A stretch of DNA of 56,358 nucleotides. Origin: Roseomonas aeriglobus. Its GTDB lineage: Bacteria > Pseudomonadota > Alphaproteobacteria > Sphingomonadales > Sphingomonadaceae. A model generated the notes under the pieces. That model saw only the letters and a list, made by a program, of their open reading frames with translations. It made no database searches and was not told the origin of the DNA. The stretch spans positions 1 to 56,358 of the forward strand of contig JAFHKN010000001.1 of assembly GCA_016937575.1 (NCBI GenBank), given 5' to 3'. Made by a program: the position numbers and the translations under genes. Positions 1 to 56,358 of the stretch are shown here, piece after piece. Numbering within the stretch: the first letter of the stretch is position 1; each line of letters starts with the position of its first letter.

Positions 1-283
1 GCGCGCCCTGACGGTCGGGATCGTACCAGATGCGCGGGTGAGGCACGTGCCCTGGCCGGGGCCGTCGAGCATCAGAATCGCAAAGCCGCGGCGCAGGAAG
101 CGGTCGGCCGAGCCGCCGATCTGCAACTCCTTGAACGCGTCCATGCCGCTGACCATGACGAGGCAGGGCAGCTTAGTGCCCTCGGCATAGCCGGGGGGCA
201 GGTGGAACCAGCCGGGCACGGTGGTATCGCCGAACCGCACCTCGACCGCCTCGACCCGGTGGTCGGCGTGCGGAATGTAAGCC
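1..283 (-). pseudogene. Alpha/beta hydrolase, C-terminal part (continues across the circle at 41168)
   Basis: This is the upstream end of the hydrolase C-part described at 41168-42101; on the circle its 3' end lies at 41168. The frame reads into the fragment as AYIPHADHR-VEAVEV at the boundary near 281. A C present in the second copy is missing near position 33, which shifts the frame here only. The missing N-terminal part of the protein lies at 15814-16205. Confidence 0.75.
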
Positions 284-854
284 GCCGCCGTCGCCGCTGC
301 CCGACGGCTTTCCGGCCATCGCGGTCGGGACGGGGCCTCTGTCGTCGCGCGGGACCATGACCGATCTGTTCGTCGCCGTGCTGGCGGCTGCGCGCGAGAC
401 GGTGACGATCACCACGCCCTATTTCGCCCCCGATCCGCCGCTGATCGGCGCAATCGTGGCGGCGGCGCGGCGGGGGGTCGCGCTGCGTATCATCTTCCCC
501 CGCCGCAACGACAACCGCATCGTCGGCGCGATCAGCCGAGCCTATTACCCGGTGCTGGCGAAGGCCGGCGTGCGCATCTTCGAATATCGCGGCGGCCTGC
601 TCCACGCCAAGACGCTGATCGCCGACGGATCGCTCGGGCTGGTCGGTTCCGCCAACATGGACCGCCGCAGCCTCGACCTCAATTTCGAGAACAACATCCT
701 GTTCGATTCAACCGACCTCGCCGAACGGGTCGCCGCGCATCAGCGCGCGTGGCTCGCGGATGCGATCGAGATCGACCACGGCGGCATCGCGGCGCGTTCG
801 CTGCCGCGACGGTTCGTCGATAATCTGCTGACGATGATCGCGGCGGTGTTCTGA
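282..854 (+). pseudogene. Cardiolipin synthase-like phospholipase D, C-terminal half
   Basis: The reading frame encodes the second PLD half: a GTGP-type linker, TPYFAPD, then the HKD motif HAKTLIADG with H83, K85 and D90 counted from the ATG at 357, followed by GSANMDRRS. Full-length cardiolipin synthases have two HKD motifs and roughly 400-480 residues. Here only about 190 codons remain, and the frame is open back to the segment edge at about 282. No N-terminal half is found next to it, so catalysis needing both HKD motifs is unlikely. It marks the torn left end of the inserted segment. Confidence 0.8.
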
Positions 855-881
855 CGTGGCGGGTGCAAGAGAGACCGGTCG

Positions 882-1308
882 ATGGTGAACGTAACGGCGA
901 TCGTCGCGGCGCTGGTGGGATCGCTGGCGGGCGGCGTGGGGCATTACCTGCTCGCCCCGGCGCTCGTCGCGTCAAACGCGGCGCGCGATGATGACCGGCC
1001 TGGTCGCCGAGGTCGCCGTGCTTCGCCATCTGCTCGACCTGCAGTTCGGCAAGGCCGGCACAGCGGACGGCCCCATCGCGATCTTTCCGCTCACCTATCA
1101 CGGCGAACTGGCGGCGGTTTACGACGCGCTGAGCGCGCATCTGGGCAGTCTCGACGAACAGGATGCCGAGCGGATCGTGCGCTTTCACACGCTGTGCAAG
1201 ACCATCATCGGGATGGCGGACACGACAGGTGCGCCGCCCGTCGCGCCAGCACTGATCGCCGAAACCCTGACGCTAGGCGAGGCGATCGTCGCCGACCATC
1301 GCGGTTAG
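882..1308 (+). pseudogene. Small membrane-anchored protein (frame broken by an extra C in this copy)
   Basis: The start MVNVTAIVAALVGSLAGG is the same as in the intact copy at 42700-43125, but a run of four C at 955-958 (three in the other copy) shifts the frame near residue 25. The remaining codons continue in another frame to the same stop. This is most likely a sequencing error rather than a real mutation. See 42700 for the description. Confidence 0.7.
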
Positions 1309-2270
1309 CCGCCGCACAGCCCGGTGAGGACACGCCGCGACGGCGCGAAGAATGTCGTCCCCGTCTTCGGCGTGGAAAAGTCCAGCAGCCGGTCATGGCG
1401 GCCGGGCGGATCGCCGACGAACATCCGCTCGAGCATCTTCTCGATCACCCAAAGGCGTCGCGAATAGCCGATGAAATAGGTGCCGAACTCGCCGCGCGCG
1501 GGATCGCCGTACGGCATGTTGTCGCGCAGGATGTCGTGCTCGGTGCCATCCTCATCGACGATCGTGCTGAGGGTCTTGTGCGATTTCTGCGCGTCCGCGC
1601 CGGCATCGGGGAGCTCGACGTTATCGACCTTGGTCCGGCCGATGATCTCTTCCTGTGCGCTTGCTCCCGCCGCGTTCCAGCCCGTCATGTCGTGCAGGTA
1701 TTTCTGCACCACGACATAGCTGCCGCCGGCGAAATCCGGGTCTTCCTCGCCTACCAGCGCGGCGGCCGGAATGTCGTGACCGGCGGGATTGGCGGTGCCA
1801 TCGACGAAACCGAGCAGGTCGCGTGCGTCGAAATAGCGGAACCCGGACACAGCATCCACGACCCGCACCGCCTCACCGAGCGCCGCCAGCAGCAGCCGTT
1901 CGAACTCGAAACACAGATCGACCCGCTCAGCGCGGATATGGAACAACAGATCGCCCGGCGTGGCGGGAGCCTGATGCTTGGCGCCCACGATCGGTTTGAA
2001 CGGATGCAGCTCCGCCGGCATCTGTGCGGTCTTCGCAAGTCGCCTCCAGATGTCATGGCCCACGCCGACCACGCACGACAACCGGCCGGCCAGATCGCGA
2101 AAGCCCACCGTCTTGATGAGGTCGTCGACCGTCGCCAGCGTCTCGCGCACGTGCGCCAGCGCCCGATCGTCCGGCTCGACCGCCACCACGAGGAACACTG
2201 CCGCCTGCGACAGCGGCGCCTCGACGCTCTGCGCGTCGATCGGCACACGCTCCCAGGTCTGTCCGGTCAT
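1305..2270 (-). CDS. DyP-type heme peroxidase
   Basis: A 321-residue dye-decolourising peroxidase of the compact bacterial (YfeX/DypB-like) kind. The family signature GFVDG is at residues 154-158 with catalytic Asp157. By spacing, the proximal heme ligand is His231, and distal Arg249 and Asn251 sit in ILRDNMPYG. No signal peptide is seen, so it is predicted cytoplasmic unless carried by an encapsulin, and no encapsulin gene is present. These enzymes use H2O2 to oxidise dyes, phenolics or porphyrins. I chose the ATG at 2270; the frame is open 16 codons further upstream. Its stop overlaps the convergent stop of the small membrane protein gene. Confidence 0.9.
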   Translation of the reverse strand: MTGQTWERVPIDAQSVEAPLSQAAVFLVVAVEPDDRALAHVRETLATVDDLIKTVGFRDLAGRLSCVVGVGHDIWRRLAKTAQMPAELHPFKPIVGAKHQAPATPGDLLFHIRAERVDLCFEFERLLLAALGEAVRVVDAVSGFRYFDARDLLGFVDGTANPAGHDIPAAALVGEEDPDFAGGSYVVVQKYLHDMTGWNAAGASAQEEIIGRTKVDNVELPDAGADAQKSHKTLSTIVDEDGTEHDILRDNMPYGDPARGEFGTYFIGYSRRLWVIEKMLERMFVGDPPGRHDRLLDFSTPKTGTTFFAPSRRVLTGLCGG

Positions 2271-2295
2271 CGTTCGTCCATTCGTCGCTTGTGTG

Positions 2296-2484
2296 TCAGG
2301 ACAAGGCGCTGGCGGCATCGTCGATCAGGCCCGTCACCGCGTCGCGCCGAAAGGCCAGCGAAGCATGGCTCGCGTCGAGGCGGATGGTCTTGCGCGCGTC
2401 CATCCGGCCCGACATTTCCGGGTTGGCCCAAGGCGCCGCTTCGCCCCGGAAGCCGTGAGCGGGAACGATTGCCGGTTTCGCCAT
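2296..2484 (-). pseudogene. Alpha/beta hydrolase remnant with internal deletion
   Basis: A 62-codon frame with a good ribosome site (GGGAG seven bases before the ATG). It starts like an EstC-type hydrolase (MAKPAIVPAHGF, including the HG oxyanion motif). It then runs directly into a C-terminal segment, LDASHASLAFRRDAVTGLI, that carries the usual catalytic-His context. The lid and nucleophile regions are missing, so it cannot be an active hydrolase. I infer an internal in-frame deletion of a gene of about 230-260 codons. It lies between the peroxidase and aldehyde dehydrogenase genes on the same strand. Confidence 0.55.
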
Positions 2485-2598
2485 GTGACGTCTCCCGAAT
2501 ATGCCGCGCGTGCGCCATTGCCTTGAGGGCCGGTATCGATCCCGCCATGCGCGTTGGCAAGAGATGCGCCGGCGCGGAAGGGGTCGCAAGCGTTCGAG

Positions 2599-4068
2599 CT
2601 ATTCCCCGAACGGATAGCGCGGTGCCTGCGTTCCTTCGATCGTGATCCACTGGATCTCGGTCAGTTCCTCCAGCCCGACCATCGCACCCGATCGACCGTA
2701 GCCGCTGTCCTTCACGCCGCCGAACGGCGCCTGCGCTTCGTCGTCGAGCGTCACCGCGTTGATGTGCGCCATGCCGGTGTCGAGCCGCTTCGCCATGTCG
2801 AGTGCCAACGTCACGTCGCGGCTGAAGATCGCGCCGGTCAGGCCGTAATCGTTGTCGTTGGCGACGCGCAGCGCCTCCTCCGCGCTATCGACCGTGACGA
2901 TCGAGGCGAACGGACCGAACGATTCCTCGCGGAAGACGCGCATGTCCGCGGTCACGCCGGCCAGCACGGTGGCGGCGAAGCAGCGGCCCTGCACGGTGCC
3001 GCCGGCGAGCAGCCCGGCACCCTTGGCCACCGCGTCGTCGACCAGCCCGGTCAGGTGCCCGACCGACGCATCGTTGATGACGGGGCCGAGGATGGTGTCG
3101 CTCGCGCGCGGGTCGCCGACCTTGAGCTTCTTTGCCGCGGCCGCCAGCCGGCGGGTGAACTCCTCGGCGATGGGACGCTCGACGATGATCCGCTCGGTCG
3201 ACATGCAGCCCTGGCCCGAATTGGCGAACGAGCCGAACACCGCGGCATTGACCGCGCGATCGAGGTCGGCGTCCTTCAGGACGATGAACGGCGCCTTGCC
3301 GCCCAGTTCCAGCACCACCCGCTTCAGATATTTCGCCGCTTTCTCCGCGATGATCTTGCCGACCCTGGTCGATCCCGTGAAGTGGATGCGCCGCACGGCC
3401 GGGTGCGCGATCAGCGCATCGACGATCGCCGGCCCGTCCTTGGGCGCGTTGGTGATGAAATTGACGACGCCGGCCGGGAAGCCCGCATCCTCGAAGCACT
3501 GGGCGACCAGGCCGTGGGTGCGCGGGGTCTGCTCCGACGCCTTGATGACGACGGTGTTGCCGAGGATCAGTGCGGCGGGGACCGAGGCGGCCATCAGGAG
3601 AACCGGCGCGTTCCACGGCACGATGCTGACCACGACGCCGGCCGGCTTGCGGATCGCGACGCTGGTGCGGTTCGTATTTTCCGACGGGATCACCTCGCCG
3701 GTCAGCCCCTCATAGGCGGCGCCGGCGGCGTAGCGCAGCTTCTCCTCCATGATCCGGGCATTGTATTCGCCCCAGGCGGCCGGGCCGCCCATCTCGGCGG
3801 TGACGGCGGCGCTGATCTCGTCCTTGCGCGCTTCCAGCGCGTCGGCGGCGGCGAGCAGATAGGCGCGGCGCCGGCTGGGCGGCAGCGCGGCCCAGCCGGC
3901 GAACGCCTTGTGCGCGGCGTCGGCGGCGCGATCGACATCCGCGACGGTCGCGGCGGCGGCACGGGTCGCCGGTTCGCCCGAATAGGGGTCAAGCGATTCA
4001 TAGGTCGCGCCGTCCGACGCCGGCGTCCATGCGCCAGCGATCAGCAGCTGTTGGTGGTTGATGGCCAT
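2599..4068 (-). CDS. NAD(P)+-dependent aldehyde dehydrogenase (aromatic-aldehyde type)
   Basis: A 489-residue ALDH-superfamily enzyme that oxidises an aldehyde to the acid. Visible features are PWN (Asn153, oxyanion), the VIKASE cofactor loop (Lys176), ELGGK with general-base Glu254, and nucleophile Cys288 in NSGQGCMSTERI. The C-terminal FGGVKDSGYGRSG is typical of vanillin, salicylaldehyde or benzaldehyde dehydrogenases. The start at 4068 follows GGAAACGGTTTC; the frame is open 45 codons upstream but those residues do not look like family sequence. A LysR gene lies 140 bp upstream on the same strand and may regulate it. The exact substrate cannot be assigned. Confidence 0.92.
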   Translation of the reverse strand: MAINHQQLLIAGAWTPASDGATYESLDPYSGEPATRAAAATVADVDRAADAAHKAFAGWAALPPSRRRAYLLAAADALEARKDEISAAVTAEMGGPAAWGEYNARIMEEKLRYAAGAAYEGLTGEVIPSENTNRTSVAIRKPAGVVVSIVPWNAPVLLMAASVPAALILGNTVVIKASEQTPRTHGLVAQCFEDAGFPAGVVNFITNAPKDGPAIVDALIAHPAVRRIHFTGSTRVGKIIAEKAAKYLKRVVLELGGKAPFIVLKDADLDRAVNAAVFGSFANSGQGCMSTERIIVERPIAEEFTRRLAAAAKKLKVGDPRASDTILGPVINDASVGHLTGLVDDAVAKGAGLLAGGTVQGRCFAATVLAGVTADMRVFREESFGPFASIVTVDSAEEALRVANDNDYGLTGAIFSRDVTLALDMAKRLDTGMAHINAVTLDDEAQAPFGGVKDSGYGRSGAMVGLEELTEIQWITIEGTQAPRYPFGE

Positions 4069-4208
4069 GAAACCGTTTCCTTCCGTCTGGCGGACGCCGT
4101 CGATCGAACCGATCGGATCCTGCCGTGACGAAGGAAATACTGTTCCCCGCCTTCGCGATAAACCGGCGGACGAAAAACGCACTGTTATTGATGCCAGAAA
4201 CAATCCGG

Positions 4209-5111
4209 TCAGAGGTAGGGCTGCATCGTGGTTTCGACCCAGACCAGAAACGCGCGCATCTTGGCCGACAGATTGCGGCGGTGGGCCACCACGAACCAGA
4301 CCGGCAACGGTTCCGGCGGATAGGCAGACAGGATTTCGACCATCTCGCCACTGTCGAAGAGCGGCTGCATCGCTGCGAGACCCGCCTGGATCAGCCCGAT
4401 GCCCGCCAGCCCGGCGGCATGATACGTCTGGACATTGTTGACGCTGACGTCACCCGGCAGGCCGAGGGTCGCATAGCCGTCGCCGTCGGGATATTCCCAA
4501 CCGAAGCTCCTCGTCCCCAGAGCTGGTGCATAATGCACGATCCGATGGCCCTGACGGACGAGATCGTCCGGCGTCAGGGGTGTGCCATATCGCGCGAGAT
4601 AGGCGGGACTGGCGGCGTTCACCATGCGCAGCGCGCCGAGCGGCCGTGCGATCAGATTGTCGTCGCCGATCGTCCCGACCCGCAACACGCCATCGAACCC
4701 TTCCTGCACGATATCGACGCGCCGATCGGTGCTGGATATTTCAAGTTCCAGTCCGGGATGGGCGGCGAGCAGCGCCGGCAGCGCCGGGATCAGCATCGCG
4801 CGGGCCAGTTCGGTCGGCACATCGACGCGCAACCGGCCGCGCACCGTGCCGCCGTGCTGCGTGAACATGGCGTCCAGACCTTCCGCCTCGGCGAGCAATT
4901 CCATGGCACGCGCATGGAAAGCGCGACCGTCGTCGGTCAGATGAACCGCACGCGTGGTGCGATGGAGCAACCGGACGCCGACCGTCGCTTCCAGGTCACG
5001 CACCGCGGTGGACACACGCCCCTTGTGCATTCCGAGGCTTTCGGCGGCCCTGGTGAAGCTCGCCATATCGGCGACGCGGGCGAAGATGATGAGCGGGGTC
5101 AGATCGCGCAT
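4209..5111 (-). CDS. LysR-family transcriptional regulator
   Basis: A 300-residue regulator with an N-terminal winged helix-turn-helix (FARVADMASFTRAAESLGMH... RLLHRTTRAVHLTDDG, about residues 8-65) and a LysR substrate-binding domain. It is upstream of the aldehyde dehydrogenase on the same strand rather than divergent, unusual for LysR partners. It is divergent from the LysR gene at 5266 across about 155 bp. The start is the ATG at 5111; the preceding codon is GTG. The inducer is unknown. Confidence 0.92.
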   Translation of the reverse strand: MRDLTPLIIFARVADMASFTRAAESLGMHKGRVSTAVRDLEATVGVRLLHRTTRAVHLTDDGRAFHARAMELLAEAEGLDAMFTQHGGTVRGRLRVDVPTELARAMLIPALPALLAAHPGLELEISSTDRRVDIVQEGFDGVLRVGTIGDDNLIARPLGALRMVNAASPAYLARYGTPLTPDDLVRQGHRIVHYAPALGTRSFGWEYPDGDGYATLGLPGDVSVNNVQTYHAAGLAGIGLIQAGLAAMQPLFDSGEMVEILSAYPPEPLPVWFVVAHRRNLSAKMRAFLVWVETTMQPYL

Positions 5112-5265
5112 CACGCCAGTCTAAGGCAATCCCGCGGCGTGGCCATGTTCCGATCATCCCGGGCACCGGCCTGGGGCGCGGCGTTGCACGGCGACGACGC
5201 TTCGGGGCGCCGGCCACGGTGTCGACCTGTTGCGCGACGAGACGGGGCCGGCGTAGAATCCGTCC

Positions 5266-6195
5266 GTGCTGGATTCCCGTCTGAGATATGCGGTGGCCGT
5301 GGCCCGCGTCGGGTCTTTCTCGGGTGCGTCCAAGGCGGTCGGGGTTACGCAGTCGGCGATCACCAAGAGCGTCGCCGATCTGGAGCAGCAACTCGGCTTC
5401 GCGATCTTCAACCGGACGTCGCGCGGCGTGGCGATGACGCCGGAGGGTCGCGATTTCATCGACCGGGCGGCACGGCTGCTGGCGGATGCCGCAGACCTGT
5501 TCGGCGAGCGCGACCGGGGCGCCGACCCGTTCGCGGGGCAGCTTCGCATCGGCCTTTTCCCCGGATCGATCGACTGGCTGATGACGGGGCCGGCGATCGC
5601 GCTCCTGAAACGACATGCCGGCGTGCGCTTCGAAACCGTCTCCGGTAACAGCGAGCGGGCGGTGCAGTTGCTGTCGCGCGGTGACATCGACGTCGCATTC
5701 GGGCTGGAGGCCGCGTTTTCCGGCTGGCCGCAGTTCAAGTGCGATCGCATCGCGACGATCGAGATCCTTCCGTTCGTGCGCAGGGAGCACCCGATCCTGA
5801 CAAGGCATTCGATCGACAAGCGGGCGCTGACGCAGTTCGATTTCGTCGTGCCGTCGTCGTCCGAACCCTATACGCCGATCATCCAGCAACTCTACGAGCA
5901 GGACGGTCAGCGCCCGGAGGATCGGGTGCACATGACCGACTATTTCCCGCTGGCGCGGCAGATCGTCGCCGCGACCGACACCGTCGGGCTGGTGGCCAAA
6001 GCCTTCACCGCCGGCCGCTGGTTCCGCGATGGGTTCGTCGCGCTGCCCGATACCGGACTGCTGGAGCCGCTGGTGCTGGCCTATGCCGCCCGCGCGCGCT
6101 GGCAGATCAAGCCGGCAGCGCGGGATCTGATCGCCCGCGTCCGCGAGGCCTGGACGCCGGCGCCGCGGAGCGAGGCGCCGGCGACGAACGGCTAG
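5266..6195 (+). CDS. LysR-family transcriptional regulator (GTG start)
   Basis: A 309-residue LysR protein starting with GTG. The HTH is at about residues 5-62 (VGSFSGASKAVGVTQSAITKSVADLEQQLG), followed by a substrate-binding domain. It is divergent from the other LysR gene and convergent with the TonB receptor gene; the two stop codons overlap at 6192-6195. Its position between the aldehyde dehydrogenase and CoA-ester gene blocks makes it a candidate regulator of either, or of the receptor. Confidence 0.92.
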   Translation: MLDSRLRYAVAVARVGSFSGASKAVGVTQSAITKSVADLEQQLGFAIFNRTSRGVAMTPEGRDFIDRAARLLADAADLFGERDRGADPFAGQLRIGLFPGSIDWLMTGPAIALLKRHAGVRFETVSGNSERAVQLLSRGDIDVAFGLEAAFSGWPQFKCDRIATIEILPFVRREHPILTRHSIDKRALTQFDFVVPSSSEPYTPIIQQLYEQDGQRPEDRVHMTDYFPLARQIVAATDTVGLVAKAFTAGRWFRDGFVALPDTGLLEPLVLAYAARARWQIKPAARDLIARVREAWTPAPRSEAPATNG

Positions 6196-8450
6196 AAGTT
6201 CAGCGCGAACTCGCCGCCGATGACCCTCCCCTTGTTAAGCGGCGACAGGCTGGCGCCCGGTCCGCCGAACGCGACGGTGAGCGGCGTATCGCCACCATAA
6301 GTCACTTCGTTCAGCAAGTTGCGGGCGTAGGCCGAGAGGCGCCATTTGCGGCTCGCGGCGTTATAGGTGAGGCTCGCATCGAGCATGTCCGCAGCAGGCA
6401 GAAAGCCGACATTGTTGTCGGTGAACCGGGCGGTGTCGCGATGGGTGAAATCCACGCGTGCGGTCGCGCTCCCCAGCGCGCCCAGCGCCTGATCGTAGGT
6501 CAGCCCGGCGCCATAAGTCCAGGGTGACAGCCGCGGCAGCTTCAGGTCGCGATCGATGCCGTTGATGACGCCGTCGCCGCTGATGTCGAAGCGGACGTTG
6601 CGATACTGGCCGTGAACATAGCCGAGCTGCCCGGACAGGACGAGGTTGGGCAGGATGAAGAACTGACCCTCCGCCTCCACGCCCTGGATCGTCGCGTCGG
6701 CGGTGTTGCGGATCACCTGGCTGATGCCCAGCGGGCCGGGCAGGTTGATCTCGCGCTGGAGGTCCTTCATCCGGTTATGAAAGGCTGCCAGGTTCAGCCG
6801 GCTGCGTCCGAACTGCTTCTTCGTCCCGATCTCGAAACTGTCCTGGACCTCCTGATCGAAGGGGCCGGGCGGCACGCCAAGATCGGTGTTGCGCAGGTTA
6901 TAGCCACCGCTGCGGAAGCCACGCGTATACAAGCCATAGACCTGCGTCTGGTCATCGGGCTTCCATTGCAGCCCGACCTTCGGTGTGAAGCTCTTCCAGT
7001 CGTTGCTGTCGACGAAGTTCGTCGCGCAGCGCAGCGTGTCGAGGTCGCAGCCGTCGGCACGCAGGGTCGAGATGCGCACGGCCTTGCGCTCCCAGCTATA
7101 GCGACCACCGAGATTGAACGTCAGCGTGTCCGCGAAATGCCAGTCGGCGGACGCAAAGATGCCCCATGTCGTCTGGTCCTGAGTCCCGCCCCCCGAAACG
7201 ATGCGGCTGTTGCCGAGAAGGTTGCGCCGCTCGGCATAGGCCAGATCCTGTGTAAAATAATACAGGCCGGTCGTCACTTCCACAGAGCCGAACTTACCGG
7301 CATAGCGCAGCTCGTTACTGAGCTGTTTCTGAGCGATGTTGAAGAAACCGTTGAAGAATGACTGCGGCGTGCCATCGATGTCGGTCGCGGTTCTCGAGCG
7401 GAACTGGCGGTAGCCCGAGATGTTCGTGATGACACCGTCGCCAAAGCCGACATCGACATTGGTTTCGACGATCGCCTGGTTCCAGATCGCCTTGTAGAAG
7501 CCCGGAAAATCAATCGACAGCGCGAACGTGTCACGCGGGAGTACCGCGTGACTCTGGACCGGCGCCCCGTCTCCATCGACGTCGCCGTGTTCGTAGCGGA
7601 TGTCCATGCGGAAATCGTCCCCGCCTTTGACGGAGAGCGCGGGGCGGACAATGATGTCGCGCGACCTGCCAAAACTCCGACCGTCGAAGCGATTACGGAA
7701 CCAGCCGTCGTCGTCGCTGTAATAGACCGCCAGCTTGGCCGCCAGCACGTCGTCGATCAGCGGCCCCGTCACCATACCGCTGACGGTCTTCTTCAGGCCG
7801 GTCTCGACCGAAGCCTTGGCGTTGGCGCGGAACGTGAAGCTCGGACGTGTCGTACGCATCACCACCGCGCCGCCCGTCACGTTGCGGCCGAACAGCAGCC
7901 CCTGCGGTCCGCGCAACACCTCCACCCCCTCGAGGTCGAAGTTATCGAGCACGACGCCCGCGTTGATGCCCAGATAGATGCCGTCGACGAAGACGCCGAC
8001 GGTGGGATCAATAGACGGGATGGTGCTGTTGATGCCGAGACCGCGAATGGTGAAATTGGCATATCCCGGCGCGGTCCCAACGCCGTCGAGCTGCACGTTG
8101 GGCACGTCGTAGCTGAGGCTCTGAAGGTTCTGGACGAACTTCGCGTCGAGCTGAGCCTCGCCGAACGCCGTCACCGCGACCGGCACGTTCTGCACGCTCT
8201 CCCCATAACCCTTCTTGGTGGCGGTCACGACGATGTCTTCGGACAGTGCTTCGGTGGCGCTCGATGCAGGCGCTGCGGTTCCCGCCGGTGCAGGCGTCCG
8301 GGCCGCCGGTGGCGCGGGAGCATCGGCCCCGGTCTGCGCAGGCGCTTGCCCCTGTGGTCCGGCTTCGGCGGCAGTCGGTGCCGGCGCCTCTTGCGCATGT
8401 GCCGGCCCTGCCGAAACCAAGGCGGCAGACGTCAGCAGCCAGTATTTCAT
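6192..8450 (-). CDS. TonB-dependent outer-membrane receptor
   Basis: A 752-residue receptor. Residues 1-19 form a signal peptide ending AHA before Gln20. A Pro/Ala-rich stretch follows (20-70), then the TonB box DIVVTA at 72-77. The plug domain (about 80-200, with NVTGGAVVM) precedes the 22-strand barrel, which ends in a C-terminal Phe (GEFALNF). The start at 8450 places the signal peptide correctly; the 22 codons upstream do not. It lies 114 bp downstream of the beta-oxidation gene block on the same strand, so it probably imports the compound degraded by that block (inference). This architecture is common in sphingomonads, which use such receptors for many organic substrates, not only iron. 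Confidence 0.93.
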   Translation of the reverse strand: MKYWLLTSAALVSAGPAHAQEAPAPTAAEAGPQGQAPAQTGADAPAPPAARTPAPAGTAAPASSATEALSEDIVVTATKKGYGESVQNVPVAVTAFGEAQLDAKFVQNLQSLSYDVPNVQLDGVGTAPGYANFTIRGLGINSTIPSIDPTVGVFVDGIYLGINAGVVLDNFDLEGVEVLRGPQGLLFGRNVTGGAVVMRTTRPSFTFRANAKASVETGLKKTVSGMVTGPLIDDVLAAKLAVYYSDDDGWFRNRFDGRSFGRSRDIIVRPALSVKGGDDFRMDIRYEHGDVDGDGAPVQSHAVLPRDTFALSIDFPGFYKAIWNQAIVETNVDVGFGDGVITNISGYRQFRSRTATDIDGTPQSFFNGFFNIAQKQLSNELRYAGKFGSVEVTTGLYYFTQDLAYAERRNLLGNSRIVSGGGTQDQTTWGIFASADWHFADTLTFNLGGRYSWERKAVRISTLRADGCDLDTLRCATNFVDSNDWKSFTPKVGLQWKPDDQTQVYGLYTRGFRSGGYNLRNTDLGVPPGPFDQEVQDSFEIGTKKQFGRSRLNLAAFHNRMKDLQREINLPGPLGISQVIRNTADATIQGVEAEGQFFILPNLVLSGQLGYVHGQYRNVRFDISGDGVINGIDRDLKLPRLSPWTYGAGLTYDQALGALGSATARVDFTHRDTARFTDNNVGFLPAADMLDASLTYNAASRKWRLSAYARNLLNEVTYGGDTPLTVAFGGPGASLSPLNKGRVIGGEFALNF

Positions 8451-8480
8451 AGCCCCTCTCCATATTGTCTGTATTTTTGT

Positions 8481-8502
8481 CGAGGCAGGATCACCTGCCT
8501 CG
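8481..8502. promoter_or_regulatory. Perfect inverted repeat upstream of the TonB receptor gene
   Basis: CGAGGCAGG and its complement CCTGCCTCG are separated by four bases (ATCA). The repeat is 31 bp before the receptor start codon and 62 bp after the end of the upstream SDR gene. No T-run follows in the direction of transcription, so an ordinary intrinsic terminator is unlikely. An operator or an mRNA hairpin separating receptor from enzyme expression is more plausible. It is repeated at 50298-50319. Confidence 0.5.
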
Positions 8503-8564
8503 TGCGCGCCGTCCAATTCAATGCGCGGGCGATCTATTCCCTCGGCTCATGTCCTGGATCGTCG

Positions 8565-9461
8565 TCATGCCGTCCGCTGAACGGCGGTCAGGCTTTCGTT
8601 CATCGTGGTTGGGTGCTCGGCGTCGGTAAAGTCGGTGATCCCGGCCCAGTGACGCGCCACATCGTCGGGTGTGAAATCGGTCGTGCCACCGAAACGATGG
8701 CCGTGCGAACGCTCCCAGCGCAGCTTCGCGATATAGCCGGCACCGACCTCGAACAGGCCCTTGGTTTCCGCGCAGGCCTCATGTGCCAGCCAGCCGACCA
8801 GCGGGCTGATCGCTTCGGGTCGCAGACGATCGAGCAGTTCCTTCGGGAACACCGTCTCGGTCATCCGCGACGCCGCGATCGGCGCGATCGTGTTGACATG
8901 GATGTTTTTGGCTCGCCCCTCCTCCGCCAGCGCGTTGGCGAGGCCGACGATGCCGAGCTTCGCCGCCGCATAGTTCGCCTGGCCGAAATTGCCGTAGATG
9001 CCCGCCGCCGAGGTGGTCATCACGATCCGGCCATAGCCCTTCTCGCGCAGCACCGGCCACGCCGCCCGGGTGACGGCGCACGTGCCGTTCAGGTGGATGT
9101 CCTGCAGCAGCTCCCAGTCCTGATCGGTCATCTTGTGGAAGCTGACGTCGCGCAGGATGCCGGCGTTGTTGACGACGACATCGACCGTGCCGAACGCGTC
9201 GAGCGCGGTCGCGACGACACGCGCGCCATCGGTGACGGAATCGTGGTTCGCGACCGCCTCTCCCCCGGCGGCGCGGATTTCCTCCACCACCTTGTCGGCG
9301 GCGGCGGACGAACCTCCGCCGCCGGTTTGTCCCCCGCCCAGATCGTTGACGACGACGCGCGCACCCCGCGCGCCGAACATCAGCGCATGCTGGCGCCCCA
9401 GCCCGCCGCCCGCCCCGGTGACGATCACGACGCGGCCGTCGTAGCGAAGTTCTTCGGTCAT
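8565..9461 (-). CDS. SDR dehydrogenase, MFE-2-like (3R)-hydroxyacyl-CoA dehydrogenase
   Basis: A 298-residue short-chain dehydrogenase. It has the cofactor motif TGAGGGLG (15-22), Asp40 after the second strand (NAD preference), NNAG (98-101) and a catalytic triad of Ser151, Tyr164 and Lys168 (YAAAK). The long loop [15 protein letters not shown] and the C-terminal extension resemble the dehydrogenase domain of peroxisomal multifunctional enzyme 2, which oxidises (3R)-hydroxyacyl-CoA esters in branched-chain and sterol side-chain beta-oxidation. It is the last gene of the five-gene block, 13 bp after the acyl-CoA dehydrogenase gene. The substrate is inferred from context. Confidence 0.85.
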
Positions 9462-9474
9462 GATCGTGCTCCCG

Positions 9475-10620
9475 TCAGCGGAACGCGCCGACGCCGGTCA
9501 GCGCGCGCGAGATGATGAGCTTCTGGATCTCGGTCGTGCCGTCGGGGATCGGGCAGATGATCGCCTCCCGCACCAGCCGCTCGACGATGAACTCGCGCGT
9601 CACGCCGTTGCCGCCGTGGATCTGGAGCGCGTCGCGGGTCACGCCGATCGCCATTTCGGTCGCATACCATTTGGCCATGGCGCATTCGGTTTCCGCACGG
9701 ACGCCGGCATCGACCAGCGAGATCGCGCGGTGCGTCAGCAGCCGCGCGGCGTCGATCTGCGTCGCCATGGTGGCGAGCTTCTCGGCGATGAGCTGATGCC
9801 CGGCGATCTTGCGGCCATGCTGCGTGCGCTCCTTCGCGTAGGCGATCGCCTCGTCCAGCGCGCGACGGGCGATGCCGATGCTCCACATCGCCATGTGGCA
9901 GCGCGCGATCTCGAACACCTTCAGCGTGTTGCGCAGCCCGTCGCCGGGCTGGCCCAGCATGTTGCCGACCGGCACGCGGCAGTCGGTGAGGAAGATCTGC
10001 GCGGTCGACTGGCCGTTCAGCGCCATCTTCTCGATGTCGCGCACCTCGTACGGGCTTTCGGCGCGGTCGATCAGGATATGGCTGATCTCGTTTTCGCCGG
10101 TGCGGCAGGTGCAGACGAGCACGTCCGAATAGGCGCCGTTGGTGATCCACGTCTTCTCGCCGTTGATGACCCAATGGTCGCCGTCGCGCACCGCGCGCGT
10201 CTTCACGGCCGCCACGTCCGAGCCGACATCGGGTTCGGAAATGCCCATCGAGACGAACAGCTCGCCCGCGATCAGGCCGGGCAGGTAGCGCCGCTGGAGT
10301 TCGGGCGAGGCGCTGCGCCGGATCAGCTCGGCACCGACCGCGTTGATGAAGCCCGGAATGGCGACGTCGAGCGAGGAATAGACGATTTCCTCGAAGATCA
10401 TGAGATGCGTCAGCCACCCCATGTCGAGGCCGCCCCATTCCTCGTCGTGCGGCGCCGCGATGTGGCCGAACCGGGTCAGCTCGCCGGTCCATCGCCGCAT
10501 CAGGTCGCGCGGGATGAAGCCGGGGCCATGCGCGCGGATCTCGGGTTCGAGCTTGTCGTCGAGGAAGCGGCGGACGCTCTCGACGGCCATCCGCTGTTCG
10601 TCACCGGGCAGGAAATCCAT
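9475..10620 (-). CDS. Acyl-CoA dehydrogenase
   Basis: A 381-residue flavoprotein that introduces the alpha,beta double bond into an acyl-CoA. The fold signatures are present: [12 protein letters not shown] (124-135), [10 protein letters not shown] (157-166) and the C-terminal [12 protein letters not shown]. In the medium-chain enzyme the catalytic base is the Glu of YEGT; the matching position here is Asp360 (PDGTTEIQ). The alternative Glu site of isovaleryl-CoA dehydrogenase is Ala239 (FEIAR). The weaker or longer-reach base could suit an unusual bulky substrate (inference). It is 12 bp downstream of the thiolase gene, same operon. Confidence 0.92.
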
Positions 10621-10632
10621 GCTCTTCGCTCC

Positions 10633-11871
10633 CTATCGGCCGAGGACGGTGACCGCGACCACGGCCTCCTCCACCCCCAGCACCCCGCCGCCGTTCTGCG
10701 CGACCGCGATCCGGGCGCCGTCCACCTGCCGCGCGCCCGCCTCGCCGCGCAATTGCGCGACCAGTTCGTAGATCTGGCCGAGGCCGGTCGCGCCGATCGG
10801 GTGGCCCTTGCATTCGAGGCCACCCGACGGGTTCACCGGAATGCGGCCGCCGATGACGGTATCGCCGCGCTCCGCCGCGACGCCGCCCTCGCCGGGTGGC
10901 ACGAGGCCCAGCGCCTCGATCTCGATGATCTCGCCCATCGCGGTCGCGTCGTGCACTTCCGCGACATCGACATCCGCCGGATCGACCCCCGCCGCCGCAT
11001 AGGCGCGCGTGGCGGCGAGCCGGGTGACGTGCCGGTCGTAATCATACGGGCTGCGTTCCGAGCTCGTCTGCAACACCGAGGCGAGGATGCGGATCGCCCG
11101 CCCGCCGGAAGCGGTCAGCTTGCGCAGCCCGGCGGCGTTGCAGATCACCGCGGCCGCCGCCCCGTCGCTGATCGGCGAGCACATCGGCAGCGTCAGCGGA
11201 AAGACGATCGGCGGCGCCGCCAGCACCGCCTCCACGGTGTAGGGTATCCGGTACTGCGCCAGCGGGTTGCTGACCGAATGCATGTGGTTCTTCGCGGAGA
11301 CCGCCGCGATCTGCGCCTGCGTCGAGCCGTAGGTCTTCATGTGCGCGCGCGACATCGCGGCATAGATGTCCATGAAGACGCTGTAGGGCTGCGTCGATAC
11401 CGATCCCTCCGGCACGGCGACGCCTTCTCCCATCGCCAGCAGGATATCGCGGTTGCGCGCCGTCTCATGCACGTCCCACGCGCCGTCGAACGCGCTGAAC
11501 ATCAGCGCCTTGTCGGGCGAGCACATCTTTTCCGCGCCCAGCGCCAGCACGACATCGACCGCGCCCGAGCGGACATAGGCACTCGCCATGTGCACCGCGG
11601 TCGAGGCGGTGGCGCAGGCGTTCTCGACGTTGACGACGGGCACGCCCTGGATGCCGACCGCGCGCGCCACCAGCTCGCCGCGGATCATGTCCTGCCCTTC
11701 CATATGGCCCTGGACGCAATTGCCGAAGAACACCGCGTCGATATCCGCCGGCCCGCAGCCGGCATCGGCGAACGCCTGCGCCACGGCATCGCCCGACAGA
11801 CCTTTCAGGCTGCGATCGAGCTGCTTGCCGAACTGCGTCATGCCGACGCCGGCGATGAAGATGTCGCTCAT
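10633..11871 (-). CDS. SCP2/SCPx-type thiolase (3-ketoacyl-CoA thiolase)
   Basis: A 412-residue thiolase-fold protein of the sterol-carrier-protein-X/lipid-transfer branch. The nucleophile is Cys86 in VENACATAS. His357 is in CKGHPIGATG, and the SCP2-branch signatures EVHDAT (305-310) and AQNGGGVLG (391-399) are present. This family cleaves 3-ketoacyl-CoA esters with bulky or methyl-branched chains. No DUF35 partner protein is encoded nearby, unlike aldolase-type Ltp pairs, so ordinary thiolysis is more likely. Its start codon overlaps the hydratase stop (ATGA), showing translational coupling. Confidence 0.9.
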   Translation of the reverse strand: MSDIFIAGVGMTQFGKQLDRSLKGLSGDAVAQAFADAGCGPADIDAVFFGNCVQGHMEGQDMIRGELVARAVGIQGVPVVNVENACATASTAVHMASAYVRSGAVDVVLALGAEKMCSPDKALMFSAFDGAWDVHETARNRDILLAMGEGVAVPEGSVSTQPYSVFMDIYAAMSRAHMKTYGSTQAQIAAVSAKNHMHSVSNPLAQYRIPYTVEAVLAAPPIVFPLTLPMCSPISDGAAAAVICNAAGLRKLTASGGRAIRILASVLQTSSERSPYDYDRHVTRLAATRAYAAAGVDPADVDVAEVHDATAMGEIIEIEALGLVPPGEGGVAAERGDTVIGGRIPVNPSGGLECKGHPIGATGLGQIYELVAQLRGEAGARQVDGARIAVAQNGGGVLGVEEAVVAVTVLGR

Positions 11872-12707
11872 TGTCCCGTGAACTCCGGTTGGCGCTTTTC
11901 AGCGAAGGCCGTCAGCCCCTCCTGCAGGTCGTGCGAGGTGGCGTAGTCGGCGACGATCTCCAGTTCGCGGCGCAGGCCTTCCTCCAGCGAACAGCCGTCG
12001 GCGATCGCGGCCAGTTCCTTCATGCGTGCCAGCCCGAGCGAGCTCTTGGTGGCGAGCGTCTCGACCAAGGATTGCGCCGTCTCGACCAGCGCGTCGCCCG
12101 GCACGATCCGGCTCACCAGCCCCGCGCGCTCCATGTCCGCCGCGGGCAAGAACTCCCCCGTCATCATCAACCAGGCCGCGCGCGCCGGGCCGATCTTGCG
12201 CGGCAGGCGGATCGAGCCGCCGCCGCCGGGCAGCAGTCCGTAGTTCGCGTGAGCATCGCCAAATCGCGCGCTGTCGGCGGCGACCACGAGATCGCAGCAC
12301 AGGACGAGTTCCAGTCCGCCGGCCAGCGCCAGCCCGTTGACCAATGCGATCGTCGGCAGGGGCGAGGCTTCGATCCGCGTGAAGACACGGCCCAGCTCGG
12401 CGAGAAAGTCGCCCAGCGGCGCGGCGATCGATCCGCCATGCGCATGGAGCGCCGCAAGATCGGCACCCGCGCAGAATGCGCGTCCTGCCCCGGTGACCAC
12501 TACCGATCGCACCGCCGGGTCGGCCTCGGCGGCCGTGATCGCCGCCTCCAGCTCATGCGCCATTTCGAGCGTCAGGCTGTTCAGCGCCGCCGGGCGGTTG
12601 AGCCACACCCAGCAGGCGGGGCCGCGCTTTTCGACGACAATGGTCTCGAACGGGATGGCATGTTCCATGGGGGTGACGGGGGATGCGGCGGGACGGTCGG
12701 CGGTCAT
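11868..12707 (-). CDS. Enoyl-CoA hydratase/isomerase family protein
   Basis: A 279-residue crotonase-fold protein. The oxyanion-hole segments are FCAGADLAAL (78-87) and LALAGGLELVLCCDL (126-140), with the first catalytic Glu at 133. The position of the second catalytic Glu of hydratases (in FGxPE) is His153 here (FGDAHANYG), so the reaction may be isomerisation or another crotonase chemistry rather than plain hydration. The start at 12707 overlaps the synthetase stop (ATGA); an alternative ATG lies 13 codons downstream. It belongs to the same minus-strand operon. Confidence 0.88.
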   Translation of the reverse strand: MTADRPAASPVTPMEHAIPFETIVVEKRGPACWVWLNRPAALNSLTLEMAHELEAAITAAEADPAVRSVVVTGAGRAFCAGADLAALHAHGGSIAAPLGDFLAELGRVFTRIEASPLPTIALVNGLALAGGLELVLCCDLVVAADSARFGDAHANYGLLPGGGGSIRLPRKIGPARAAWLMMTGEFLPAADMERAGLVSRIVPGDALVETAQSLVETLATKSSLGLARMKELAAIADGCSLEEGLRRELEIVADYATSHDLQEGLTAFAEKRQPEFTGQ

Positions 12708-14251
12708 GCGCCCGAAATCCGGCTGGCATGGCCGGCCCAATAGGGCTCGCGCAGCTTCGACCTCAGCACCTTGCCGACGTTGCTCAGCGGCAGAGGATCG
12801 GTGGTGAAGACGACCTGCCCGGGCTTCTTGAACGACCCCAGCCGCCGGCTGACGAGATCGGTGATCTCCTGTTCGGAGATCACCGTGCCCGGCGCGACGA
12901 CGACCCGCGCGAGCGGCGTCTCCCCCCATTTCTCGTGCGGGATGCCGAACACGGCGGCGGCGATCACCAGCGGGTGATCGGCGATCACGTTCTCGATCTC
13001 GGCGGGGTAGATATTGTACCCGCCCGACACGATCAGGTCGTTGGCGCGATCGAGCAGATAGAGGAAGCCGTTGGCGTCGATCCGGCCGACGTCGCCGGTC
13101 TTCACCCAGCCGTCGACCATGCGCTGCGCGGTCTCCTCGGGATCGTTCCAGAAGCCCTGCATCTGGCCGTTCTCGAACCTTGCGACGATCTCTCCCGGCT
13201 CGTCGGGTCCGAGCACGCGCCCGTCCGCATCGCGGATCTCCAGATCGACGAACGGCATCGCCCGACCCACCGACTGAAGCGGTGTCGACCCTTCGGTCCG
13301 GCCGAACCATTCTCTCGGCCCGAGTGACGTGACGGGCAATATCTCGGTCTGTCCGTACGCCGAGTGTAGCACCTCGTCGCCGAAGATCTCGCAAGACTTG
13401 CGTAGCGTCGCCTCCGAGATCGGGGCTGAGGCGCTGAGCAGGCACTTCAGCTTCGGAAAGGCATGCCCATGCGGGTTGCCGTGATGGACGACGGCGTTGA
13501 GCATCGTCGGGGCGACGAATGCGTAACCGACCTCCTCCCGCTGTAGAATATCGAGGAAGCCTTCAGGGTCGAACGCCTCCATCATGACGTTGCGCCCGCC
13601 GATCGCCCAATAGGGCGAGAACATGAAGCCCGAGGCGTGCGACAGCGGGCCTACGTGCAATACCGTCGCGCCCGGTTCCGGTCGTGGGCCGACCGCCTGG
13701 AATCCGCCGCAGATCGTCATCCAGGAACGATGGGTATAGGCTACGCCCTTCGGCGCGCCAGTGGTGCCGCCGGTGTGACGGATGACAAGGATGTCGTCGG
13801 GCGCGATCGCCGGATCGGGATCGATGTCCGATGCCTGCGCGAGCCAGTTTTCGTAGCGCGCATCACGCACGATCAGGCGGTCGAGGCCCGGCACCTCCGA
13901 GTCCAGCCCGGCGATCTCAGGCAACAGCGCCTCGTCGACCAGCGCCACGCGGCATCCGGTGTGACGCATCATGTGATCGTGGGACTCGCGCCGGTTTCGC
14001 GCATAAAGCGGCACACGAACGAAGTTGCCGATCGCCGCGGCAAGAAAGATATCGACCGCCTCGACCGAATTCTTCTCGAGCGTCGCGACCCTGTCGCCGG
14101 GCTGGAGGCCGGCATCGGCCAGCGCGTTCGCCAGCCGCACCCCGCGCGACCACGCTTCGGCGAAGGTGAAGCGACGATCGCCGTGGACCAGCGCCTCGCG
14201 GTTCGCGAAATAGGCGGCCGCGCGTCGAAGCTGGGTGCGCAGCTCCATCAT
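12704..14251 (-). CDS. Acyl-CoA synthetase (AMP-forming)
   Basis: A 515-residue ANL-superfamily ligase that activates a carboxylic acid as its CoA thioester with ATP. The phosphate-binding loop HTGGTTGAPKG is at 159-169, followed by the YGQTE motif, the WVKTGDVG hinge region, SGGYNIYPAEIE, and the C-terminal catalytic Lys in NVGKVLR. It is the first gene of the five-gene block. The start, ATGATG at 14251, follows GGGAG. It is intact only in this copy; the other copy (54521-56065) carries three single-base deletions. It is divergent from the racemase gene. Confidence 0.92.
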   Translation of the reverse strand: MMELRTQLRRAAAYFANREALVHGDRRFTFAEAWSRGVRLANALADAGLQPGDRVATLEKNSVEAVDIFLAAAIGNFVRVPLYARNRRESHDHMMRHTGCRVALVDEALLPEIAGLDSEVPGLDRLIVRDARYENWLAQASDIDPDPAIAPDDILVIRHTGGTTGAPKGVAYTHRSWMTICGGFQAVGPRPEPGATVLHVGPLSHASGFMFSPYWAIGGRNVMMEAFDPEGFLDILQREEVGYAFVAPTMLNAVVHHGNPHGHAFPKLKCLLSASAPISEATLRKSCEIFGDEVLHSAYGQTEILPVTSLGPREWFGRTEGSTPLQSVGRAMPFVDLEIRDADGRVLGPDEPGEIVARFENGQMQGFWNDPEETAQRMVDGWVKTGDVGRIDANGFLYLLDRANDLIVSGGYNIYPAEIENVIADHPLVIAAAVFGIPHEKWGETPLARVVVAPGTVISEQEITDLVSRRLGSFKKPGQVVFTTDPLPLSNVGKVLRSKLREPYWAGHASRISGA

Positions 14252-14488
14252 CCATGCTCCCGAGCGGCAGCGGCGCGGGGTTGCACACGGCAGATCGGGC
14301 AGGTCAGGATATGCGCCATCGGGCCTCTCCACGCACGCCGTAACCGGCATTTTATTGAGCGTAGATCGGAAAGCGCGGCCGACTTGTCCAATGCATTTCG
14401 GTCGCGCGATATTCCTGTTCTTCATGTTCGGCCGACACGGAATCGTGCCACGATCCGGCCTGGAGCCTATCAAGGGAGAGGATGGCGC
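14252..14488. promoter_or_regulatory. Divergent intergenic region between synthetase and racemase genes
   Basis: This 237-bp gap between two outward-facing starts must hold both promoters. I see an AT-richer patch (TTTTATTGAGCG near 14351) and a GGGAGAGG ribosome site just before the racemase gene, but no convincing operator palindrome. No gene is visible in it. Confidence 0.5.
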
Positions 14489-15607
14489 ATGAGGGATCAC
14501 GGGCCGCTCGCGGGCGTGCGGATCGTCGAGATTGCCGGGATCGGTCCCGCGCCGTTCTGCGGCATGCTGCTTGCCGATCTTGGTGCCGACGTCGTCGTCG
14601 TGGGCCGGCCCGCGCCCGATCCCGACGCACTCGATCTCGGCAGCGCGTCGATTCTCGACCGCGGCAAGCGGTTCATCCAGCTCGACCTGAAACAGCCCGA
14701 CGGCGTGGCAGCGGTCCTCGACCTCATCGAGCATGGCGACGCCCTGATCGAGGGGATGCGGCCCGGGGTGATGGAACGGCTGGGCCTCGGTCCCGACGTC
14801 TGCCTCGCCCGCAATCCGGCGCTGGTGTTCGGGCGGATGACGGGCTGGGGACAGGACGGTCCGCTGGCGCAGGCCGCCGGGCACGACATCAACTATATCG
14901 CGCTGTCAGGCGCGCTCTGGTACGCCGGCCAGCCCGGCACGCCGCCGGTGGCCCCTCCCAGCCTGGTCGGCGATCTCGGTGGCGGCGCGCTCTATCTCGC
15001 GGTCGGCCTGCTCGCCGCGATCCTGAGCGCGCGTTCGACCGGCCGGGGACAGGTGGTCGATGCCGCGATCGTCGACGGCAGCGCCCATCTGATGAACCTG
15101 CTGCTCAGCCTGAAGGCGGCGGGCCATTTCGTCAGCGAGCGGGGCCGCAGCATCCTCGACGGGCCGCACTGGTACGCGACCTATCGCTGCGCGGACGACC
15201 GGTTCGTCTCGGTCGGCTCGCTCGAACCGAAATTCCATGCGCTGCTCCGTGAGAAGCTGGGACTCGCCGACGATGCCGATTTCGCCGATGGTTACGATCC
15301 GGCGCGCTGGCCCGATCTCAGGCGGCGTTTCGAGGCGCTGTTCCGGCAACGCACCCGTGATGAATGGTCGGCGCTGCTGGAAGGAACCGACGCCTGCTTC
15401 GCGCCCGTGCTCGACCCGGACGAGGCCGCATCTCATGCCCATATGGCCGGTCGGCAGATCTACCGGAGCATCGACGGCGTGCTCCAGGCAGTGCCCGCGC
15501 CACGGTTTTCGGTGACGACATCTGCCATGTCAAGCACACGTTCCGTCAGCGAGTCCCGGCCGGGTGCAATCATACGTGAATGGCGGGATCTGCGGAGCCG
15601 ACCCTGA
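14489..15607 (+). CDS. Alpha-methylacyl-CoA racemase (family III CoA-transferase fold)
   Basis: A 372-residue CaiB/BaiF-fold protein with the racemase subfamily signature. GRMTGWGQ is followed by GHDINYIALSG with His132. Asp162 is in GDLGGG and Glu246 in SLEPKFH. These match the His/Asp/Glu trio known from mycobacterial MCR. Such enzymes equilibrate (2R)- and (2S)-2-methylacyl-CoA esters so that a stereospecific acyl-CoA dehydrogenase can act. The start at 14489 follows GGGAGAGG. It is divergent from the beta-oxidation operon and explains that operon's likely substrate class, a 2-methyl-branched acyl chain. A simple CoA-transferase is the less likely alternative. Confidence 0.87.
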   Translation: MRDHGPLAGVRIVEIAGIGPAPFCGMLLADLGADVVVVGRPAPDPDALDLGSASILDRGKRFIQLDLKQPDGVAAVLDLIEHGDALIEGMRPGVMERLGLGPDVCLARNPALVFGRMTGWGQDGPLAQAAGHDINYIALSGALWYAGQPGTPPVAPPSLVGDLGGGALYLAVGLLAAILSARSTGRGQVVDAAIVDGSAHLMNLLLSLKAAGHFVSERGRSILDGPHWYATYRCADDRFVSVGSLEPKFHALLREKLGLADDADFADGYDPARWPDLRRRFEALFRQRTRDEWSALLEGTDACFAPVLDPDEAASHAHMAGRQIYRSIDGVLQAVPAPRFSVTTSAMSSTRSVSESRPGAIIREWRDLRSRP

Positions 15608-15813
15608 CGGCTTCGAGGGCGGCCGGCTGCTGGCTGCCTATGGTCCCGCGTTGCGGAAAGCGCGCTTGGGGGGGGGAGCGAGGCGCGATTCTCGCGTGTC
15701 CGGAACCTCGTCAGGTTCTGCGATGAACGGGACACGGCGGTGGCGCGCCCGATGTGGCGGGCGCGGCGTCGGGGCCATGCGCGCCGATCCCGCCCGAGCG
15801 TTCGGTGGGCGCG
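15608..15813. other. Gene-free right end of the inserted segment
   Basis: No credible gene lies between the racemase stop and the hydrolase fragment. The minus-strand frame of the hydrolase stays open here to 15711, but its residues after CYQAA lose all resemblance to the hydrolase. I see no inverted terminal repeat and no transposase remnant. Confidence 0.6.
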
Positions 15814-16205
15814 GCCTGGTAGCACTCGGTCTTCTTGCGCTCGAGCGCGTAGTTGAGGTCGGTGTTCTCGAAGATCGGCCATTGCGCCGCGCCGTACATC
15901 ACCGAAGCGGCGAAGAAGCCGTCGCTGGCGGTGACGTGGTGCCCTTGGCTGTCGGCGGCCATCGCCTGAAGCTCGTAGCGCCGGGCGAGGCGCGCGAACT
16001 CGCGGGTCATGTCGTCATAGCGCTTGATCTGGCCGGCGAGCCCCATCACGCCGCCGGCCCAATCGGAACTCATCGGCGCGGCGTAGTAGTGGAGGCGCGT
16101 CTGGTCGAACTCGGGACCGGCCAGCTCTACGATCTTGTCGATCAGCCAGCGCTGATCCTTGAAGCGTTGGACGCGCGCCTGGGTCGTGAACGGAACGGTG
16201 GGCAT
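15814..16205 (-). pseudogene. Alpha/beta hydrolase, N-terminal part (split gene)
   Basis: About 130 codons starting MPTVPFTTQARVQRFKDQRW and ending DLNYALERKKTECYQA. This is the helical N-terminal cap region that precedes the catalytic domain in hydrolases of the 2,6-dihydroxypseudooxynicotine-hydrolase type. The catalytic domain (GLSFGS nucleophile) is not here but at 41168-42101, on the same strand of the circle and 15.5 kb away. A ribosome site (CGGAG) sits seven bases before the ATG. The FAD monooxygenase stop is 29 bp upstream, so the intact gene was the second gene of that operon. The ORF runs on to 15711 with unrelated residues. Confidence 0.75.
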
Positions 16206-16234
16206 GGTGGAACTCCGTTGGCGGTCGGAAGAGG

Positions 16235-17857
16235 TCAGGCGGCGTGCAGCAGCTGGTGAAGCGCAGCCTGGCAGGCGGTCGTGTCGAGGCCGTCGCCTCG
16301 CCAGGCGACGAAGCCGTCCGGCCGCACGAGCAGCAGCGCCTGCGCGTCGTCGGCATGAAGGCCGTAGGCCGCGAACAGCTCGGCGCGCTCGACTCGCTCC
16401 ACCCGCGGGTGCGCCGGCATGTCGAGCCGCGCGGCGATGCGGGGCGTTACGCCGGGCATCGCATCGAGCCCGGCCGCGAGCCGGTCGGCCGTCTCCGCAT
16501 CGAGCCGCTTGCGCGACAAAGCGAGCGCGGTGAAACCGTAGCCCGCGATCAGATCAAACAGGTCTCGGCCCCGGCGTAGCGGCGCATCGGGCGCACGCTC
16601 GCCAGCCTGCGGACCGGCCTTGCCGTCCCTGGCCGCGCCGGGCTCGGCATAGCCGACGTCGATCTGCGACAGCGCGCGGAAGGCGAGCGTCTGCACCCGG
16701 TCGAGCTGCGAGGCGGGACCGATCACCAGCGGCGCGAGCGCATCGCGCAGCTTCGCGCGCCAGCCGGTCTGCGAGGCGCTGATGTCGAACATGCGGTCGG
16801 ACAGTTCGAGGACGTGGTGCGCGACGGGCAGCCGCTCGGCCTCGTAGCTGTCGAGCAGCGCGTCGCCGGCATCGCCCTTCAGCACCGCCGCCAGCTTCCA
16901 GGCGAGGTTGGCCGCGTCCTGGAGCCCGGTGTTCATGCCCTGACCGCCGGCCGGCGAATGGATGTGCGCGGCATCGCCCGCGACGAACACGCGACCGACG
17001 CGGTAGCGGTCCACAACCCGGTGCTGCGACGAGAAGCGGGTCAGCCACACCGGATCGTGCAGCCGCACCGGCCGCACCGCCGCCTCCGCGAACCCGGCCT
17101 GGAGGTCGGCGAGGTCGAGATGCGACCAGGCCTGATCCTGCGTCGGCTGCGGGTCGAGGTCGGTGGTCATCACCCGCGCCGCGCCCTGCCCCTGGAACGG
17201 CACGTACAGCCCGAGCCGATCGCCGTTGAGGAAGACGCGGAAGCGCTTTTCCGGCAGGTCCCAGTCGACCTGCACGTCACCGAGCAGGAACGCCTGCGGG
17301 TATTTCGCCCCCTCGAATGACAGGCCGAGCTGGTGGCGGACCAAGCTGTGCGCGCCATCCGCGCCGAGCAGGTAGCGCGCCCGGAACGTCAGAGGCGAGC
17401 CGTCCGCCCCGGCCGCCTCCACGACGACCGCATCGCCGTCATCGCGGAAGCTCTTGGCCTCTACACTGCGGTCCACCACCAGGCCGGCATCGGTCAGCGC
17501 CTCGATCAGCACCGCTTCCGTCCCGGCCTGCGGGATCATGGTGATGAAGCGGTATGGCGTGTCGTCGGCATGGGCGTGATCGAAGTGGAAGCCCCCGGCG
17601 CGCTTGCCGCCGACGAAGATGTCAAAGTCGCTGTTGGGCACGCCGTGCGCGAACACCCGGTCCGCGAGCCCCAGCGAGGCGAACAGCTCGACCGAGCGCG
17701 ACGACATGACGCCAGCCCGCGACTCGGCCGAAGGCTCAGCGCGCTTGTCGATCACCCGGACATCGACGCCGCAGCGGCGCAGTAGGTAGCTCGCCATCAG
17801 GCCGGTCGGCCCGGCGCCGATCACCAGCACGTCGCACGAGATCACGTCTGCCGTCAC
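16235..17857 (-). CDS. FAD-dependent aromatic monooxygenase (PheA/TfdB type)
   Basis: A 540-residue class A flavoprotein hydroxylase. The FAD dinucleotide motif GAGPTG is at 14-19, the DG motif GADGAHS at 165-171 and the GD motif GDAAH at 294-298 (AGDAAHIHSPAGGQGMN). The C-terminal thioredoxin-like domain is typical of phenol hydroxylase-like members. It adds one oxygen atom from O2 to an aromatic or related ring using NAD(P)H. The start is GTG at 17857. A TetR gene and an operator palindrome lie directly upstream and the hydrolase follows. Ring hydroxylation followed by C-C or ester hydrolysis is the likely sequence (inference); the substrate is unknown. Confidence 0.9.
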   Translation of the reverse strand: MTADVISCDVLVIGAGPTGLMASYLLRRCGVDVRVIDKRAEPSAESRAGVMSSRSVELFASLGLADRVFAHGVPNSDFDIFVGGKRAGGFHFDHAHADDTPYRFITMIPQAGTEAVLIEALTDAGLVVDRSVEAKSFRDDGDAVVVEAAGADGSPLTFRARYLLGADGAHSLVRHQLGLSFEGAKYPQAFLLGDVQVDWDLPEKRFRVFLNGDRLGLYVPFQGQGAARVMTTDLDPQPTQDQAWSHLDLADLQAGFAEAAVRPVRLHDPVWLTRFSSQHRVVDRYRVGRVFVAGDAAHIHSPAGGQGMNTGLQDAANLAWKLAAVLKGDAGDALLDSYEAERLPVAHHVLELSDRMFDISASQTGWRAKLRDALAPLVIGPASQLDRVQTLAFRALSQIDVGYAEPGAARDGKAGPQAGERAPDAPLRRGRDLFDLIAGYGFTALALSRKRLDAETADRLAAGLDAMPGVTPRIAARLDMPAHPRVERVERAELFAAYGLHADDAQALLLVRPDGFVAWRGDGLDTTACQAALHQLLHAA

Positions 17858-17889
17858 GATCAGCCCTTTCGAAGACGGCTGACCATATA

Positions 17890-17903
17890 ACTGATCAATC
17901 AGT
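17890..17903. promoter_or_regulatory. Probable TetR operator in the monooxygenase promoter
   Basis: ACTGAT and ATCAGT are separated by two bases, a perfect 6-2-6 inverted repeat. On the minus strand it lies in the spacer between a -35-like TTTACT and a -10-like TATATG, about 33 bp before the monooxygenase start. The TetR gene ends just upstream at 17912. Repression by blocking RNA polymerase is the obvious reading. Confidence 0.6.
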
Positions 17904-17911
17904 CAGTAAAG

Positions 17912-18532
17912 TTACATCCTTAGTGCCGGCGCGATCAAGGAGGCGTAATGGGCCGCGAACGCGGTGACCTGCTGCTCGTCGCGACCAAGCAGTTCCGGGT
18001 GAACGAATCCCAGCTCGAAGCCGAACGAGACGATTGCGTCGGCGGTCCGGTCCGGATCGGACGTGGCCGGCCACTCGCGGCGCAGCCGGTCCGCGACCGA
18101 CGCAACGAGGGTGCGCCGCGGCGTCATGTCGGCGAAGCGGCGGGCGAACCCCGCATCCAGCAGCACCCGATCGAACAGGATGCGTAGGCGAGGCGCGAGC
18201 CGGCGCATGGCGCCGGTGATGAAGTCGAGGAGTTCGCGCACTTCCGCCTCGGCGCTGGACGCACGGGGCCGATCGAAGAAGCCGGTGTCGCGCATGGCAG
18301 CCTGCTCGTCCGCCCCGGCGCGCATCACCGCCATCAGCAGCCCTTCCTTGCCGCCGAAATAGTTCTGGATCAGCCCTTCCGAACAGCCCGCCCGCGCCGC
18401 GATGGCGCGGGTGGTCGTGGCCTTGAAGCCGTGGATGCTGAACTCCGCCTGCGCGGCATCCAGCAGGGCCGCCTCGCTCCTGGCGCGATCACGGCGACGG
18501 GGTTCCTTTGAAGGTGGTTGCTCCTCGTCCAT
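17912..18532 (-). CDS. TetR-family transcriptional repressor
   Basis: A 206-residue regulator with a TetR N-terminal HTH at about residues 17-65 (RSEAALLDAAQAEFSIHGFKATTTRAIAARAG... LIQNYFGGKEGLL) and an all-helical ligand-binding C-terminus. It is on the same strand as the FAD monooxygenase, 54 bp upstream of it, with a palindromic operator in the gap. It most likely controls the monooxygenase-hydrolase operon in response to its substrate. Confidence 0.9.
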   Translation of the reverse strand: MDEEQPPSKEPRRRDRARSEAALLDAAQAEFSIHGFKATTTRAIAARAGCSEGLIQNYFGGKEGLLMAVMRAGADEQAAMRDTGFFDRPRASSAEAEVRELLDFITGAMRRLAPRLRILFDRVLLDAGFARRFADMTPRRTLVASVADRLRREWPATSDPDRTADAIVSFGFELGFVHPELLGRDEQQVTAFAAHYASLIAPALRM

Positions 18533-18713
18533 ACGCTAGGCTTACACGATCCCGCTTCCCCCGTCGAAAGCTCACAACCTTCTTACCTACCCACGGAACT
18601 CCGGCCGTACGTGGCTGCCTTCCCGCAAAGGAACCTCCAACGGGACGACTGTCACCGACACAAAATTCCGCCGTATCCCCGCCAAGGGCTTTCCCAAAAT
18701 ATGTTCCCGAAAT

Positions 18714-18758
18714 ATGAGTCTCGAAATTCGCTGTTTGAGATGGGATAACGGGACTCAT
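18714..18758. promoter_or_regulatory. Inverted repeat spanning the first resolvase start (possible res or operator)
   Basis: ATGAGTC at 18714-18720 and its complement GACTCAT at 18752-18758 flank an AT-rich stretch, with a CCGAAATATG/CCAAAATATG pair just to the left. Serine resolvases usually bind sites directly upstream of their own gene. The 224-bp gap 18533-18756 holds no gene. Confidence 0.35.
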
Positions 18759-19323
18759 GCTGGTTGGTTATGCGCGTGTCTCGACCTCCGATCAGGACCT
18801 GACGCTACAAACCGACGCGCTGACCAAGGCCGGCTGCGAAAAGCTGTTCACCGACAAGGTGAGCGGCGCGAAGCTGAACCGGCCCGGTCTGACCGAAGCT
18901 CTCAACTTCGTGCGGGCCGGTGACACGCTGGTGATATGGAAGCTCGATCGCCTTGGCCGATCGATCGGGGGCCTGATCGAACTGGCGGCAGACTTGTCCG
19001 CTCGCAAGATAGATTTCCGATCGCTGACGGACGGGTTCGACACGGCCACCCCATCAGGCCGGCTGCTGTTCCATATCCTCGCTTCCGTCGCGGAGATGGA
19101 GCGCGAACTGATAAAGGAACGGACGATTGCCGGTTTGGCAGCGGCACGGGCAAAGGGCGGCACGGGTGGAGGCCGCAAGTCGGTCATGACGCCCGACATG
19201 CTCGACACAGCCCGCAAGCTGCTCAAGGCCGGCGACAAACCGGCGAAGGTCGCAAAGCTGCTCCAGGTCGGCCGTTCCACCTTCTATCGCCACTTCCCTG
19301 CGGCCGAGCGCGAACCCGGCTAA
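18757..19323 (+). CDS. Serine recombinase (resolvase/invertase)
   Basis: A 188-residue small serine recombinase. The catalytic domain starts MLVGYARVSTSDQDL, with nucleophile Ser9, and carries the LDRLGRS motif. The C-terminal helix-turn-helix is at about residues 145-183 (KPAKVAKLLQVGRSTFYRHF). It belongs to the Tn3-resolvase-like group and acts on two sites to resolve cointegrates or plasmid multimers. A disabled transposase gene follows immediately and is convergent, so this is probably left over from a transposon. It is clearly a different sequence from the second resolvase at 20951. Confidence 0.92.
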   Translation: MLVGYARVSTSDQDLTLQTDALTKAGCEKLFTDKVSGAKLNRPGLTEALNFVRAGDTLVIWKLDRLGRSIGGLIELAADLSARKIDFRSLTDGFDTATPSGRLLFHILASVAEMERELIKERTIAGLAAARAKGGTGGGRKSVMTPDMLDTARKLLKAGDKPAKVAKLLQVGRSTFYRHFPAAEREPG

Positions 19324-19329
19324 TCGGTC

Positions 19330-20759
19330 TCAGAAGATCGTCGCGTAGTAGGATTGCTCAAACCGGCCCCGGCTGATCCGGGCCATGTGGTCGATCCGTT
19401 CCGGCACCGGGGGCGGGGGCGGGCGGCGGGTCCGTGCCGGTCGTGCGTCAGGACGGGCCAATAGCACCAGATTGGCAATGGCCGCGCCCAACAAAAACTC
19501 TTCCTCGGCACCGCGCAGGCCGCGAAGGTGCAAACGGGTTAGCCCCCGCTTACCCTTGGCATCGGCAAACACCCGCTCGACGCTCCGACGCAGCCGCATC
19601 GCCGCTTGAATAGGGGCGTCTGCATTTCGCCGCGCACCAGCTCGCGCACGTCCTCGTGTTCGCTGTGCGTCACCGACCTGTTGCTGCCTGCGGTGCATTT
19701 CAGTTTGAGGTAACAGGCGCGGCAATCGGCGGGACTGGCGCTGTATCGGAGGAAGCCGGCCCGACGATCGGCACCGCGAAAGGGTAGTGTCTTCCCAGCG
19801 GGGCAGACATAGCGGTCCTGCTCCCGTTCATAGCGGAAGGCTTCGCGGGGGAATTTGCCCTTGGTCTGTTCGGATCGTTCCAGCACCGGGATATGCGGGA
19901 TGGTGCCGCGATCGGTGACGAACGCCAGGAACGCGGCGCTACCATAGGCGGTATCGGCCGCGACACGCTTTGGCCGGTAGCCGAACCGATCGTCGGCCCG
20001 TGCCAGCATGGTCCGCCCCGCATCGACTTCCGCTGCGAAGCGGGCGGGACTGGCCTCCACATCGATCGCCACCCCTCCCGGCGTGTCGATCAGCACATTG
20101 AAGGCATAGCCGAACCGCCCCCGCGCCGTGCGCGCCGACCACGCCGACGCCGGATCGGTGCGTGACACCTCGGCCGGCTTGCCACGCGGTACGCCATAAT
20201 CCTGCGGTGGAGCATTGGCCTGATCCGCCAGCCATTCACAAACCGGGCGGGGAAGCCGGGGCGCGGCCATGTCGGCGTCCCGCATCTTGCGCTGCCAGCT
20301 TGCATCAGCGGCGACGAACGACGCGTCAATTGCGGCATCCTTGTGGGCAATCAGCCCCGCGTTGGCGCAGCGCCGCACCGTCTGCTCGAACAGGATGCGA
20401 AAGATGCCGGCATCGCGGAAGCGGCCATGCCGGTTCTTGCTGAACGTTGAGTGGTGCGGCACGGGCGCATCGAGCGGCAATCGGCAGAACCAGCGGTAGG
20501 CGAGGTTGAAGCGGACTTCCTCGCACAGCCGGCGCTCCGACGTGATGCCATAGAGGCGAGCGATCATCGCCATGCGAACCAGCAATTCGGGCGCGATCGA
20601 GGGACGCCCACGGTGACTGTAGTGCGGGGCGAGCGCATCGCGCAGTTCGCCCAGGTCGATCAGCCCGTCTATCCTGCGTAGGATGTGATCGGCGGGGATC
20701 ATCGCTCCCAGCGCCCGCCAACTTGCGGCCTTGCCGCCTCGCTGTTGCTCACCCATCAT
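19330..20759 (-). pseudogene. IS1182-type transposase, frameshifted
   Basis: The first frame (20759 to about 19625) encodes an InsH-like N-terminal domain (SHRGRPSIAPELLVRMAMI) and a DDE domain (KDAAIDASFVAADASW, VAADTAYGS, CPAGKTLPFRG). After LVRGEMQTPLFK it slips. The expected continuation, QAAMRLRRSVERVFADAKG, is in the next frame and runs to the stop at 19330. One base change at CCCCTATTC (about 19615-19625) would restore a protein of about 475 residues. Either the gene is dead, the base is a sequencing error, or a -1 shift is programmed; I favour the first two. Confidence 0.75.
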
Positions 20760-20845
20760 GGCCGCTGCTCCCGATGTGTCGAAGCAGGGAACCCGTCAGG
20801 AGCGCGATCGGATCACCCGGCCTTTTTCAACAGCCCCGGCCGTTT
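19331..20845 (-). mobile_element. IS1182-family insertion sequence, 3' end lost
   Basis: The element end upstream of the transposase is the sequence at 20823-20845 (GGGGCTGTTGAAAAA reading inward), a typical IS1182-type end. No matching inverted copy is found beyond the transposase stop, where the first resolvase gene begins at once. The element therefore appears truncated at the junction with the resolvase. Confidence 0.5.
20823..20845. repeat. 23-bp IS end, inverted match at 40554-40576
   Basis: The 23 bases here (core CAACAGCCCCGGCCG) match 40554-40576 exactly in inverse orientation, and similarity stops at both edges. Here it is the end of the IS1182-type element. The distant copy has no transposase next to it. 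Confidence 0.6.
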
Positions 20846-20884
20846 GATGCACACCATCGGCAGCAGCAGGAAAGCTGGCGTTTC

Positions 20885-20950
20885 GCGGCATTGAATTGTT
20901 CAATAACCCGTGCGAAAAACTGCGATCAGAAAACCCCTGTCGCAGGTTGA
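20885..20950. promoter_or_regulatory. Possible res site of the second resolvase
   Basis: The 66 bp before the resolvase start hold the inverted repeat TTGAATTGTTCAA (20892-20904) and a second GTTGAATGTTGAAC-type half-site pair at 20946-20959. This is the expected position and style of a resolvase recombination site and operator, but the subsites are not clear enough to define. Confidence 0.35.
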
Positions 20951-21568
20951 ATGTTGAACATGGCTGCCACCCCCCTGCCCGGCCAGGCTGGCACACGTCG
21001 GATCGGATATGCGCGCGTGTCCACCGCCGACCAGGACCTCGCTCCGCAACTTGACGTGCTGCGCGCCAAGGGATGCGAGCCGATCTATTCGGAGCACGCA
21101 TCCGGCAAGCACGCCGACCGGCCCGAGCTGGCGCAGGCGATGAAGGCCTTGCGTGCCGGCGACACGCTGGTGGTGTGGCGGCTCGACCGGCTTGGCCGAT
21201 CGCTCCCGGACCTGATCGCGACAGTGAACGAGCTGGCAAGCCGCGGCATCGCGTTTGAGAGCGTCACCGAGGCGATCGACACGACCACGGCATCAGGCAA
21301 GTTGGTGTTCAATATCTTCGCCAGCCTCGCTGACTTCGAGCGCCACCTTATCGGCGAACGTACCCGTGCCGGTCTGGCGGCAGGGCGCGCCCGCGGACGC
21401 ATGGGCGGGCGCCCCCCTGCCCTCACCTCCCGGCAGCTCCGCGAAGCCCGGTTGCTGTTGACCGACCCCGACGCGACCGTGACAGCCGTAGCCGAAAGGT
21501 ACGGCGTGAGCCGCACGACGCTCTACAAGGGATTGCGGGAGCTGGCGGACAAGGAGGCGGCGGCATGA
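20951..21568 (+). CDS. Serine recombinase, plasmid resolvase
   Basis: A 205-residue Tn3/ParA-type resolvase. The catalytic segment is IGYARVSTADQDLAPQLD (nucleophile Ser24) with VWRLDRLGRS, GKLVFNIFASLADFERHLIGERT, and a C-terminal HTH (VTAVAERYGVSRTTLYKGL). The probable role is resolving plasmid multimers to help stable inheritance, next to the partition genes. An alternative ATG lies three codons in, at 20960. Its stop overlaps the phosphatase start (ATGA), so the two are co-translated. Confidence 0.92.
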   Translation: MLNMAATPLPGQAGTRRIGYARVSTADQDLAPQLDVLRAKGCEPIYSEHASGKHADRPELAQAMKALRAGDTLVVWRLDRLGRSLPDLIATVNELASRGIAFESVTEAIDTTTASGKLVFNIFASLADFERHLIGERTRAGLAAGRARGRMGGRPPALTSRQLREARLLLTDPDATVTAVAERYGVSRTTLYKGLRELADKEAAA

Positions 21569-22206
21569 GGGCCGTATTCATCCGTCACGGGCAGAGCACC
21601 GGCAACGCCGGCGTGCCCTGCCATGACCTCGCATCCATCGAGCTGACCGAGCTGGGATGGCGTCAGGCGCGGGAGGTAGCGCGGGCTTGGACCGAGACGC
21701 CCAGCCTGATCGTGACCTCTCCCTATCTTCGCACCCGTCAGACGGCCGAGGCGACGATCCAGCGCTTTCCGGTCGTCCCGGTGGAGGTGTGGCCGATCGA
21801 GGAGTTTACCTATCTCCAGCCCTCCCAGTGGAACGGCACACGCAGCAGCGAGCGAATGCCCCATCTGGAGCGGTACTGGACCGACGCCGATCCCGCCTAT
21901 TGCGACGGGGAGGGTGCGGAGAGCTTCGGGGCATTGCTTCGCCGTGCTGAAGCGGTGCTGGCACGGCTTGCCGCCCTGCCCTCCCCCGGCCTCGCCTATG
22001 TGTTCAGCCACGGGCAGTTCATCCAGGCGGTGCGTGCGGTCGTGACAGAAAGCACGCTGGACGATCGTGGCAAGATGCTGGGCTTCTGGCGAAAGGGTGA
22101 GCCGCCTGCGATCGGCAACGCGGAGCTGGTGCACTTCGCATTATCGGATGCAGGTTGGAGCCACGAACCACCGGGCGCGAGTCACAGCAGGGTTGTGCCA
22201 TTCTGA
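21565..22206 (+). CDS. Histidine phosphatase family protein (phosphoglycerate mutase-like)
   Basis: A 213-residue protein with the RHG signature FIRHGQSTGN (His8) and the second catalytic His in YVFSHGQFIQAV. TSPYLRTRQTAEAT is the usual phosphate-pocket segment. It removes phosphate from a small molecule or protein; the substrate cannot be told. It is translationally coupled to the plasmid resolvase and sits just before parA, an unexpected place for a metabolic phosphatase. It has no signal peptide. Confidence 0.88.
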   Translation: MRAVFIRHGQSTGNAGVPCHDLASIELTELGWRQAREVARAWTETPSLIVTSPYLRTRQTAEATIQRFPVVPVEVWPIEEFTYLQPSQWNGTRSSERMPHLERYWTDADPAYCDGEGAESFGALLRRAEAVLARLAALPSPGLAYVFSHGQFIQAVRAVVTESTLDDRGKMLGFWRKGEPPAIGNAELVHFALSDAGWSHEPPGASHSRVVPF

Positions 22207-22240
22207 TATTGTGCATAACGTCACAGTATCAGAAATGAAG

Positions 22241-22271
22241 GTGTGCACACGTGCAGATTATCACACTTGCA
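22241..22271. promoter_or_regulatory. Partition-operon operator repeats at the parA start
   Basis: GTGTGCACAC (22241-22250, a perfect palindrome) runs into GTGCAG, and CACACTTGCA follows at 22262-22271. The same TGCACAC-N-TGCA type motif recurs at 22871-22884 and 23200-23232. The parA GTG start at 22251 lies inside the site, so binding would directly shut off translation or transcription. This is probably the autoregulatory and centromere-like site of the partition pair. Confidence 0.55.
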
Positions 22272-22898
22272 GCGCAAAAGGGCGGAGTCGGTAAAACGAC
22301 GCTGGCAGTAAATCTTGCGGTCGCCGCTCAGGCGGCCGGGATCAGGACGGCGCTGTTTGACCTTGATCCGCAGGAAAGCGCAACGGCGTGGAGCGAACGG
22401 CGTGAGGCCGAGCTGCCCCATGTGGAGCCGATCAGCGCGCGCCGGCTCGACCAAGCGATAGATGCTGCCGAAGCAAACGGGTTTGCTCTGACCATCATCG
22501 ACACGCCACCGGCTGCCGGTGCGGAAGCCGCAGCCGCAGCCCAGCGCGCGGACCTCGTGGTGATCCCTTGCCGTCCCTCGCTTATCGACCTGGATGCGAT
22601 CAAGCGGACTGCCCAACTCATCACCAGCACCGGGCGGGCAGGCGTTGTTGTGCTGAACGCCGCTCCCCCAACTGCGTCCACATTGCTGGACGACGCGCGG
22701 ACACTTGCCGAAGCGACCGGCCTCCGGGTTGCGCGCACCGTTCTACGAGAGCGTAGCGCCTATCGTGCAGCTTGGCCCTACGGGTTGGGCGTCATCGAGC
22801 ATGAGCCAAAAGGCAAGGCTGCCCAAGAGGTTGCAGCCTTGCAGAAGCACCTCCTTGATGATTTGATAAATTGCACACCTGCAAACGTGAAGGCTTGA
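22251..22898 (+). CDS. parA: ParA-family partition ATPase (ParF-like)
   Basis: A 215-residue small ParA/MinD-type ATPase. The deviant Walker A KGGVGKTT is at residues 10-17, the Walker A' Asp is in LFDLDPQESAT, and Walker B is IIDTPPA. It lacks the N-terminal DNA-binding domain of large ParA proteins and so resembles type Ib ParF, which pairs with a small ribbon-helix-helix protein, as found immediately downstream. The start is GTG within an operator repeat. The role is active segregation of plasmid copies. Confidence 0.9.
   Translation: MQIITLAAQKGGVGKTTLAVNLAVAAQAAGIRTALFDLDPQESATAWSERREAELPHVEPISARRLDQAIDAAEANGFALTIIDTPPAAGAEAAAAAQRADLVVIPCRPSLIDLDAIKRTAQLITSTGRAGVVVLNAAPPTASTLLDDARTLAEATGLRVARTVLRERSAYRAAWPYGLGVIEHEPKGKAAQEVAALQKHLLDDLINCTPANVKA
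22871..22884. repeat. TGCACAC-type repeat inside the 3' end of parA
   Basis: TTGCACACCTGCAA is a 5-4-5 inverted repeat sharing TGCACACCTGCA with 23201-23214 and nearly with 22244-22255. It lies 17 bp before the RHH gene, so it may tune expression of that gene or form part of the partition site. Confidence 0.45.
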
Positions 22899-22900
22899 AC

Positions 22901-23197
22901 ATGGCGAAGCGGACATCTCTGTTGGCCCCGGCAGTGGCGCCACAAACCCGTCGCGAGGCAGAGGCGGATAATTCGCCGATCGCAACTCCGGTGTCGTCGG
23001 CGAGCAGCGCCCGATCGAGCGGGAAGCGGCCAGGCAAATACCATCTCGGTGCCTATTTCGACCCGGCGGACCCCACGGCCGAGGCCTTCCGGGTCTTGGC
23101 GGCACGAACGAGGCGCAGCCATCAGGACCTTCTCGCCGAAGCGATCAGCGAACTGGTCGCCAAGTACGATGCTGATCGGCAATTTGGCCGTGCGTGA
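22901..23197 (+). CDS. Ribbon-helix-helix partition partner (ParG/ParB-like)
   Basis: A 98-residue protein with a flexible, Ser/Ala-rich N-terminus (1-45) and a C-terminal RHH-type fold (KYHLGAYFDPADPTAEAFRVLAARTRRSHQDLLAEAISELVAKY). This is the layout of ParG-type centromere-binding proteins, whose mobile tail stimulates the ATPase. The ATG at 22901 is 2 bp after the parA stop, with GAAGG seven bases upstream. It would bind the TGCACAC repeats around the operon. Confidence 0.78.
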   Translation: MAKRTSLLAPAVAPQTRREAEADNSPIATPVSSASSARSSGKRPGKYHLGAYFDPADPTAEAFRVLAARTRRSHQDLLAEAISELVAKYDADRQFGRA

Positions 23198-23199
23198 TA

Positions 23200-23232
23200 G
23201 TGTGCACACCTGCACATCCCCAAGTGTGCAGG
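23200..23232. promoter_or_regulatory. TGCACAC-type repeats before repA
   Basis: GTGTGCACACCTGCAC (23200-23215) is followed by AAGTGTGCAGG (23222-23232), an inverted version of the same motif. They fill the 54-bp gap between the RHH gene and repA. Binding here would couple partition protein levels to replication initiator expression. Confidence 0.5.
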
Positions 23233-23251
23233 ATGGCAGGATTGATGCTGC

Positions 23252-24205
23252 ATGACCAAACGCCCGAACCCTAATCCTGAGTTCGACCTGTTTATCCCGC
23301 TGATGGGCGATCTTCCGCTGAAGGACCAGCGGGAGACGATGGAGCGGCCGTTCTTCTCGCTTCAGAAGCGCAAGCGGGTGAAGCCGATCGAATATAGCAG
23401 TCCGGATGGCGAAACGTGGGTGAAGATCGAGGCGATCCCGGCATATGGCATGGCGACGATATGGGACGCCGATATTCTCATATGGGCAGCCTCGACACTC
23501 AACCGGATGCGGGAGCAGGGGGTCAACGATCTTCCGCGGACGCTTAGAACCACGTCCTATGACCTGCTAAGGGCGATCAAGCGCGACACTAGCGGCCGGG
23601 CCTATCAGGAGTTGCAAGCCGCGCTCCAGCGGCTTCAGACGACCTCCATATCGACGTCTATCCGTGCGCCGAAGCGGCGCACCAAGGCCGGCTTCAATTG
23701 GCTCGACAAGTGGACGCTGGAGGTGGACCCCGACACGGATCAGCCCCGGGGCATGACAATCACCCTATCGGACTGGGTCTATGAGGGCATCATGGGAGAG
23801 CGGTCGCTGCTCACCATGCACCAGGACTATTTCCTGCTGACTGGCGGGCTAGAGCGCGCCTTGTACCGCATCGCACGCAAACATGCCGGCAACCAAAAGG
23901 GTGGGTGGACGTGCCGGGTGGAGGTGCTGCGCGACAAAACCGGCAGCGACAGCAAGCCCAAGGAGTTCAACAGGATGCTTCGCAAAGTCGTGGAGGCCGA
24001 CCAGCTTCCCGATTACACTATGGAGATGGCAGCCACGGCAGACGGCAGCCCTGCCGTGTTGTTCCGCCTACGCGGCGAAGCCGAGGCACTGGCGCTGGCC
24101 GCTAGGTTGGAGGCCGAGCAAGAGCGGCGGAGCCGAGTCGAAGCCGATCGACGCCGCGCGGCCGAGGTGGACGATCTTATGGACAAGCTCGCTCGCGGGC
24201 GCTGA
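23252..24205 (+). CDS. repA: Replication initiator protein (RepA, RPA family)
   Basis: A 317-residue plasmid initiator of the replication-initiator-A family found in alphaproteobacterial and broad-host-range iteron plasmids. Visible features are the N-terminal FDLFIPLMGDLPLKDQRETMERPFF, the winged-helix region (WDADILIWAASTLNRM... TSYDLLRAI), WLDKWTLEVD and SLLTMHQDYFLLTGGLERALYRIARKHAG. The charged, coiled C-terminal tail is ARLEAEQERRSRVEADRRRAAEVDDLM. It should bind the iterons starting just after its stop codon and recruit host DnaA/DnaB. The start follows the partition repeats. Confidence 0.9.
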   Translation: MTKRPNPNPEFDLFIPLMGDLPLKDQRETMERPFFSLQKRKRVKPIEYSSPDGETWVKIEAIPAYGMATIWDADILIWAASTLNRMREQGVNDLPRTLRTTSYDLLRAIKRDTSGRAYQELQAALQRLQTTSISTSIRAPKRRTKAGFNWLDKWTLEVDPDTDQPRGMTITLSDWVYEGIMGERSLLTMHQDYFLLTGGLERALYRIARKHAGNQKGGWTCRVEVLRDKTGSDSKPKEFNRMLRKVVEADQLPDYTMEMAATADGSPAVLFRLRGEAEALALAARLEAEQERRSRVEADRRRAAEVDDLMDKLARGR

Positions 24206-24209
24206 CTAT

Positions 24210-24402
24210 CGTGGTTTCACACACCGGGGTGCCACGAGGAAACTCATAGGCGCTCCAAGCTGGCGCTCCACACATAGTCAGGCAGCCGTATTCACAGTCT
24301 AGATCGAACTTAAATTGTCGTGGGATCACACACCGAAGCGTCGTGGGATCACACACCCTACTATCGTGGGATCACACACCGAATCACGTGGGATCACACA
24401 CC
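24210..24402. repeat. Iteron array of the replication origin (oriV)
   Basis: Four identical copies of CGTGGGATCACACACC occur at 24319, 24342, 24365 and 24387. The start-to-start spacing is 23, 23 and 22 bp, about two helical turns, so bound initiators lie on one face of the DNA. A degenerate fifth copy (CGTGGTTTCACACACC) is at 24210-24225, right after repA. Regular spacing and position next to repA identify an iteron-controlled origin. Confidence 0.88.
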
Positions 24403-24731
24403 GGGGGTTCCCGGAAGGCCGCAGGAAACGTGGGTTTTTTGGCCCATTTTCCAGCCTTAACCTTCTTAACGATTCCTATTTAACAGAATCTCTTAACCCA
24501 CCAGCACTCCGCACCCGGATAGCTCGAAGACATTGCGGAATTGACCCTACGGGCCAATGCGCCTTTGTTTCGTGCCGGCTATCGCCGTCACAAGGGCGGC
24601 CTATCGGCCGCAGGCTTCCAGGAGAAGCAAAGCGGATCGGGCGGTGTGTGCCTGTCAGCGTTAGGCCCGGCGGACAGGGCAGGTCAGGCGATATCCCAAA
24701 GCTCACCGTTGCACCTTGCCGGTGTGTACGA
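24403..24731. other. AT-rich origin flank (probable unwinding element)
   Basis: No gene is visible between the iterons and the traG stop. The stretch 24428-24500 is much richer in A/T than the rest of the plasmid, with a T6 run and repeated TTAAC/CTTAA units (CCTTAACCTTCTTAACG, TCTTAACCC). It is suited to act as the DNA-unwinding element of the origin. The remainder (24510-24731) shows nothing recognisable. Confidence 0.6.
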
Positions 24732-26279
24732 TCACGCCGGATCGAACAGGCGGGCGAACTCGCGCTGATCGTAATAGCGGATTTTCTTCGCCCAGAGCGG
24801 GCGTTCGCCCTGCCGCAGCAGCAGAAGGGTGTCGGCGGGCATCCGCATGATTTCGTCCGGTGTCACCAGCCTGCGCGCGGCGACGTGGCCGCTGACGCTG
24901 GTGGAATGGTCCGGGCTGTCGAACCAGCTCGTTTTCTGTGACGTGCTGGCGGTCTCATATTCGATCGTGGTGTCGCCGATCGTGCGCGAGAGCATGTCGG
25001 CCGTCGCATGATCGTTGACCCCGAATGTCTGGACCACGCCGGCATTGGACAGGAAGGTGCCGGCGCGTTCGCCATAGAGCGCGCGGAGCTGGTGCATGTC
25101 CTGAAGGATCGGCCAGAGCTGGAGGCCATAACCCGCCATCAGCCCCATCGCACGTTCCACCGGCTCCAGTCGGCCGAGGGCTGCGAACTCATCGAGCAGG
25201 AACAGCACCGGGCTTGCCGGGCGGGCAGGGGATCGCGCCATGTCGGTGACGGCCTGCCCGACCAGCAGCCGCAGCCAGCGCGCATAGGTGTCGAGCCGAT
25301 CGGGCGGGAGGCACAGGAACACGGTACCCGGCCGCTCCTTCAGGTCCGCGAACCGGAAGTCGGATGCCGAGGTGCTGTCCACCAGGCGCGGGCTGTCCAT
25401 GAAGTGGGTGTGGCGCTGCGCCGAGGAGAGCACGCCCGCGGCCTCCCGGTTCGACTTGCCGAGCTGGCGATTGGCGGCGCGCGCGATGAGGCCGCCGGCG
25501 CTGGTGCTGGCCTGCATGTCGGCGAGCAGCGTGGCGAAGCCGGCGGGATCGCGGGTGAGCTTGTCGCGCACGGTCGCCAGCGTGACGCGGGCAGGGGGCT
25601 CGTGGACGACGGTGTGCAGGATCACGCCGGCGATCAGCGCCTTGGCTTCCTCGTTCCAGTGTGCCTCGCCCGATTGCCCCGGTGCGTCATGGACCAGCGC
25701 ATCGGCGATCGTCTGTGCATCCTCCGCCAAGTCGGGGCTGGTCGGATCAAGCCACGCCAGAGGGTTGTAGCGGGCCGTGGGGCGCCCCGAGACGCCGAAG
25801 GGGTCCAGGCACCACACATCGCCCTTGGCGGCCCTCGCACGGGCTGTGACGCGGGCATTCTCGCCCTTGGGGTCGATGCAGACCACCGAGCGGTCCAGCG
25901 TGAGCAGGTTGGGGATGATCGTGCCGACGCCTTTCCCTGAGCGGGTAGGGGCCATCGTCAGCAGATGGGCGGGTCCGTCGTAGCGCAGCAGCTTGCCGCC
26001 TTCGATGGAGCGGCCGATCAGAAGATCCCCGTTTCCCTCAAGCCGGCGCACGTCTCCCCGATCGCCGAAGCGGGCCGAGCCGAGCAGCGAGCTGCGCCGG
26101 TTCGCGGCGCGGCGATTGACGCGCCAGGCCAGGAACAGGATCGCGCCGGCCAGCAGGAACGGAATGTCGGTGGCAATCTCGCCATAGCCGAAGATGCCCT
26201 TGAGCCAGCTGTGGCTGGCGAACAGCACGACCGCGGCGACGAGCACCGCGAACAGCGGGCTGATCCGCCTGCCGGGCAT
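24732..26279 (-). CDS. traG: Type IV coupling protein TraG/VirD4
   Basis: A 515-residue membrane ATPase that brings the relaxase-DNA complex to a mating channel. Two N-terminal transmembrane helices (about 7-25 and 38-54) precede the ATPase domain with Walker A TMAPTRSGKGVGT (108-120) and Walker B VLFLLDEFAALG. It is shorter than Ti TraG or RP4 TraG (about 640 residues) but retains all core motifs. It is the last gene of a minus-strand set running outward from oriT; its start overlaps the previous stop (TGATG). No mating-pore genes are on the plasmid, so it must dock to a channel supplied in trans. Confidence 0.9.
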   Translation of the reverse strand: MPGRRISPLFAVLVAAVVLFASHSWLKGIFGYGEIATDIPFLLAGAILFLAWRVNRRAANRRSSLLGSARFGDRGDVRRLEGNGDLLIGRSIEGGKLLRYDGPAHLLTMAPTRSGKGVGTIIPNLLTLDRSVVCIDPKGENARVTARARAAKGDVWCLDPFGVSGRPTARYNPLAWLDPTSPDLAEDAQTIADALVHDAPGQSGEAHWNEEAKALIAGVILHTVVHEPPARVTLATVRDKLTRDPAGFATLLADMQASTSAGGLIARAANRQLGKSNREAAGVLSSAQRHTHFMDSPRLVDSTSASDFRFADLKERPGTVFLCLPPDRLDTYARWLRLLVGQAVTDMARSPARPASPVLFLLDEFAALGRLEPVERAMGLMAGYGLQLWPILQDMHQLRALYGERAGTFLSNAGVVQTFGVNDHATADMLSRTIGDTTIEYETASTSQKTSWFDSPDHSTSVSGHVAARRLVTPDEIMRMPADTLLLLRQGERPLWAKKIRYYDQREFARLFDPA

Positions 26280-26563
26280 CAGTCGGCCCGCTCCAGCGGC
26301 GTGATCGCCAGCCCCGGATCGGCGTCAGGATGATCGTAGAGCTTCAGGATGATTTGTGTGGCGAGGGGAGGGGGCACGGCCTCGTCGCGAAGCATGTCGA
26401 ACAGCGCCTCATCCTCCGCGTTCAGGTCCATGCCCTCGATGGCGAGATTGGCGCGGGAGTCAGCGTCATCCTCGCGCCACATCGCGGCTTCCGCCGGCGT
26501 GCCGCGTACATAGTCGAGCGCGCGAACTTCCGTCCGGAGCGCGTCAAGGTCGAGCGTCGTCAT
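26279..26563 (-). CDS. Small acidic protein of the tra operon (VbhA-like antitoxin fold possible)
   Basis: A 94-residue acidic protein. The middle part (ADSRANLAIEGMDLNAEDEALFDML, about residues 34-58) resembles the short helical motif of VbhA-type antitoxins, but no Fic toxin is next to it. It is coupled at both ends: its start overlaps the TraD stop (ATGA) and its stop overlaps the TraG start. This position suggests a role in transfer or in controlling TraG. The family assignment is weak. Confidence 0.6.
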   Translation of the reverse strand: MTTLDLDALRTEVRALDYVRGTPAEAAMWREDDADSRANLAIEGMDLNAEDEALFDMLRDEAVPPPLATQIILKLYDHPDADPGLAITPLERAD

Positions 26564-26892
26564 GCCACCGTCTCCTTGCCTTCCGCTTCCGCGTCGAAGG
26601 CCCGCTTGCCGCGTCGGTTCCAGAGTGCCACCATATCGCCGACGTCATCACCGCGAGCACGGCCGACCAGTTCCAGCAGCGCGCCGTAAATGGTGGCGCG
26701 ATCGTCGTCAGCGAGATCAACCAAACCGGCCTTCTGAACGAGGCCGCCTAGCTCGATCAGGTGGCGGGTGCGTTCGCGCCGTTGCACGACCCAGCCTCGC
26801 GTATCAGTCCGACGCCGTGCCGCTTCCAGACGCTGGATCAGCGCCCGGTTGCGTACCTGCGCTGTCGCCGTTGCCGCCAGCAGTCCGCCCAC
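26560..26892 (-). CDS. Conjugal transfer protein TraD-like
   Basis: About 110 residues. The C-terminal half contains RHLIELGGLVQKAGLVDLADDDRATIYGALLEL, which matches the small Ti-plasmid TraD family (IELGGLIVKAGL-type core). The start is uncertain. The frame is open well upstream inside traC; I chose the GTG at 26892, which has AAAGG-like bases before it and gives an 89-bp overlap with traC. It probably acts as a relaxosome accessory protein near oriT. Confidence 0.65.
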   Translation of the reverse strand: MGGLLAATATAQVRNRALIQRLEAARRRTDTRGWVVQRRERTRHLIELGGLVQKAGLVDLADDDRATIYGALLELVGRARGDDVGDMVALWNRRGKRAFDAEAEGKETVA

Positions 26893-27130
26893 CTTTGCGC
26901 CCGCGTCGTTGAAAGAAGGCGGCGCCCTTCGCACGCCATGCCTCCTTCGCTTCCGCGTTCTGTGACGCGGCGGCATCGAGCAGCACACCGGCAAGCGTTT
27001 CCATGTCGAGTGTATCTGCACCCGTAGCGGTGACGAGCTGCCCGAGCTGTTCGACCCGGCGCGCCTTCAGCCCACGCGCCTTGTCCTCCAGCGCCTTCAG
27101 CTCCGCGTTGTAGTCCCGCACCTTGCGCAT
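26804..27130 (-). CDS. Conjugal transfer protein TraC-like
   Basis: A 108-residue protein starting MRKVRDYNAELKALEDKARGL, with a predicted N-terminal coiled coil (3-35) and a Gly-rich tail. Length, position and the KARRVEQLGQLV segment fit the small TraC relaxosome proteins encoded next to oriT in Ti-like systems. GGAGG stands four bases before the ATG at 27130. It is the first gene of the minus-strand tra set, divergent from traA with oriT between. The tail overlaps the beginning of the TraD frame. Confidence 0.65.
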   Translation of the reverse strand: MRKVRDYNAELKALEDKARGLKARRVEQLGQLVTATGADTLDMETLAGVLLDAAASQNAEAKEAWRAKGAAFFQRRGRKGGRTAGGNGDSAGTQPGADPASGSGTASD

Positions 27131-27239
27131 GATGCCTCCATCGTCCGCGTCTTGGTCACAGCAGCCTAGCAAACCGACCAGGGAGGACAACCCACATCAA
27201 CAGCCAGCACTAAGTCAATCAGGAGATGCAAAGCAGATC

Positions 27240-27283
27240 GTGAGTGCGCGCTTATACGTCGTTGCCGACGTGCGCTAAGAAGT
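27240..27283. other. oriT: Candidate oriT (Ti/RSF1010-like nick region)
   Basis: The region between the divergent tra sets holds GTGCGCGCTTATACGTCG followed by an inverted repeat, ACGTCG-TTGC-CGACGT (27256-27271), and GCGCTAAG. GCGC-TTATACGTCG is close to the nick region of Ti plasmids and, on the other strand, TATAAGCGCGCAC resembles the MOBQ nick consensus. The position directly before a MOBQ-type relaxase gene supports the call. Confidence 0.65.
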
Positions 27284-27288
27284 GCATC

Positions 27289-30213
27289 ATGCCGTTCGCG
27301 ATGGCGATCTACCATTTCAGCGCCAAGGTCATCAGCCGTGCGAACGGATCCAGCGCCGTCGCGTCTGCCGCCTATCGCTCCGCATCCGAGCTTCACGACG
27401 AGCGGCTTGGGCGCAATCACGACTTCTCCAACAAGGCCGGCGTCATCCACTCCGAGGTGTTGCTGCCAGAGGGCGCGCCGGAGCGTCTGACGGATCGCAC
27501 GACGCTGTGGAACGAGGTGGAGGCAGGCGAGAAGCGCAAGGACGCACAGCTTGCCCGCGAGGTGGAGTTCTCGATCCCGCGTGAGATGAGCGAGACGCAG
27601 GGCGTAAGCCTCGCCCGCGATTTCGTGGAGAGAGAGTTCGTGAAGCGCGGGATGGTCGCTGACCTCAACGTGCATTGGGACAAGGCGAAGGACGGAAGCC
27701 CTAAGCCGCACGCGCACGTCATGCTGGCAATGCGCGAAGTAGGTCCGGAGGGGTTCGGCAAGAAGGTCCGCGACTGGAACTCGACCGAGTTGTTGAAGGG
27801 CTGGCGCGAGGCATGGGCGGCACACGTCAATGAGCGCATGGTGGAGCTGGGGCTGGAGGGGCGGATCGACCATCGCTCCTATGAAGACCAGGGCATTGCG
27901 CTGGAGCCGCAGCACAAGATCGGGCCGGCGGGAATGCGCCGGCTCGACCGCGGCGAGGACGCCGAACGTGCCGAGGATCATCGGCGGATCGCCCGGGAAA
28001 ATGGCGAGAAGATCGCGGCCGACCCGCGCATCGCGCTCGACGGCATCACACGGCAACAGGCGACCTTCACGACCCGCGACCTTGCCGCGTTTGCCTTCCG
28101 TCATTCGGATGGCAAGGAGCAGTTCGACCAGGTGATGGCGGCGGTGCGCGCCAGTCCCGAGCTGGTGGCATTGGGCAAGGACGGACGCGACCAGGAGCGG
28201 TTCACCTCCCGCGACATGATCGCGACCGAGGCGCGCTTGGAGAAGGCGGGCGACGAGCTGGCGCGACGCGATGGGCATGGCGTGTCCGAGCGGCACCGTG
28301 TCGGTGCGCTTGGGGCTGCCGAGGACCGCGGGCTGGTGCTGTCGGGCGAGCAGCGCGACGCCTTTGACCATATCACCGAGGGCCGCGGGCTGGCGTCGGT
28401 GATCGGCTATGCCGGCACGGGCAAGTCGGCGATGCTGGGCGTCGCGCGCGAGGCATGGGAGCGCGAGGGCTATCAGGTGCGCGGCGCGGCCTTGTCCGGG
28501 ATCGCAGCCGAAAACCTTGAGGGCGGATCAGGCATCCAGTCCCGCACCATCGCCAGCCTTGAACATGCGTGGGCGCATGGCCGCGACCAGCTGTCCCGCA
28601 ACGACGTGCTGGTGGTGGACGAGGCAGGCATGATCGGCACCCGCCAAATGGAGCGGGTGCTGTCCCATGCCCGTGACGCCGGCGCCAAGGTGGTGCTGGT
28701 GGGTGATCCCCACCAGTTGCAGGCGATCGAAGCCGGCGCGGCGTTCCGGTCGATCGCGGAACGGCACGGTGCGGCCGAGATCACCGAGGTTCGCCGGCAG
28801 CACGAGGACTGGCAGAAGGACGCGACGCGGGCACTGGCGACCGGCCGTACGGCCGAGGCGATCCACGCCTACACCGACCGCGGCATGGTCCACGCGGCCG
28901 ACACACGCGAGGGGGCGCGGGCCGATCTGGTGGACGGGTGGGATCGTCAGCGCCAAGCCGATCCGGACAAGACACGCATCATTCTCACCCACACCAATGC
29001 CGAGGTGCGCGAGCTGAACCAGGAGGCACGCGAACGGGTGCGCGCATCGGGCGGGCTAGGCGAGGACGTGGGTGTTACCGTCGATCGGGGCGCACGCGAC
29101 TTCGCAGCCGGCGACCGGATCATGTTCCTGCGCAACGAGCGCTCGCTGGGCGTGAAGAACGGCACGCTGGGCACGCTGGAGCGGGTCGAGGGCGGGCACA
29201 TGGCGGTGCGGCTCGACGGGGGCGGCCGCGCTGCGTTCGACCTCAAGGACTATGCCGCGGTCGATCACGGCTATGCCGCTACCTTCCACAAGTCGCAGGG
29301 CGTGACGGTCGATCGCGCGCATCTTCTCGCCACCCCCGGCATGGACCGGCACAGCGCCTATGTCGGCATGTCGCGGCACCGCGACGGGGTGCAGCTCCAC
29401 TATGGCCGTGACGACTTCGCCGACCAGCGCCAGCTTGCCCGCGTGCTATCGCGCGACCGCGCCAAGGACATGGCCGGCGATTATGCCGTGCCCTCCGACG
29501 AGGACCGGGCGCGCAGCTTCGCCGAGCGGCGCGAGATACGCTGGCCCGAGCGCGCCCGTGAGATCGGCCACCAGGTCCGCGACAAGGCCAGAGGCATGTT
29601 TGCCGGCTTCCGGCCGAAGCCTGTTGCCACGCCCGAGAAGGCGTCCATGCCGGATCGCGCCGAGGTGGCGATCGGCGCCAAGCCGGATCAGGGCAAGGCG
29701 ATTGAACGGTATGCGCGCGCGGCAGCCGATATAGGCCGGATGCGCGCGCGGGAGTTGCCGGTGCTTCCGCATCAGGAGAGCGCGCTACGCCGTGCCGGCG
29801 AGGCGCTGGACCAGGTGCGGCCCGATGGCGCGCGCGACCTCGACTCAGCGTTCCGCCGCGATCCCGGACTGGTCGGGCAGGCGGCCGAGGGCAAGATTGG
29901 CGGCGCGGCGCGCGCGATGGCCGAGGAGCGCCGGGTGCGGCTCGACCCCGACGCGCGCGCCGACCGGTTCGTGGAGAGCTGGCGGGGGCTGGCGCGCGAG
30001 CGGGCAGGCGGTGACCAGGCCGGGGCCGAGAAGGCCGTCACGCGCATGGGCGCGATGGCGGAGGGCCTGCGCCGCGACCCCGAGCTGGCGAAGGCGCTGG
30101 AACGCCGCGCGCTCGAGCTGGAGCTGAAACTGGAACGCGGCCGGAGCATCGAAAAATCGCTGGAGCAGTCAATCGGGATCGGCCGCGAGCGCGACAGGGG
30201 CATGAGCCTATAA
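27289..30213 (+). CDS. traA: Ti-type conjugative relaxase-helicase TraA (MOBQ)
   Basis: A 974-residue two-part protein. The N-terminal MobA/MobL relaxase domain has candidate catalytic Tyr30 (SAAYRSA) and the metal-binding histidines His129, His141 and His143 (VHWDKAKDGSPKPHAHVM). A RecD-like helicase follows with Walker A GYAGTGKSAM (about 374-383), VVDEAGMIG, and YAATFHKSQGVTVDRAHL near residue 670. The C-terminus is Arg/Glu-rich. It nicks oriT, stays attached to the 5' end and unwinds the transferred strand. I chose the ATG at 27289, which has AAGAAG seven bases upstream; another is at 27301. Confidence 0.93.
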   Translation: MPFAMAIYHFSAKVISRANGSSAVASAAYRSASELHDERLGRNHDFSNKAGVIHSEVLLPEGAPERLTDRTTLWNEVEAGEKRKDAQLAREVEFSIPREMSETQGVSLARDFVEREFVKRGMVADLNVHWDKAKDGSPKPHAHVMLAMREVGPEGFGKKVRDWNSTELLKGWREAWAAHVNERMVELGLEGRIDHRSYEDQGIALEPQHKIGPAGMRRLDRGEDAERAEDHRRIARENGEKIAADPRIALDGITRQQATFTTRDLAAFAFRHSDGKEQFDQVMAAVRASPELVALGKDGRDQERFTSRDMIATEARLEKAGDELARRDGHGVSERHRVGALGAAEDRGLVLSGEQRDAFDHITEGRGLASVIGYAGTGKSAMLGVAREAWEREGYQVRGAALSGIAAENLEGGSGIQSRTIASLEHAWAHGRDQLSRNDVLVVDEAGMIGTRQMERVLSHARDAGAKVVLVGDPHQLQAIEAGAAFRSIAERHGAAEITEVRRQHEDWQKDATRALATGRTAEAIHAYTDRGMVHAADTREGARADLVDGWDRQRQADPDKTRIILTHTNAEVRELNQEARERVRASGGLGEDVGVTVDRGARDFAAGDRIMFLRNERSLGVKNGTLGTLERVEGGHMAVRLDGGGRAAFDLKDYAAVDHGYAATFHKSQGVTVDRAHLLATPGMDRHSAYVGMSRHRDGVQLHYGRDDFADQRQLARVLSRDRAKDMAGDYAVPSDEDRARSFAERREIRWPERAREIGHQVRDKARGMFAGFRPKPVATPEKASMPDRAEVAIGAKPDQGKAIERYARAAADIGRMRARELPVLPHQESALRRAGEALDQVRPDGARDLDSAFRRDPGLVGQAAEGKIGGAARAMAEERRVRLDPDARADRFVESWRGLARERAGGDQAGAEKAVTRMGAMAEGLRRDPELAKALERRALELELKLERGRSIEKSLEQSIGIGRERDRGMSL

Positions 30214-30224
30214 GGGGATTACGT

Positions 30225-30923
30225 GTGACGGATGAAGAAGGGCCGAATGAAGCCGCGCAGGCGTTCGAGGAGCTGCGCGCCGAGGTGACGCTGATGCGCC
30301 GTGCCGTCGAGCGGCTGACTGCCGAGCGCATGGAGGTGCCCGAGCCGCCCGACTATTCCGAGACGCTGGGCGTCATCGCTAACAATATCACCGCCACCGC
30401 GCAGCGCGTCGATATGCTGGTCAAAAGCCCTATGCTGGCGATGACGCCCGAACAGTTGGCGGGACGGATCACCGCGGCGGCGAGCACGGCGCGCCAGGAA
30501 GACCGGCAGACGATCGCCACGGCGCGCACCGGCCTGGAGGACGTGACCCGCCAGCTTCACGGCTACGTCGTATCAGCGCGCCGGGGCGACGAGCAGAACC
30601 GCTGGCTGATGTGGAGCGCGATCGGCGGTGTGGTGGTCGGGATGATGTTGTGGGCGGTGTTCGCCGGCATCGTTGCCCGCGCCGTGCCCGCGAGCTGGCA
30701 ATGGCCGGAGAAGATGGCGGCGCGCTCGCTCGACCTGCCGATGTGGGAAGGCGGCCAGCACCTCATGCGCGCCAGCGCGCCGGACGCTTTCGCCAACATC
30801 GCGGCAGGCGATCGGATCGTCACCGCTAACCGGCAGGCGCTGGAGGCGTGCCGGAAGCGCGCGGATAAGGCGCGAGAGGCGGTGCGCTGCACGATCAAGA
30901 TCGAGCCCGAGGCGAGGCGTTAG
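30225..30923 (+). CDS. DUF6118-type membrane protein
   Basis: A 232-residue protein of unknown function commonly found after traA in sphingomonad plasmids. The N-terminal 120 residues are helical and charged (FEELRAEVTLMRRAVERLTAERMEVPEPPDYSETL). One transmembrane helix follows (about 127-148, WLMWSAIGGVVVGMMLWAVF), then a soluble C-terminal region that may be periplasmic. The start is GTG at 30225, after AAGGGG. It is 11 bp after traA, so it is probably co-transcribed and may help transfer. Confidence 0.75.
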   Translation: MTDEEGPNEAAQAFEELRAEVTLMRRAVERLTAERMEVPEPPDYSETLGVIANNITATAQRVDMLVKSPMLAMTPEQLAGRITAAASTARQEDRQTIATARTGLEDVTRQLHGYVVSARRGDEQNRWLMWSAIGGVVVGMMLWAVFAGIVARAVPASWQWPEKMAARSLDLPMWEGGQHLMRASAPDAFANIAAGDRIVTANRQALEACRKRADKAREAVRCTIKIEPEARR

Positions 30924-30924
30924 G

Positions 30925-31368
30925 GTGGCGGACACTCTCACCCCGGCAGGCCGCTCCGAGCGCATGAGCCGCATTCGGGGCAAGAACAGCAAGCCCGAGA
31001 TGCTGGTGCGCCGCATCGTGCATGGCATGGGCTACCGCTATCGGCTTCACGACAAGCGTCTACCCGGTAGCCCCGACCTTGTGTTTCGCGGCCGGAAGAA
31101 AGTCATCTTTGTCCACGGATGTTTCTGGCATCGTCATCCCGATCCGAATTGCAAACTGGCGCGAATGCCAAAATCCCGGCAGGATTTCTGGGGACCGAAG
31201 CTGGAGGGCAACCGCGATCGAGACGAGCGCAATCGTGCGATGCTGGACCGAAAGGGCTGGCGGGAGCTGGTTGTTTGGGAATGCGAATGCGGGCAAACGG
31301 AACACTTGAAGAACAAAATACGTGGATTTCTCGATGACGACCAAGGAAACGCCCATGCGGGCCATTGA
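30925..31368 (+). CDS. vsr: Very short patch repair endonuclease Vsr
   Basis: A 147-residue Vsr-family nuclease: RSERMSRIRGKNSKPEMLVRR, PGSPDLVF with the catalytic Asp, and FVHGCFWHRHPDPNC with the zinc- and active-site residues. It nicks next to T:G mismatches formed when 5-methylcytosine deaminates, protecting sites modified by the neighbouring methyltransferase. The start is GTG at 30925, one base after the DUF6118 stop. It overlaps the methyltransferase start by 14 bp. The presence of Vsr implies the methyltransferase makes 5-methylcytosine. Confidence 0.93.
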   Translation: MADTLTPAGRSERMSRIRGKNSKPEMLVRRIVHGMGYRYRLHDKRLPGSPDLVFRGRKKVIFVHGCFWHRHPDPNCKLARMPKSRQDFWGPKLEGNRDRDERNRAMLDRKGWRELVVWECECGQTEHLKNKIRGFLDDDQGNAHAGH

Positions 31369-32521
31369 GCTATTCGCCGGCGCCGGCGGGCTGGGCATGG
31401 GGATCAGCAAGGCGGGATTCCGTCCCATGCAGGTGGTCGAATGGGATCGCTGGTGCTGCGATACGATTCGAGAGAACCGCAAGGTAAAGGCGGGTGGTAT
31501 TAGCCATTGGCCGTTGCCGACCGAGGGTGACATTCGAGCCGTCGATTTTCGACAGCACGAAGGCAAGATCGACCTTGTGACGGGTGGACCACCTTGCCAG
31601 CCATTCTCCCTTGGCGGGAAGCATCGAGCACATGCCGACGCGCGCGACATGTGGCCGGAAGCTGTCCGGGTTGTGCGCGAGACGCGCCCGCGCGCGTTCG
31701 TGTTTGAGAACGTGAAGGGGCTGACCAGGGCGAGCTTCGCCACCTACCTTGCTCATATCGTCCACCAGCTCACCTATCCCGAACTCACGTTGCGGCCGGG
31801 CGAGACGTGGATGGAGCACATGGCGCGCCTAGAGCGTCACCACACCGCCAAGGGCGGTTCGGACGAGCTGCGTTACAACGTCGTGTATCGGGTGCTCAAC
31901 GCAGCCAATCACGGGGTGCCACAACGGCGTGAGCGTGTCGTGTTCGTCGGCTTCCGCGCGGACCTTGGCATTGAATGGTCCTTCCCGGAGGCAACCCACT
32001 CGCTCGAAGCGTTGCTATGGGAGCAGGTACGAACGGGTGACTATTGGGAGCGGCACGAGATCGCCAAGCGCGACCGGGTGCTTGATCCACGCTTCCGCGC
32101 CCGCGGCATGGCGCTGTTGGAGAAGCCGGCGGACAAGCCGTGGCTGACCGTGCGGGACGCGATTGGAGACCTTCCTGATCCGGAGCTTCAGCCGGAACTC
32201 GCGGCTGCCTGCCTCAACCATCGATTCCAAGGTGGCGCCCGCAGCTATGTGGGCCACACTGGCAGTCCGCTTGATGAACCAGCCAAGACGCTCAAGGCGG
32301 GCGTCCACGGTGTCCCGGGGGGCGAGAACATGCTGCGTCGCGCCGATGGAAGCGTGCGCTATTTCAGCGTCCGAGAGAGCGCCCGGCTACAGACCTTCCC
32401 TGACAAGTACCGCTTTCATGGCTCATGGACCGAGTCCATGCGCCAGCTCGGCAACGCCGTCCCGGTGAAGCTCGCGCAGGCCGTTGGAGAGAACGTGGCG
32501 AGGCATTTGACCGCCGCATGA
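31355..32521 (+). CDS. DNA (cytosine-5) methyltransferase of an Eco29kI-type system
   Basis: A 388-residue C5-methyltransferase with motifs in order: I ELFAGAGGLGMG (5-16), IV GGPPCQPFS with catalytic Cys81, VI FENVKG, VIII QRRERVVFVG, a variable target-recognition region (about 200-300), and IX-X RESARLQTFPD and QLGNAVPV. I chose the ATG at 31355, with AAGGA seven bases upstream; two further in-frame ATGs lie upstream. The partner nuclease is Eco29kI-like, so the expected target is CCGCGG (inference). Its stop overlaps the nuclease start (ATGA). Confidence 0.92.
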   Translation: MRAIELFAGAGGLGMGISKAGFRPMQVVEWDRWCCDTIRENRKVKAGGISHWPLPTEGDIRAVDFRQHEGKIDLVTGGPPCQPFSLGGKHRAHADARDMWPEAVRVVRETRPRAFVFENVKGLTRASFATYLAHIVHQLTYPELTLRPGETWMEHMARLERHHTAKGGSDELRYNVVYRVLNAANHGVPQRRERVVFVGFRADLGIEWSFPEATHSLEALLWEQVRTGDYWERHEIAKRDRVLDPRFRARGMALLEKPADKPWLTVRDAIGDLPDPELQPELAAACLNHRFQGGARSYVGHTGSPLDEPAKTLKAGVHGVPGGENMLRRADGSVRYFSVRESARLQTFPDKYRFHGSWTESMRQLGNAVPVKLAQAVGENVARHLTAA

Positions 32522-33351
32522 GCCGTAAACCCACACCCGCGCCGTCGCCGATCGCCGAACTGCGCGCGAATCTCGACCAGCTCATCGAACAGACGACCTC
32601 GACCACCCTGTCGGCGCCGCGGCGACGGACGCTTGAGAAGGAAATCCGGGGTGTCATCGAGGAGCTAGGCTCTTTTCTGAACACGCTGGACCCGATCCGG
32701 CAGCCTTCGGCGGTGTTTGATCCCAGCAATCCCAAGGTGGTGGGGCGGTTCGTCTCGCTCGCGCTGGTCGCGCAGCAGCGTCACCCGTTGGCCGAGATAC
32801 CGCGCTTCTATGGCTCCGGCATCTACGCCATCTACTACAACGGCCCATTTCCGCTGTATGCGCCCATCAGCGGAAGCGAGACGCCAATCTACGTCGGCCA
32901 GGCCGCGCCCGCGATCAACAATGCCCGTACCCCGCTGGAGCAGGGGCCGCGGCTTTGTGGGCGTCTTTCAGACCACCGTAAGAACATCGGTACGGCCATC
33001 ACCACGCTCGACCTTGCCGACTTTCAGTTCCGATCGCTGGTCGTTCAGAGCGGCTGGGAAACGGCGGCCGAGGATTACATGATCCATCTGTTCCGGCCGA
33101 TTTGGAACAGCGAGACGAGCATACTCTATGGCTTGGGCAAGCATGGAGATGACGCGACCACCCGAGCCAATAAGCGCTCGCCGTGGGACACGCTCCATCC
33201 CGGCCGGAAATGGGCGGAAAAGTCCAAGGAAGATGCCAAATCGCCGGCAACGATCGAGACGGAGCTAAGCCGGCATTTTGAGGAGCACCCGGTATTTCCG
33301 GACCTTGAGCATGTGCTGACCAGCTTTTTGGACGAACTGCGTCAGGTGTAA
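32518..33351 (+). CDS. Eco29kI-family type II restriction endonuclease (GIY-YIG)
   Basis: A 277-residue nuclease with the GIY-YIG fold: GSGIYAIYYNG (GIY 101-103), PIYVGQA (YVG 125-127), then Arg149 and His153, Glu185 and Asn197. The Arg-His gap of 4 and Glu-Asn gap of 12 match R104/H108 and E142/N154 of Eco29kI, so all catalytic residues appear present. Eco29kI cuts CCGC^GG. CCGCGG sites occur in this plasmid (for example near 93 and 3133) and would need methylation. It has extra N- and C-terminal regions compared with Eco29kI. The gene is translationally coupled to the methyltransferase gene. Confidence 0.88.
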   Translation: MSRKPTPAPSPIAELRANLDQLIEQTTSTTLSAPRRRTLEKEIRGVIEELGSFLNTLDPIRQPSAVFDPSNPKVVGRFVSLALVAQQRHPLAEIPRFYGSGIYAIYYNGPFPLYAPISGSETPIYVGQAAPAINNARTPLEQGPRLCGRLSDHRKNIGTAITTLDLADFQFRSLVVQSGWETAAEDYMIHLFRPIWNSETSILYGLGKHGDDATTRANKRSPWDTLHPGRKWAEKSKEDAKSPATIETELSRHFEEHPVFPDLEHVLTSFLDELRQV

Positions 33352-33395
33352 TCAACAGAACCCAATTGGGGGAGATCGAAGGGGCGATCACAACA

Positions 33396-33680
33396 ATGAG
33401 CGAAGCACAGGCACTCGCGAACATCGTCACTTGGTCGGAGGATAGTCCTGGCTGGCAGCGTGACGCGCTTCGTCGGTTAGCTACAGGACATAGCCTCGCC
33501 GACCATGATGTCGATGAGTTGGTTGCCATCTGCAAGGGCCAGGTAGCGGCCGACCCCGTGTCTGCTGACAACTTCCGTGATCCCGCCCGCATTCAAGGCC
33601 AAGTCAATCTCCGCCGCGTCCATGGCGTGAACCACGTTAATGCGCTGGCGCCCGATCAGCGGTTGGCCTTTCAGCCGCAT
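33396..33680 (+). pseudogene. AAA-family ATPase, N-terminal fragment
   Basis: The frame starts MSEAQALANIVTWSEDSPGW, continues DALRRLATGHSLADHDVDELVAICKG and reaches GVNHVNALAPDQRLAF. This is the N-terminal region of large AAA/SMC-like ATPases often found beside restriction genes, in which the Walker A P-loop follows about 15 residues later. Here the resemblance stops at about 33680, before the P-loop, where Rap1a-like sequence on the other strand begins. No ATPase function can remain. It marks a deletion or insertion junction at the right edge of the restriction block. Confidence 0.6.
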
Positions 33681-34008
33681 GCCCCGGACACGGCCAAGCC
33701 GAACTCAAGGCCTGTTCGGCCCCCGCGACCATGTGGACACTCTGAAAATAGCTGTCCCGTTCCGCCCAGCGCAGATAGGCCGCACGCAAGGCCGCACGAT
33801 CATCGCGCGGCGCGCCGCACTCGGCCTTTCGCGCGACGATCATCATGTCCAGCACGCCTTGGAGATATGCTCCACACCTCTGCTCCGCGGCGCGGCAGCT
33901 CGCGAGAAGCGCGGCACCTTGCATGTCCGACTGTTTGGTTTGCGCCAGCGCCGGAGCATGAGGAGCGACCGCCCCCATCAGCGCCAAGATCATGGTTGCA
34001 CGTTTCAC
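33637..34008 (-). CDS. Rap1a/Tai-like small secreted protein
   Basis: A 123-residue protein with a GTG start at 34008 (AAAGGA eight bases upstream) and a signal peptide ending PALAQ. The core GAALLASCRAAEQRCGAYLQGVLDMM has the paired Cys and YLxGVxD pattern of Rap1a/Tai-type proteins. The domain in T6SS immunity proteins is related, but many chromosomal members have no known role. The last 15 or so residues run into the ATPase fragment on the other strand, so the original C-terminus may be lost. Confidence 0.6.
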   Translation of the reverse strand: MKRATMILALMGAVAPHAPALAQTKQSDMQGAALLASCRAAEQRCGAYLQGVLDMMIVARKAECGAPRDDRAALRAAYLRWAERDSYFQSVHMVAGAEQALSSAWPCPGHAAERPTADRAPAH

Positions 34009-34106
34009 CGTTTTCGTCCTTTCCGAACCCGGCTGGGCCGGGTGAAGGGGCGCGTCCGAGCTTAAGGTGCTGACACGCCTCAATCGCATTTTCATTCCTC
34101 GCTACC
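34009..34106. other. Gap before the mobile cassette, with left target-site copy
   Basis: No gene is seen. The gap ends in GCTACC (34101-34106), which is repeated just after the cassette at 35297-35302. Confidence 0.6.
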
Positions 34107-34250
34107 TGTAGCGAACTGCAATGATGATCGCCCGGACGCGCAATAAAGGGCGGTTTCCGGCGCACGTTGTTTGAGACAGATAGTCTCGCCAGACGCAAAT
34201 TCCGTGAGACATAGCGCACGGTCAGTGAGACGGACGCACATTGCTGATCC
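34107..34250. repeat. Left inverted end of the cassette
   Basis: It matches 35152-35296 in reverse complement with scattered differences and a few small gaps. The inner 34200-34250 part contains GTGAGAC and GCGCAC units and ends CTGATCCGC, mirrored by GCGGATCA at 35151-35158. Confidence 0.7.
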
Positions 34251-34337
34251 GCCGGCGCACGAACGGCAAAAAGTGGTGGAGAAGCGACAGGCGGGTTTCG
34301 GTAACGCGATCACAAGAAGCGGCCGTCCAGATCGCGG

Positions 34338-34907
34338 CTATAGCCCCCGCGTTTCCTCAACGAGAATGCTTTCTGCCTCATCGATACCCGCCCAAAAATC
34401 AGCTCCGGTATCCACGAACGGAATGTCGAATACCAAGCAATCATCGCGTAGCTGGCGGCTTAGCTGCTGGCTGACTTTGAGATATCGGCGGACGTTCTCA
34501 ATCCCGGTTCGATGAAGCCAGTCGGTTGGCGGCCTTGTGTGGCCTGCAACTGCCACAGCTTTGTCCTCGATCGGGATATTAGGATAACCAAGGAAGCAGG
34601 CCCTCACCGGCTGGTCAGCCTCCTGAATGAAACGGGCTACCGCTTGAGGGCGAAGGTTCACCCCTTCGACCAGATAGTCCCGTCGATCGAAGATGGCATG
34701 ATCGAGAATAGGTTCGATGATAGGCCACATCTGGTCTGCGGTGCCAAGGTCGTCGGCTCCGGGAAGAACGCCAAGCGAGCGCGCACCCAGATGAAGACCC
34801 ATCTTCAAGGCGTCCAGCGTGAACCAAGGAACGCCGTGGCGAGCGCACATACGCCCAGCCAGAATCGACTTGCCGCTTCGGCTGCAACCTCCAACGATAT
34901 AGAGCAT
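34338..34907 (-). CDS. P-loop nucleotide-binding kinase-like protein (cassette passenger)
   Basis: A 189-residue protein with an N-terminal P-loop, MLYIVGGCSRSGKS (Walker A GGCSRSGKS, residues 6-14), followed by LDALKMGLHL and DYLVEGVNLRP. The overall shape is that of small AAA-type nucleoside or 2-phosphoglycerate-kinase-like P-loop kinases. The start is the ATG at 34907 (a TTG codon precedes it). It is the only gene between the inverted ends. The substrate is unknown. Possible roles include inactivating a toxic small molecule, but nothing in the sequence proves this. Confidence 0.7.
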   Translation of the reverse strand: MLYIVGGCSRSGKSILAGRMCARHGVPWFTLDALKMGLHLGARSLGVLPGADDLGTADQMWPIIEPILDHAIFDRRDYLVEGVNLRPQAVARFIQEADQPVRACFLGYPNIPIEDKAVAVAGHTRPPTDWLHRTGIENVRRYLKVSQQLSRQLRDDCLVFDIPFVDTGADFWAGIDEAESILVEETRGL

Positions 34908-35151
34908 CAACGCCTCTTAGCGCGGCCGATGCAATGTCGGCTATCGGGAACTTGGCTCGTCCGCTGCAACGCCCGACACTGGGCGATAGCTGCCAATTGT
35001 GGCGATGTTGGCACCGCAAGAATAACGAGCGGTTTTCTGGTGGCGGGCGATACTGGCCCATGAGGCGCACCGCGTGACCAGAAAACCCGTTGCGGCAAAC
35101 AGCACCAGCTTGGCCGTGCCGGTTCGGCTATTCTCGTGCTGCTCGCGCCAG
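34908..35151. other. Non-coding interior of the cassette
   Basis: No convincing gene. An 11-bp inverted repeat, GGTTTTCTGGT (35031-35041) and ACCAGAAAACC (35077-35087), could form a stem around a 35-base loop. It probably contains the promoter of the kinase gene near 34910-34960. Confidence 0.45.
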
Positions 35152-35296
35152 CGGATCAACAATGTGCGCCCGTCTCACCGACCGTGCGCTGCGTCTCAAC
35201 GATCGTGCGCCCGCTGCGCCGATCCGTCTCAAACAATGTGCGCCGGAAACCGCCCTTCATTGCGCGTCCGGGCGGTCATCATTGCAGTTCGCTACA
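35152..35296. repeat. Right inverted end of the cassette
   Basis: Reverse complement of the left end. It holds four GTGCGC/GTCTCA units (near 35164, 35183, 35205 and 35226) at about 20-26 bp intervals, consistent with transposase-binding repeats. Confidence 0.7.
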
Positions 35297-35425
35297 GCTA
35301 CCGAGCACCTGGCCTTCGGGCGTCACGAACAGCTCGACTGTCTTGCCAGCGCTGTTCCAGTTGCCCATCGGGCCGTGGTCGGGGTCGGGCGGCGATGACG
35401 GCCCGAAAAGCCGATCGCCTGATCG
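35297..35425 (-). other. 3' tail of a reading frame interrupted by the cassette
   Basis: Read on the minus strand, codons directly after the DUF1259 stop continue in the same frame. They end NWNSAGKTVELFVTPEGQVL and then GSEE, with a stop that lies on the far side of the cassette (34089-34100) once the cassette and one GCTACC are removed. It looks like the C-terminus of a small protein with no start left. It may be vestigial. Confidence 0.4.
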
Positions 35426-36325
35426 TCAGCTTCGTTGCAGGTTCATTTTGTCAAGGGCAGCGCGCAGGCCGCGGGCGAGCTTGGCTGCATCCTGGTTCGC
35501 CCAAAAGTGCATGAAGAACAGGCGCGGCTCGTCGTTCAGCATGTGATTGTGCAGTGCCGTAACTTCGATCCCGCTGGCGCGCAGCGCGCGCATGACCGGA
35601 TCGACCTCGCTCGCTACCAGCACGAAATCGCCGGTGATCGCGGCCTTGCCGCCCCCGGTCGGCTGGAAGTTGATCGCGGTCGCGGTTCCCATCGTGGGCG
35701 GCGTGACCATACCGGCATCCATCAACCTTTCCGCGCGCGGGAAGCTGTATTGGAGGACGCCGCCATTCGGCTTGCCCTTGGCCCCCATCACGCCGTCAAG
35801 TGCGGCCGTGTTGAGATCGACGGGCGGCGAGCTGCCGGCCCCGGCTGAGGGCGGTTGCGAGTCCCTGGACGGCGCGGCGAGCGGGGTGCGGCTTTCCGCC
35901 AGCGCGGCGCGCAACGCGGTCGCGAGCTTCACCGGGTCGCCATGCCCGGCGATGTGCAGGTACATGGTGGCGGGCGCGGAGCGCAGCAGGTGATTGTGGA
36001 GCGCGGTGATCGTGAAGCCGCCGGCCAAGAGGCGGCTTATCACCGGGTTCACCTCCTCGTGCGTCAGCACCAGGTCGCCCATCACCATAGTGTCGTCACC
36101 CATCGGCTGGAACGCCGCCCAGGAGCCGAGCGCCAGTGCTGGCTTGATCGCCACGCCGTCGAGAGTGACGTGCAGGTCGGAGCGCGGGAAGCCGTAGCGA
36201 TGGACACCGCCCGCCTGTTCGGTGCCCGGTCGGCCGAGCGCAGCATCGACCTTGTTCCAGTCGGGCGCGGCCCAGGCCGGGGCGGCGAGCGCGGCGAGAA
36301 CGCCGGCCAGAAGGGGTTTCATCAT
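35426..36325 (-). CDS. DUF1259 (LppY/LpqO-like) secreted protein
   Basis: A 299-residue exported protein with a signal peptide ending PAWA (residues 1-19). It consists of two homologous halves. Each contains an ALHNH(L/M)L motif (TITALHNHLLRSAP and EVTALHNHMLNDEP) followed by a KLATALRAAL/KLARGLRAAL helix, and a linker rich in Pro, Ser and Ala separates them. The His-rich motifs suggest metal or small-molecule binding. DUF1259 genes are often found beside chromate genes, as here, divergent from chrB-chrA. The start at 36325 follows GGAGAG. Confidence 0.85.
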   Translation of the reverse strand: MMKPLLAGVLAALAAPAWAAPDWNKVDAALGRPGTEQAGGVHRYGFPRSDLHVTLDGVAIKPALALGSWAAFQPMGDDTMVMGDLVLTHEEVNPVISRLLAGGFTITALHNHLLRSAPATMYLHIAGHGDPVKLATALRAALAESRTPLAAPSRDSQPPSAGAGSSPPVDLNTAALDGVMGAKGKPNGGVLQYSFPRAERLMDAGMVTPPTMGTATAINFQPTGGGKAAITGDFVLVASEVDPVMRALRASGIEVTALHNHMLNDEPRLFFMHFWANQDAAKLARGLRAALDKMNLQRS

Positions 36326-36341
36326 CCAATCTCTCCTATCA

Positions 36342-36464
36342 TCAGCGCCGGCACGGATAGGCTTCGCGCAACGCGACGGTCTCCCCGCGCTGCGCGTGCG
36401 CCGCGGTAGGAGCGATCCCGCCCGAGACGAGCAGCGCCAGCATGGTCCCGGTCAGACGTGACAT
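36342..36464 (-). CDS. 40-residue secreted peptide upstream of the DUF1259 gene
   Basis: A short frame with AGGAG before its ATG at 36464. It encodes a clear signal peptide (MSRLTGTMLALLVSGG... TAAHAQ) followed by only 15 residues, RGETVALREAYPCRR. The stop is 17 bp before the DUF1259 start, so the two would be co-transcribed. It may be a leader peptide, a small periplasmic factor, or the start of a gene that lost its remainder. I know of no matching family. Confidence 0.5.
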   Translation of the reverse strand: MSRLTGTMLALLVSGGIAPTAAHAQRGETVALREAYPCRR

Positions 36465-36504
36465 CGCCCTCTCCTCGCGCGTTCGCCAACCCAAGTATGT
36501 CTAT

Positions 36505-36528
36505 GGTTGCATGAACGATGATGCAACC
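36505..36528. promoter_or_regulatory. Palindromic operator in the divergent chr promoter region
   Basis: GGTTGCAT (36505-36512) and ATGCAACC (36521-36528) form a perfect 8-8-8 inverted repeat. It lies 30 bp before the chrB start and 40 bp before the start of the divergent peptide gene. ChrB proteins are chromate-responsive DNA-binding regulators, so this is the probable ChrB operator serving both directions. Confidence 0.6.
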
Positions 36529-36558
36529 GTTACACTCCAAAATCCGGATGATACAGTT

Positions 36559-37509
36559 ATGACGAACGCCGAACCCAGCCCTTGGTTGCTGTTGATCCCG
36601 CAGCTTCCCGCCAAGCCCGCCTATTTGCGGGTGAAGGTGTGGCGGCGTTTGCAGGCGATCGGGGCCGCGCCGCTCAAGAACGCGGTCCACGCGCTCCCCA
36701 ACCGCGCCGACACTCGCGCGCTGTTCGAGGATTTGCACCGCGAGATTGCCGACAATGGCGGCGAGGCGCTGATCCTAGAGGCGCGGCTGGTAGGTGGCAT
36801 CGGTGACCCCGAGCTTCGCGGAACTTTCGACGCGGCGCGCGATGCCGATTACGAGGAGCTGGCGCGCGAGGCGCGGACCTTGGCGGAAGGCGAGTATGTT
36901 CCCCCCGGCGAGGTTCGCCGGTTGCGCCGCCGGCTGGACGAGATCGCCGCGATCGACTTCTTCGGCGCGCACGGGCGGCAAACGGCCGAGGCGGCGCTTG
37001 CCCCGGCGGAAGCCCGGGCGGGCCAGCACCCCGACGTGACCGGGCCGGGCGCGCCCGAGCTGGCCCAGGCCGAGCTTCGCGGGCGCACTTGGGTCACGCG
37101 CGTCCACATCCACGTCGACCGCATCGCGTCAGCGTGGTTGATCCGGCGCTTCATCGACCCGGACGCGACCTTCAAGTTCGTGGAGGGCAAGGGTTACGCC
37201 CCCGAGCCCGGCGAGCTGCGCTTCGACATGGCGGACGCCGAGTTCACGCACGAAGGCGACCGCTGCACCTTCGAGACGCTGGTGTTCCGCCGAGGGCTCG
37301 ACGGCGACCCGGCGCTCGTCGCGCTGTCGGAGATCATCCACGACCTCGACATCGCCGACGACAAGTTCGGCCGGCCGGAGACGGCCGGCGTCAGCGCGCT
37401 GATCGAGGGGATATGCGCCGCCACGCCCGACGACCCCGACCGGCTCGCGCGAGGCGCGGGCGCGCTCGACGGCTTCTACGCCCACTTCACCAGGCGACGA
37501 GGAGAATGA
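36559..37509 (+). CDS. chrB: Chromate-responsive regulator/resistance protein ChrB
   Basis: A 316-residue ChrB. The N-terminal part (WLLLIPQLPAKPAYLRVKVWRRLQAIGAAPLKNAVHALPN) is the winged-helix-like regulatory region. The C-terminal domain (WVTRVHIHVDRIASAWLIRRFIDPDATFKFV... EIIHDLDIADDKF) is the ChrB catalytic-like domain with His and Asp residues. It senses chromate and controls the chr operon. The ATG at 36559 was chosen because the family sequence begins there; an upstream in-frame ATG at 36511 lies inside the operator. Its stop overlaps the chrA start (ATGA). Confidence 0.9.
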   Translation: MTNAEPSPWLLLIPQLPAKPAYLRVKVWRRLQAIGAAPLKNAVHALPNRADTRALFEDLHREIADNGGEALILEARLVGGIGDPELRGTFDAARDADYEELAREARTLAEGEYVPPGEVRRLRRRLDEIAAIDFFGAHGRQTAEAALAPAEARAGQHPDVTGPGAPELAQAELRGRTWVTRVHIHVDRIASAWLIRRFIDPDATFKFVEGKGYAPEPGELRFDMADAEFTHEGDRCTFETLVFRRGLDGDPALVALSEIIHDLDIADDKFGRPETAGVSALIEGICAATPDDPDRLARGAGALDGFYAHFTRRRGE

Positions 37510-38915
37510 CGATGGAGGCGACCGCGACCGCGCCGATCGCAGGCCCGAGCCCGCGGGATCACGGCATCCCCTTCGGCGAAGCGCTGCGGGTCTGGGCCAA
37601 GGTTGCCGCCTTAAGCTTCGGCGGCCCGGCCGGCCAGATCGCGATGATGCACCGCGTGCTGGTCGAGGAGCGGCGATGGATCGGCGAGGAGCGGTTCCTT
37701 CACGCGCTCAACTATTGCATGTTGCTGCCCGGCCCCGAGGCGCAGCAGCTCGCCATCTACATCGGCTGGCTGCTCCACAAGACCAAGGGCGGGCTTGTCG
37801 CTGGCGCGCTGTTCGTGCTCCCCGGCCTGGTCGCGATCATGGCGCTGAGCTGGGTCTATGCGCTGTTCGGCAACGTCCCCTTTGTTGAGGCGCTGTTCTT
37901 CGGCTTGAAGGCCGCCGTGCTCGCGATCGTGCTTCAGGCCGTCGTGCGCATCGGCTCGCGCGCGCTGAAGAACAACGTCATGCGCGGGATCGCGGCGGCA
38001 TCGTTCGTGGCGATCTTCTTCCTTGGCGTTCCTTTCCCGATCATCATTCTTGCGGCCGCCATCGCCGGCTTCCTTGGCGGGCGCGCACGCCACCCCGCCT
38101 TCATGGGCGGGGGCAGCCACGGTGCATCGGGCGGCAAGATCGTCCGCGATGCCGAAACCGCGCTTGGCGAGCACGTCCCCGACCACGCCCGCCCCAGCCT
38201 CGCATGGTCGCTCCGGATCAGCGGTGCGCTCCTCGCGCTGTGGCTCGCGCCGATTGCGGCGCTGCTCGCGTCAGTCGGACCGGGCAATGTGTTCACGCAG
38301 ATCGCGCTGTTCTTCTCCAAGATGGCGGTGGTGACGTTCGGGGGCGCTTACGCCGTGCTCGCCTATGTCGCTCAGCAGGCCGTCGAAAACTACGGCTGGC
38401 TTCGTCCCGGCGAGATGCTGGACGGACTTGGCATGGCGGAGACGACGCCGGGGCCGCTGATCATCGTGACGCAGTTCGTCGGCTTCATGGGCGCGTTCCG
38501 GCAAGCGACCGGCTTGCCCCCGCTGCTCGCCGCCACCTTGGGGGGCTTGCTCACGACCTGGGTGACGTTCGTGCCTTGCTTCCTCTGGATCTTCCTGGGC
38601 GCGCCGTTCATCGAGAAGCTGCGCGGTAACAAGGCGCTGTCGGCCGCGCTCGCCGCCATCACCGCAGCCGTGGTCGGCGTGGTGCTCAATCTGGCGGTGT
38701 GGTTCGCGCTCCACACCCTGTTTCACCAAGTCCGCGCCCTGCCGATCGCCGGCAGGACGCTGGACGTGCCGGTGTTGTCCACCCTCGACCCGGCCGCGCT
38801 AGCGTTGACCGTCGCGGCCCTGGTCGCGATGTTCCGGTTCAAGTCGGGCGTGATCCCGACCTTAGGCGCGTGCGCTGCGGCGGGCGTCGCGCTTCGCTTG
38901 TCCGGGCTCGCTTAG
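37506..38915 (+). CDS. chrA: Chromate efflux transporter ChrA (two-domain)
   Basis: A 469-residue inner-membrane transporter of the long-chain CHR family that expels chromate. The two homologous halves are visible. The N-terminal half has SFGGPAGQIAMMHR and LNYCMLLPGPEAQQLAIYIGW; the C-terminal half has TFGGAYAVLAYV and GMAETTPGPLIIVTQFVGF. About 10-12 transmembrane segments are predicted, with a hydrophilic linker at about 195-230. It is coupled to chrB and convergent with the small membrane protein gene (stops overlap at 38912-38915). Confidence 0.95.
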   Translation: MTMEATATAPIAGPSPRDHGIPFGEALRVWAKVAALSFGGPAGQIAMMHRVLVEERRWIGEERFLHALNYCMLLPGPEAQQLAIYIGWLLHKTKGGLVAGALFVLPGLVAIMALSWVYALFGNVPFVEALFFGLKAAVLAIVLQAVVRIGSRALKNNVMRGIAAASFVAIFFLGVPFPIIILAAAIAGFLGGRARHPAFMGGGSHGASGGKIVRDAETALGEHVPDHARPSLAWSLRISGALLALWLAPIAALLASVGPGNVFTQIALFFSKMAVVTFGGAYAVLAYVAQQAVENYGWLRPGEMLDGLGMAETTPGPLIIVTQFVGFMGAFRQATGLPPLLAATLGGLLTTWVTFVPCFLWIFLGAPFIEKLRGNKALSAALAAITAAVVGVVLNLAVWFALHTLFHQVRALPIAGRTLDVPVLSTLDPAALALTVAALVAMFRFKSGVIPTLGACAAAGVALRLSGLA

Positions 38916-39262
38916 AGCTGGAGCCCGAAGCGCGGCCCCACCCACGTCATCGCGAGGTAGAGCGCAACCGTGAGGAGACACCCCGAGGCGAGCGCCAGCC
39001 AGAACGGCGCGCCGCGGTTGAGCATCGCCGCAATGAGTAGGAACATCGGCAAGGACGGCAGCACGTACCAGAAGGTCGCGCCGGCATGGGCCGCCATGCG
39101 CGCCCGATCGTGCGTGTCGCGCCAGAGCCAGATCATGCCCAGCACCGAGACGAGCGGGAGCGAGGCGATCAGCGCGCCGAAACCGGGGCTGCGCTTGGCG
39201 ATCTCCGACACGGCGACGATGATGACGGCCGATATGCCGGCCTTGAGAAGCAGGTAGAGCAT
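38912..39262 (-). CDS. Small four-helix membrane protein (DUF3147-like)
   Basis: A 116-residue, almost entirely hydrophobic protein (MLYLLLKAGISAVIIVAVSE start, about four transmembrane helices, ending GPRFGLQL). Size and sequence fit the DUF3147 group, often found with metal exporters. Its start overlaps the stop of the DmeF gene (TGATG), so it belongs to that operon. The function is unknown. Confidence 0.75.
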   Translation of the reverse strand: MLYLLLKAGISAVIIVAVSEIAKRSPGFGALIASLPLVSVLGMIWLWRDTHDRARMAAHAGATFWYVLPSLPMFLLIAAMLNRGAPFWLALASGCLLTVALYLAMTWVGPRFGLQL

Positions 39263-40203
39263 CAGCGCACCTCGACCGTGAGGTGCGCCAGCTCGTGAAC
39301 CGGCGCGAGCCGCTGGCGGACCAGCTCGCCATTCCGAACGCCGGCGACGCTGACGATCGCCGCGTGCGCTTCCGGTCCGACCTTCCAGACGTGCAGGTCG
39401 GTCACTCGGGCGTCGCCGGGAGCTTCGACCAGCTCGCGCACCTCGTCGGCGACATGCGCGTCGGTGCGATCGAGCAGGACGGCGGCCGTGTCGCGCATCA
39501 GGCTCCATGACCAGCGGGCGATGACGACCGCGCCGACGATCCCCATGACCGGGTCCATCCAGACCCAGCCGAGATACCGGCCGGCGAGCAGCGCCGCGAT
39601 GGCGAGGACCGAGGTGAGCGCGTCGGCGAGGACATGAACATAGGCCGAGCGGAGGTTGTTGTCGCCGCCGTGAGAGCCGTGGGCGTGCGCATGATCGTGC
39701 CCGTGGTGATGATCGTGCCCGGGCCCGTGCCCGTGATGGTGGTGACCGCTCGAGAGCAGAAAGGCGCTGGCGATGTTCACACCTAGGCCGACGACGGCAA
39801 TGATCGTGGCCTCCCCGAATGCGACCGTGATGGGCTGAAACAGGCGCAGCACCGATTCCACCCCGATCCCGAGCGCGATCAGGCCGAGCACCATGGCCGA
39901 GGCGAAACCGGCGAGGTCGCCAACCTTGCCGGTGCCGAAGCTATAGGCCGGGTTGCGCGCGTGACGCTTGGCATACGCATAAGCCGCCGCAGCGACCGAG
40001 AGCGCGCCGGCGTGCGTCGCCATGTGGAACCCGTCCGCGAGCAGCGCCATCGAGCCGGTCAGGTATCCGGCGATGATTTCGCCGACCATCATCACGGCTG
40101 TGAGTGCGACCACCCACAGGGTTCGGCGGGCGTTCTCGTCGTGCGAGCTGCCCAGGAAAACGTGATCGTGGGCAAAGCGGTCGATTTCGGAAGCGGTAGG
40201 CAT
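39262..40203 (-). CDS. dmeF: Cation diffusion facilitator DmeF (Co/Ni exporter)
   Basis: A 313-residue CDF antiporter in the inner membrane. It has six transmembrane helices, the HxxxD-type metal sites (ADGFHMATH in TM2 and VHVLADALTS in TM5), and a long His-rich loop (GHHHHGHGPGHDHHHGHDH, about residues 150-178) between TM4 and TM5. A C-terminal cytoplasmic domain follows. The His loop and the neighbouring RcnR-type sensor indicate cobalt and/or nickel efflux. The start at 40203 has AGGA upstream; a further ATG lies three codons upstream. It is 11 bp after the regulator gene. Confidence 0.9.
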   Translation of the reverse strand: MPTASEIDRFAHDHVFLGSSHDENARRTLWVVALTAVMMVGEIIAGYLTGSMALLADGFHMATHAGALSVAAAAYAYAKRHARNPAYSFGTGKVGDLAGFASAMVLGLIALGIGVESVLRLFQPITVAFGEATIIAVVGLGVNIASAFLLSSGHHHHGHGPGHDHHHGHDHAHAHGSHGGDNNLRSAYVHVLADALTSVLAIAALLAGRYLGWVWMDPVMGIVGAVVIARWSWSLMRDTAAVLLDRTDAHVADEVRELVEAPGDARVTDLHVWKVGPEAHAAIVSVAGVRNGELVRQRLAPVHELAHLTVEVR

Positions 40204-40214
40204 CGAGCACAATC

Positions 40215-40490
40215 CTACTTGGCGTAACGGCGGATCACCGCCAGCAGCTCGTCGGCTCCGTGGGCGCGCTCCTCGTCCGTCAGCCCCGACCGAGCAACGT
40301 GCGCTTCCAGGTGTTCGGCGATAATTTCGTCCATCAGCCCGTTCACCGCGCCGCGGACGGCCGCGACCAAGTGCAGAACCGTCGCGCAGGAGTCGCCTGA
40401 CGTGAGGCCGCGTTCGACGGCCCCGACTTGGCCGGCGATACGACGCACGCGTGCGATCAGGTCGGCGTTGGAACCGGAGAGATGAGCCAT
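40215..40490 (-). CDS. dmeR: RcnR/CsoR-family nickel-cobalt repressor (DmeR-like)
   Basis: A 91-residue all-helical metal-sensing repressor. All four RcnR metal ligands are present at their canonical positions: His3, Cys35, His60 and His64. This separates it from Cu(I)-sensing CsoR (Cys-His-Cys) and formaldehyde-sensing FrmR. The start is the ATG at 40490; the longer frame would destroy the His3 position. It is the first gene of the regulator, dmeF, small membrane protein operon, with a G-tract operator directly before it. Confidence 0.92.
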   Translation of the reverse strand: MAHLSGSNADLIARVRRIAGQVGAVERGLTSGDSCATVLHLVAAVRGAVNGLMDEIIAEHLEAHVARSGLTDEERAHGADELLAVIRRYAK

Positions 40491-40507
40491 ATACCCCCCT
40501 CCCCTAT
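40491..40507. promoter_or_regulatory. G-tract operator for the RcnR-type repressor
   Basis: Read on the minus strand, ATAGGGGAGGGGGGTAT is a G-tract bounded by ATA/TAT ends, the type of site bound by RcnR and DmeR proteins. It touches the start codon and includes the ribosome-binding purines, so repression could act on both transcription and translation. Confidence 0.6.
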
Positions 40508-40712
40508 GCCGGGCAGATCGCAAGAACAACCCGGCGCATTACCGCTGTTCAGAAAACGGCCGGGGCTGTTGAAAAATGCGCCGCTCGCGGCCGGGTACGG
40601 TTGAGGGCGGAATGACACCCTAAGGTCTTGCGATCCCGTCTCGCATGGGATGGTTGATCGGGAAAGAGAACCCGTTCCCGAAACTCACCCAAACACGCTG
40701 TTGTGGGAACGG
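40508..40712. other. Intergenic region with an orphan IS end
   Basis: No gene is visible. It holds the orphan IS-end copy at 40554-40576 and an inverted pair of CGGGAA/TTCCCG units (near 40660 and 40675). The adjacent bases have no transposase coding. Confidence 0.5.
40554..40576. repeat. Inverted copy of the IS1182-type end at 20823-20845
   Basis: An exact 23-base match in opposite orientation to 20823-20845, with unrelated flanks. It is probably a scar of a second, lost copy of the same IS family. The two sites bracket the maintenance, transfer, defence and metal genes, so recombination between them would invert that 19.7-kb block. Confidence 0.55.
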
Positions 40713-41126
40713 CTAACGCAACGGCGCTTTGGCTTCGGGGCCTTCGAACCAGCGGTTTATATCGTCGGGCGATGTGACCGCCGCCTGGTTGAACACGAAA
40801 CGTGCGTTCGGGTAAGCGGCGTGGAGTAGGTTCACCAGCCCCTCGAACAGCAGCGTGTTGTCGGCGACGAGCCGCACCCCCGCGCCGATCAGCAGGGCGT
40901 CGAACGGTCCCTGTTCCACGGCCCTGCCGACGACATCCTCGGGCGTATCGCCGTTCCTGATGAGGACGTTGACGACCTCGAAGCCCGCCTGGCGCAGCAT
41001 GGCGACGTTGCCGTCGTTCGCCTGCCGCAGCTTGTCCTCAGTCAACCCCTCGAATCGCTTGAACTCGGGCGTATCGAAATCGACGCGCTCCGGATGAAGG
41101 CCGGTTTGCAGGACGCGAATGGTCAT
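40713..41126 (-). CDS. Conserved hypothetical protein, third gene of the monooxygenase operon
   Basis: A 137-residue soluble protein (MTIRVLQTGLHPERVDFDTPEF start). The middle region GPFDALLIGAGVRLVADNTLLFEGLVNLLHAAYPNARFVFNQ looks like a Rossmann-like alpha/beta fold. GGGAG stands about nine bases before the ATG. It lies 41 bp after the hydrolase C-part on the same strand, so before the insertion it was co-transcribed with the monooxygenase and hydrolase. I do not recognise the family. Confidence 0.65.
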   Translation of the reverse strand: MTIRVLQTGLHPERVDFDTPEFKRFEGLTEDKLRQANDGNVAMLRQAGFEVVNVLIRNGDTPEDVVGRAVEQGPFDALLIGAGVRLVADNTLLFEGLVNLLHAAYPNARFVFNQAAVTSPDDINRWFEGPEAKAPLR

Positions 41127-41167
41127 GGCGGTTCTCTCCCGATGCTGGCGGTACGGAAAGCGCTAGC

Positions 41168-42101
41168 TTAGGCCAGTCCGACCGGCGGCTCGTCGGACCA
41201 GAGCTGGTCGACGCCGAGCGGCGCGCCATGCTGGTGGACGCGGGCTTCGCCCCAAGGCTCTGAGTGCATCTGCCCCAGCGTATCGACGACGTTGTAGGTC
41301 GACTCCAGCGGCTTGCCCGCGGCGCGGTCGGCGAGCCAGTCGGCGATCAGCGGGAAGAACGGCGTGCCGAGCTGCGATGAGCGCGAGCCGCCCATGCCGT
41401 GCTCCTCGCCAGCATACATCACCAGCGTCTTGGGCCCCGGGACGTTGTTCAGATGCTCGATCGTGCAGGCCGCATCGGTCAGCGAGTCGTCCTCGCCCGA
41501 CATGACGAAACACGGCATCTTGAGCTCGCGGCTGATCCGGAACACGTCCATCCGGTCCATGATCCGCTCCAGCGCCTCCTCGTCGGCGGAGCCCGTCATG
41601 TACATGAAGCGCTGCCGGAACGTGGGCGCCGCCATCTGGAAGATCGCCCAGTTGCGCGGCTGGAAGTTGGTGTACATCACCGCCAGTGCCGCGAAGCGCG
41701 GCTCCGCCGCCGCCATCTGCGTCGCCCAGAAACTACCGAACGACAGGCCCCACATCATGATCCGCTCGGGGTCCACCTCCGGCCGAGCCGCCGCGGCGTC
41801 GAACGCGCTCGTGCCCAGCGCGCCCTGACGGTCGGGATCGTACCAGATGCCGCGGGTGAGGCACGTGCCCTGGCCGGGGCCGTCGAGCATCAGAATCGCA
41901 AAGCCGCGGCGCAGGAAGCGGTCGGCCGAGCCGCCGATCTGCAACTCCTTGAACGCGTCCATGCCGCTGACCATGACGAGGCAGGGCAGCTTAGTGCCCT
42001 CGGCATAGCCGGGGGGCAGGTGGAACCAGCCGGGCACGGTGGTATCGCCGAACCGCACCTCGACCGCCTCGACCCGGTGGTCGGCGTGCGGAATGTAAGC
42101 C
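41168..42101 (-). pseudogene. Alpha/beta hydrolase, C-terminal catalytic part (split gene)
   Basis: The whole catalytic domain is here. Counted from the GTG at 42058, the nucleophile is Ser106 in GLSFGS, the acid Asp190/191 in MSGEDDSLTD, and the base His220 in AGEEHGMGG. LVMVSGMDAFKELQ and LMLDGPGQGTC are typical of hydrolases related to 2,6-dihydroxypseudooxynicotine hydrolase, which cleave C-C bonds and need an N-terminal helical cap. The frame is open upstream through AYIPHADHR-VEAVEV to the junction at about 42101, where the cardiolipin-synthase fragment begins. The cap is at 15814-16205. A shortened protein from the GTG is possible but would lack the cap. Confidence 0.8.
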
Positions 42102-42672
42102 GCCGCCGTCGCCGCTGCCCGACGGCTTTCCGGCCATCGCGGTCGGGACGGGGCCTCTGTCGTCGCGCGGGACCATGACCGATCTGTTCGTCGCCGTGCT
42201 GGCGGCTGCGCGCGAGACGGTGACGATCACCACGCCCTATTTCGCCCCCGATCCGCCGCTGATCGGCGCAATCGTGGCGGCGGCGCGGCGGGGGGTCGCG
42301 CTGCGTATCATCTTCCCCCGCCGCAACGACAACCGCATCGTCGGCGCGATCAGCCGAGCCTATTACCCGGTGCTGGCGAAGGCCGGCGTGCGCATCTTCG
42401 AATATCGCGGCGGCCTGCTCCACGCCAAGACGCTGATCGCCGACGGATCGCTCGGGCTGGTCGGTTCCGCCAACATGGACCGCCGCAGCCTCGACCTCAA
42501 TTTCGAGAACAACATCCTGTTCGATTCAACCGACCTCGCCGAACGGGTCGCCGCGCATCAGCGCGCGTGGCTCGCGGATGCGATCGAGATCGACCACGGC
42601 GGCATCGCGGCGCGTTCGCTGCCGCGACGGTTCGTCGATAATCTGCTGACGATGATCGCGGCGGTGTTCTGA
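42100..42672 (+). pseudogene. Cardiolipin synthase-like PLD, C-terminal half (second copy)
   Basis: Identical to 282-854. It is truncated at the segment boundary, with a single HKD motif (HAKTLIADG). Confidence 0.8.
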
Positions 42673-42699
42673 CGTGGCGGGTGCAAGAGAGACCGGTCG

Positions 42700-43125
42700 A
42701 TGGTGAACGTAACGGCGATCGTCGCGGCGCTGGTGGGATCGCTGGCGGGCGGCGTGGGGCATTACCTGCTCGCCCGGCGCTCGTCGCGTCAAACGCGGCG
42801 CGCGATGATGACCGGCCTGGTCGCCGAGGTCGCCGTGCTTCGCCATCTGCTCGACCTGCAGTTCGGCAAGGCCGGCACAGCGGACGGCCCCATCGCGATC
42901 TTTCCGCTCACCTATCACGGCGAACTGGCGGCGGTTTACGACGCGCTGAGCGCGCATCTGGGCAGTCTCGACGAACAGGATGCCGAGCGGATCGTGCGCT
43001 TTCACACGCTGTGCAAGACCATCATCGGGATGGCGGACACGACAGGTGCGCCGCCCGTCGCGCCAGCACTGATCGCCGAAACCCTGACGCTAGGCGAGGC
43101 GATCGTCGCCGACCATCGCGGTTAG
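42700..43125 (+). CDS. Small membrane-anchored protein, intact copy
   Basis: A 141-residue protein with one N-terminal transmembrane helix (about 5-25, TAIVAALVGSLAGGVGHYLL) followed by a basic stretch (ARRSSRQTRRA) that should keep the remainder in the cytoplasm. The soluble part is helical (VAEVAVLRHLLDLQF) and matches no family I recognise. GAGAG precedes the ATG. It follows the PLD fragment by 27 bp and its stop overlaps that of the convergent peroxidase gene. The first copy (882-1308) is frameshifted by one extra C, so this version should be taken as correct. Confidence 0.65.
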   Translation: MVNVTAIVAALVGSLAGGVGHYLLARRSSRQTRRAMMTGLVAEVAVLRHLLDLQFGKAGTADGPIAIFPLTYHGELAAVYDALSAHLGSLDEQDAERIVRFHTLCKTIIGMADTTGAPPVAPALIAETLTLGEAIVADHRG

Positions 43126-44087
43126 CCGCCGCACAGCCCGGTGAGGACACGCCGCGACGGCGCGAAGAATGTCGTCCCCGTCTTCGGCGTGGAAAAGTCC
43201 AGCAGCCGGTCATGGCGGCCGGGCGGATCGCCGACGAACATCCGCTCGAGCATCTTCTCGATCACCCAAAGGCGTCGCGAATAGCCGATGAAATAGGTGC
43301 CGAACTCGCCGCGCGCGGGATCGCCGTACGGCATGTTGTCGCGCAGGATGTCGTGCTCGGTGCCATCCTCATCGACGATCGTGCTGAGGGTCTTGTGCGA
43401 TTTCTGCGCGTCCGCGCCGGCATCGGGGAGCTCGACGTTATCGACCTTGGTCCGGCCGATGATCTCTTCCTGTGCGCTTGCTCCCGCCGCGTTCCAGCCC
43501 GTCATGTCGTGCAGGTATTTCTGCACCACGACATAGCTGCCGCCGGCGAAATCCGGGTCTTCCTCGCCTACCAGCGCGGCGGCCGGAATGTCGTGACCGG
43601 CGGGATTGGCGGTGCCATCGACGAAACCGAGCAGGTCGCGTGCGTCGAAATAGCGGAACCCGGACACAGCATCCACGACCCGCACCGCCTCACCGAGCGC
43701 CGCCAGCAGCAGCCGTTCGAACTCGAAACACAGATCGACCCGCTCAGCGCGGATATGGAACAACAGATCGCCCGGCGTGGCGGGAGCCTGATGCTTGGCG
43801 CCCACGATCGGTTTGAACGGATGCAGCTCCGCCGGCATCTGTGCGGTCTTCGCAAGTCGCCTCCAGATGTCATGGCCCACGCCGACCACGCACGACAACC
43901 GGCCGGCCAGATCGCGAAAGCCCACCGTCTTGATGAGGTCGTCGACCGTCGCCAGCGTCTCGCGCACGTGCGCCAGCGCCCGATCGTCCGGCTCGACCGC
44001 CACCACGAGGAACACTGCCGCCTGCGACAGCGGCGCCTCGACGCTCTGCGCGTCGATCGGCACACGCTCCCAGGTCTGTCCGGTCAT
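43122..44087 (-). CDS. DyP-type heme peroxidase (second copy)
   Basis: Same gene as 1305-2270. All catalytic residues are unchanged (Asp157, His231, Arg249, Asn251). Confidence 0.9.
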   Translation of the reverse strand: MTGQTWERVPIDAQSVEAPLSQAAVFLVVAVEPDDRALAHVRETLATVDDLIKTVGFRDLAGRLSCVVGVGHDIWRRLAKTAQMPAELHPFKPIVGAKHQAPATPGDLLFHIRAERVDLCFEFERLLLAALGEAVRVVDAVSGFRYFDARDLLGFVDGTANPAGHDIPAAALVGEEDPDFAGGSYVVVQKYLHDMTGWNAAGASAQEEIIGRTKVDNVELPDAGADAQKSHKTLSTIVDEDGTEHDILRDNMPYGDPARGEFGTYFIGYSRRLWVIEKMLERMFVGDPPGRHDRLLDFSTPKTGTTFFAPSRRVLTGLCGG

Positions 44088-44112
44088 CGTTCGTCCATTC
44101 GTCGCTTGTGTG

Positions 44113-44301
44113 TCAGGACAAGGCGCTGGCGGCATCGTCGATCAGGCCCGTCACCGCGTCGCGCCGAAAGGCCAGCGAAGCATGGCTCGCGTCGAGGCGG
44201 ATGGTCTTGCGCGCGTCCATCCGGCCCGACATTTCCGGGTTGGCCCAAGGCGCCGCTTCGCCCCGGAAGCCGTGAGCGGGAACGATTGCCGGTTTCGCCA
44301 T
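44113..44301 (-). pseudogene. Alpha/beta hydrolase remnant (second copy)
   Basis: Same as 2296-2484. The internal deletion is identical in both copies, so it is real rather than a sequencing error. Confidence 0.55.
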
Positions 44302-44415
44302 GTGACGTCTCCCGAATATGCCGCGCGTGCGCCATTGCCTTGAGGGCCGGTATCGATCCCGCCATGCGCGTTGGCAAGAGATGCGCCGGCGCGGAAGGGG
44401 TCGCAAGCGTTCGAG

Positions 44416-45885
44416 CTATTCCCCGAACGGATAGCGCGGTGCCTGCGTTCCTTCGATCGTGATCCACTGGATCTCGGTCAGTTCCTCCAGCCCGACCATC
44501 GCACCCGATCGACCGTAGCCGCTGTCCTTCACGCCGCCGAACGGCGCCTGCGCTTCGTCGTCGAGCGTCACCGCGTTGATGTGCGCCATGCCGGTGTCGA
44601 GCCGCTTCGCCATGTCGAGTGCCAACGTCACGTCGCGGCTGAAGATCGCGCCGGTCAGGCCGTAATCGTTGTCGTTGGCGACGCGCAGCGCCTCCTCCGC
44701 GCTATCGACCGTGACGATCGAGGCGAACGGACCGAACGATTCCTCGCGGAAGACGCGCATGTCCGCGGTCACGCCGGCCAGCACGGTGGCGGCGAAGCAG
44801 CGGCCCTGCACGGTGCCGCCGGCGAGCAGCCCGGCACCCTTGGCCACCGCGTCGTCGACCAGCCCGGTCAGGTGCCCGACCGACGCATCGTTGATGACGG
44901 GGCCGAGGATGGTGTCGCTCGCGCGCGGGTCGCCGACCTTGAGCTTCTTTGCCGCGGCCGCCAGCCGGCGGGTGAACTCCTCGGCGATGGGACGCTCGAC
45001 GATGATCCGCTCGGTCGACATGCAGCCCTGGCCCGAATTGGCGAACGAGCCGAACACCGCGGCATTGACCGCGCGATCGAGGTCGGCGTCCTTCAGGACG
45101 ATGAACGGCGCCTTGCCGCCCAGTTCCAGCACCACCCGCTTCAGATATTTCGCCGCTTTCTCCGCGATGATCTTGCCGACCCTGGTCGATCCCGTGAAGT
45201 GGATGCGCCGCACGGCCGGGTGCGCGATCAGCGCATCGACGATCGCCGGCCCGTCCTTGGGCGCGTTGGTGATGAAATTGACGACGCCGGCCGGGAAGCC
45301 CGCATCCTCGAAGCACTGGGCGACCAGGCCGTGGGTGCGCGGGGTCTGCTCCGACGCCTTGATGACGACGGTGTTGCCGAGGATCAGTGCGGCGGGGACC
45401 GAGGCGGCCATCAGGAGAACCGGCGCGTTCCACGGCACGATGCTGACCACGACGCCGGCCGGCTTGCGGATCGCGACGCTGGTGCGGTTCGTATTTTCCG
45501 ACGGGATCACCTCGCCGGTCAGCCCCTCATAGGCGGCGCCGGCGGCGTAGCGCAGCTTCTCCTCCATGATCCGGGCATTGTATTCGCCCCAGGCGGCCGG
45601 GCCGCCCATCTCGGCGGTGACGGCGGCGCTGATCTCGTCCTTGCGCGCTTCCAGCGCGTCGGCGGCGGCGAGCAGATAGGCGCGGCGCCGGCTGGGCGGC
45701 AGCGCGGCCCAGCCGGCGAACGCCTTGTGCGCGGCGTCGGCGGCGCGATCGACATCCGCGACGGTCGCGGCGGCGGCACGGGTCGCCGGTTCGCCCGAAT
45801 AGGGGTCAAGCGATTCATAGGTCGCGCCGTCCGACGCCGGCGTCCATGCGCCAGCGATCAGCAGCTGTTGGTGGTTGATGGCCAT
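44416..45885 (-). CDS. Aldehyde dehydrogenase (second copy)
   Basis: Same gene as 2599-4068, with Glu254 and Cys288 retained. Confidence 0.92.
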   Translation of the reverse strand: MAINHQQLLIAGAWTPASDGATYESLDPYSGEPATRAAAATVADVDRAADAAHKAFAGWAALPPSRRRAYLLAAADALEARKDEISAAVTAEMGGPAAWGEYNARIMEEKLRYAAGAAYEGLTGEVIPSENTNRTSVAIRKPAGVVVSIVPWNAPVLLMAASVPAALILGNTVVIKASEQTPRTHGLVAQCFEDAGFPAGVVNFITNAPKDGPAIVDALIAHPAVRRIHFTGSTRVGKIIAEKAAKYLKRVVLELGGKAPFIVLKDADLDRAVNAAVFGSFANSGQGCMSTERIIVERPIAEEFTRRLAAAAKKLKVGDPRASDTILGPVINDASVGHLTGLVDDAVAKGAGLLAGGTVQGRCFAATVLAGVTADMRVFREESFGPFASIVTVDSAEEALRVANDNDYGLTGAIFSRDVTLALDMAKRLDTGMAHINAVTLDDEAQAPFGGVKDSGYGRSGAMVGLEELTEIQWITIEGTQAPRYPFGE

Positions 45886-46025
45886 GAAACCGTTTCCTTC
45901 CGTCTGGCGGACGCCGTCGATCGAACCGATCGGATCCTGCCGTGACGAAGGAAATACTGTTCCCCGCCTTCGCGATAAACCGGCGGACGAAAAACGCACT
46001 GTTATTGATGCCAGAAACAATCCGG

Positions 46026-46928
46026 TCAGAGGTAGGGCTGCATCGTGGTTTCGACCCAGACCAGAAACGCGCGCATCTTGGCCGACAGATTGCGGCGGTG
46101 GGCCACCACGAACCAGACCGGCAACGGTTCCGGCGGATAGGCAGACAGGATTTCGACCATCTCGCCACTGTCGAAGAGCGGCTGCATCGCTGCGAGACCC
46201 GCCTGGATCAGCCCGATGCCCGCCAGCCCGGCGGCATGATACGTCTGGACATTGTTGACGCTGACGTCACCCGGCAGGCCGAGGGTCGCATAGCCGTCGC
46301 CGTCGGGATATTCCCAACCGAAGCTCCTCGTCCCCAGAGCTGGTGCATAATGCACGATCCGATGGCCCTGACGGACGAGATCGTCCGGCGTCAGGGGTGT
46401 GCCATATCGCGCGAGATAGGCGGGACTGGCGGCGTTCACCATGCGCAGCGCGCCGAGCGGCCGTGCGATCAGATTGTCGTCGCCGATCGTCCCGACCCGC
46501 AACACGCCATCGAACCCTTCCTGCACGATATCGACGCGCCGATCGGTGCTGGATATTTCAAGTTCCAGTCCGGGATGGGCGGCGAGCAGCGCCGGCAGCG
46601 CCGGGATCAGCATCGCGCGGGCCAGTTCGGTCGGCACATCGACGCGCAACCGGCCGCGCACCGTGCCGCCGTGCTGCGTGAACATGGCGTCCAGACCTTC
46701 CGCCTCGGCGAGCAATTCCATGGCACGCGCATGGAAAGCGCGACCGTCGTCGGTCAGATGAACCGCACGCGTGGTGCGATGGAGCAACCGGACGCCGACC
46801 GTCGCTTCCAGGTCACGCACCGCGGTGGACACACGCCCCTTGTGCATTCCGAGGCTTTCGGCGGCCCTGGTGAAGCTCGCCATATCGGCGACGCGGGCGA
46901 AGATGATGAGCGGGGTCAGATCGCGCAT
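46026..46928 (-). CDS. LysR-family regulator (second copy)
   Basis: Same gene as 4209-5111. Confidence 0.92.
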   Translation of the reverse strand: MRDLTPLIIFARVADMASFTRAAESLGMHKGRVSTAVRDLEATVGVRLLHRTTRAVHLTDDGRAFHARAMELLAEAEGLDAMFTQHGGTVRGRLRVDVPTELARAMLIPALPALLAAHPGLELEISSTDRRVDIVQEGFDGVLRVGTIGDDNLIARPLGALRMVNAASPAYLARYGTPLTPDDLVRQGHRIVHYAPALGTRSFGWEYPDGDGYATLGLPGDVSVNNVQTYHAAGLAGIGLIQAGLAAMQPLFDSGEMVEILSAYPPEPLPVWFVVAHRRNLSAKMRAFLVWVETTMQPYL

Positions 46929-47082
46929 CACGCCAGTCTAAGGCAATCCCGCGGCGTGGCCATGTTCCGATCATCCCGGGCACCGGCCTGGGGCGCGGCG
47001 TTGCACGGCGACGACGCTTCGGGGCGCCGGCCACGGTGTCGACCTGTTGCGCGACGAGACGGGGCCGGCGTAGAATCCGTCC

Positions 47083-48012
47083 GTGCTGGATTCCCGTCTG
47101 AGATATGCGGTGGCCGTGGCCCGCGTCGGGTCTTTCTCGGGTGCGTCCAAGGCGGTCGGGGTTACGCAGTCGGCGATCACCAAGAGCGTCGCCGATCTGG
47201 AGCAGCAACTCGGCTTCGCGATCTTCAACCGGACGTCGCGCGGCGTGGCGATGACGCCGGAGGGTCGCGATTTCATCGACCGGGCGGCACGGCTGCTGGC
47301 GGATGCCGCAGACCTGTTCGGCGAGCGCGACCGGGGCGCCGACCCGTTCGCGGGGCAGCTTCGCATCGGCCTTTTCCCCGGATCGATCGACTGGCTGATG
47401 ACGGGGCCGGCGATCGCGCTCCTGAAACGACATGCCGGCGTGCGCTTCGAAACCGTCTCCGGTAACAGCGAGCGGGCGGTGCAGTTGCTGTCGCGCGGTG
47501 ACATCGACGTCGCATTCGGGCTGGAGGCCGCGTTTTCCGGCTGGCCGCAGTTCAAGTGCGATCGCATCGCGACGATCGAGATCCTTCCGTTCGTGCGCAG
47601 GGAGCACCCGATCCTGACAAGGCATTCGATCGACAAGCGGGCGCTGACGCAGTTCGATTTCGTCGTGCCGTCGTCGTCCGAACCCTATACGCCGATCATC
47701 CAGCAACTCTACGAGCAGGACGGTCAGCGCCCGGAGGATCGGGTGCACATGACCGACTATTTCCCGCTGGCGCGGCAGATCGTCGCCGCGACCGACACCG
47801 TCGGGCTGGTGGCCAAAGCCTTCACCGCCGGCCGCTGGTTCCGCGATGGGTTCGTCGCGCTGCCCGATACCGGACTGCTGGAGCCGCTGGTGCTGGCCTA
47901 TGCCGCCCGCGCGCGCTGGCAGATCAAGCCGGCAGCGCGGGATCTGATCGCCCGCGTCCGCGAGGCCTGGACGCCGGCGCCGCGGAGCGAGGCGCCGGCG
48001 ACGAACGGCTAG
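47083..48012 (+). CDS. LysR-family regulator, GTG start (second copy)
   Basis: Same gene as 5266-6195. Confidence 0.92.
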   Translation: MLDSRLRYAVAVARVGSFSGASKAVGVTQSAITKSVADLEQQLGFAIFNRTSRGVAMTPEGRDFIDRAARLLADAADLFGERDRGADPFAGQLRIGLFPGSIDWLMTGPAIALLKRHAGVRFETVSGNSERAVQLLSRGDIDVAFGLEAAFSGWPQFKCDRIATIEILPFVRREHPILTRHSIDKRALTQFDFVVPSSSEPYTPIIQQLYEQDGQRPEDRVHMTDYFPLARQIVAATDTVGLVAKAFTAGRWFRDGFVALPDTGLLEPLVLAYAARARWQIKPAARDLIARVREAWTPAPRSEAPATNG

Positions 48013-50267
48013 AAGTTCAGCGCGAACTCGCCGCCGATGACCCTCCCCTTGTTAAGCGGCGACAGGCTGGCGCCCGGTCCGCCGAACGCGACGGTGAGCG
48101 GCGTATCGCCACCATAAGTCACTTCGTTCAGCAAGTTGCGGGCGTAGGCCGAGAGGCGCCATTTGCGGCTCGCGGCGTTATAGGTGAGGCTCGCATCGAG
48201 CATGTCCGCAGCAGGCAGAAAGCCGACATTGTTGTCGGTGAACCGGGCGGTGTCGCGATGGGTGAAATCCACGCGTGCGGTCGCGCTCCCCAGCGCGCCC
48301 AGCGCCTGATCGTAGGTCAGCCCGGCGCCATAAGTCCAGGGTGACAGCCGCGGCAGCTTCAGGTCGCGATCGATGCCGTTGATGACGCCGTCGCCGCTGA
48401 TGTCGAAGCGGACGTTGCGATACTGGCCGTGAACATAGCCGAGCTGCCCGGACAGGACGAGGTTGGGCAGGATGAAGAACTGACCCTCCGCCTCCACGCC
48501 CTGGATCGTCGCGTCGGCGGTGTTGCGGATCACCTGGCTGATGCCCAGCGGGCCGGGCAGGTTGATCTCGCGCTGGAGGTCCTTCATCCGGTTATGAAAG
48601 GCTGCCAGGTTCAGCCGGCTGCGTCCGAACTGCTTCTTCGTCCCGATCTCGAAACTGTCCTGGACCTCCTGATCGAAGGGGCCGGGCGGCACGCCAAGAT
48701 CGGTGTTGCGCAGGTTATAGCCACCGCTGCGGAAGCCACGCGTATACAAGCCATAGACCTGCGTCTGGTCATCGGGCTTCCATTGCAGCCCGACCTTCGG
48801 TGTGAAGCTCTTCCAGTCGTTGCTGTCGACGAAGTTCGTCGCGCAGCGCAGCGTGTCGAGGTCGCAGCCGTCGGCACGCAGGGTCGAGATGCGCACGGCC
48901 TTGCGCTCCCAGCTATAGCGACCACCGAGATTGAACGTCAGCGTGTCCGCGAAATGCCAGTCGGCGGACGCAAAGATGCCCCATGTCGTCTGGTCCTGAG
49001 TCCCGCCCCCCGAAACGATGCGGCTGTTGCCGAGAAGGTTGCGCCGCTCGGCATAGGCCAGATCCTGTGTAAAATAATACAGGCCGGTCGTCACTTCCAC
49101 AGAGCCGAACTTACCGGCATAGCGCAGCTCGTTACTGAGCTGTTTCTGAGCGATGTTGAAGAAACCGTTGAAGAATGACTGCGGCGTGCCATCGATGTCG
49201 GTCGCGGTTCTCGAGCGGAACTGGCGGTAGCCCGAGATGTTCGTGATGACACCGTCGCCAAAGCCGACATCGACATTGGTTTCGACGATCGCCTGGTTCC
49301 AGATCGCCTTGTAGAAGCCCGGAAAATCAATCGACAGCGCGAACGTGTCACGCGGGAGTACCGCGTGACTCTGGACCGGCGCCCCGTCTCCATCGACGTC
49401 GCCGTGTTCGTAGCGGATGTCCATGCGGAAATCGTCCCCGCCTTTGACGGAGAGCGCGGGGCGGACAATGATGTCGCGCGACCTGCCAAAACTCCGACCG
49501 TCGAAGCGATTACGGAACCAGCCGTCGTCGTCGCTGTAATAGACCGCCAGCTTGGCCGCCAGCACGTCGTCGATCAGCGGCCCCGTCACCATACCGCTGA
49601 CGGTCTTCTTCAGGCCGGTCTCGACCGAAGCCTTGGCGTTGGCGCGGAACGTGAAGCTCGGACGTGTCGTACGCATCACCACCGCGCCGCCCGTCACGTT
49701 GCGGCCGAACAGCAGCCCCTGCGGTCCGCGCAACACCTCCACCCCCTCGAGGTCGAAGTTATCGAGCACGACGCCCGCGTTGATGCCCAGATAGATGCCG
49801 TCGACGAAGACGCCGACGGTGGGATCAATAGACGGGATGGTGCTGTTGATGCCGAGACCGCGAATGGTGAAATTGGCATATCCCGGCGCGGTCCCAACGC
49901 CGTCGAGCTGCACGTTGGGCACGTCGTAGCTGAGGCTCTGAAGGTTCTGGACGAACTTCGCGTCGAGCTGAGCCTCGCCGAACGCCGTCACCGCGACCGG
50001 CACGTTCTGCACGCTCTCCCCATAACCCTTCTTGGTGGCGGTCACGACGATGTCTTCGGACAGTGCTTCGGTGGCGCTCGATGCAGGCGCTGCGGTTCCC
50101 GCCGGTGCAGGCGTCCGGGCCGCCGGTGGCGCGGGAGCATCGGCCCCGGTCTGCGCAGGCGCTTGCCCCTGTGGTCCGGCTTCGGCGGCAGTCGGTGCCG
50201 GCGCCTCTTGCGCATGTGCCGGCCCTGCCGAAACCAAGGCGGCAGACGTCAGCAGCCAGTATTTCAT
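48009..50267 (-). CDS. TonB-dependent receptor (second copy)
   Basis: Same gene as 6192-8450. Confidence 0.93.
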   Translation of the reverse strand: MKYWLLTSAALVSAGPAHAQEAPAPTAAEAGPQGQAPAQTGADAPAPPAARTPAPAGTAAPASSATEALSEDIVVTATKKGYGESVQNVPVAVTAFGEAQLDAKFVQNLQSLSYDVPNVQLDGVGTAPGYANFTIRGLGINSTIPSIDPTVGVFVDGIYLGINAGVVLDNFDLEGVEVLRGPQGLLFGRNVTGGAVVMRTTRPSFTFRANAKASVETGLKKTVSGMVTGPLIDDVLAAKLAVYYSDDDGWFRNRFDGRSFGRSRDIIVRPALSVKGGDDFRMDIRYEHGDVDGDGAPVQSHAVLPRDTFALSIDFPGFYKAIWNQAIVETNVDVGFGDGVITNISGYRQFRSRTATDIDGTPQSFFNGFFNIAQKQLSNELRYAGKFGSVEVTTGLYYFTQDLAYAERRNLLGNSRIVSGGGTQDQTTWGIFASADWHFADTLTFNLGGRYSWERKAVRISTLRADGCDLDTLRCATNFVDSNDWKSFTPKVGLQWKPDDQTQVYGLYTRGFRSGGYNLRNTDLGVPPGPFDQEVQDSFEIGTKKQFGRSRLNLAAFHNRMKDLQREINLPGPLGISQVIRNTADATIQGVEAEGQFFILPNLVLSGQLGYVHGQYRNVRFDISGDGVINGIDRDLKLPRLSPWTYGAGLTYDQALGALGSATARVDFTHRDTARFTDNNVGFLPAADMLDASLTYNAASRKWRLSAYARNLLNEVTYGGDTPLTVAFGGPGASLSPLNKGRVIGGEFALNF

Positions 50268-50297
50268 AGCCCCTCTCCATATTGTCTGTATTTTTGT

Positions 50298-50319
50298 CGA
50301 GGCAGGATCACCTGCCTCG
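50298..50319. promoter_or_regulatory. Perfect inverted repeat before the TonB receptor (second copy)
   Basis: Same 9-4-9 palindrome as 8481-8502. Confidence 0.5.
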
Positions 50320-50381
50320 TGCGCGCCGTCCAATTCAATGCGCGGGCGATCTATTCCCTCGGCTCATGTCCTGGATCGTCG

Positions 50382-51278
50382 TCATGCCGTCCGCTGAACG
50401 GCGGTCAGGCTTTCGTTCATCGTGGTTGGGTGCTCGGCGTCGGTAAAGTCGGTGATCCCGGCCCAGTGACGCGCCACATCGTCGGGTGTGAAATCGGTCG
50501 TGCCACCGAAACGATGGCCGTGCGAACGCTCCCAGCGCAGCTTCGCGATATAGCCGGCACCGACCTCGAACAGGCCCTTGGTTTCCGCGCAGGCCTCATG
50601 TGCCAGCCAGCCGACCAGCGGGCTGATCGCTTCGGGTCGCAGACGATCGAGCAGTTCCTTCGGGAACACCGTCTCGGTCATCCGCGACGCCGCGATCGGC
50701 GCGATCGTGTTGACATGGATGTTTTTGGCTCGCCCCTCCTCCGCCAGCGCGTTGGCGAGGCCGACGATGCCGAGCTTCGCCGCCGCATAGTTCGCCTGGC
50801 CGAAATTGCCGTAGATGCCCGCCGCCGAGGTGGTCATCACGATCCGGCCATAGCCCTTCTCGCGCAGCACCGGCCACGCCGCCCGGGTGACGGCGCACGT
50901 GCCGTTCAGGTGGATGTCCTGCAGCAGCTCCCAGTCCTGATCGGTCATCTTGTGGAAGCTGACGTCGCGCAGGATGCCGGCGTTGTTGACGACGACATCG
51001 ACCGTGCCGAACGCGTCGAGCGCGGTCGCGACGACACGCGCGCCATCGGTGACGGAATCGTGGTTCGCGACCGCCTCTCCCCCGGCGGCGCGGATTTCCT
51101 CCACCACCTTGTCGGCGGCGGCGGACGAACCTCCGCCGCCGGTTTGTCCCCCGCCCAGATCGTTGACGACGACGCGCGCACCCCGCGCGCCGAACATCAG
51201 CGCATGCTGGCGCCCCAGCCCGCCGCCCGCCCCGGTGACGATCACGACGCGGCCGTCGTAGCGAAGTTCTTCGGTCAT
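50382..51278 (-). CDS. MFE-2-like SDR dehydrogenase (second copy)
   Basis: Same gene as 8565-9461. Confidence 0.85.
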
Positions 51279-51291
51279 GATCGTGCTCCCG

Positions 51292-52437
51292 TCAGCGGAA
51301 CGCGCCGACGCCGGTCAGCGCGCGCGAGATGATGAGCTTCTGGATCTCGGTCGTGCCGTCGGGGATCGGGCAGATGATCGCCTCCCGCACCAGCCGCTCG
51401 ACGATGAACTCGCGCGTCACGCCGTTGCCGCCGTGGATCTGGAGCGCGTCGCGGGTCACGCCGATCGCCATTTCGGTCGCATACCATTTGGCCATGGCGC
51501 ATTCGGTTTCCGCACGGACGCCGGCATCGACCAGCGAGATCGCGCGGTGCGTCAGCAGCCGCGCGGCGTCGATCTGCGTCGCCATGGTGGCGAGCTTCTC
51601 GGCGATGAGCTGATGCCCGGCGATCTTGCGGCCATGCTGCGTGCGCTCCTTCGCGTAGGCGATCGCCTCGTCCAGCGCGCGACGGGCGATGCCGATGCTC
51701 CACATCGCCATGTGGCAGCGCGCGATCTCGAACACCTTCAGCGTGTTGCGCAGCCCGTCGCCGGGCTGGCCCAGCATGTTGCCGACCGGCACGCGGCAGT
51801 CGGTGAGGAAGATCTGCGCGGTCGACTGGCCGTTCAGCGCCATCTTCTCGATGTCGCGCACCTCGTACGGGCTTTCGGCGCGGTCGATCAGGATATGGCT
51901 GATCTCGTTTTCGCCGGTGCGGCAGGTGCAGACGAGCACGTCCGAATAGGCGCCGTTGGTGATCCACGTCTTCTCGCCGTTGATGACCCAATGGTCGCCG
52001 TCGCGCACCGCGCGCGTCTTCACGGCCGCCACGTCCGAGCCGACATCGGGTTCGGAAATGCCCATCGAGACGAACAGCTCGCCCGCGATCAGGCCGGGCA
52101 GGTAGCGCCGCTGGAGTTCGGGCGAGGCGCTGCGCCGGATCAGCTCGGCACCGACCGCGTTGATGAAGCCCGGAATGGCGACGTCGAGCGAGGAATAGAC
52201 GATTTCCTCGAAGATCATGAGATGCGTCAGCCACCCCATGTCGAGGCCGCCCCATTCCTCGTCGTGCGGCGCCGCGATGTGGCCGAACCGGGTCAGCTCG
52301 CCGGTCCATCGCCGCATCAGGTCGCGCGGGATGAAGCCGGGGCCATGCGCGCGGATCTCGGGTTCGAGCTTGTCGTCGAGGAAGCGGCGGACGCTCTCGA
52401 CGGCCATCCGCTGTTCGTCACCGGGCAGGAAATCCAT
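51292..52437 (-). CDS. Acyl-CoA dehydrogenase (second copy)
   Basis: Same gene as 9475-10620. The unusual Asp360 is present in both copies, so it is not a read error. Confidence 0.92.
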
Positions 52438-52449
52438 GCTCTTCGCTCC

Positions 52450-53688
52450 CTATCGGCCGAGGACGGTGACCGCGACCACGGCCTCCTCCACCCCCAGCAC
52501 CCCGCCGCCGTTCTGCGCGACCGCGATCCGGGCGCCGTCCACCTGCCGCGCGCCCGCCTCGCCGCGCAATTGCGCGACCAGTTCGTAGATCTGGCCGAGG
52601 CCGGTCGCGCCGATCGGGTGGCCCTTGCATTCGAGGCCACCCGACGGGTTCACCGGAATGCGGCCGCCGATGACGGTATCGCCGCGCTCCGCCGCGACGC
52701 CGCCCTCGCCGGGTGGCACGAGGCCCAGCGCCTCGATCTCGATGATCTCGCCCATCGCGGTCGCGTCGTGCACTTCCGCGACATCGACATCCGCCGGATC
52801 GACCCCCGCCGCCGCATAGGCGCGCGTGGCGGCGAGCCGGGTGACGTGCCGGTCGTAATCATACGGGCTGCGTTCCGAGCTCGTCTGCAACACCGAGGCG
52901 AGGATGCGGATCGCCCGCCCGCCGGAAGCGGTCAGCTTGCGCAGCCCGGCGGCGTTGCAGATCACCGCGGCCGCCGCCCCGTCGCTGATCGGCGAGCACA
53001 TCGGCAGCGTCAGCGGAAAGACGATCGGCGGCGCCGCCAGCACCGCCTCCACGGTGTAGGGTATCCGGTACTGCGCCAGCGGGTTGCTGACCGAATGCAT
53101 GTGGTTCTTCGCGGAGACCGCCGCGATCTGCGCCTGCGTCGAGCCGTAGGTCTTCATGTGCGCGCGCGACATCGCGGCATAGATGTCCATGAAGACGCTG
53201 TAGGGCTGCGTCGATACCGATCCCTCCGGCACGGCGACGCCTTCTCCCATCGCCAGCAGGATATCGCGGTTGCGCGCCGTCTCATGCACGTCCCACGCGC
53301 CGTCGAACGCGCTGAACATCAGCGCCTTGTCGGGCGAGCACATCTTTTCCGCGCCCAGCGCCAGCACGACATCGACCGCGCCCGAGCGGACATAGGCACT
53401 CGCCATGTGCACCGCGGTCGAGGCGGTGGCGCAGGCGTTCTCGACGTTGACGACGGGCACGCCCTGGATGCCGACCGCGCGCGCCACCAGCTCGCCGCGG
53501 ATCATGTCCTGCCCTTCCATATGGCCCTGGACGCAATTGCCGAAGAACACCGCGTCGATATCCGCCGGCCCGCAGCCGGCATCGGCGAACGCCTGCGCCA
53601 CGGCATCGCCCGACAGACCTTTCAGGCTGCGATCGAGCTGCTTGCCGAACTGCGTCATGCCGACGCCGGCGATGAAGATGTCGCTCAT
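52450..53688 (-). CDS. SCP2-type thiolase (second copy)
   Basis: Same gene as 10633-11871. Confidence 0.9.
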   Translation of the reverse strand: MSDIFIAGVGMTQFGKQLDRSLKGLSGDAVAQAFADAGCGPADIDAVFFGNCVQGHMEGQDMIRGELVARAVGIQGVPVVNVENACATASTAVHMASAYVRSGAVDVVLALGAEKMCSPDKALMFSAFDGAWDVHETARNRDILLAMGEGVAVPEGSVSTQPYSVFMDIYAAMSRAHMKTYGSTQAQIAAVSAKNHMHSVSNPLAQYRIPYTVEAVLAAPPIVFPLTLPMCSPISDGAAAAVICNAAGLRKLTASGGRAIRILASVLQTSSERSPYDYDRHVTRLAATRAYAAAGVDPADVDVAEVHDATAMGEIIEIEALGLVPPGEGGVAAERGDTVIGGRIPVNPSGGLECKGHPIGATGLGQIYELVAQLRGEAGARQVDGARIAVAQNGGGVLGVEEAVVAVTVLGR

Positions 53689-54524
53689 TGTCCCGTGAAC
53701 TCCGGTTGGCGCTTTTCAGCGAAGGCCGTCAGCCCCTCCTGCAGGTCGTGCGAGGTGGCGTAGTCGGCGACGATCTCCAGTTCGCGGCGCAGGCCTTCCT
53801 CCAGCGAACAGCCGTCGGCGATCGCGGCCAGTTCCTTCATGCGTGCCAGCCCGAGCGAGCTCTTGGTGGCGAGCGTCTCGACCAAGGATTGCGCCGTCTC
53901 GACCAGCGCGTCGCCCGGCACGATCCGGCTCACCAGCCCCGCGCGCTCCATGTCCGCCGCGGGCAAGAACTCCCCCGTCATCATCAACCAGGCCGCGCGC
54001 GCCGGGCCGATCTTGCGCGGCAGGCGGATCGAGCCGCCGCCGCCGGGCAGCAGTCCGTAGTTCGCGTGAGCATCGCCAAATCGCGCGCTGTCGGCGGCGA
54101 CCACGAGATCGCAGCACAGGACGAGTTCCAGTCCGCCGGCCAGCGCCAGCCCGTTGACCAATGCGATCGTCGGCAGGGGCGAGGCTTCGATCCGCGTGAA
54201 GACACGGCCCAGCTCGGCGAGAAAGTCGCCCAGCGGCGCGGCGATCGATCCGCCATGCGCATGGAGCGCCGCAAGATCGGCACCCGCGCAGAATGCGCGT
54301 CCTGCCCCGGTGACCACTACCGATCGCACCGCCGGGTCGGCCTCGGCGGCCGTGATCGCCGCCTCCAGCTCATGCGCCATTTCGAGCGTCAGGCTGTTCA
54401 GCGCCGCCGGGCGGTTGAGCCACACCCAGCAGGCGGGGCCGCGCTTTTCGACGACAATGGTCTCGAACGGGATGGCATGTTCCATGGGGGTGACGGGGGA
54501 TGCGGCGGGACGGTCGGCGGTCAT
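53685..54524 (-). CDS. Enoyl-CoA hydratase/isomerase family protein (second copy)
   Basis: Same gene as 11868-12707. His153 in place of the second Glu is identical in both copies. Confidence 0.88.
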   Translation of the reverse strand: MTADRPAASPVTPMEHAIPFETIVVEKRGPACWVWLNRPAALNSLTLEMAHELEAAITAAEADPAVRSVVVTGAGRAFCAGADLAALHAHGGSIAAPLGDFLAELGRVFTRIEASPLPTIALVNGLALAGGLELVLCCDLVVAADSARFGDAHANYGLLPGGGGSIRLPRKIGPARAAWLMMTGEFLPAADMERAGLVSRIVPGDALVETAQSLVETLATKSSLGLARMKELAAIADGCSLEEGLRRELEIVADYATSHDLQEGLTAFAEKRQPEFTGQ

Positions 54525-56065
54525 GCGCCCGAAATCCGGCTGGCATGGCCGGCCCAATAGGGCTCGCGCAGCTTCGACCTCAGCACCTTGCCGACGTTGC
54601 TCAGCGGCAGAGGATCGGTGGTGAAGACGACCTGCCCGGGCTTCTTGAACGACCCCAGCCGCCGGCTGACGAGATCGGTGATCTCCTGTTCGGAGATCAC
54701 CGTGCCCGGCGCGACGACGACCCGCGCGAGCGGCGTCTCCCCCATTTCTCGTGCGGGATGCCGAACACGGCGGCGGCGATCACCAGCGGGTGATCGGCGA
54801 TCACGTTCTCGATCTCGGCGGGGTAGATATTGTACCCGCCCGACACGATCAGGTCGTTGGCGCGATCGAGCAGATAGAGGAAGCCGTTGGCGTCGATCCG
54901 GCCGACGTCGCCGGTCTTCACCCAGCCGTCGACCATGCGCTGCGCGGTCTCCTCGGGATCGTTCCAGAAGCCCTGCATCTGGCCGTTCTCGAACCTTGCG
55001 ACGATCTCTCCCGGCTCGTCGGGTCCGAGCACGCGCCCGTCCGCATCGCGGATCTCCAGATCGACGAACGGCATCGCCCGACCCACCGACTGAAGCGGTG
55101 TCGACCCTTCGGTCCGGCCGAACCATTCTCTCGGCCCGAGTGACGTGACGGGCAATATCTCGGTCTGTCCGTACGCCGAGTGTAGCACCTCGTCGCCGAA
55201 GATCTCGCAAGACTTGCGTAGCGTCGCCTCCGAGATCGGGGCTGAGGCGCTGAGCAGGCACTTCAGCTTCGGAAAGGCATGCCCATGCGGGTTGCCGTGA
55301 TGGACGACGGCGTTGAGCATCGTCGGGGCGACGAATGCGTAACCGACCTCCTCCCGCTGTAGAATATCGAGGAAGCCTTCAGGGTCGAACGCCTCCATCA
55401 TGACGTTGCGCCCGCCGATCGCCCAATAGGGCGAGAACATGAAGCCCGAGGCGTGCGACAGCGGGCCTACGTGCAATACCGTCGCGCCCGGTTCCGGTCG
55501 TGGGCCGACCGCCTGGAATCCGCCGCAGATCGTCATCCAGGAACGATGGGTATAGGCTACGCCCTTCGGCGCGCCAGTGGTGCCGCCGGTGTGACGGATG
55601 ACAAGGATGTCGTCGGGCGCGATCGCCGGATCGGGATCGATGTCCGATGCCTGCGCGAGCCAGTTTTCGTAGCGCGCATCACGCACGATCAGGCGGTCGA
55701 GGCCCGCACCTCCGAGTCCAGCCCGGCGATCTCAGCAACAGCGCCTCGTCGACCAGCGCCACGCGGCATCCGGTGTGACGCATCATGTGATCGTGGGACT
55801 CGCGCCGGTTTCGCGCATAAAGCGGCACACGAACGAAGTTGCCGATCGCCGCGGCAAGAAAGATATCGACCGCCTCGACCGAATTCTTCTCGAGCGTCGC
55901 GACCCTGTCGCCGGGCTGGAGGCCGGCATCGGCCAGCGCGTTCGCCAGCCGCACCCCGCGCGACCACGCTTCGGCGAAGGTGAAGCGACGATCGCCGTGG
56001 ACCAGCGCCTCGCGGTTCGCGAAATAGGCGGCCGCGCGTCGAAGCTGGGTGCGCAGCTCCATCAT
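54521..56065 (-). pseudogene. Acyl-CoA synthetase, frame broken by assembly errors (second copy)
   Basis: Same gene as 12704-14251, with three single-base deletions (near 54739, 55706 and 55735) that split it into three frames. The intact first copy shows that these are consensus errors near the contig end, not a real loss of function. Confidence 0.85.
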
Positions 56066-56301
56066 CCATGCTCCCGAGCGGCAGCGGCGCGGGGTTGCAC
56101 ACGGCAGATCGGGCAGGTCAGGATATGCGCCATCGGGCCTCTCCACGCACGCCGTAACCGGCATTTTATTGAGCGTAGATCGGAAAGCGCGGCCGACTTG
56201 TCCAATGCATTTCGGTCGCGCGATATTCCTGTTCTTCATGTTCGCCGACACGGAATCGTGCCACGATCCGGCCTGGAGCCTATCAAGGGAGAGGATGGCG
56301 C

Positions 56302-56358
56302 ATGAGGGATCACGGGCCGCTCGGCGGGCGTGCGGATCGTCGAGATTGCCGGGATCGG
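56302..56358 (+). CDS. Alpha-methylacyl-CoA racemase, first codons only (second copy)
   Basis: Start of the gene annotated at 14489-15607, cut by the window end. An extra G at 56323-56324 shifts the frame after the first seven or so codons. Confidence 0.8.
   Translation, partial: MRDHGPLGGRADRRDCRDR

What the first reader, a model, noticed from the sequence alone, without database searches (positions are those of the whole stretch)
281..16205. A 15.5-kb catabolic block sits inside a split alpha/beta hydrolase gene
The N-terminal cap (15814-16205) and the catalytic domain (1-283 joined to 41168-41817) of one hydrolase lie on the same strand at the two edges of the block. Joining them at the shared GCC gives ...KKTECYQ-A-YIPHADHRVEAVEV in frame, about 440 codons. 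The operon order TetR, FAD monooxygenase, hydrolase, small protein is then restored. A whole degradation module thus seems to have arrived in one event, destroying another degradation operon.
Basis: partly seen in the sequence, partly recalled or inferred. Interest (0 to 1): 0.78.

Follow-up and report, generated by a model that had tools for sequence, protein, structure and literature searches.

The report
Catabolic gene block splitting a hydrolase
On a plasmid of a Sphingomonas-type bacterium, a 15.5-kb stretch of degradation genes sits inside another degradation gene and cuts it in two, and the same cut gene with its insert is found almost letter for letter in a distantly related species in different surroundings.

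Summary
Confirmed: the two hydrolase pieces belong to one gene. Joined, they give 440 residues that align end to end with an intact 440-residue relative (86% identity, identical residues at the join). It is not an assembly fault: both junctions occur letter for letter in a contig of Sphingomonas beigongshangi REN5. The window is a circular plasmid of about 41.8 kb written out with 14.5 kb of end redundancy. The insert (284-15813) holds a cls gene truncated right at one edge, a DyP peroxidase, an aromatic aldehyde dehydrogenase and a 10.3-kb CoA-ligase/beta-oxidation cluster that is collinear (80%) in two other Sphingomonas genomes. Its edges bear no transposase, recombinase or terminal inverted repeat; illegitimate recombination is the likeliest entry. 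The cargo's ends coincide with the variable slot of a resolvase-bearing transposon family that carries mercury, arsenic or efflux genes elsewhere. The restored operon order and 'one event' are plausible but were not corroborated by relatives. The kind of event is ordinary; the nested setting is instructive.

The parts
15814..16205 (-). N-terminal helical (cap) part of the split hydrolase, residues 1-131
   Evidence: helices 6-135 in the model of the intact relative P0003
41168..42097 (-). C-terminal catalytic alpha/beta part of the split hydrolase (second write-out; on the circle 41168-41817 then 1-280). The residues taken as the catalytic triad (S250, D334 or D335, H364 in P0003 numbering; assignment inferred) are all in this piece
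281..283 (.). GCC triplet at the C-side junction, shared with the N side
15814..15816 (.). GCC triplet at the N-side junction; up to 3 bp of overlap with the C side (target duplication, microhomology or chance)
284..15813 (.). Inserted block, 15,530 bp
284..854 (+). 3' part of a phospholipase D / cardiolipin synthase-like gene (cls), cut at the block edge
   Evidence: PLDc_2 in 357-854; homologous DNA in G266 and G032 starts at 284 and 280
882..1307 (+). Small ORF without a Pfam match; intact (141 aa) in the second write-out 42700-43125, broken in copy 1 by an assembly indel near 958
1305..2318 (-). DyP-type peroxidase
2599..4203 (-). Aldehyde dehydrogenase, closest solved relatives salicylaldehyde and vanillin dehydrogenases
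4209..5114 (-). LysR regulator 1
5266..6195 (+). LysR regulator 2
6192..8516 (-). TonB-dependent receptor
8565..9461 (-). Short-chain dehydrogenase, closest solved relative a (3R)-hydroxyacyl-CoA dehydrogenase (2et6)
9475..10620 (-). Acyl-CoA dehydrogenase
10633..11871 (-). Thiolase, SCP2-thiolase-like
11868..12640 (-). Enoyl-CoA hydratase/isomerase (start approximate)
   Evidence: residues 278-525 of the ORF
12704..14263 (-). Acyl-CoA synthetase, closest solved relatives 8weu and 8wev (feruloyl-CoA synthetase); start approximate
14470..15607 (+). Class III (CaiB-type) CoA-transferase; start approximate
   Evidence: residues 291-632 of the ORF
16235..17857 (-). FAD-dependent aromatic-ring monooxygenase of the interrupted operon
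17912..18532 (-). TetR regulator
40713..41126 (-). Small protein (137 aa) downstream of the hydrolase; no Pfam or NCBIfam match
40646..41817 (.). Left part of the 19.8-kb cargo shared with REN5 (continues at 1-18636)
1..18636 (.). Main part of the 19.8-kb cargo shared with REN5; identity stops at 18636
18757..19323 (+). Serine resolvase (tnpR) with res-like sequence upstream
19333..20759 (-). DDE transposase (DUF772 type, 474 aa in relatives), frameshifted near 19602 here
20823..20845 (.). Right terminal inverted repeat (23 bp, perfect partner at 40554-40576)
40554..40576 (.). Left terminal inverted repeat of the transposon
40562..40652 (.). Conserved left end of the transposon family, up to the cargo slot

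Best explanation
A 440-codon gene for an alpha/beta hydrolase of the 2,6-dihydroxypseudooxynicotine-hydrolase/AntI/Ayg1 kind, on the same strand as and next to a FAD monooxygenase and a TetR gene, was interrupted at codon 131 by 15.53 kb of foreign sphingomonad DNA. That DNA bears a CoA-dependent beta-oxidation cluster with its own regulators and TonB receptor, an aromatic aldehyde dehydrogenase, a DyP peroxidase and a truncated cls gene. Shown: the split, the exact join, both junctions in a second strain, the gene content, and the collinear relatives of the 10.3-kb core. Inferred: the block entered by illegitimate recombination (perhaps integration of a circular or linear fragment at a 3-bp match), because neither edge bears a mobile-element end and cls is cut at the edge; the hydrolase is inactivated, since cap and catalytic parts are on separate ORFs and the only start codon left for the catalytic part lies downstream of the join. 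The damaged operon and the block then spread as one 19.8-kb cargo between res-like sites of resolvase-bearing elements. The cargo boundaries are shown; resolvase-driven exchange is inferred.
For: Joined protein 440 aa against intact 440-aa P0003, 86% identity over 100%, same residues at the join; N 117/131 and C 260/309 identical to P0003. Pieces contiguous in L003-L006. Both junctions (120 bp each) found exactly in REN5 and the block found whole in the two genomes G000 and G076, G076 being REN5. cls homology begins at 284 in G266 and 280 in G032. Core 5263-15545 collinear at 80% in G197, and 5263-15053 up to the contig end in G268. No inverted repeat above chance in the terminal 80 bp (longest 7; shuffles average 7.6). 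Cargo limits sharp at 40646 and 18636, at the edges of sequence conserved in 5 of 5 plasmids aligned on the left and 2 of 2 plasmids plus a second REN5 locus on the right.
Against: No uninterrupted copy of the cargo operon was found, so the pre-insertion state is known only for the gene, not for the operon. The 3-bp overlap is too short to tell transposition from microhomology or chance. The block as a whole is known only from the two carriers, so stepwise growth inside the gene is not excluded. The transposase in this window is frameshifted and no target-site duplication was seen around the transposon.
Confidence: 0.86

Rival explanations
1. Assembly chimera: the split is produced by mis-joining and does not exist in the cell.
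For: The contig carries 14.5 kb of redundant ends with 7 one-base indels, so it is unpolished.
Against: Both junctions occur exactly in the separately named REN5 contig NZ_JADHDT010000013.1, whose surroundings outside 40646-18636 differ.
Confidence: 0.02
2. The two pieces come from two different hydrolase genes brought near each other by rearrangement.
For: None found.
Against: Both pieces are about equally close to the same intact relatives, the join restores length and sequence exactly, and of the 4 matches of the C piece in the host genome only the two write-outs in this contig exceed 33% identity.
Confidence: 0.02
3. The block entered by a regular transposition event (3-bp target duplication GGC) whose transposase or ends are unrecognised or were lost.
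For: The join loses no base, and the overlap can be read as a clean 3-bp duplication.
Against: No terminal inverted repeat above chance; no transposase or recombinase among the block ORFs scanned; cls is truncated at the edge.
Confidence: 0.15
4. The block grew in several steps inside the hydrolase: a first small insertion, later enlarged by further catabolic genes.
For: In 3 of 3 12-kb neighbourhoods fetched around cls or DyP relatives (L052-L054) the rest of the block is missing, apart from one 86-bp match in L054; the core cluster occurs without cls, DyP and aldehyde dehydrogenase in G197 and G268.
Against: Only one pair of edges, no internal mobile-element remnant recognised, and G+C of 0.66-0.68 across the gene-bearing pieces. 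In one search only 1-2 candidates per genome were scored, so donor arrangements may have been missed.
Confidence: 0.3
5. The block is a programmed or excisable intervening element that can restore the gene.
For: Excision at the shared GCC would restore the frame exactly.
Against: No recombinase gene found in the block, only 3 bp shared at the ends, and only the interrupted form was seen in the two carriers.
Confidence: 0.02

Closest known systems
2,6-dihydroxypseudooxynicotine hydrolase (2jbw), AntI (6hxa), Ayg1/Wdyg1 (8qd1, 8qd7)
   Same: Sequence and fold of the intact relative P0003: 2jbw is the best solved relative by sequence (E 1e-16) and by fold (TM 0.85 to the target); helical N part plus alpha/beta part.
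   Different: About 22% identity, so the substrate is not implied; here the gene is split between the two parts.
Feruloyl-CoA synthetase and aryl-side-chain beta-oxidation clusters
   Same: Ligase closest to feruloyl-CoA synthetase structures, SCP2-type thiolase, hydroxyacyl-CoA dehydrogenase-like SDR, hydratase, acyl-CoA dehydrogenase, aromatic aldehyde dehydrogenase.
   Different: No enzyme passes an NCBIfam equivalog cut-off among those shown for the nine block and operon proteins scanned; the substrate is unknown.
Unit transposons with a resolvase (Tn3-like in layout)
   Same: Terminal inverted repeats, serine resolvase with res-like site, transposase, variable passenger genes.
   Different: The transposase is a 474-aa DUF772/DDE_Tnp_1 protein, not a Tn3-family transposase; the cargo edge lies at the res-like site.
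Mosaic catabolic plasmids of sphingomonads
   Same: Repeated swapping of degradation modules between plasmids; the chromate/metal segment here is 99.8-99.9% identical to a Sphingomonas naphthae plasmid.
   Different: Here the cargo itself contains an earlier insertion, shared by two carriers.

Membership tests
DHPON hydrolase / AntI / Ayg1 type alpha/beta hydrolases | Sequence relation of the joined protein's relative to solved members | tested here: met
   2jbw E 1e-16, 8qd7 3e-13, 6hxa 3e-11
DHPON hydrolase / AntI / Ayg1 type alpha/beta hydrolases | Helical N-terminal part followed by an alpha/beta fold | tested here: met
   model of P0003, pLDDT 85.2, pTM 0.88, helices 6-135 then strands from 139; Foldseek top 2jbw
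DHPON hydrolase / AntI / Ayg1 type alpha/beta hydrolases | C-C bond cleavage activity | not testable with these tools
   needs assay; the split gene is probably inactive
CoA-dependent aryl/acyl side-chain beta-oxidation cluster | Ligase, acyl-CoA dehydrogenase, hydratase, hydroxyacyl dehydrogenase and thiolase in one cluster | tested here: met
   collinear in G197
CoA-dependent aryl/acyl side-chain beta-oxidation cluster | Hydroxycinnamate as substrate | not testable with these tools
   suggested only by ligase and aldehyde dehydrogenase relatives
Resolvase-bearing unit transposon (element around the cargo) | Terminal inverted repeats | tested here: met
   23-bp perfect pair 20823-20845 / 40576-40554; a forward/reverse pair also in NZ_CP139980
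Resolvase-bearing unit transposon (element around the cargo) | Resolvase and intact transposase | tested here: inconclusive
   resolvase complete; transposase frameshifted near 19602, either real or an assembly error
Resolvase-bearing unit transposon (element around the cargo) | Target-site duplication | tested here: not met
   flanks of the two repeats show no direct repeat (sequences printed, compared by eye)
Tn3 family | Tn3-type transposase (about 1000 aa) | tested here: not met
   transposase is DUF772 / DDE_Tnp_1
Composite transposon (for the 15.5-kb block) | IS copies or terminal repeats at both block edges | tested here: not met

The most novel reading that the evidence does not exclude
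Sphingomonad plasmids share a family of resolvase/DDE-transposase elements with a fixed left end of about 90 bp and a fixed res-tnpR-tnpA right end, between which whole passenger loads (mercury, arsenic, RND efflux, catabolic) are swapped by resolvase acting on the two res-like edges, a cassette-exchange use of a resolvase. The 19.8-kb split-operon load, moved nearly unchanged between two distant Sphingomonas species onto two different resolvase platforms, would be one exchange caught in the act. A relative of the beta-oxidation core (G197) also lies about 3 kb from a cousin of the same tnpR/tnpA pair.
Probability: 0.35. Interest if true: 0.58.

Novelty: new member of a known kind. Interest (0 to 1): 0.42.

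Why it matters
It is a clear, checkable case of one degradation pathway being gained at the cost of another, and it gives a relative order of events: block enters hydrolase first, then the damaged operon plus block spread between species. If the cargo-slot reading is right, it also points to a way in which soil sphingomonads exchange entire catabolic or metal-resistance loads at defined sites, which would be directly testable.

Tried and rejected
Assembly artefact: rejected, both junctions are in REN5. Real 14.5-kb tandem duplication: rejected as the simplest reading, because at each of the 7 differing sites REN5 agrees with one write-out, which fits errors towards the two contig ends. Block as a transposon or composite: no ends, no transposase found. 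Host chromosome as donor of the block: apart from the two write-outs, the best matches in the host genome are 67-70% identical and at most about 1.1 kb long for the longest (40 of 622 candidates scored). Search of 72,556 plasmids for the N-side junction region 15500-16240: no match; for the hydrolase protein: 128 records, all under 60% identity. Search for intact close hydrolases: at E<=1e-70, 2 of 295 genus genomes, both the split form (5 candidates scored per genome); at E<=1e-90, only the own genome among 397 family and 396 order genomes, which overlap with the genus set (4 scored per genome). So no named relative gave the operon context. L003's upstream neighbour is not the monooxygenase.

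One search counted 26 of 295 genus genomes with a match to the block at E<=1e-100, with only 1-2 candidates scored per genome: these counts are lower bounds. Literature: listings only were seen, no paper was opened. 'Sphingomonas beigongshangi' gave 0 papers; resolvase + res site + Sphingomonas + transposon + cargo gave 0; pseudooxynicotine hydrolase with two other terms gave 0; sphingomonad + plasmid + resolvase + transposon + catabolic genes gave 4; res sites/serine resolvase/passenger genes/cassette exchange gave 2, neither of which held the term 'cassette exchange'; phenylpropanoid cluster terms gave 3; pseudooxynicotine hydrolase alone gave 1. This library lacks most subscription journals, so no claim that the element family is undescribed is made.
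Full report
What the window is. The contig is 56,358 bp, the whole of G000:C1. Its first 14,544 bp recur at 41818-56358 with 7 single-base indels and no mismatch. REN5, an independent relative, agrees with copy 2 at two of the sites and with copy 1 at five. The contig is therefore a circle of about 41,817 bp written past its start; REN5 also runs straight through the 41817/1 join.

The split gene. The N piece (15814-16205) and C piece (41168-41817 plus 1-280) lie on the minus strand. The C-side sequence reads ...GGC TTA C and the N-side ...CCA GGC C on the minus strand, so a join at GGC loses nothing. The overlap is 3 bp if the lost codon was GCT, and 0 if it was GCC. The joined 440-residue protein matches P0003 (440 aa) at 86% over its full length; P0003 reads ECYQAYIPHADH at the same place. 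P0003, P0004, P0006 and P0010 share 103-117 of 131 N residues and 245-264 of 309 C residues; P0063 is one residue shorter, so its C count is out of register and is dropped. Four genome loci (L003 from a Sphingomonas MAG, L004-L006 from Streptomyces and Kitasatospora) have both parts contiguous in one frame.

What the hydrolase was. The best solved relatives by sequence are 2,6-dihydroxypseudooxynicotine hydrolase (2jbw, E 1e-16), Ayg1/Wdyg1 and AntI. A model of P0003 from 34 sequences (mean pLDDT 85.2, pTM 0.88) is helical to residue 135 and alpha/beta from 139; Foldseek ranks 2jbw first. The break at residue 130/131 thus falls in the last helix of the N part. Invariant S250, D334/D335 and H364 fit a catalytic triad, all in the C piece; the assignment is mine. 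The C piece keeps one start codon in frame, a GTG at 42058 beyond the join. Loss of function is inferred. The titles of the AntI and Ayg1 entries say polyketide shortening; a C-C hydrolase role for the lost gene is an inference from these relatives.

The block. It holds the 3' part of a cls-like gene whose homologues start to match at 284 (G266) and 280 (G032), that is, at the edge; a small ORF; DyP peroxidase; an aldehyde dehydrogenase nearest to salicylaldehyde and vanillin dehydrogenases; two LysR genes; a TonB receptor; an SDR nearest to (3R)-hydroxyacyl-CoA dehydrogenase; an acyl-CoA dehydrogenase; an SCP2-type thiolase; a hydratase; a CoA ligase nearest to feruloyl-CoA synthetase structures; and a CaiB-type CoA-transferase. 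About 200 bp of apparently non-coding DNA follow to the other edge. The part 5263-15545 is collinear at 80% in G197, and 5263-15053 in G268, where the contig ends. In three 12-kb neighbourhoods fetched around cls or DyP relatives (L052-L054), only that one gene matched, apart from an 86-bp match in L054. The most likely role is CoA-dependent side-chain shortening of an aromatic (hydroxycinnamate-like) acid; the substrate is inferred.

How it got there. The terminal 80 bp of the block share no inverted repeat beyond chance (longest 7, shuffles average 7.6), and no transposase or recombinase was seen in the block ORFs scanned. With cls cut at the edge, capture of a fragment by illegitimate recombination is the simplest reading; transposition with a 3-bp duplication is not excluded.

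The operon. TetR, monooxygenase and hydrolase N piece lie head to tail with gaps of 54 and 29 bp; the C piece and small protein with 41 bp. The order is thus plausible for one operon, but none of L003-L006 has homologues of the other three at E<=1e-4, and no intact close relative with context was found in 295 genus, 397 family and 396 order genomes (overlapping samples, 4-5 candidates scored per genome).

The wider unit. REN5 (Sphingomonas beigongshangi, contig NZ_JADHDT010000013.1, 45.8 kb) is identical to the window from 40646 over the origin to 18636, about 19.8 kb, but for three substitutions (6104, 6725, 13990), once the two copy-1 assembly indels are set aside. Outside these limits the two differ: the DNA left of 40646 is unrelated over the 1.5 kb available, and beyond 18636 the resolvase gene is a diverged relative. 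One 8-kb stretch of the host chromosome matches REN5 at 71-77% in its three longest matches. So a load containing the already split gene moved recently between distant species.

The load's limits. Window 40562-40652 is a conserved left end found in 14 plasmid records. In the 5 of these aligned (L058-L062) conservation runs to GGGAT at 40651 and then stops, followed by genes for mercury (L058), NmrA/LysR (L059), efflux and two-component regulation (L060, L061) or arsenic (L062). On the right, sequence from 18619 on (TTCCCG...GGAACCTCCAACGGGA, resolvase) is shared with L058, L059 and a second REN5 locus. A resolvase-transposase pair also follows the passenger genes in L058, L059, L067, L068 and L069. 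The 23-bp perfect inverted repeats 40554-40576 and 20823-20845 bound the whole. Hence the cargo shared with REN5 fills exactly the variable slot of this transposon family. Against a simple picture: the transposase is frameshifted here, no target duplication was seen, REN5's left flank is not this left end, and in L067 the listed left-end match lies in the opposite orientation. Exchange by resolvase is an inference. G197, which carries a relative of the core cluster, has a tnpA (62%) and tnpR (49%) of the same convergent layout about 3 kb from it.

Verdict. The event is of a known kind. 'One event' and 'restored operon' remain open. The extra finding is that the damaged operon and its insert travel as one load in a defined slot.

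Noticed in passing
1-14544 and 41818-56358: End redundancy of a circular contig with 7 one-base indels; coordinates in both copies describe the same DNA.
   Followed up: yes
33680-40580: Chromate/metal (chrB, chrA, dmeF) segment 99.8-99.9% identical to a Sphingomonas naphthae plasmid (NZ_CP117412), ending within the left inverted repeat region of the transposon.
   Followed up: partly
19333-20759: Transposase reading frame broken near 19602 compared with the 474-aa relative in NZ_CP139980; the REN5 copy aligns over its full length.
   Followed up: partly
31322-33351: Cytosine methylase next to an Eco29kI-type restriction endonuclease: a restriction-modification pair on the plasmid.
   Followed up: no
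34098-34258 and 35145-35305: 161-bp inverted repeats (85% identical) about 0.9 kb apart, with repeated TGAGAC-type motifs read by eye, perhaps ends of a small transposon-like unit.
   Followed up: no
L049:1908-4090 and 7018-17202: The G197 relative of the beta-oxidation cluster lies about 3 kb from a tnpA/tnpR pair related to those of this plasmid.
   Followed up: partly
20951-21568: A second serine resolvase gene beside the transposon's right end; 18911-18979 and 21150-21218 within the two resolvase genes are 83% identical.
   Followed up: no
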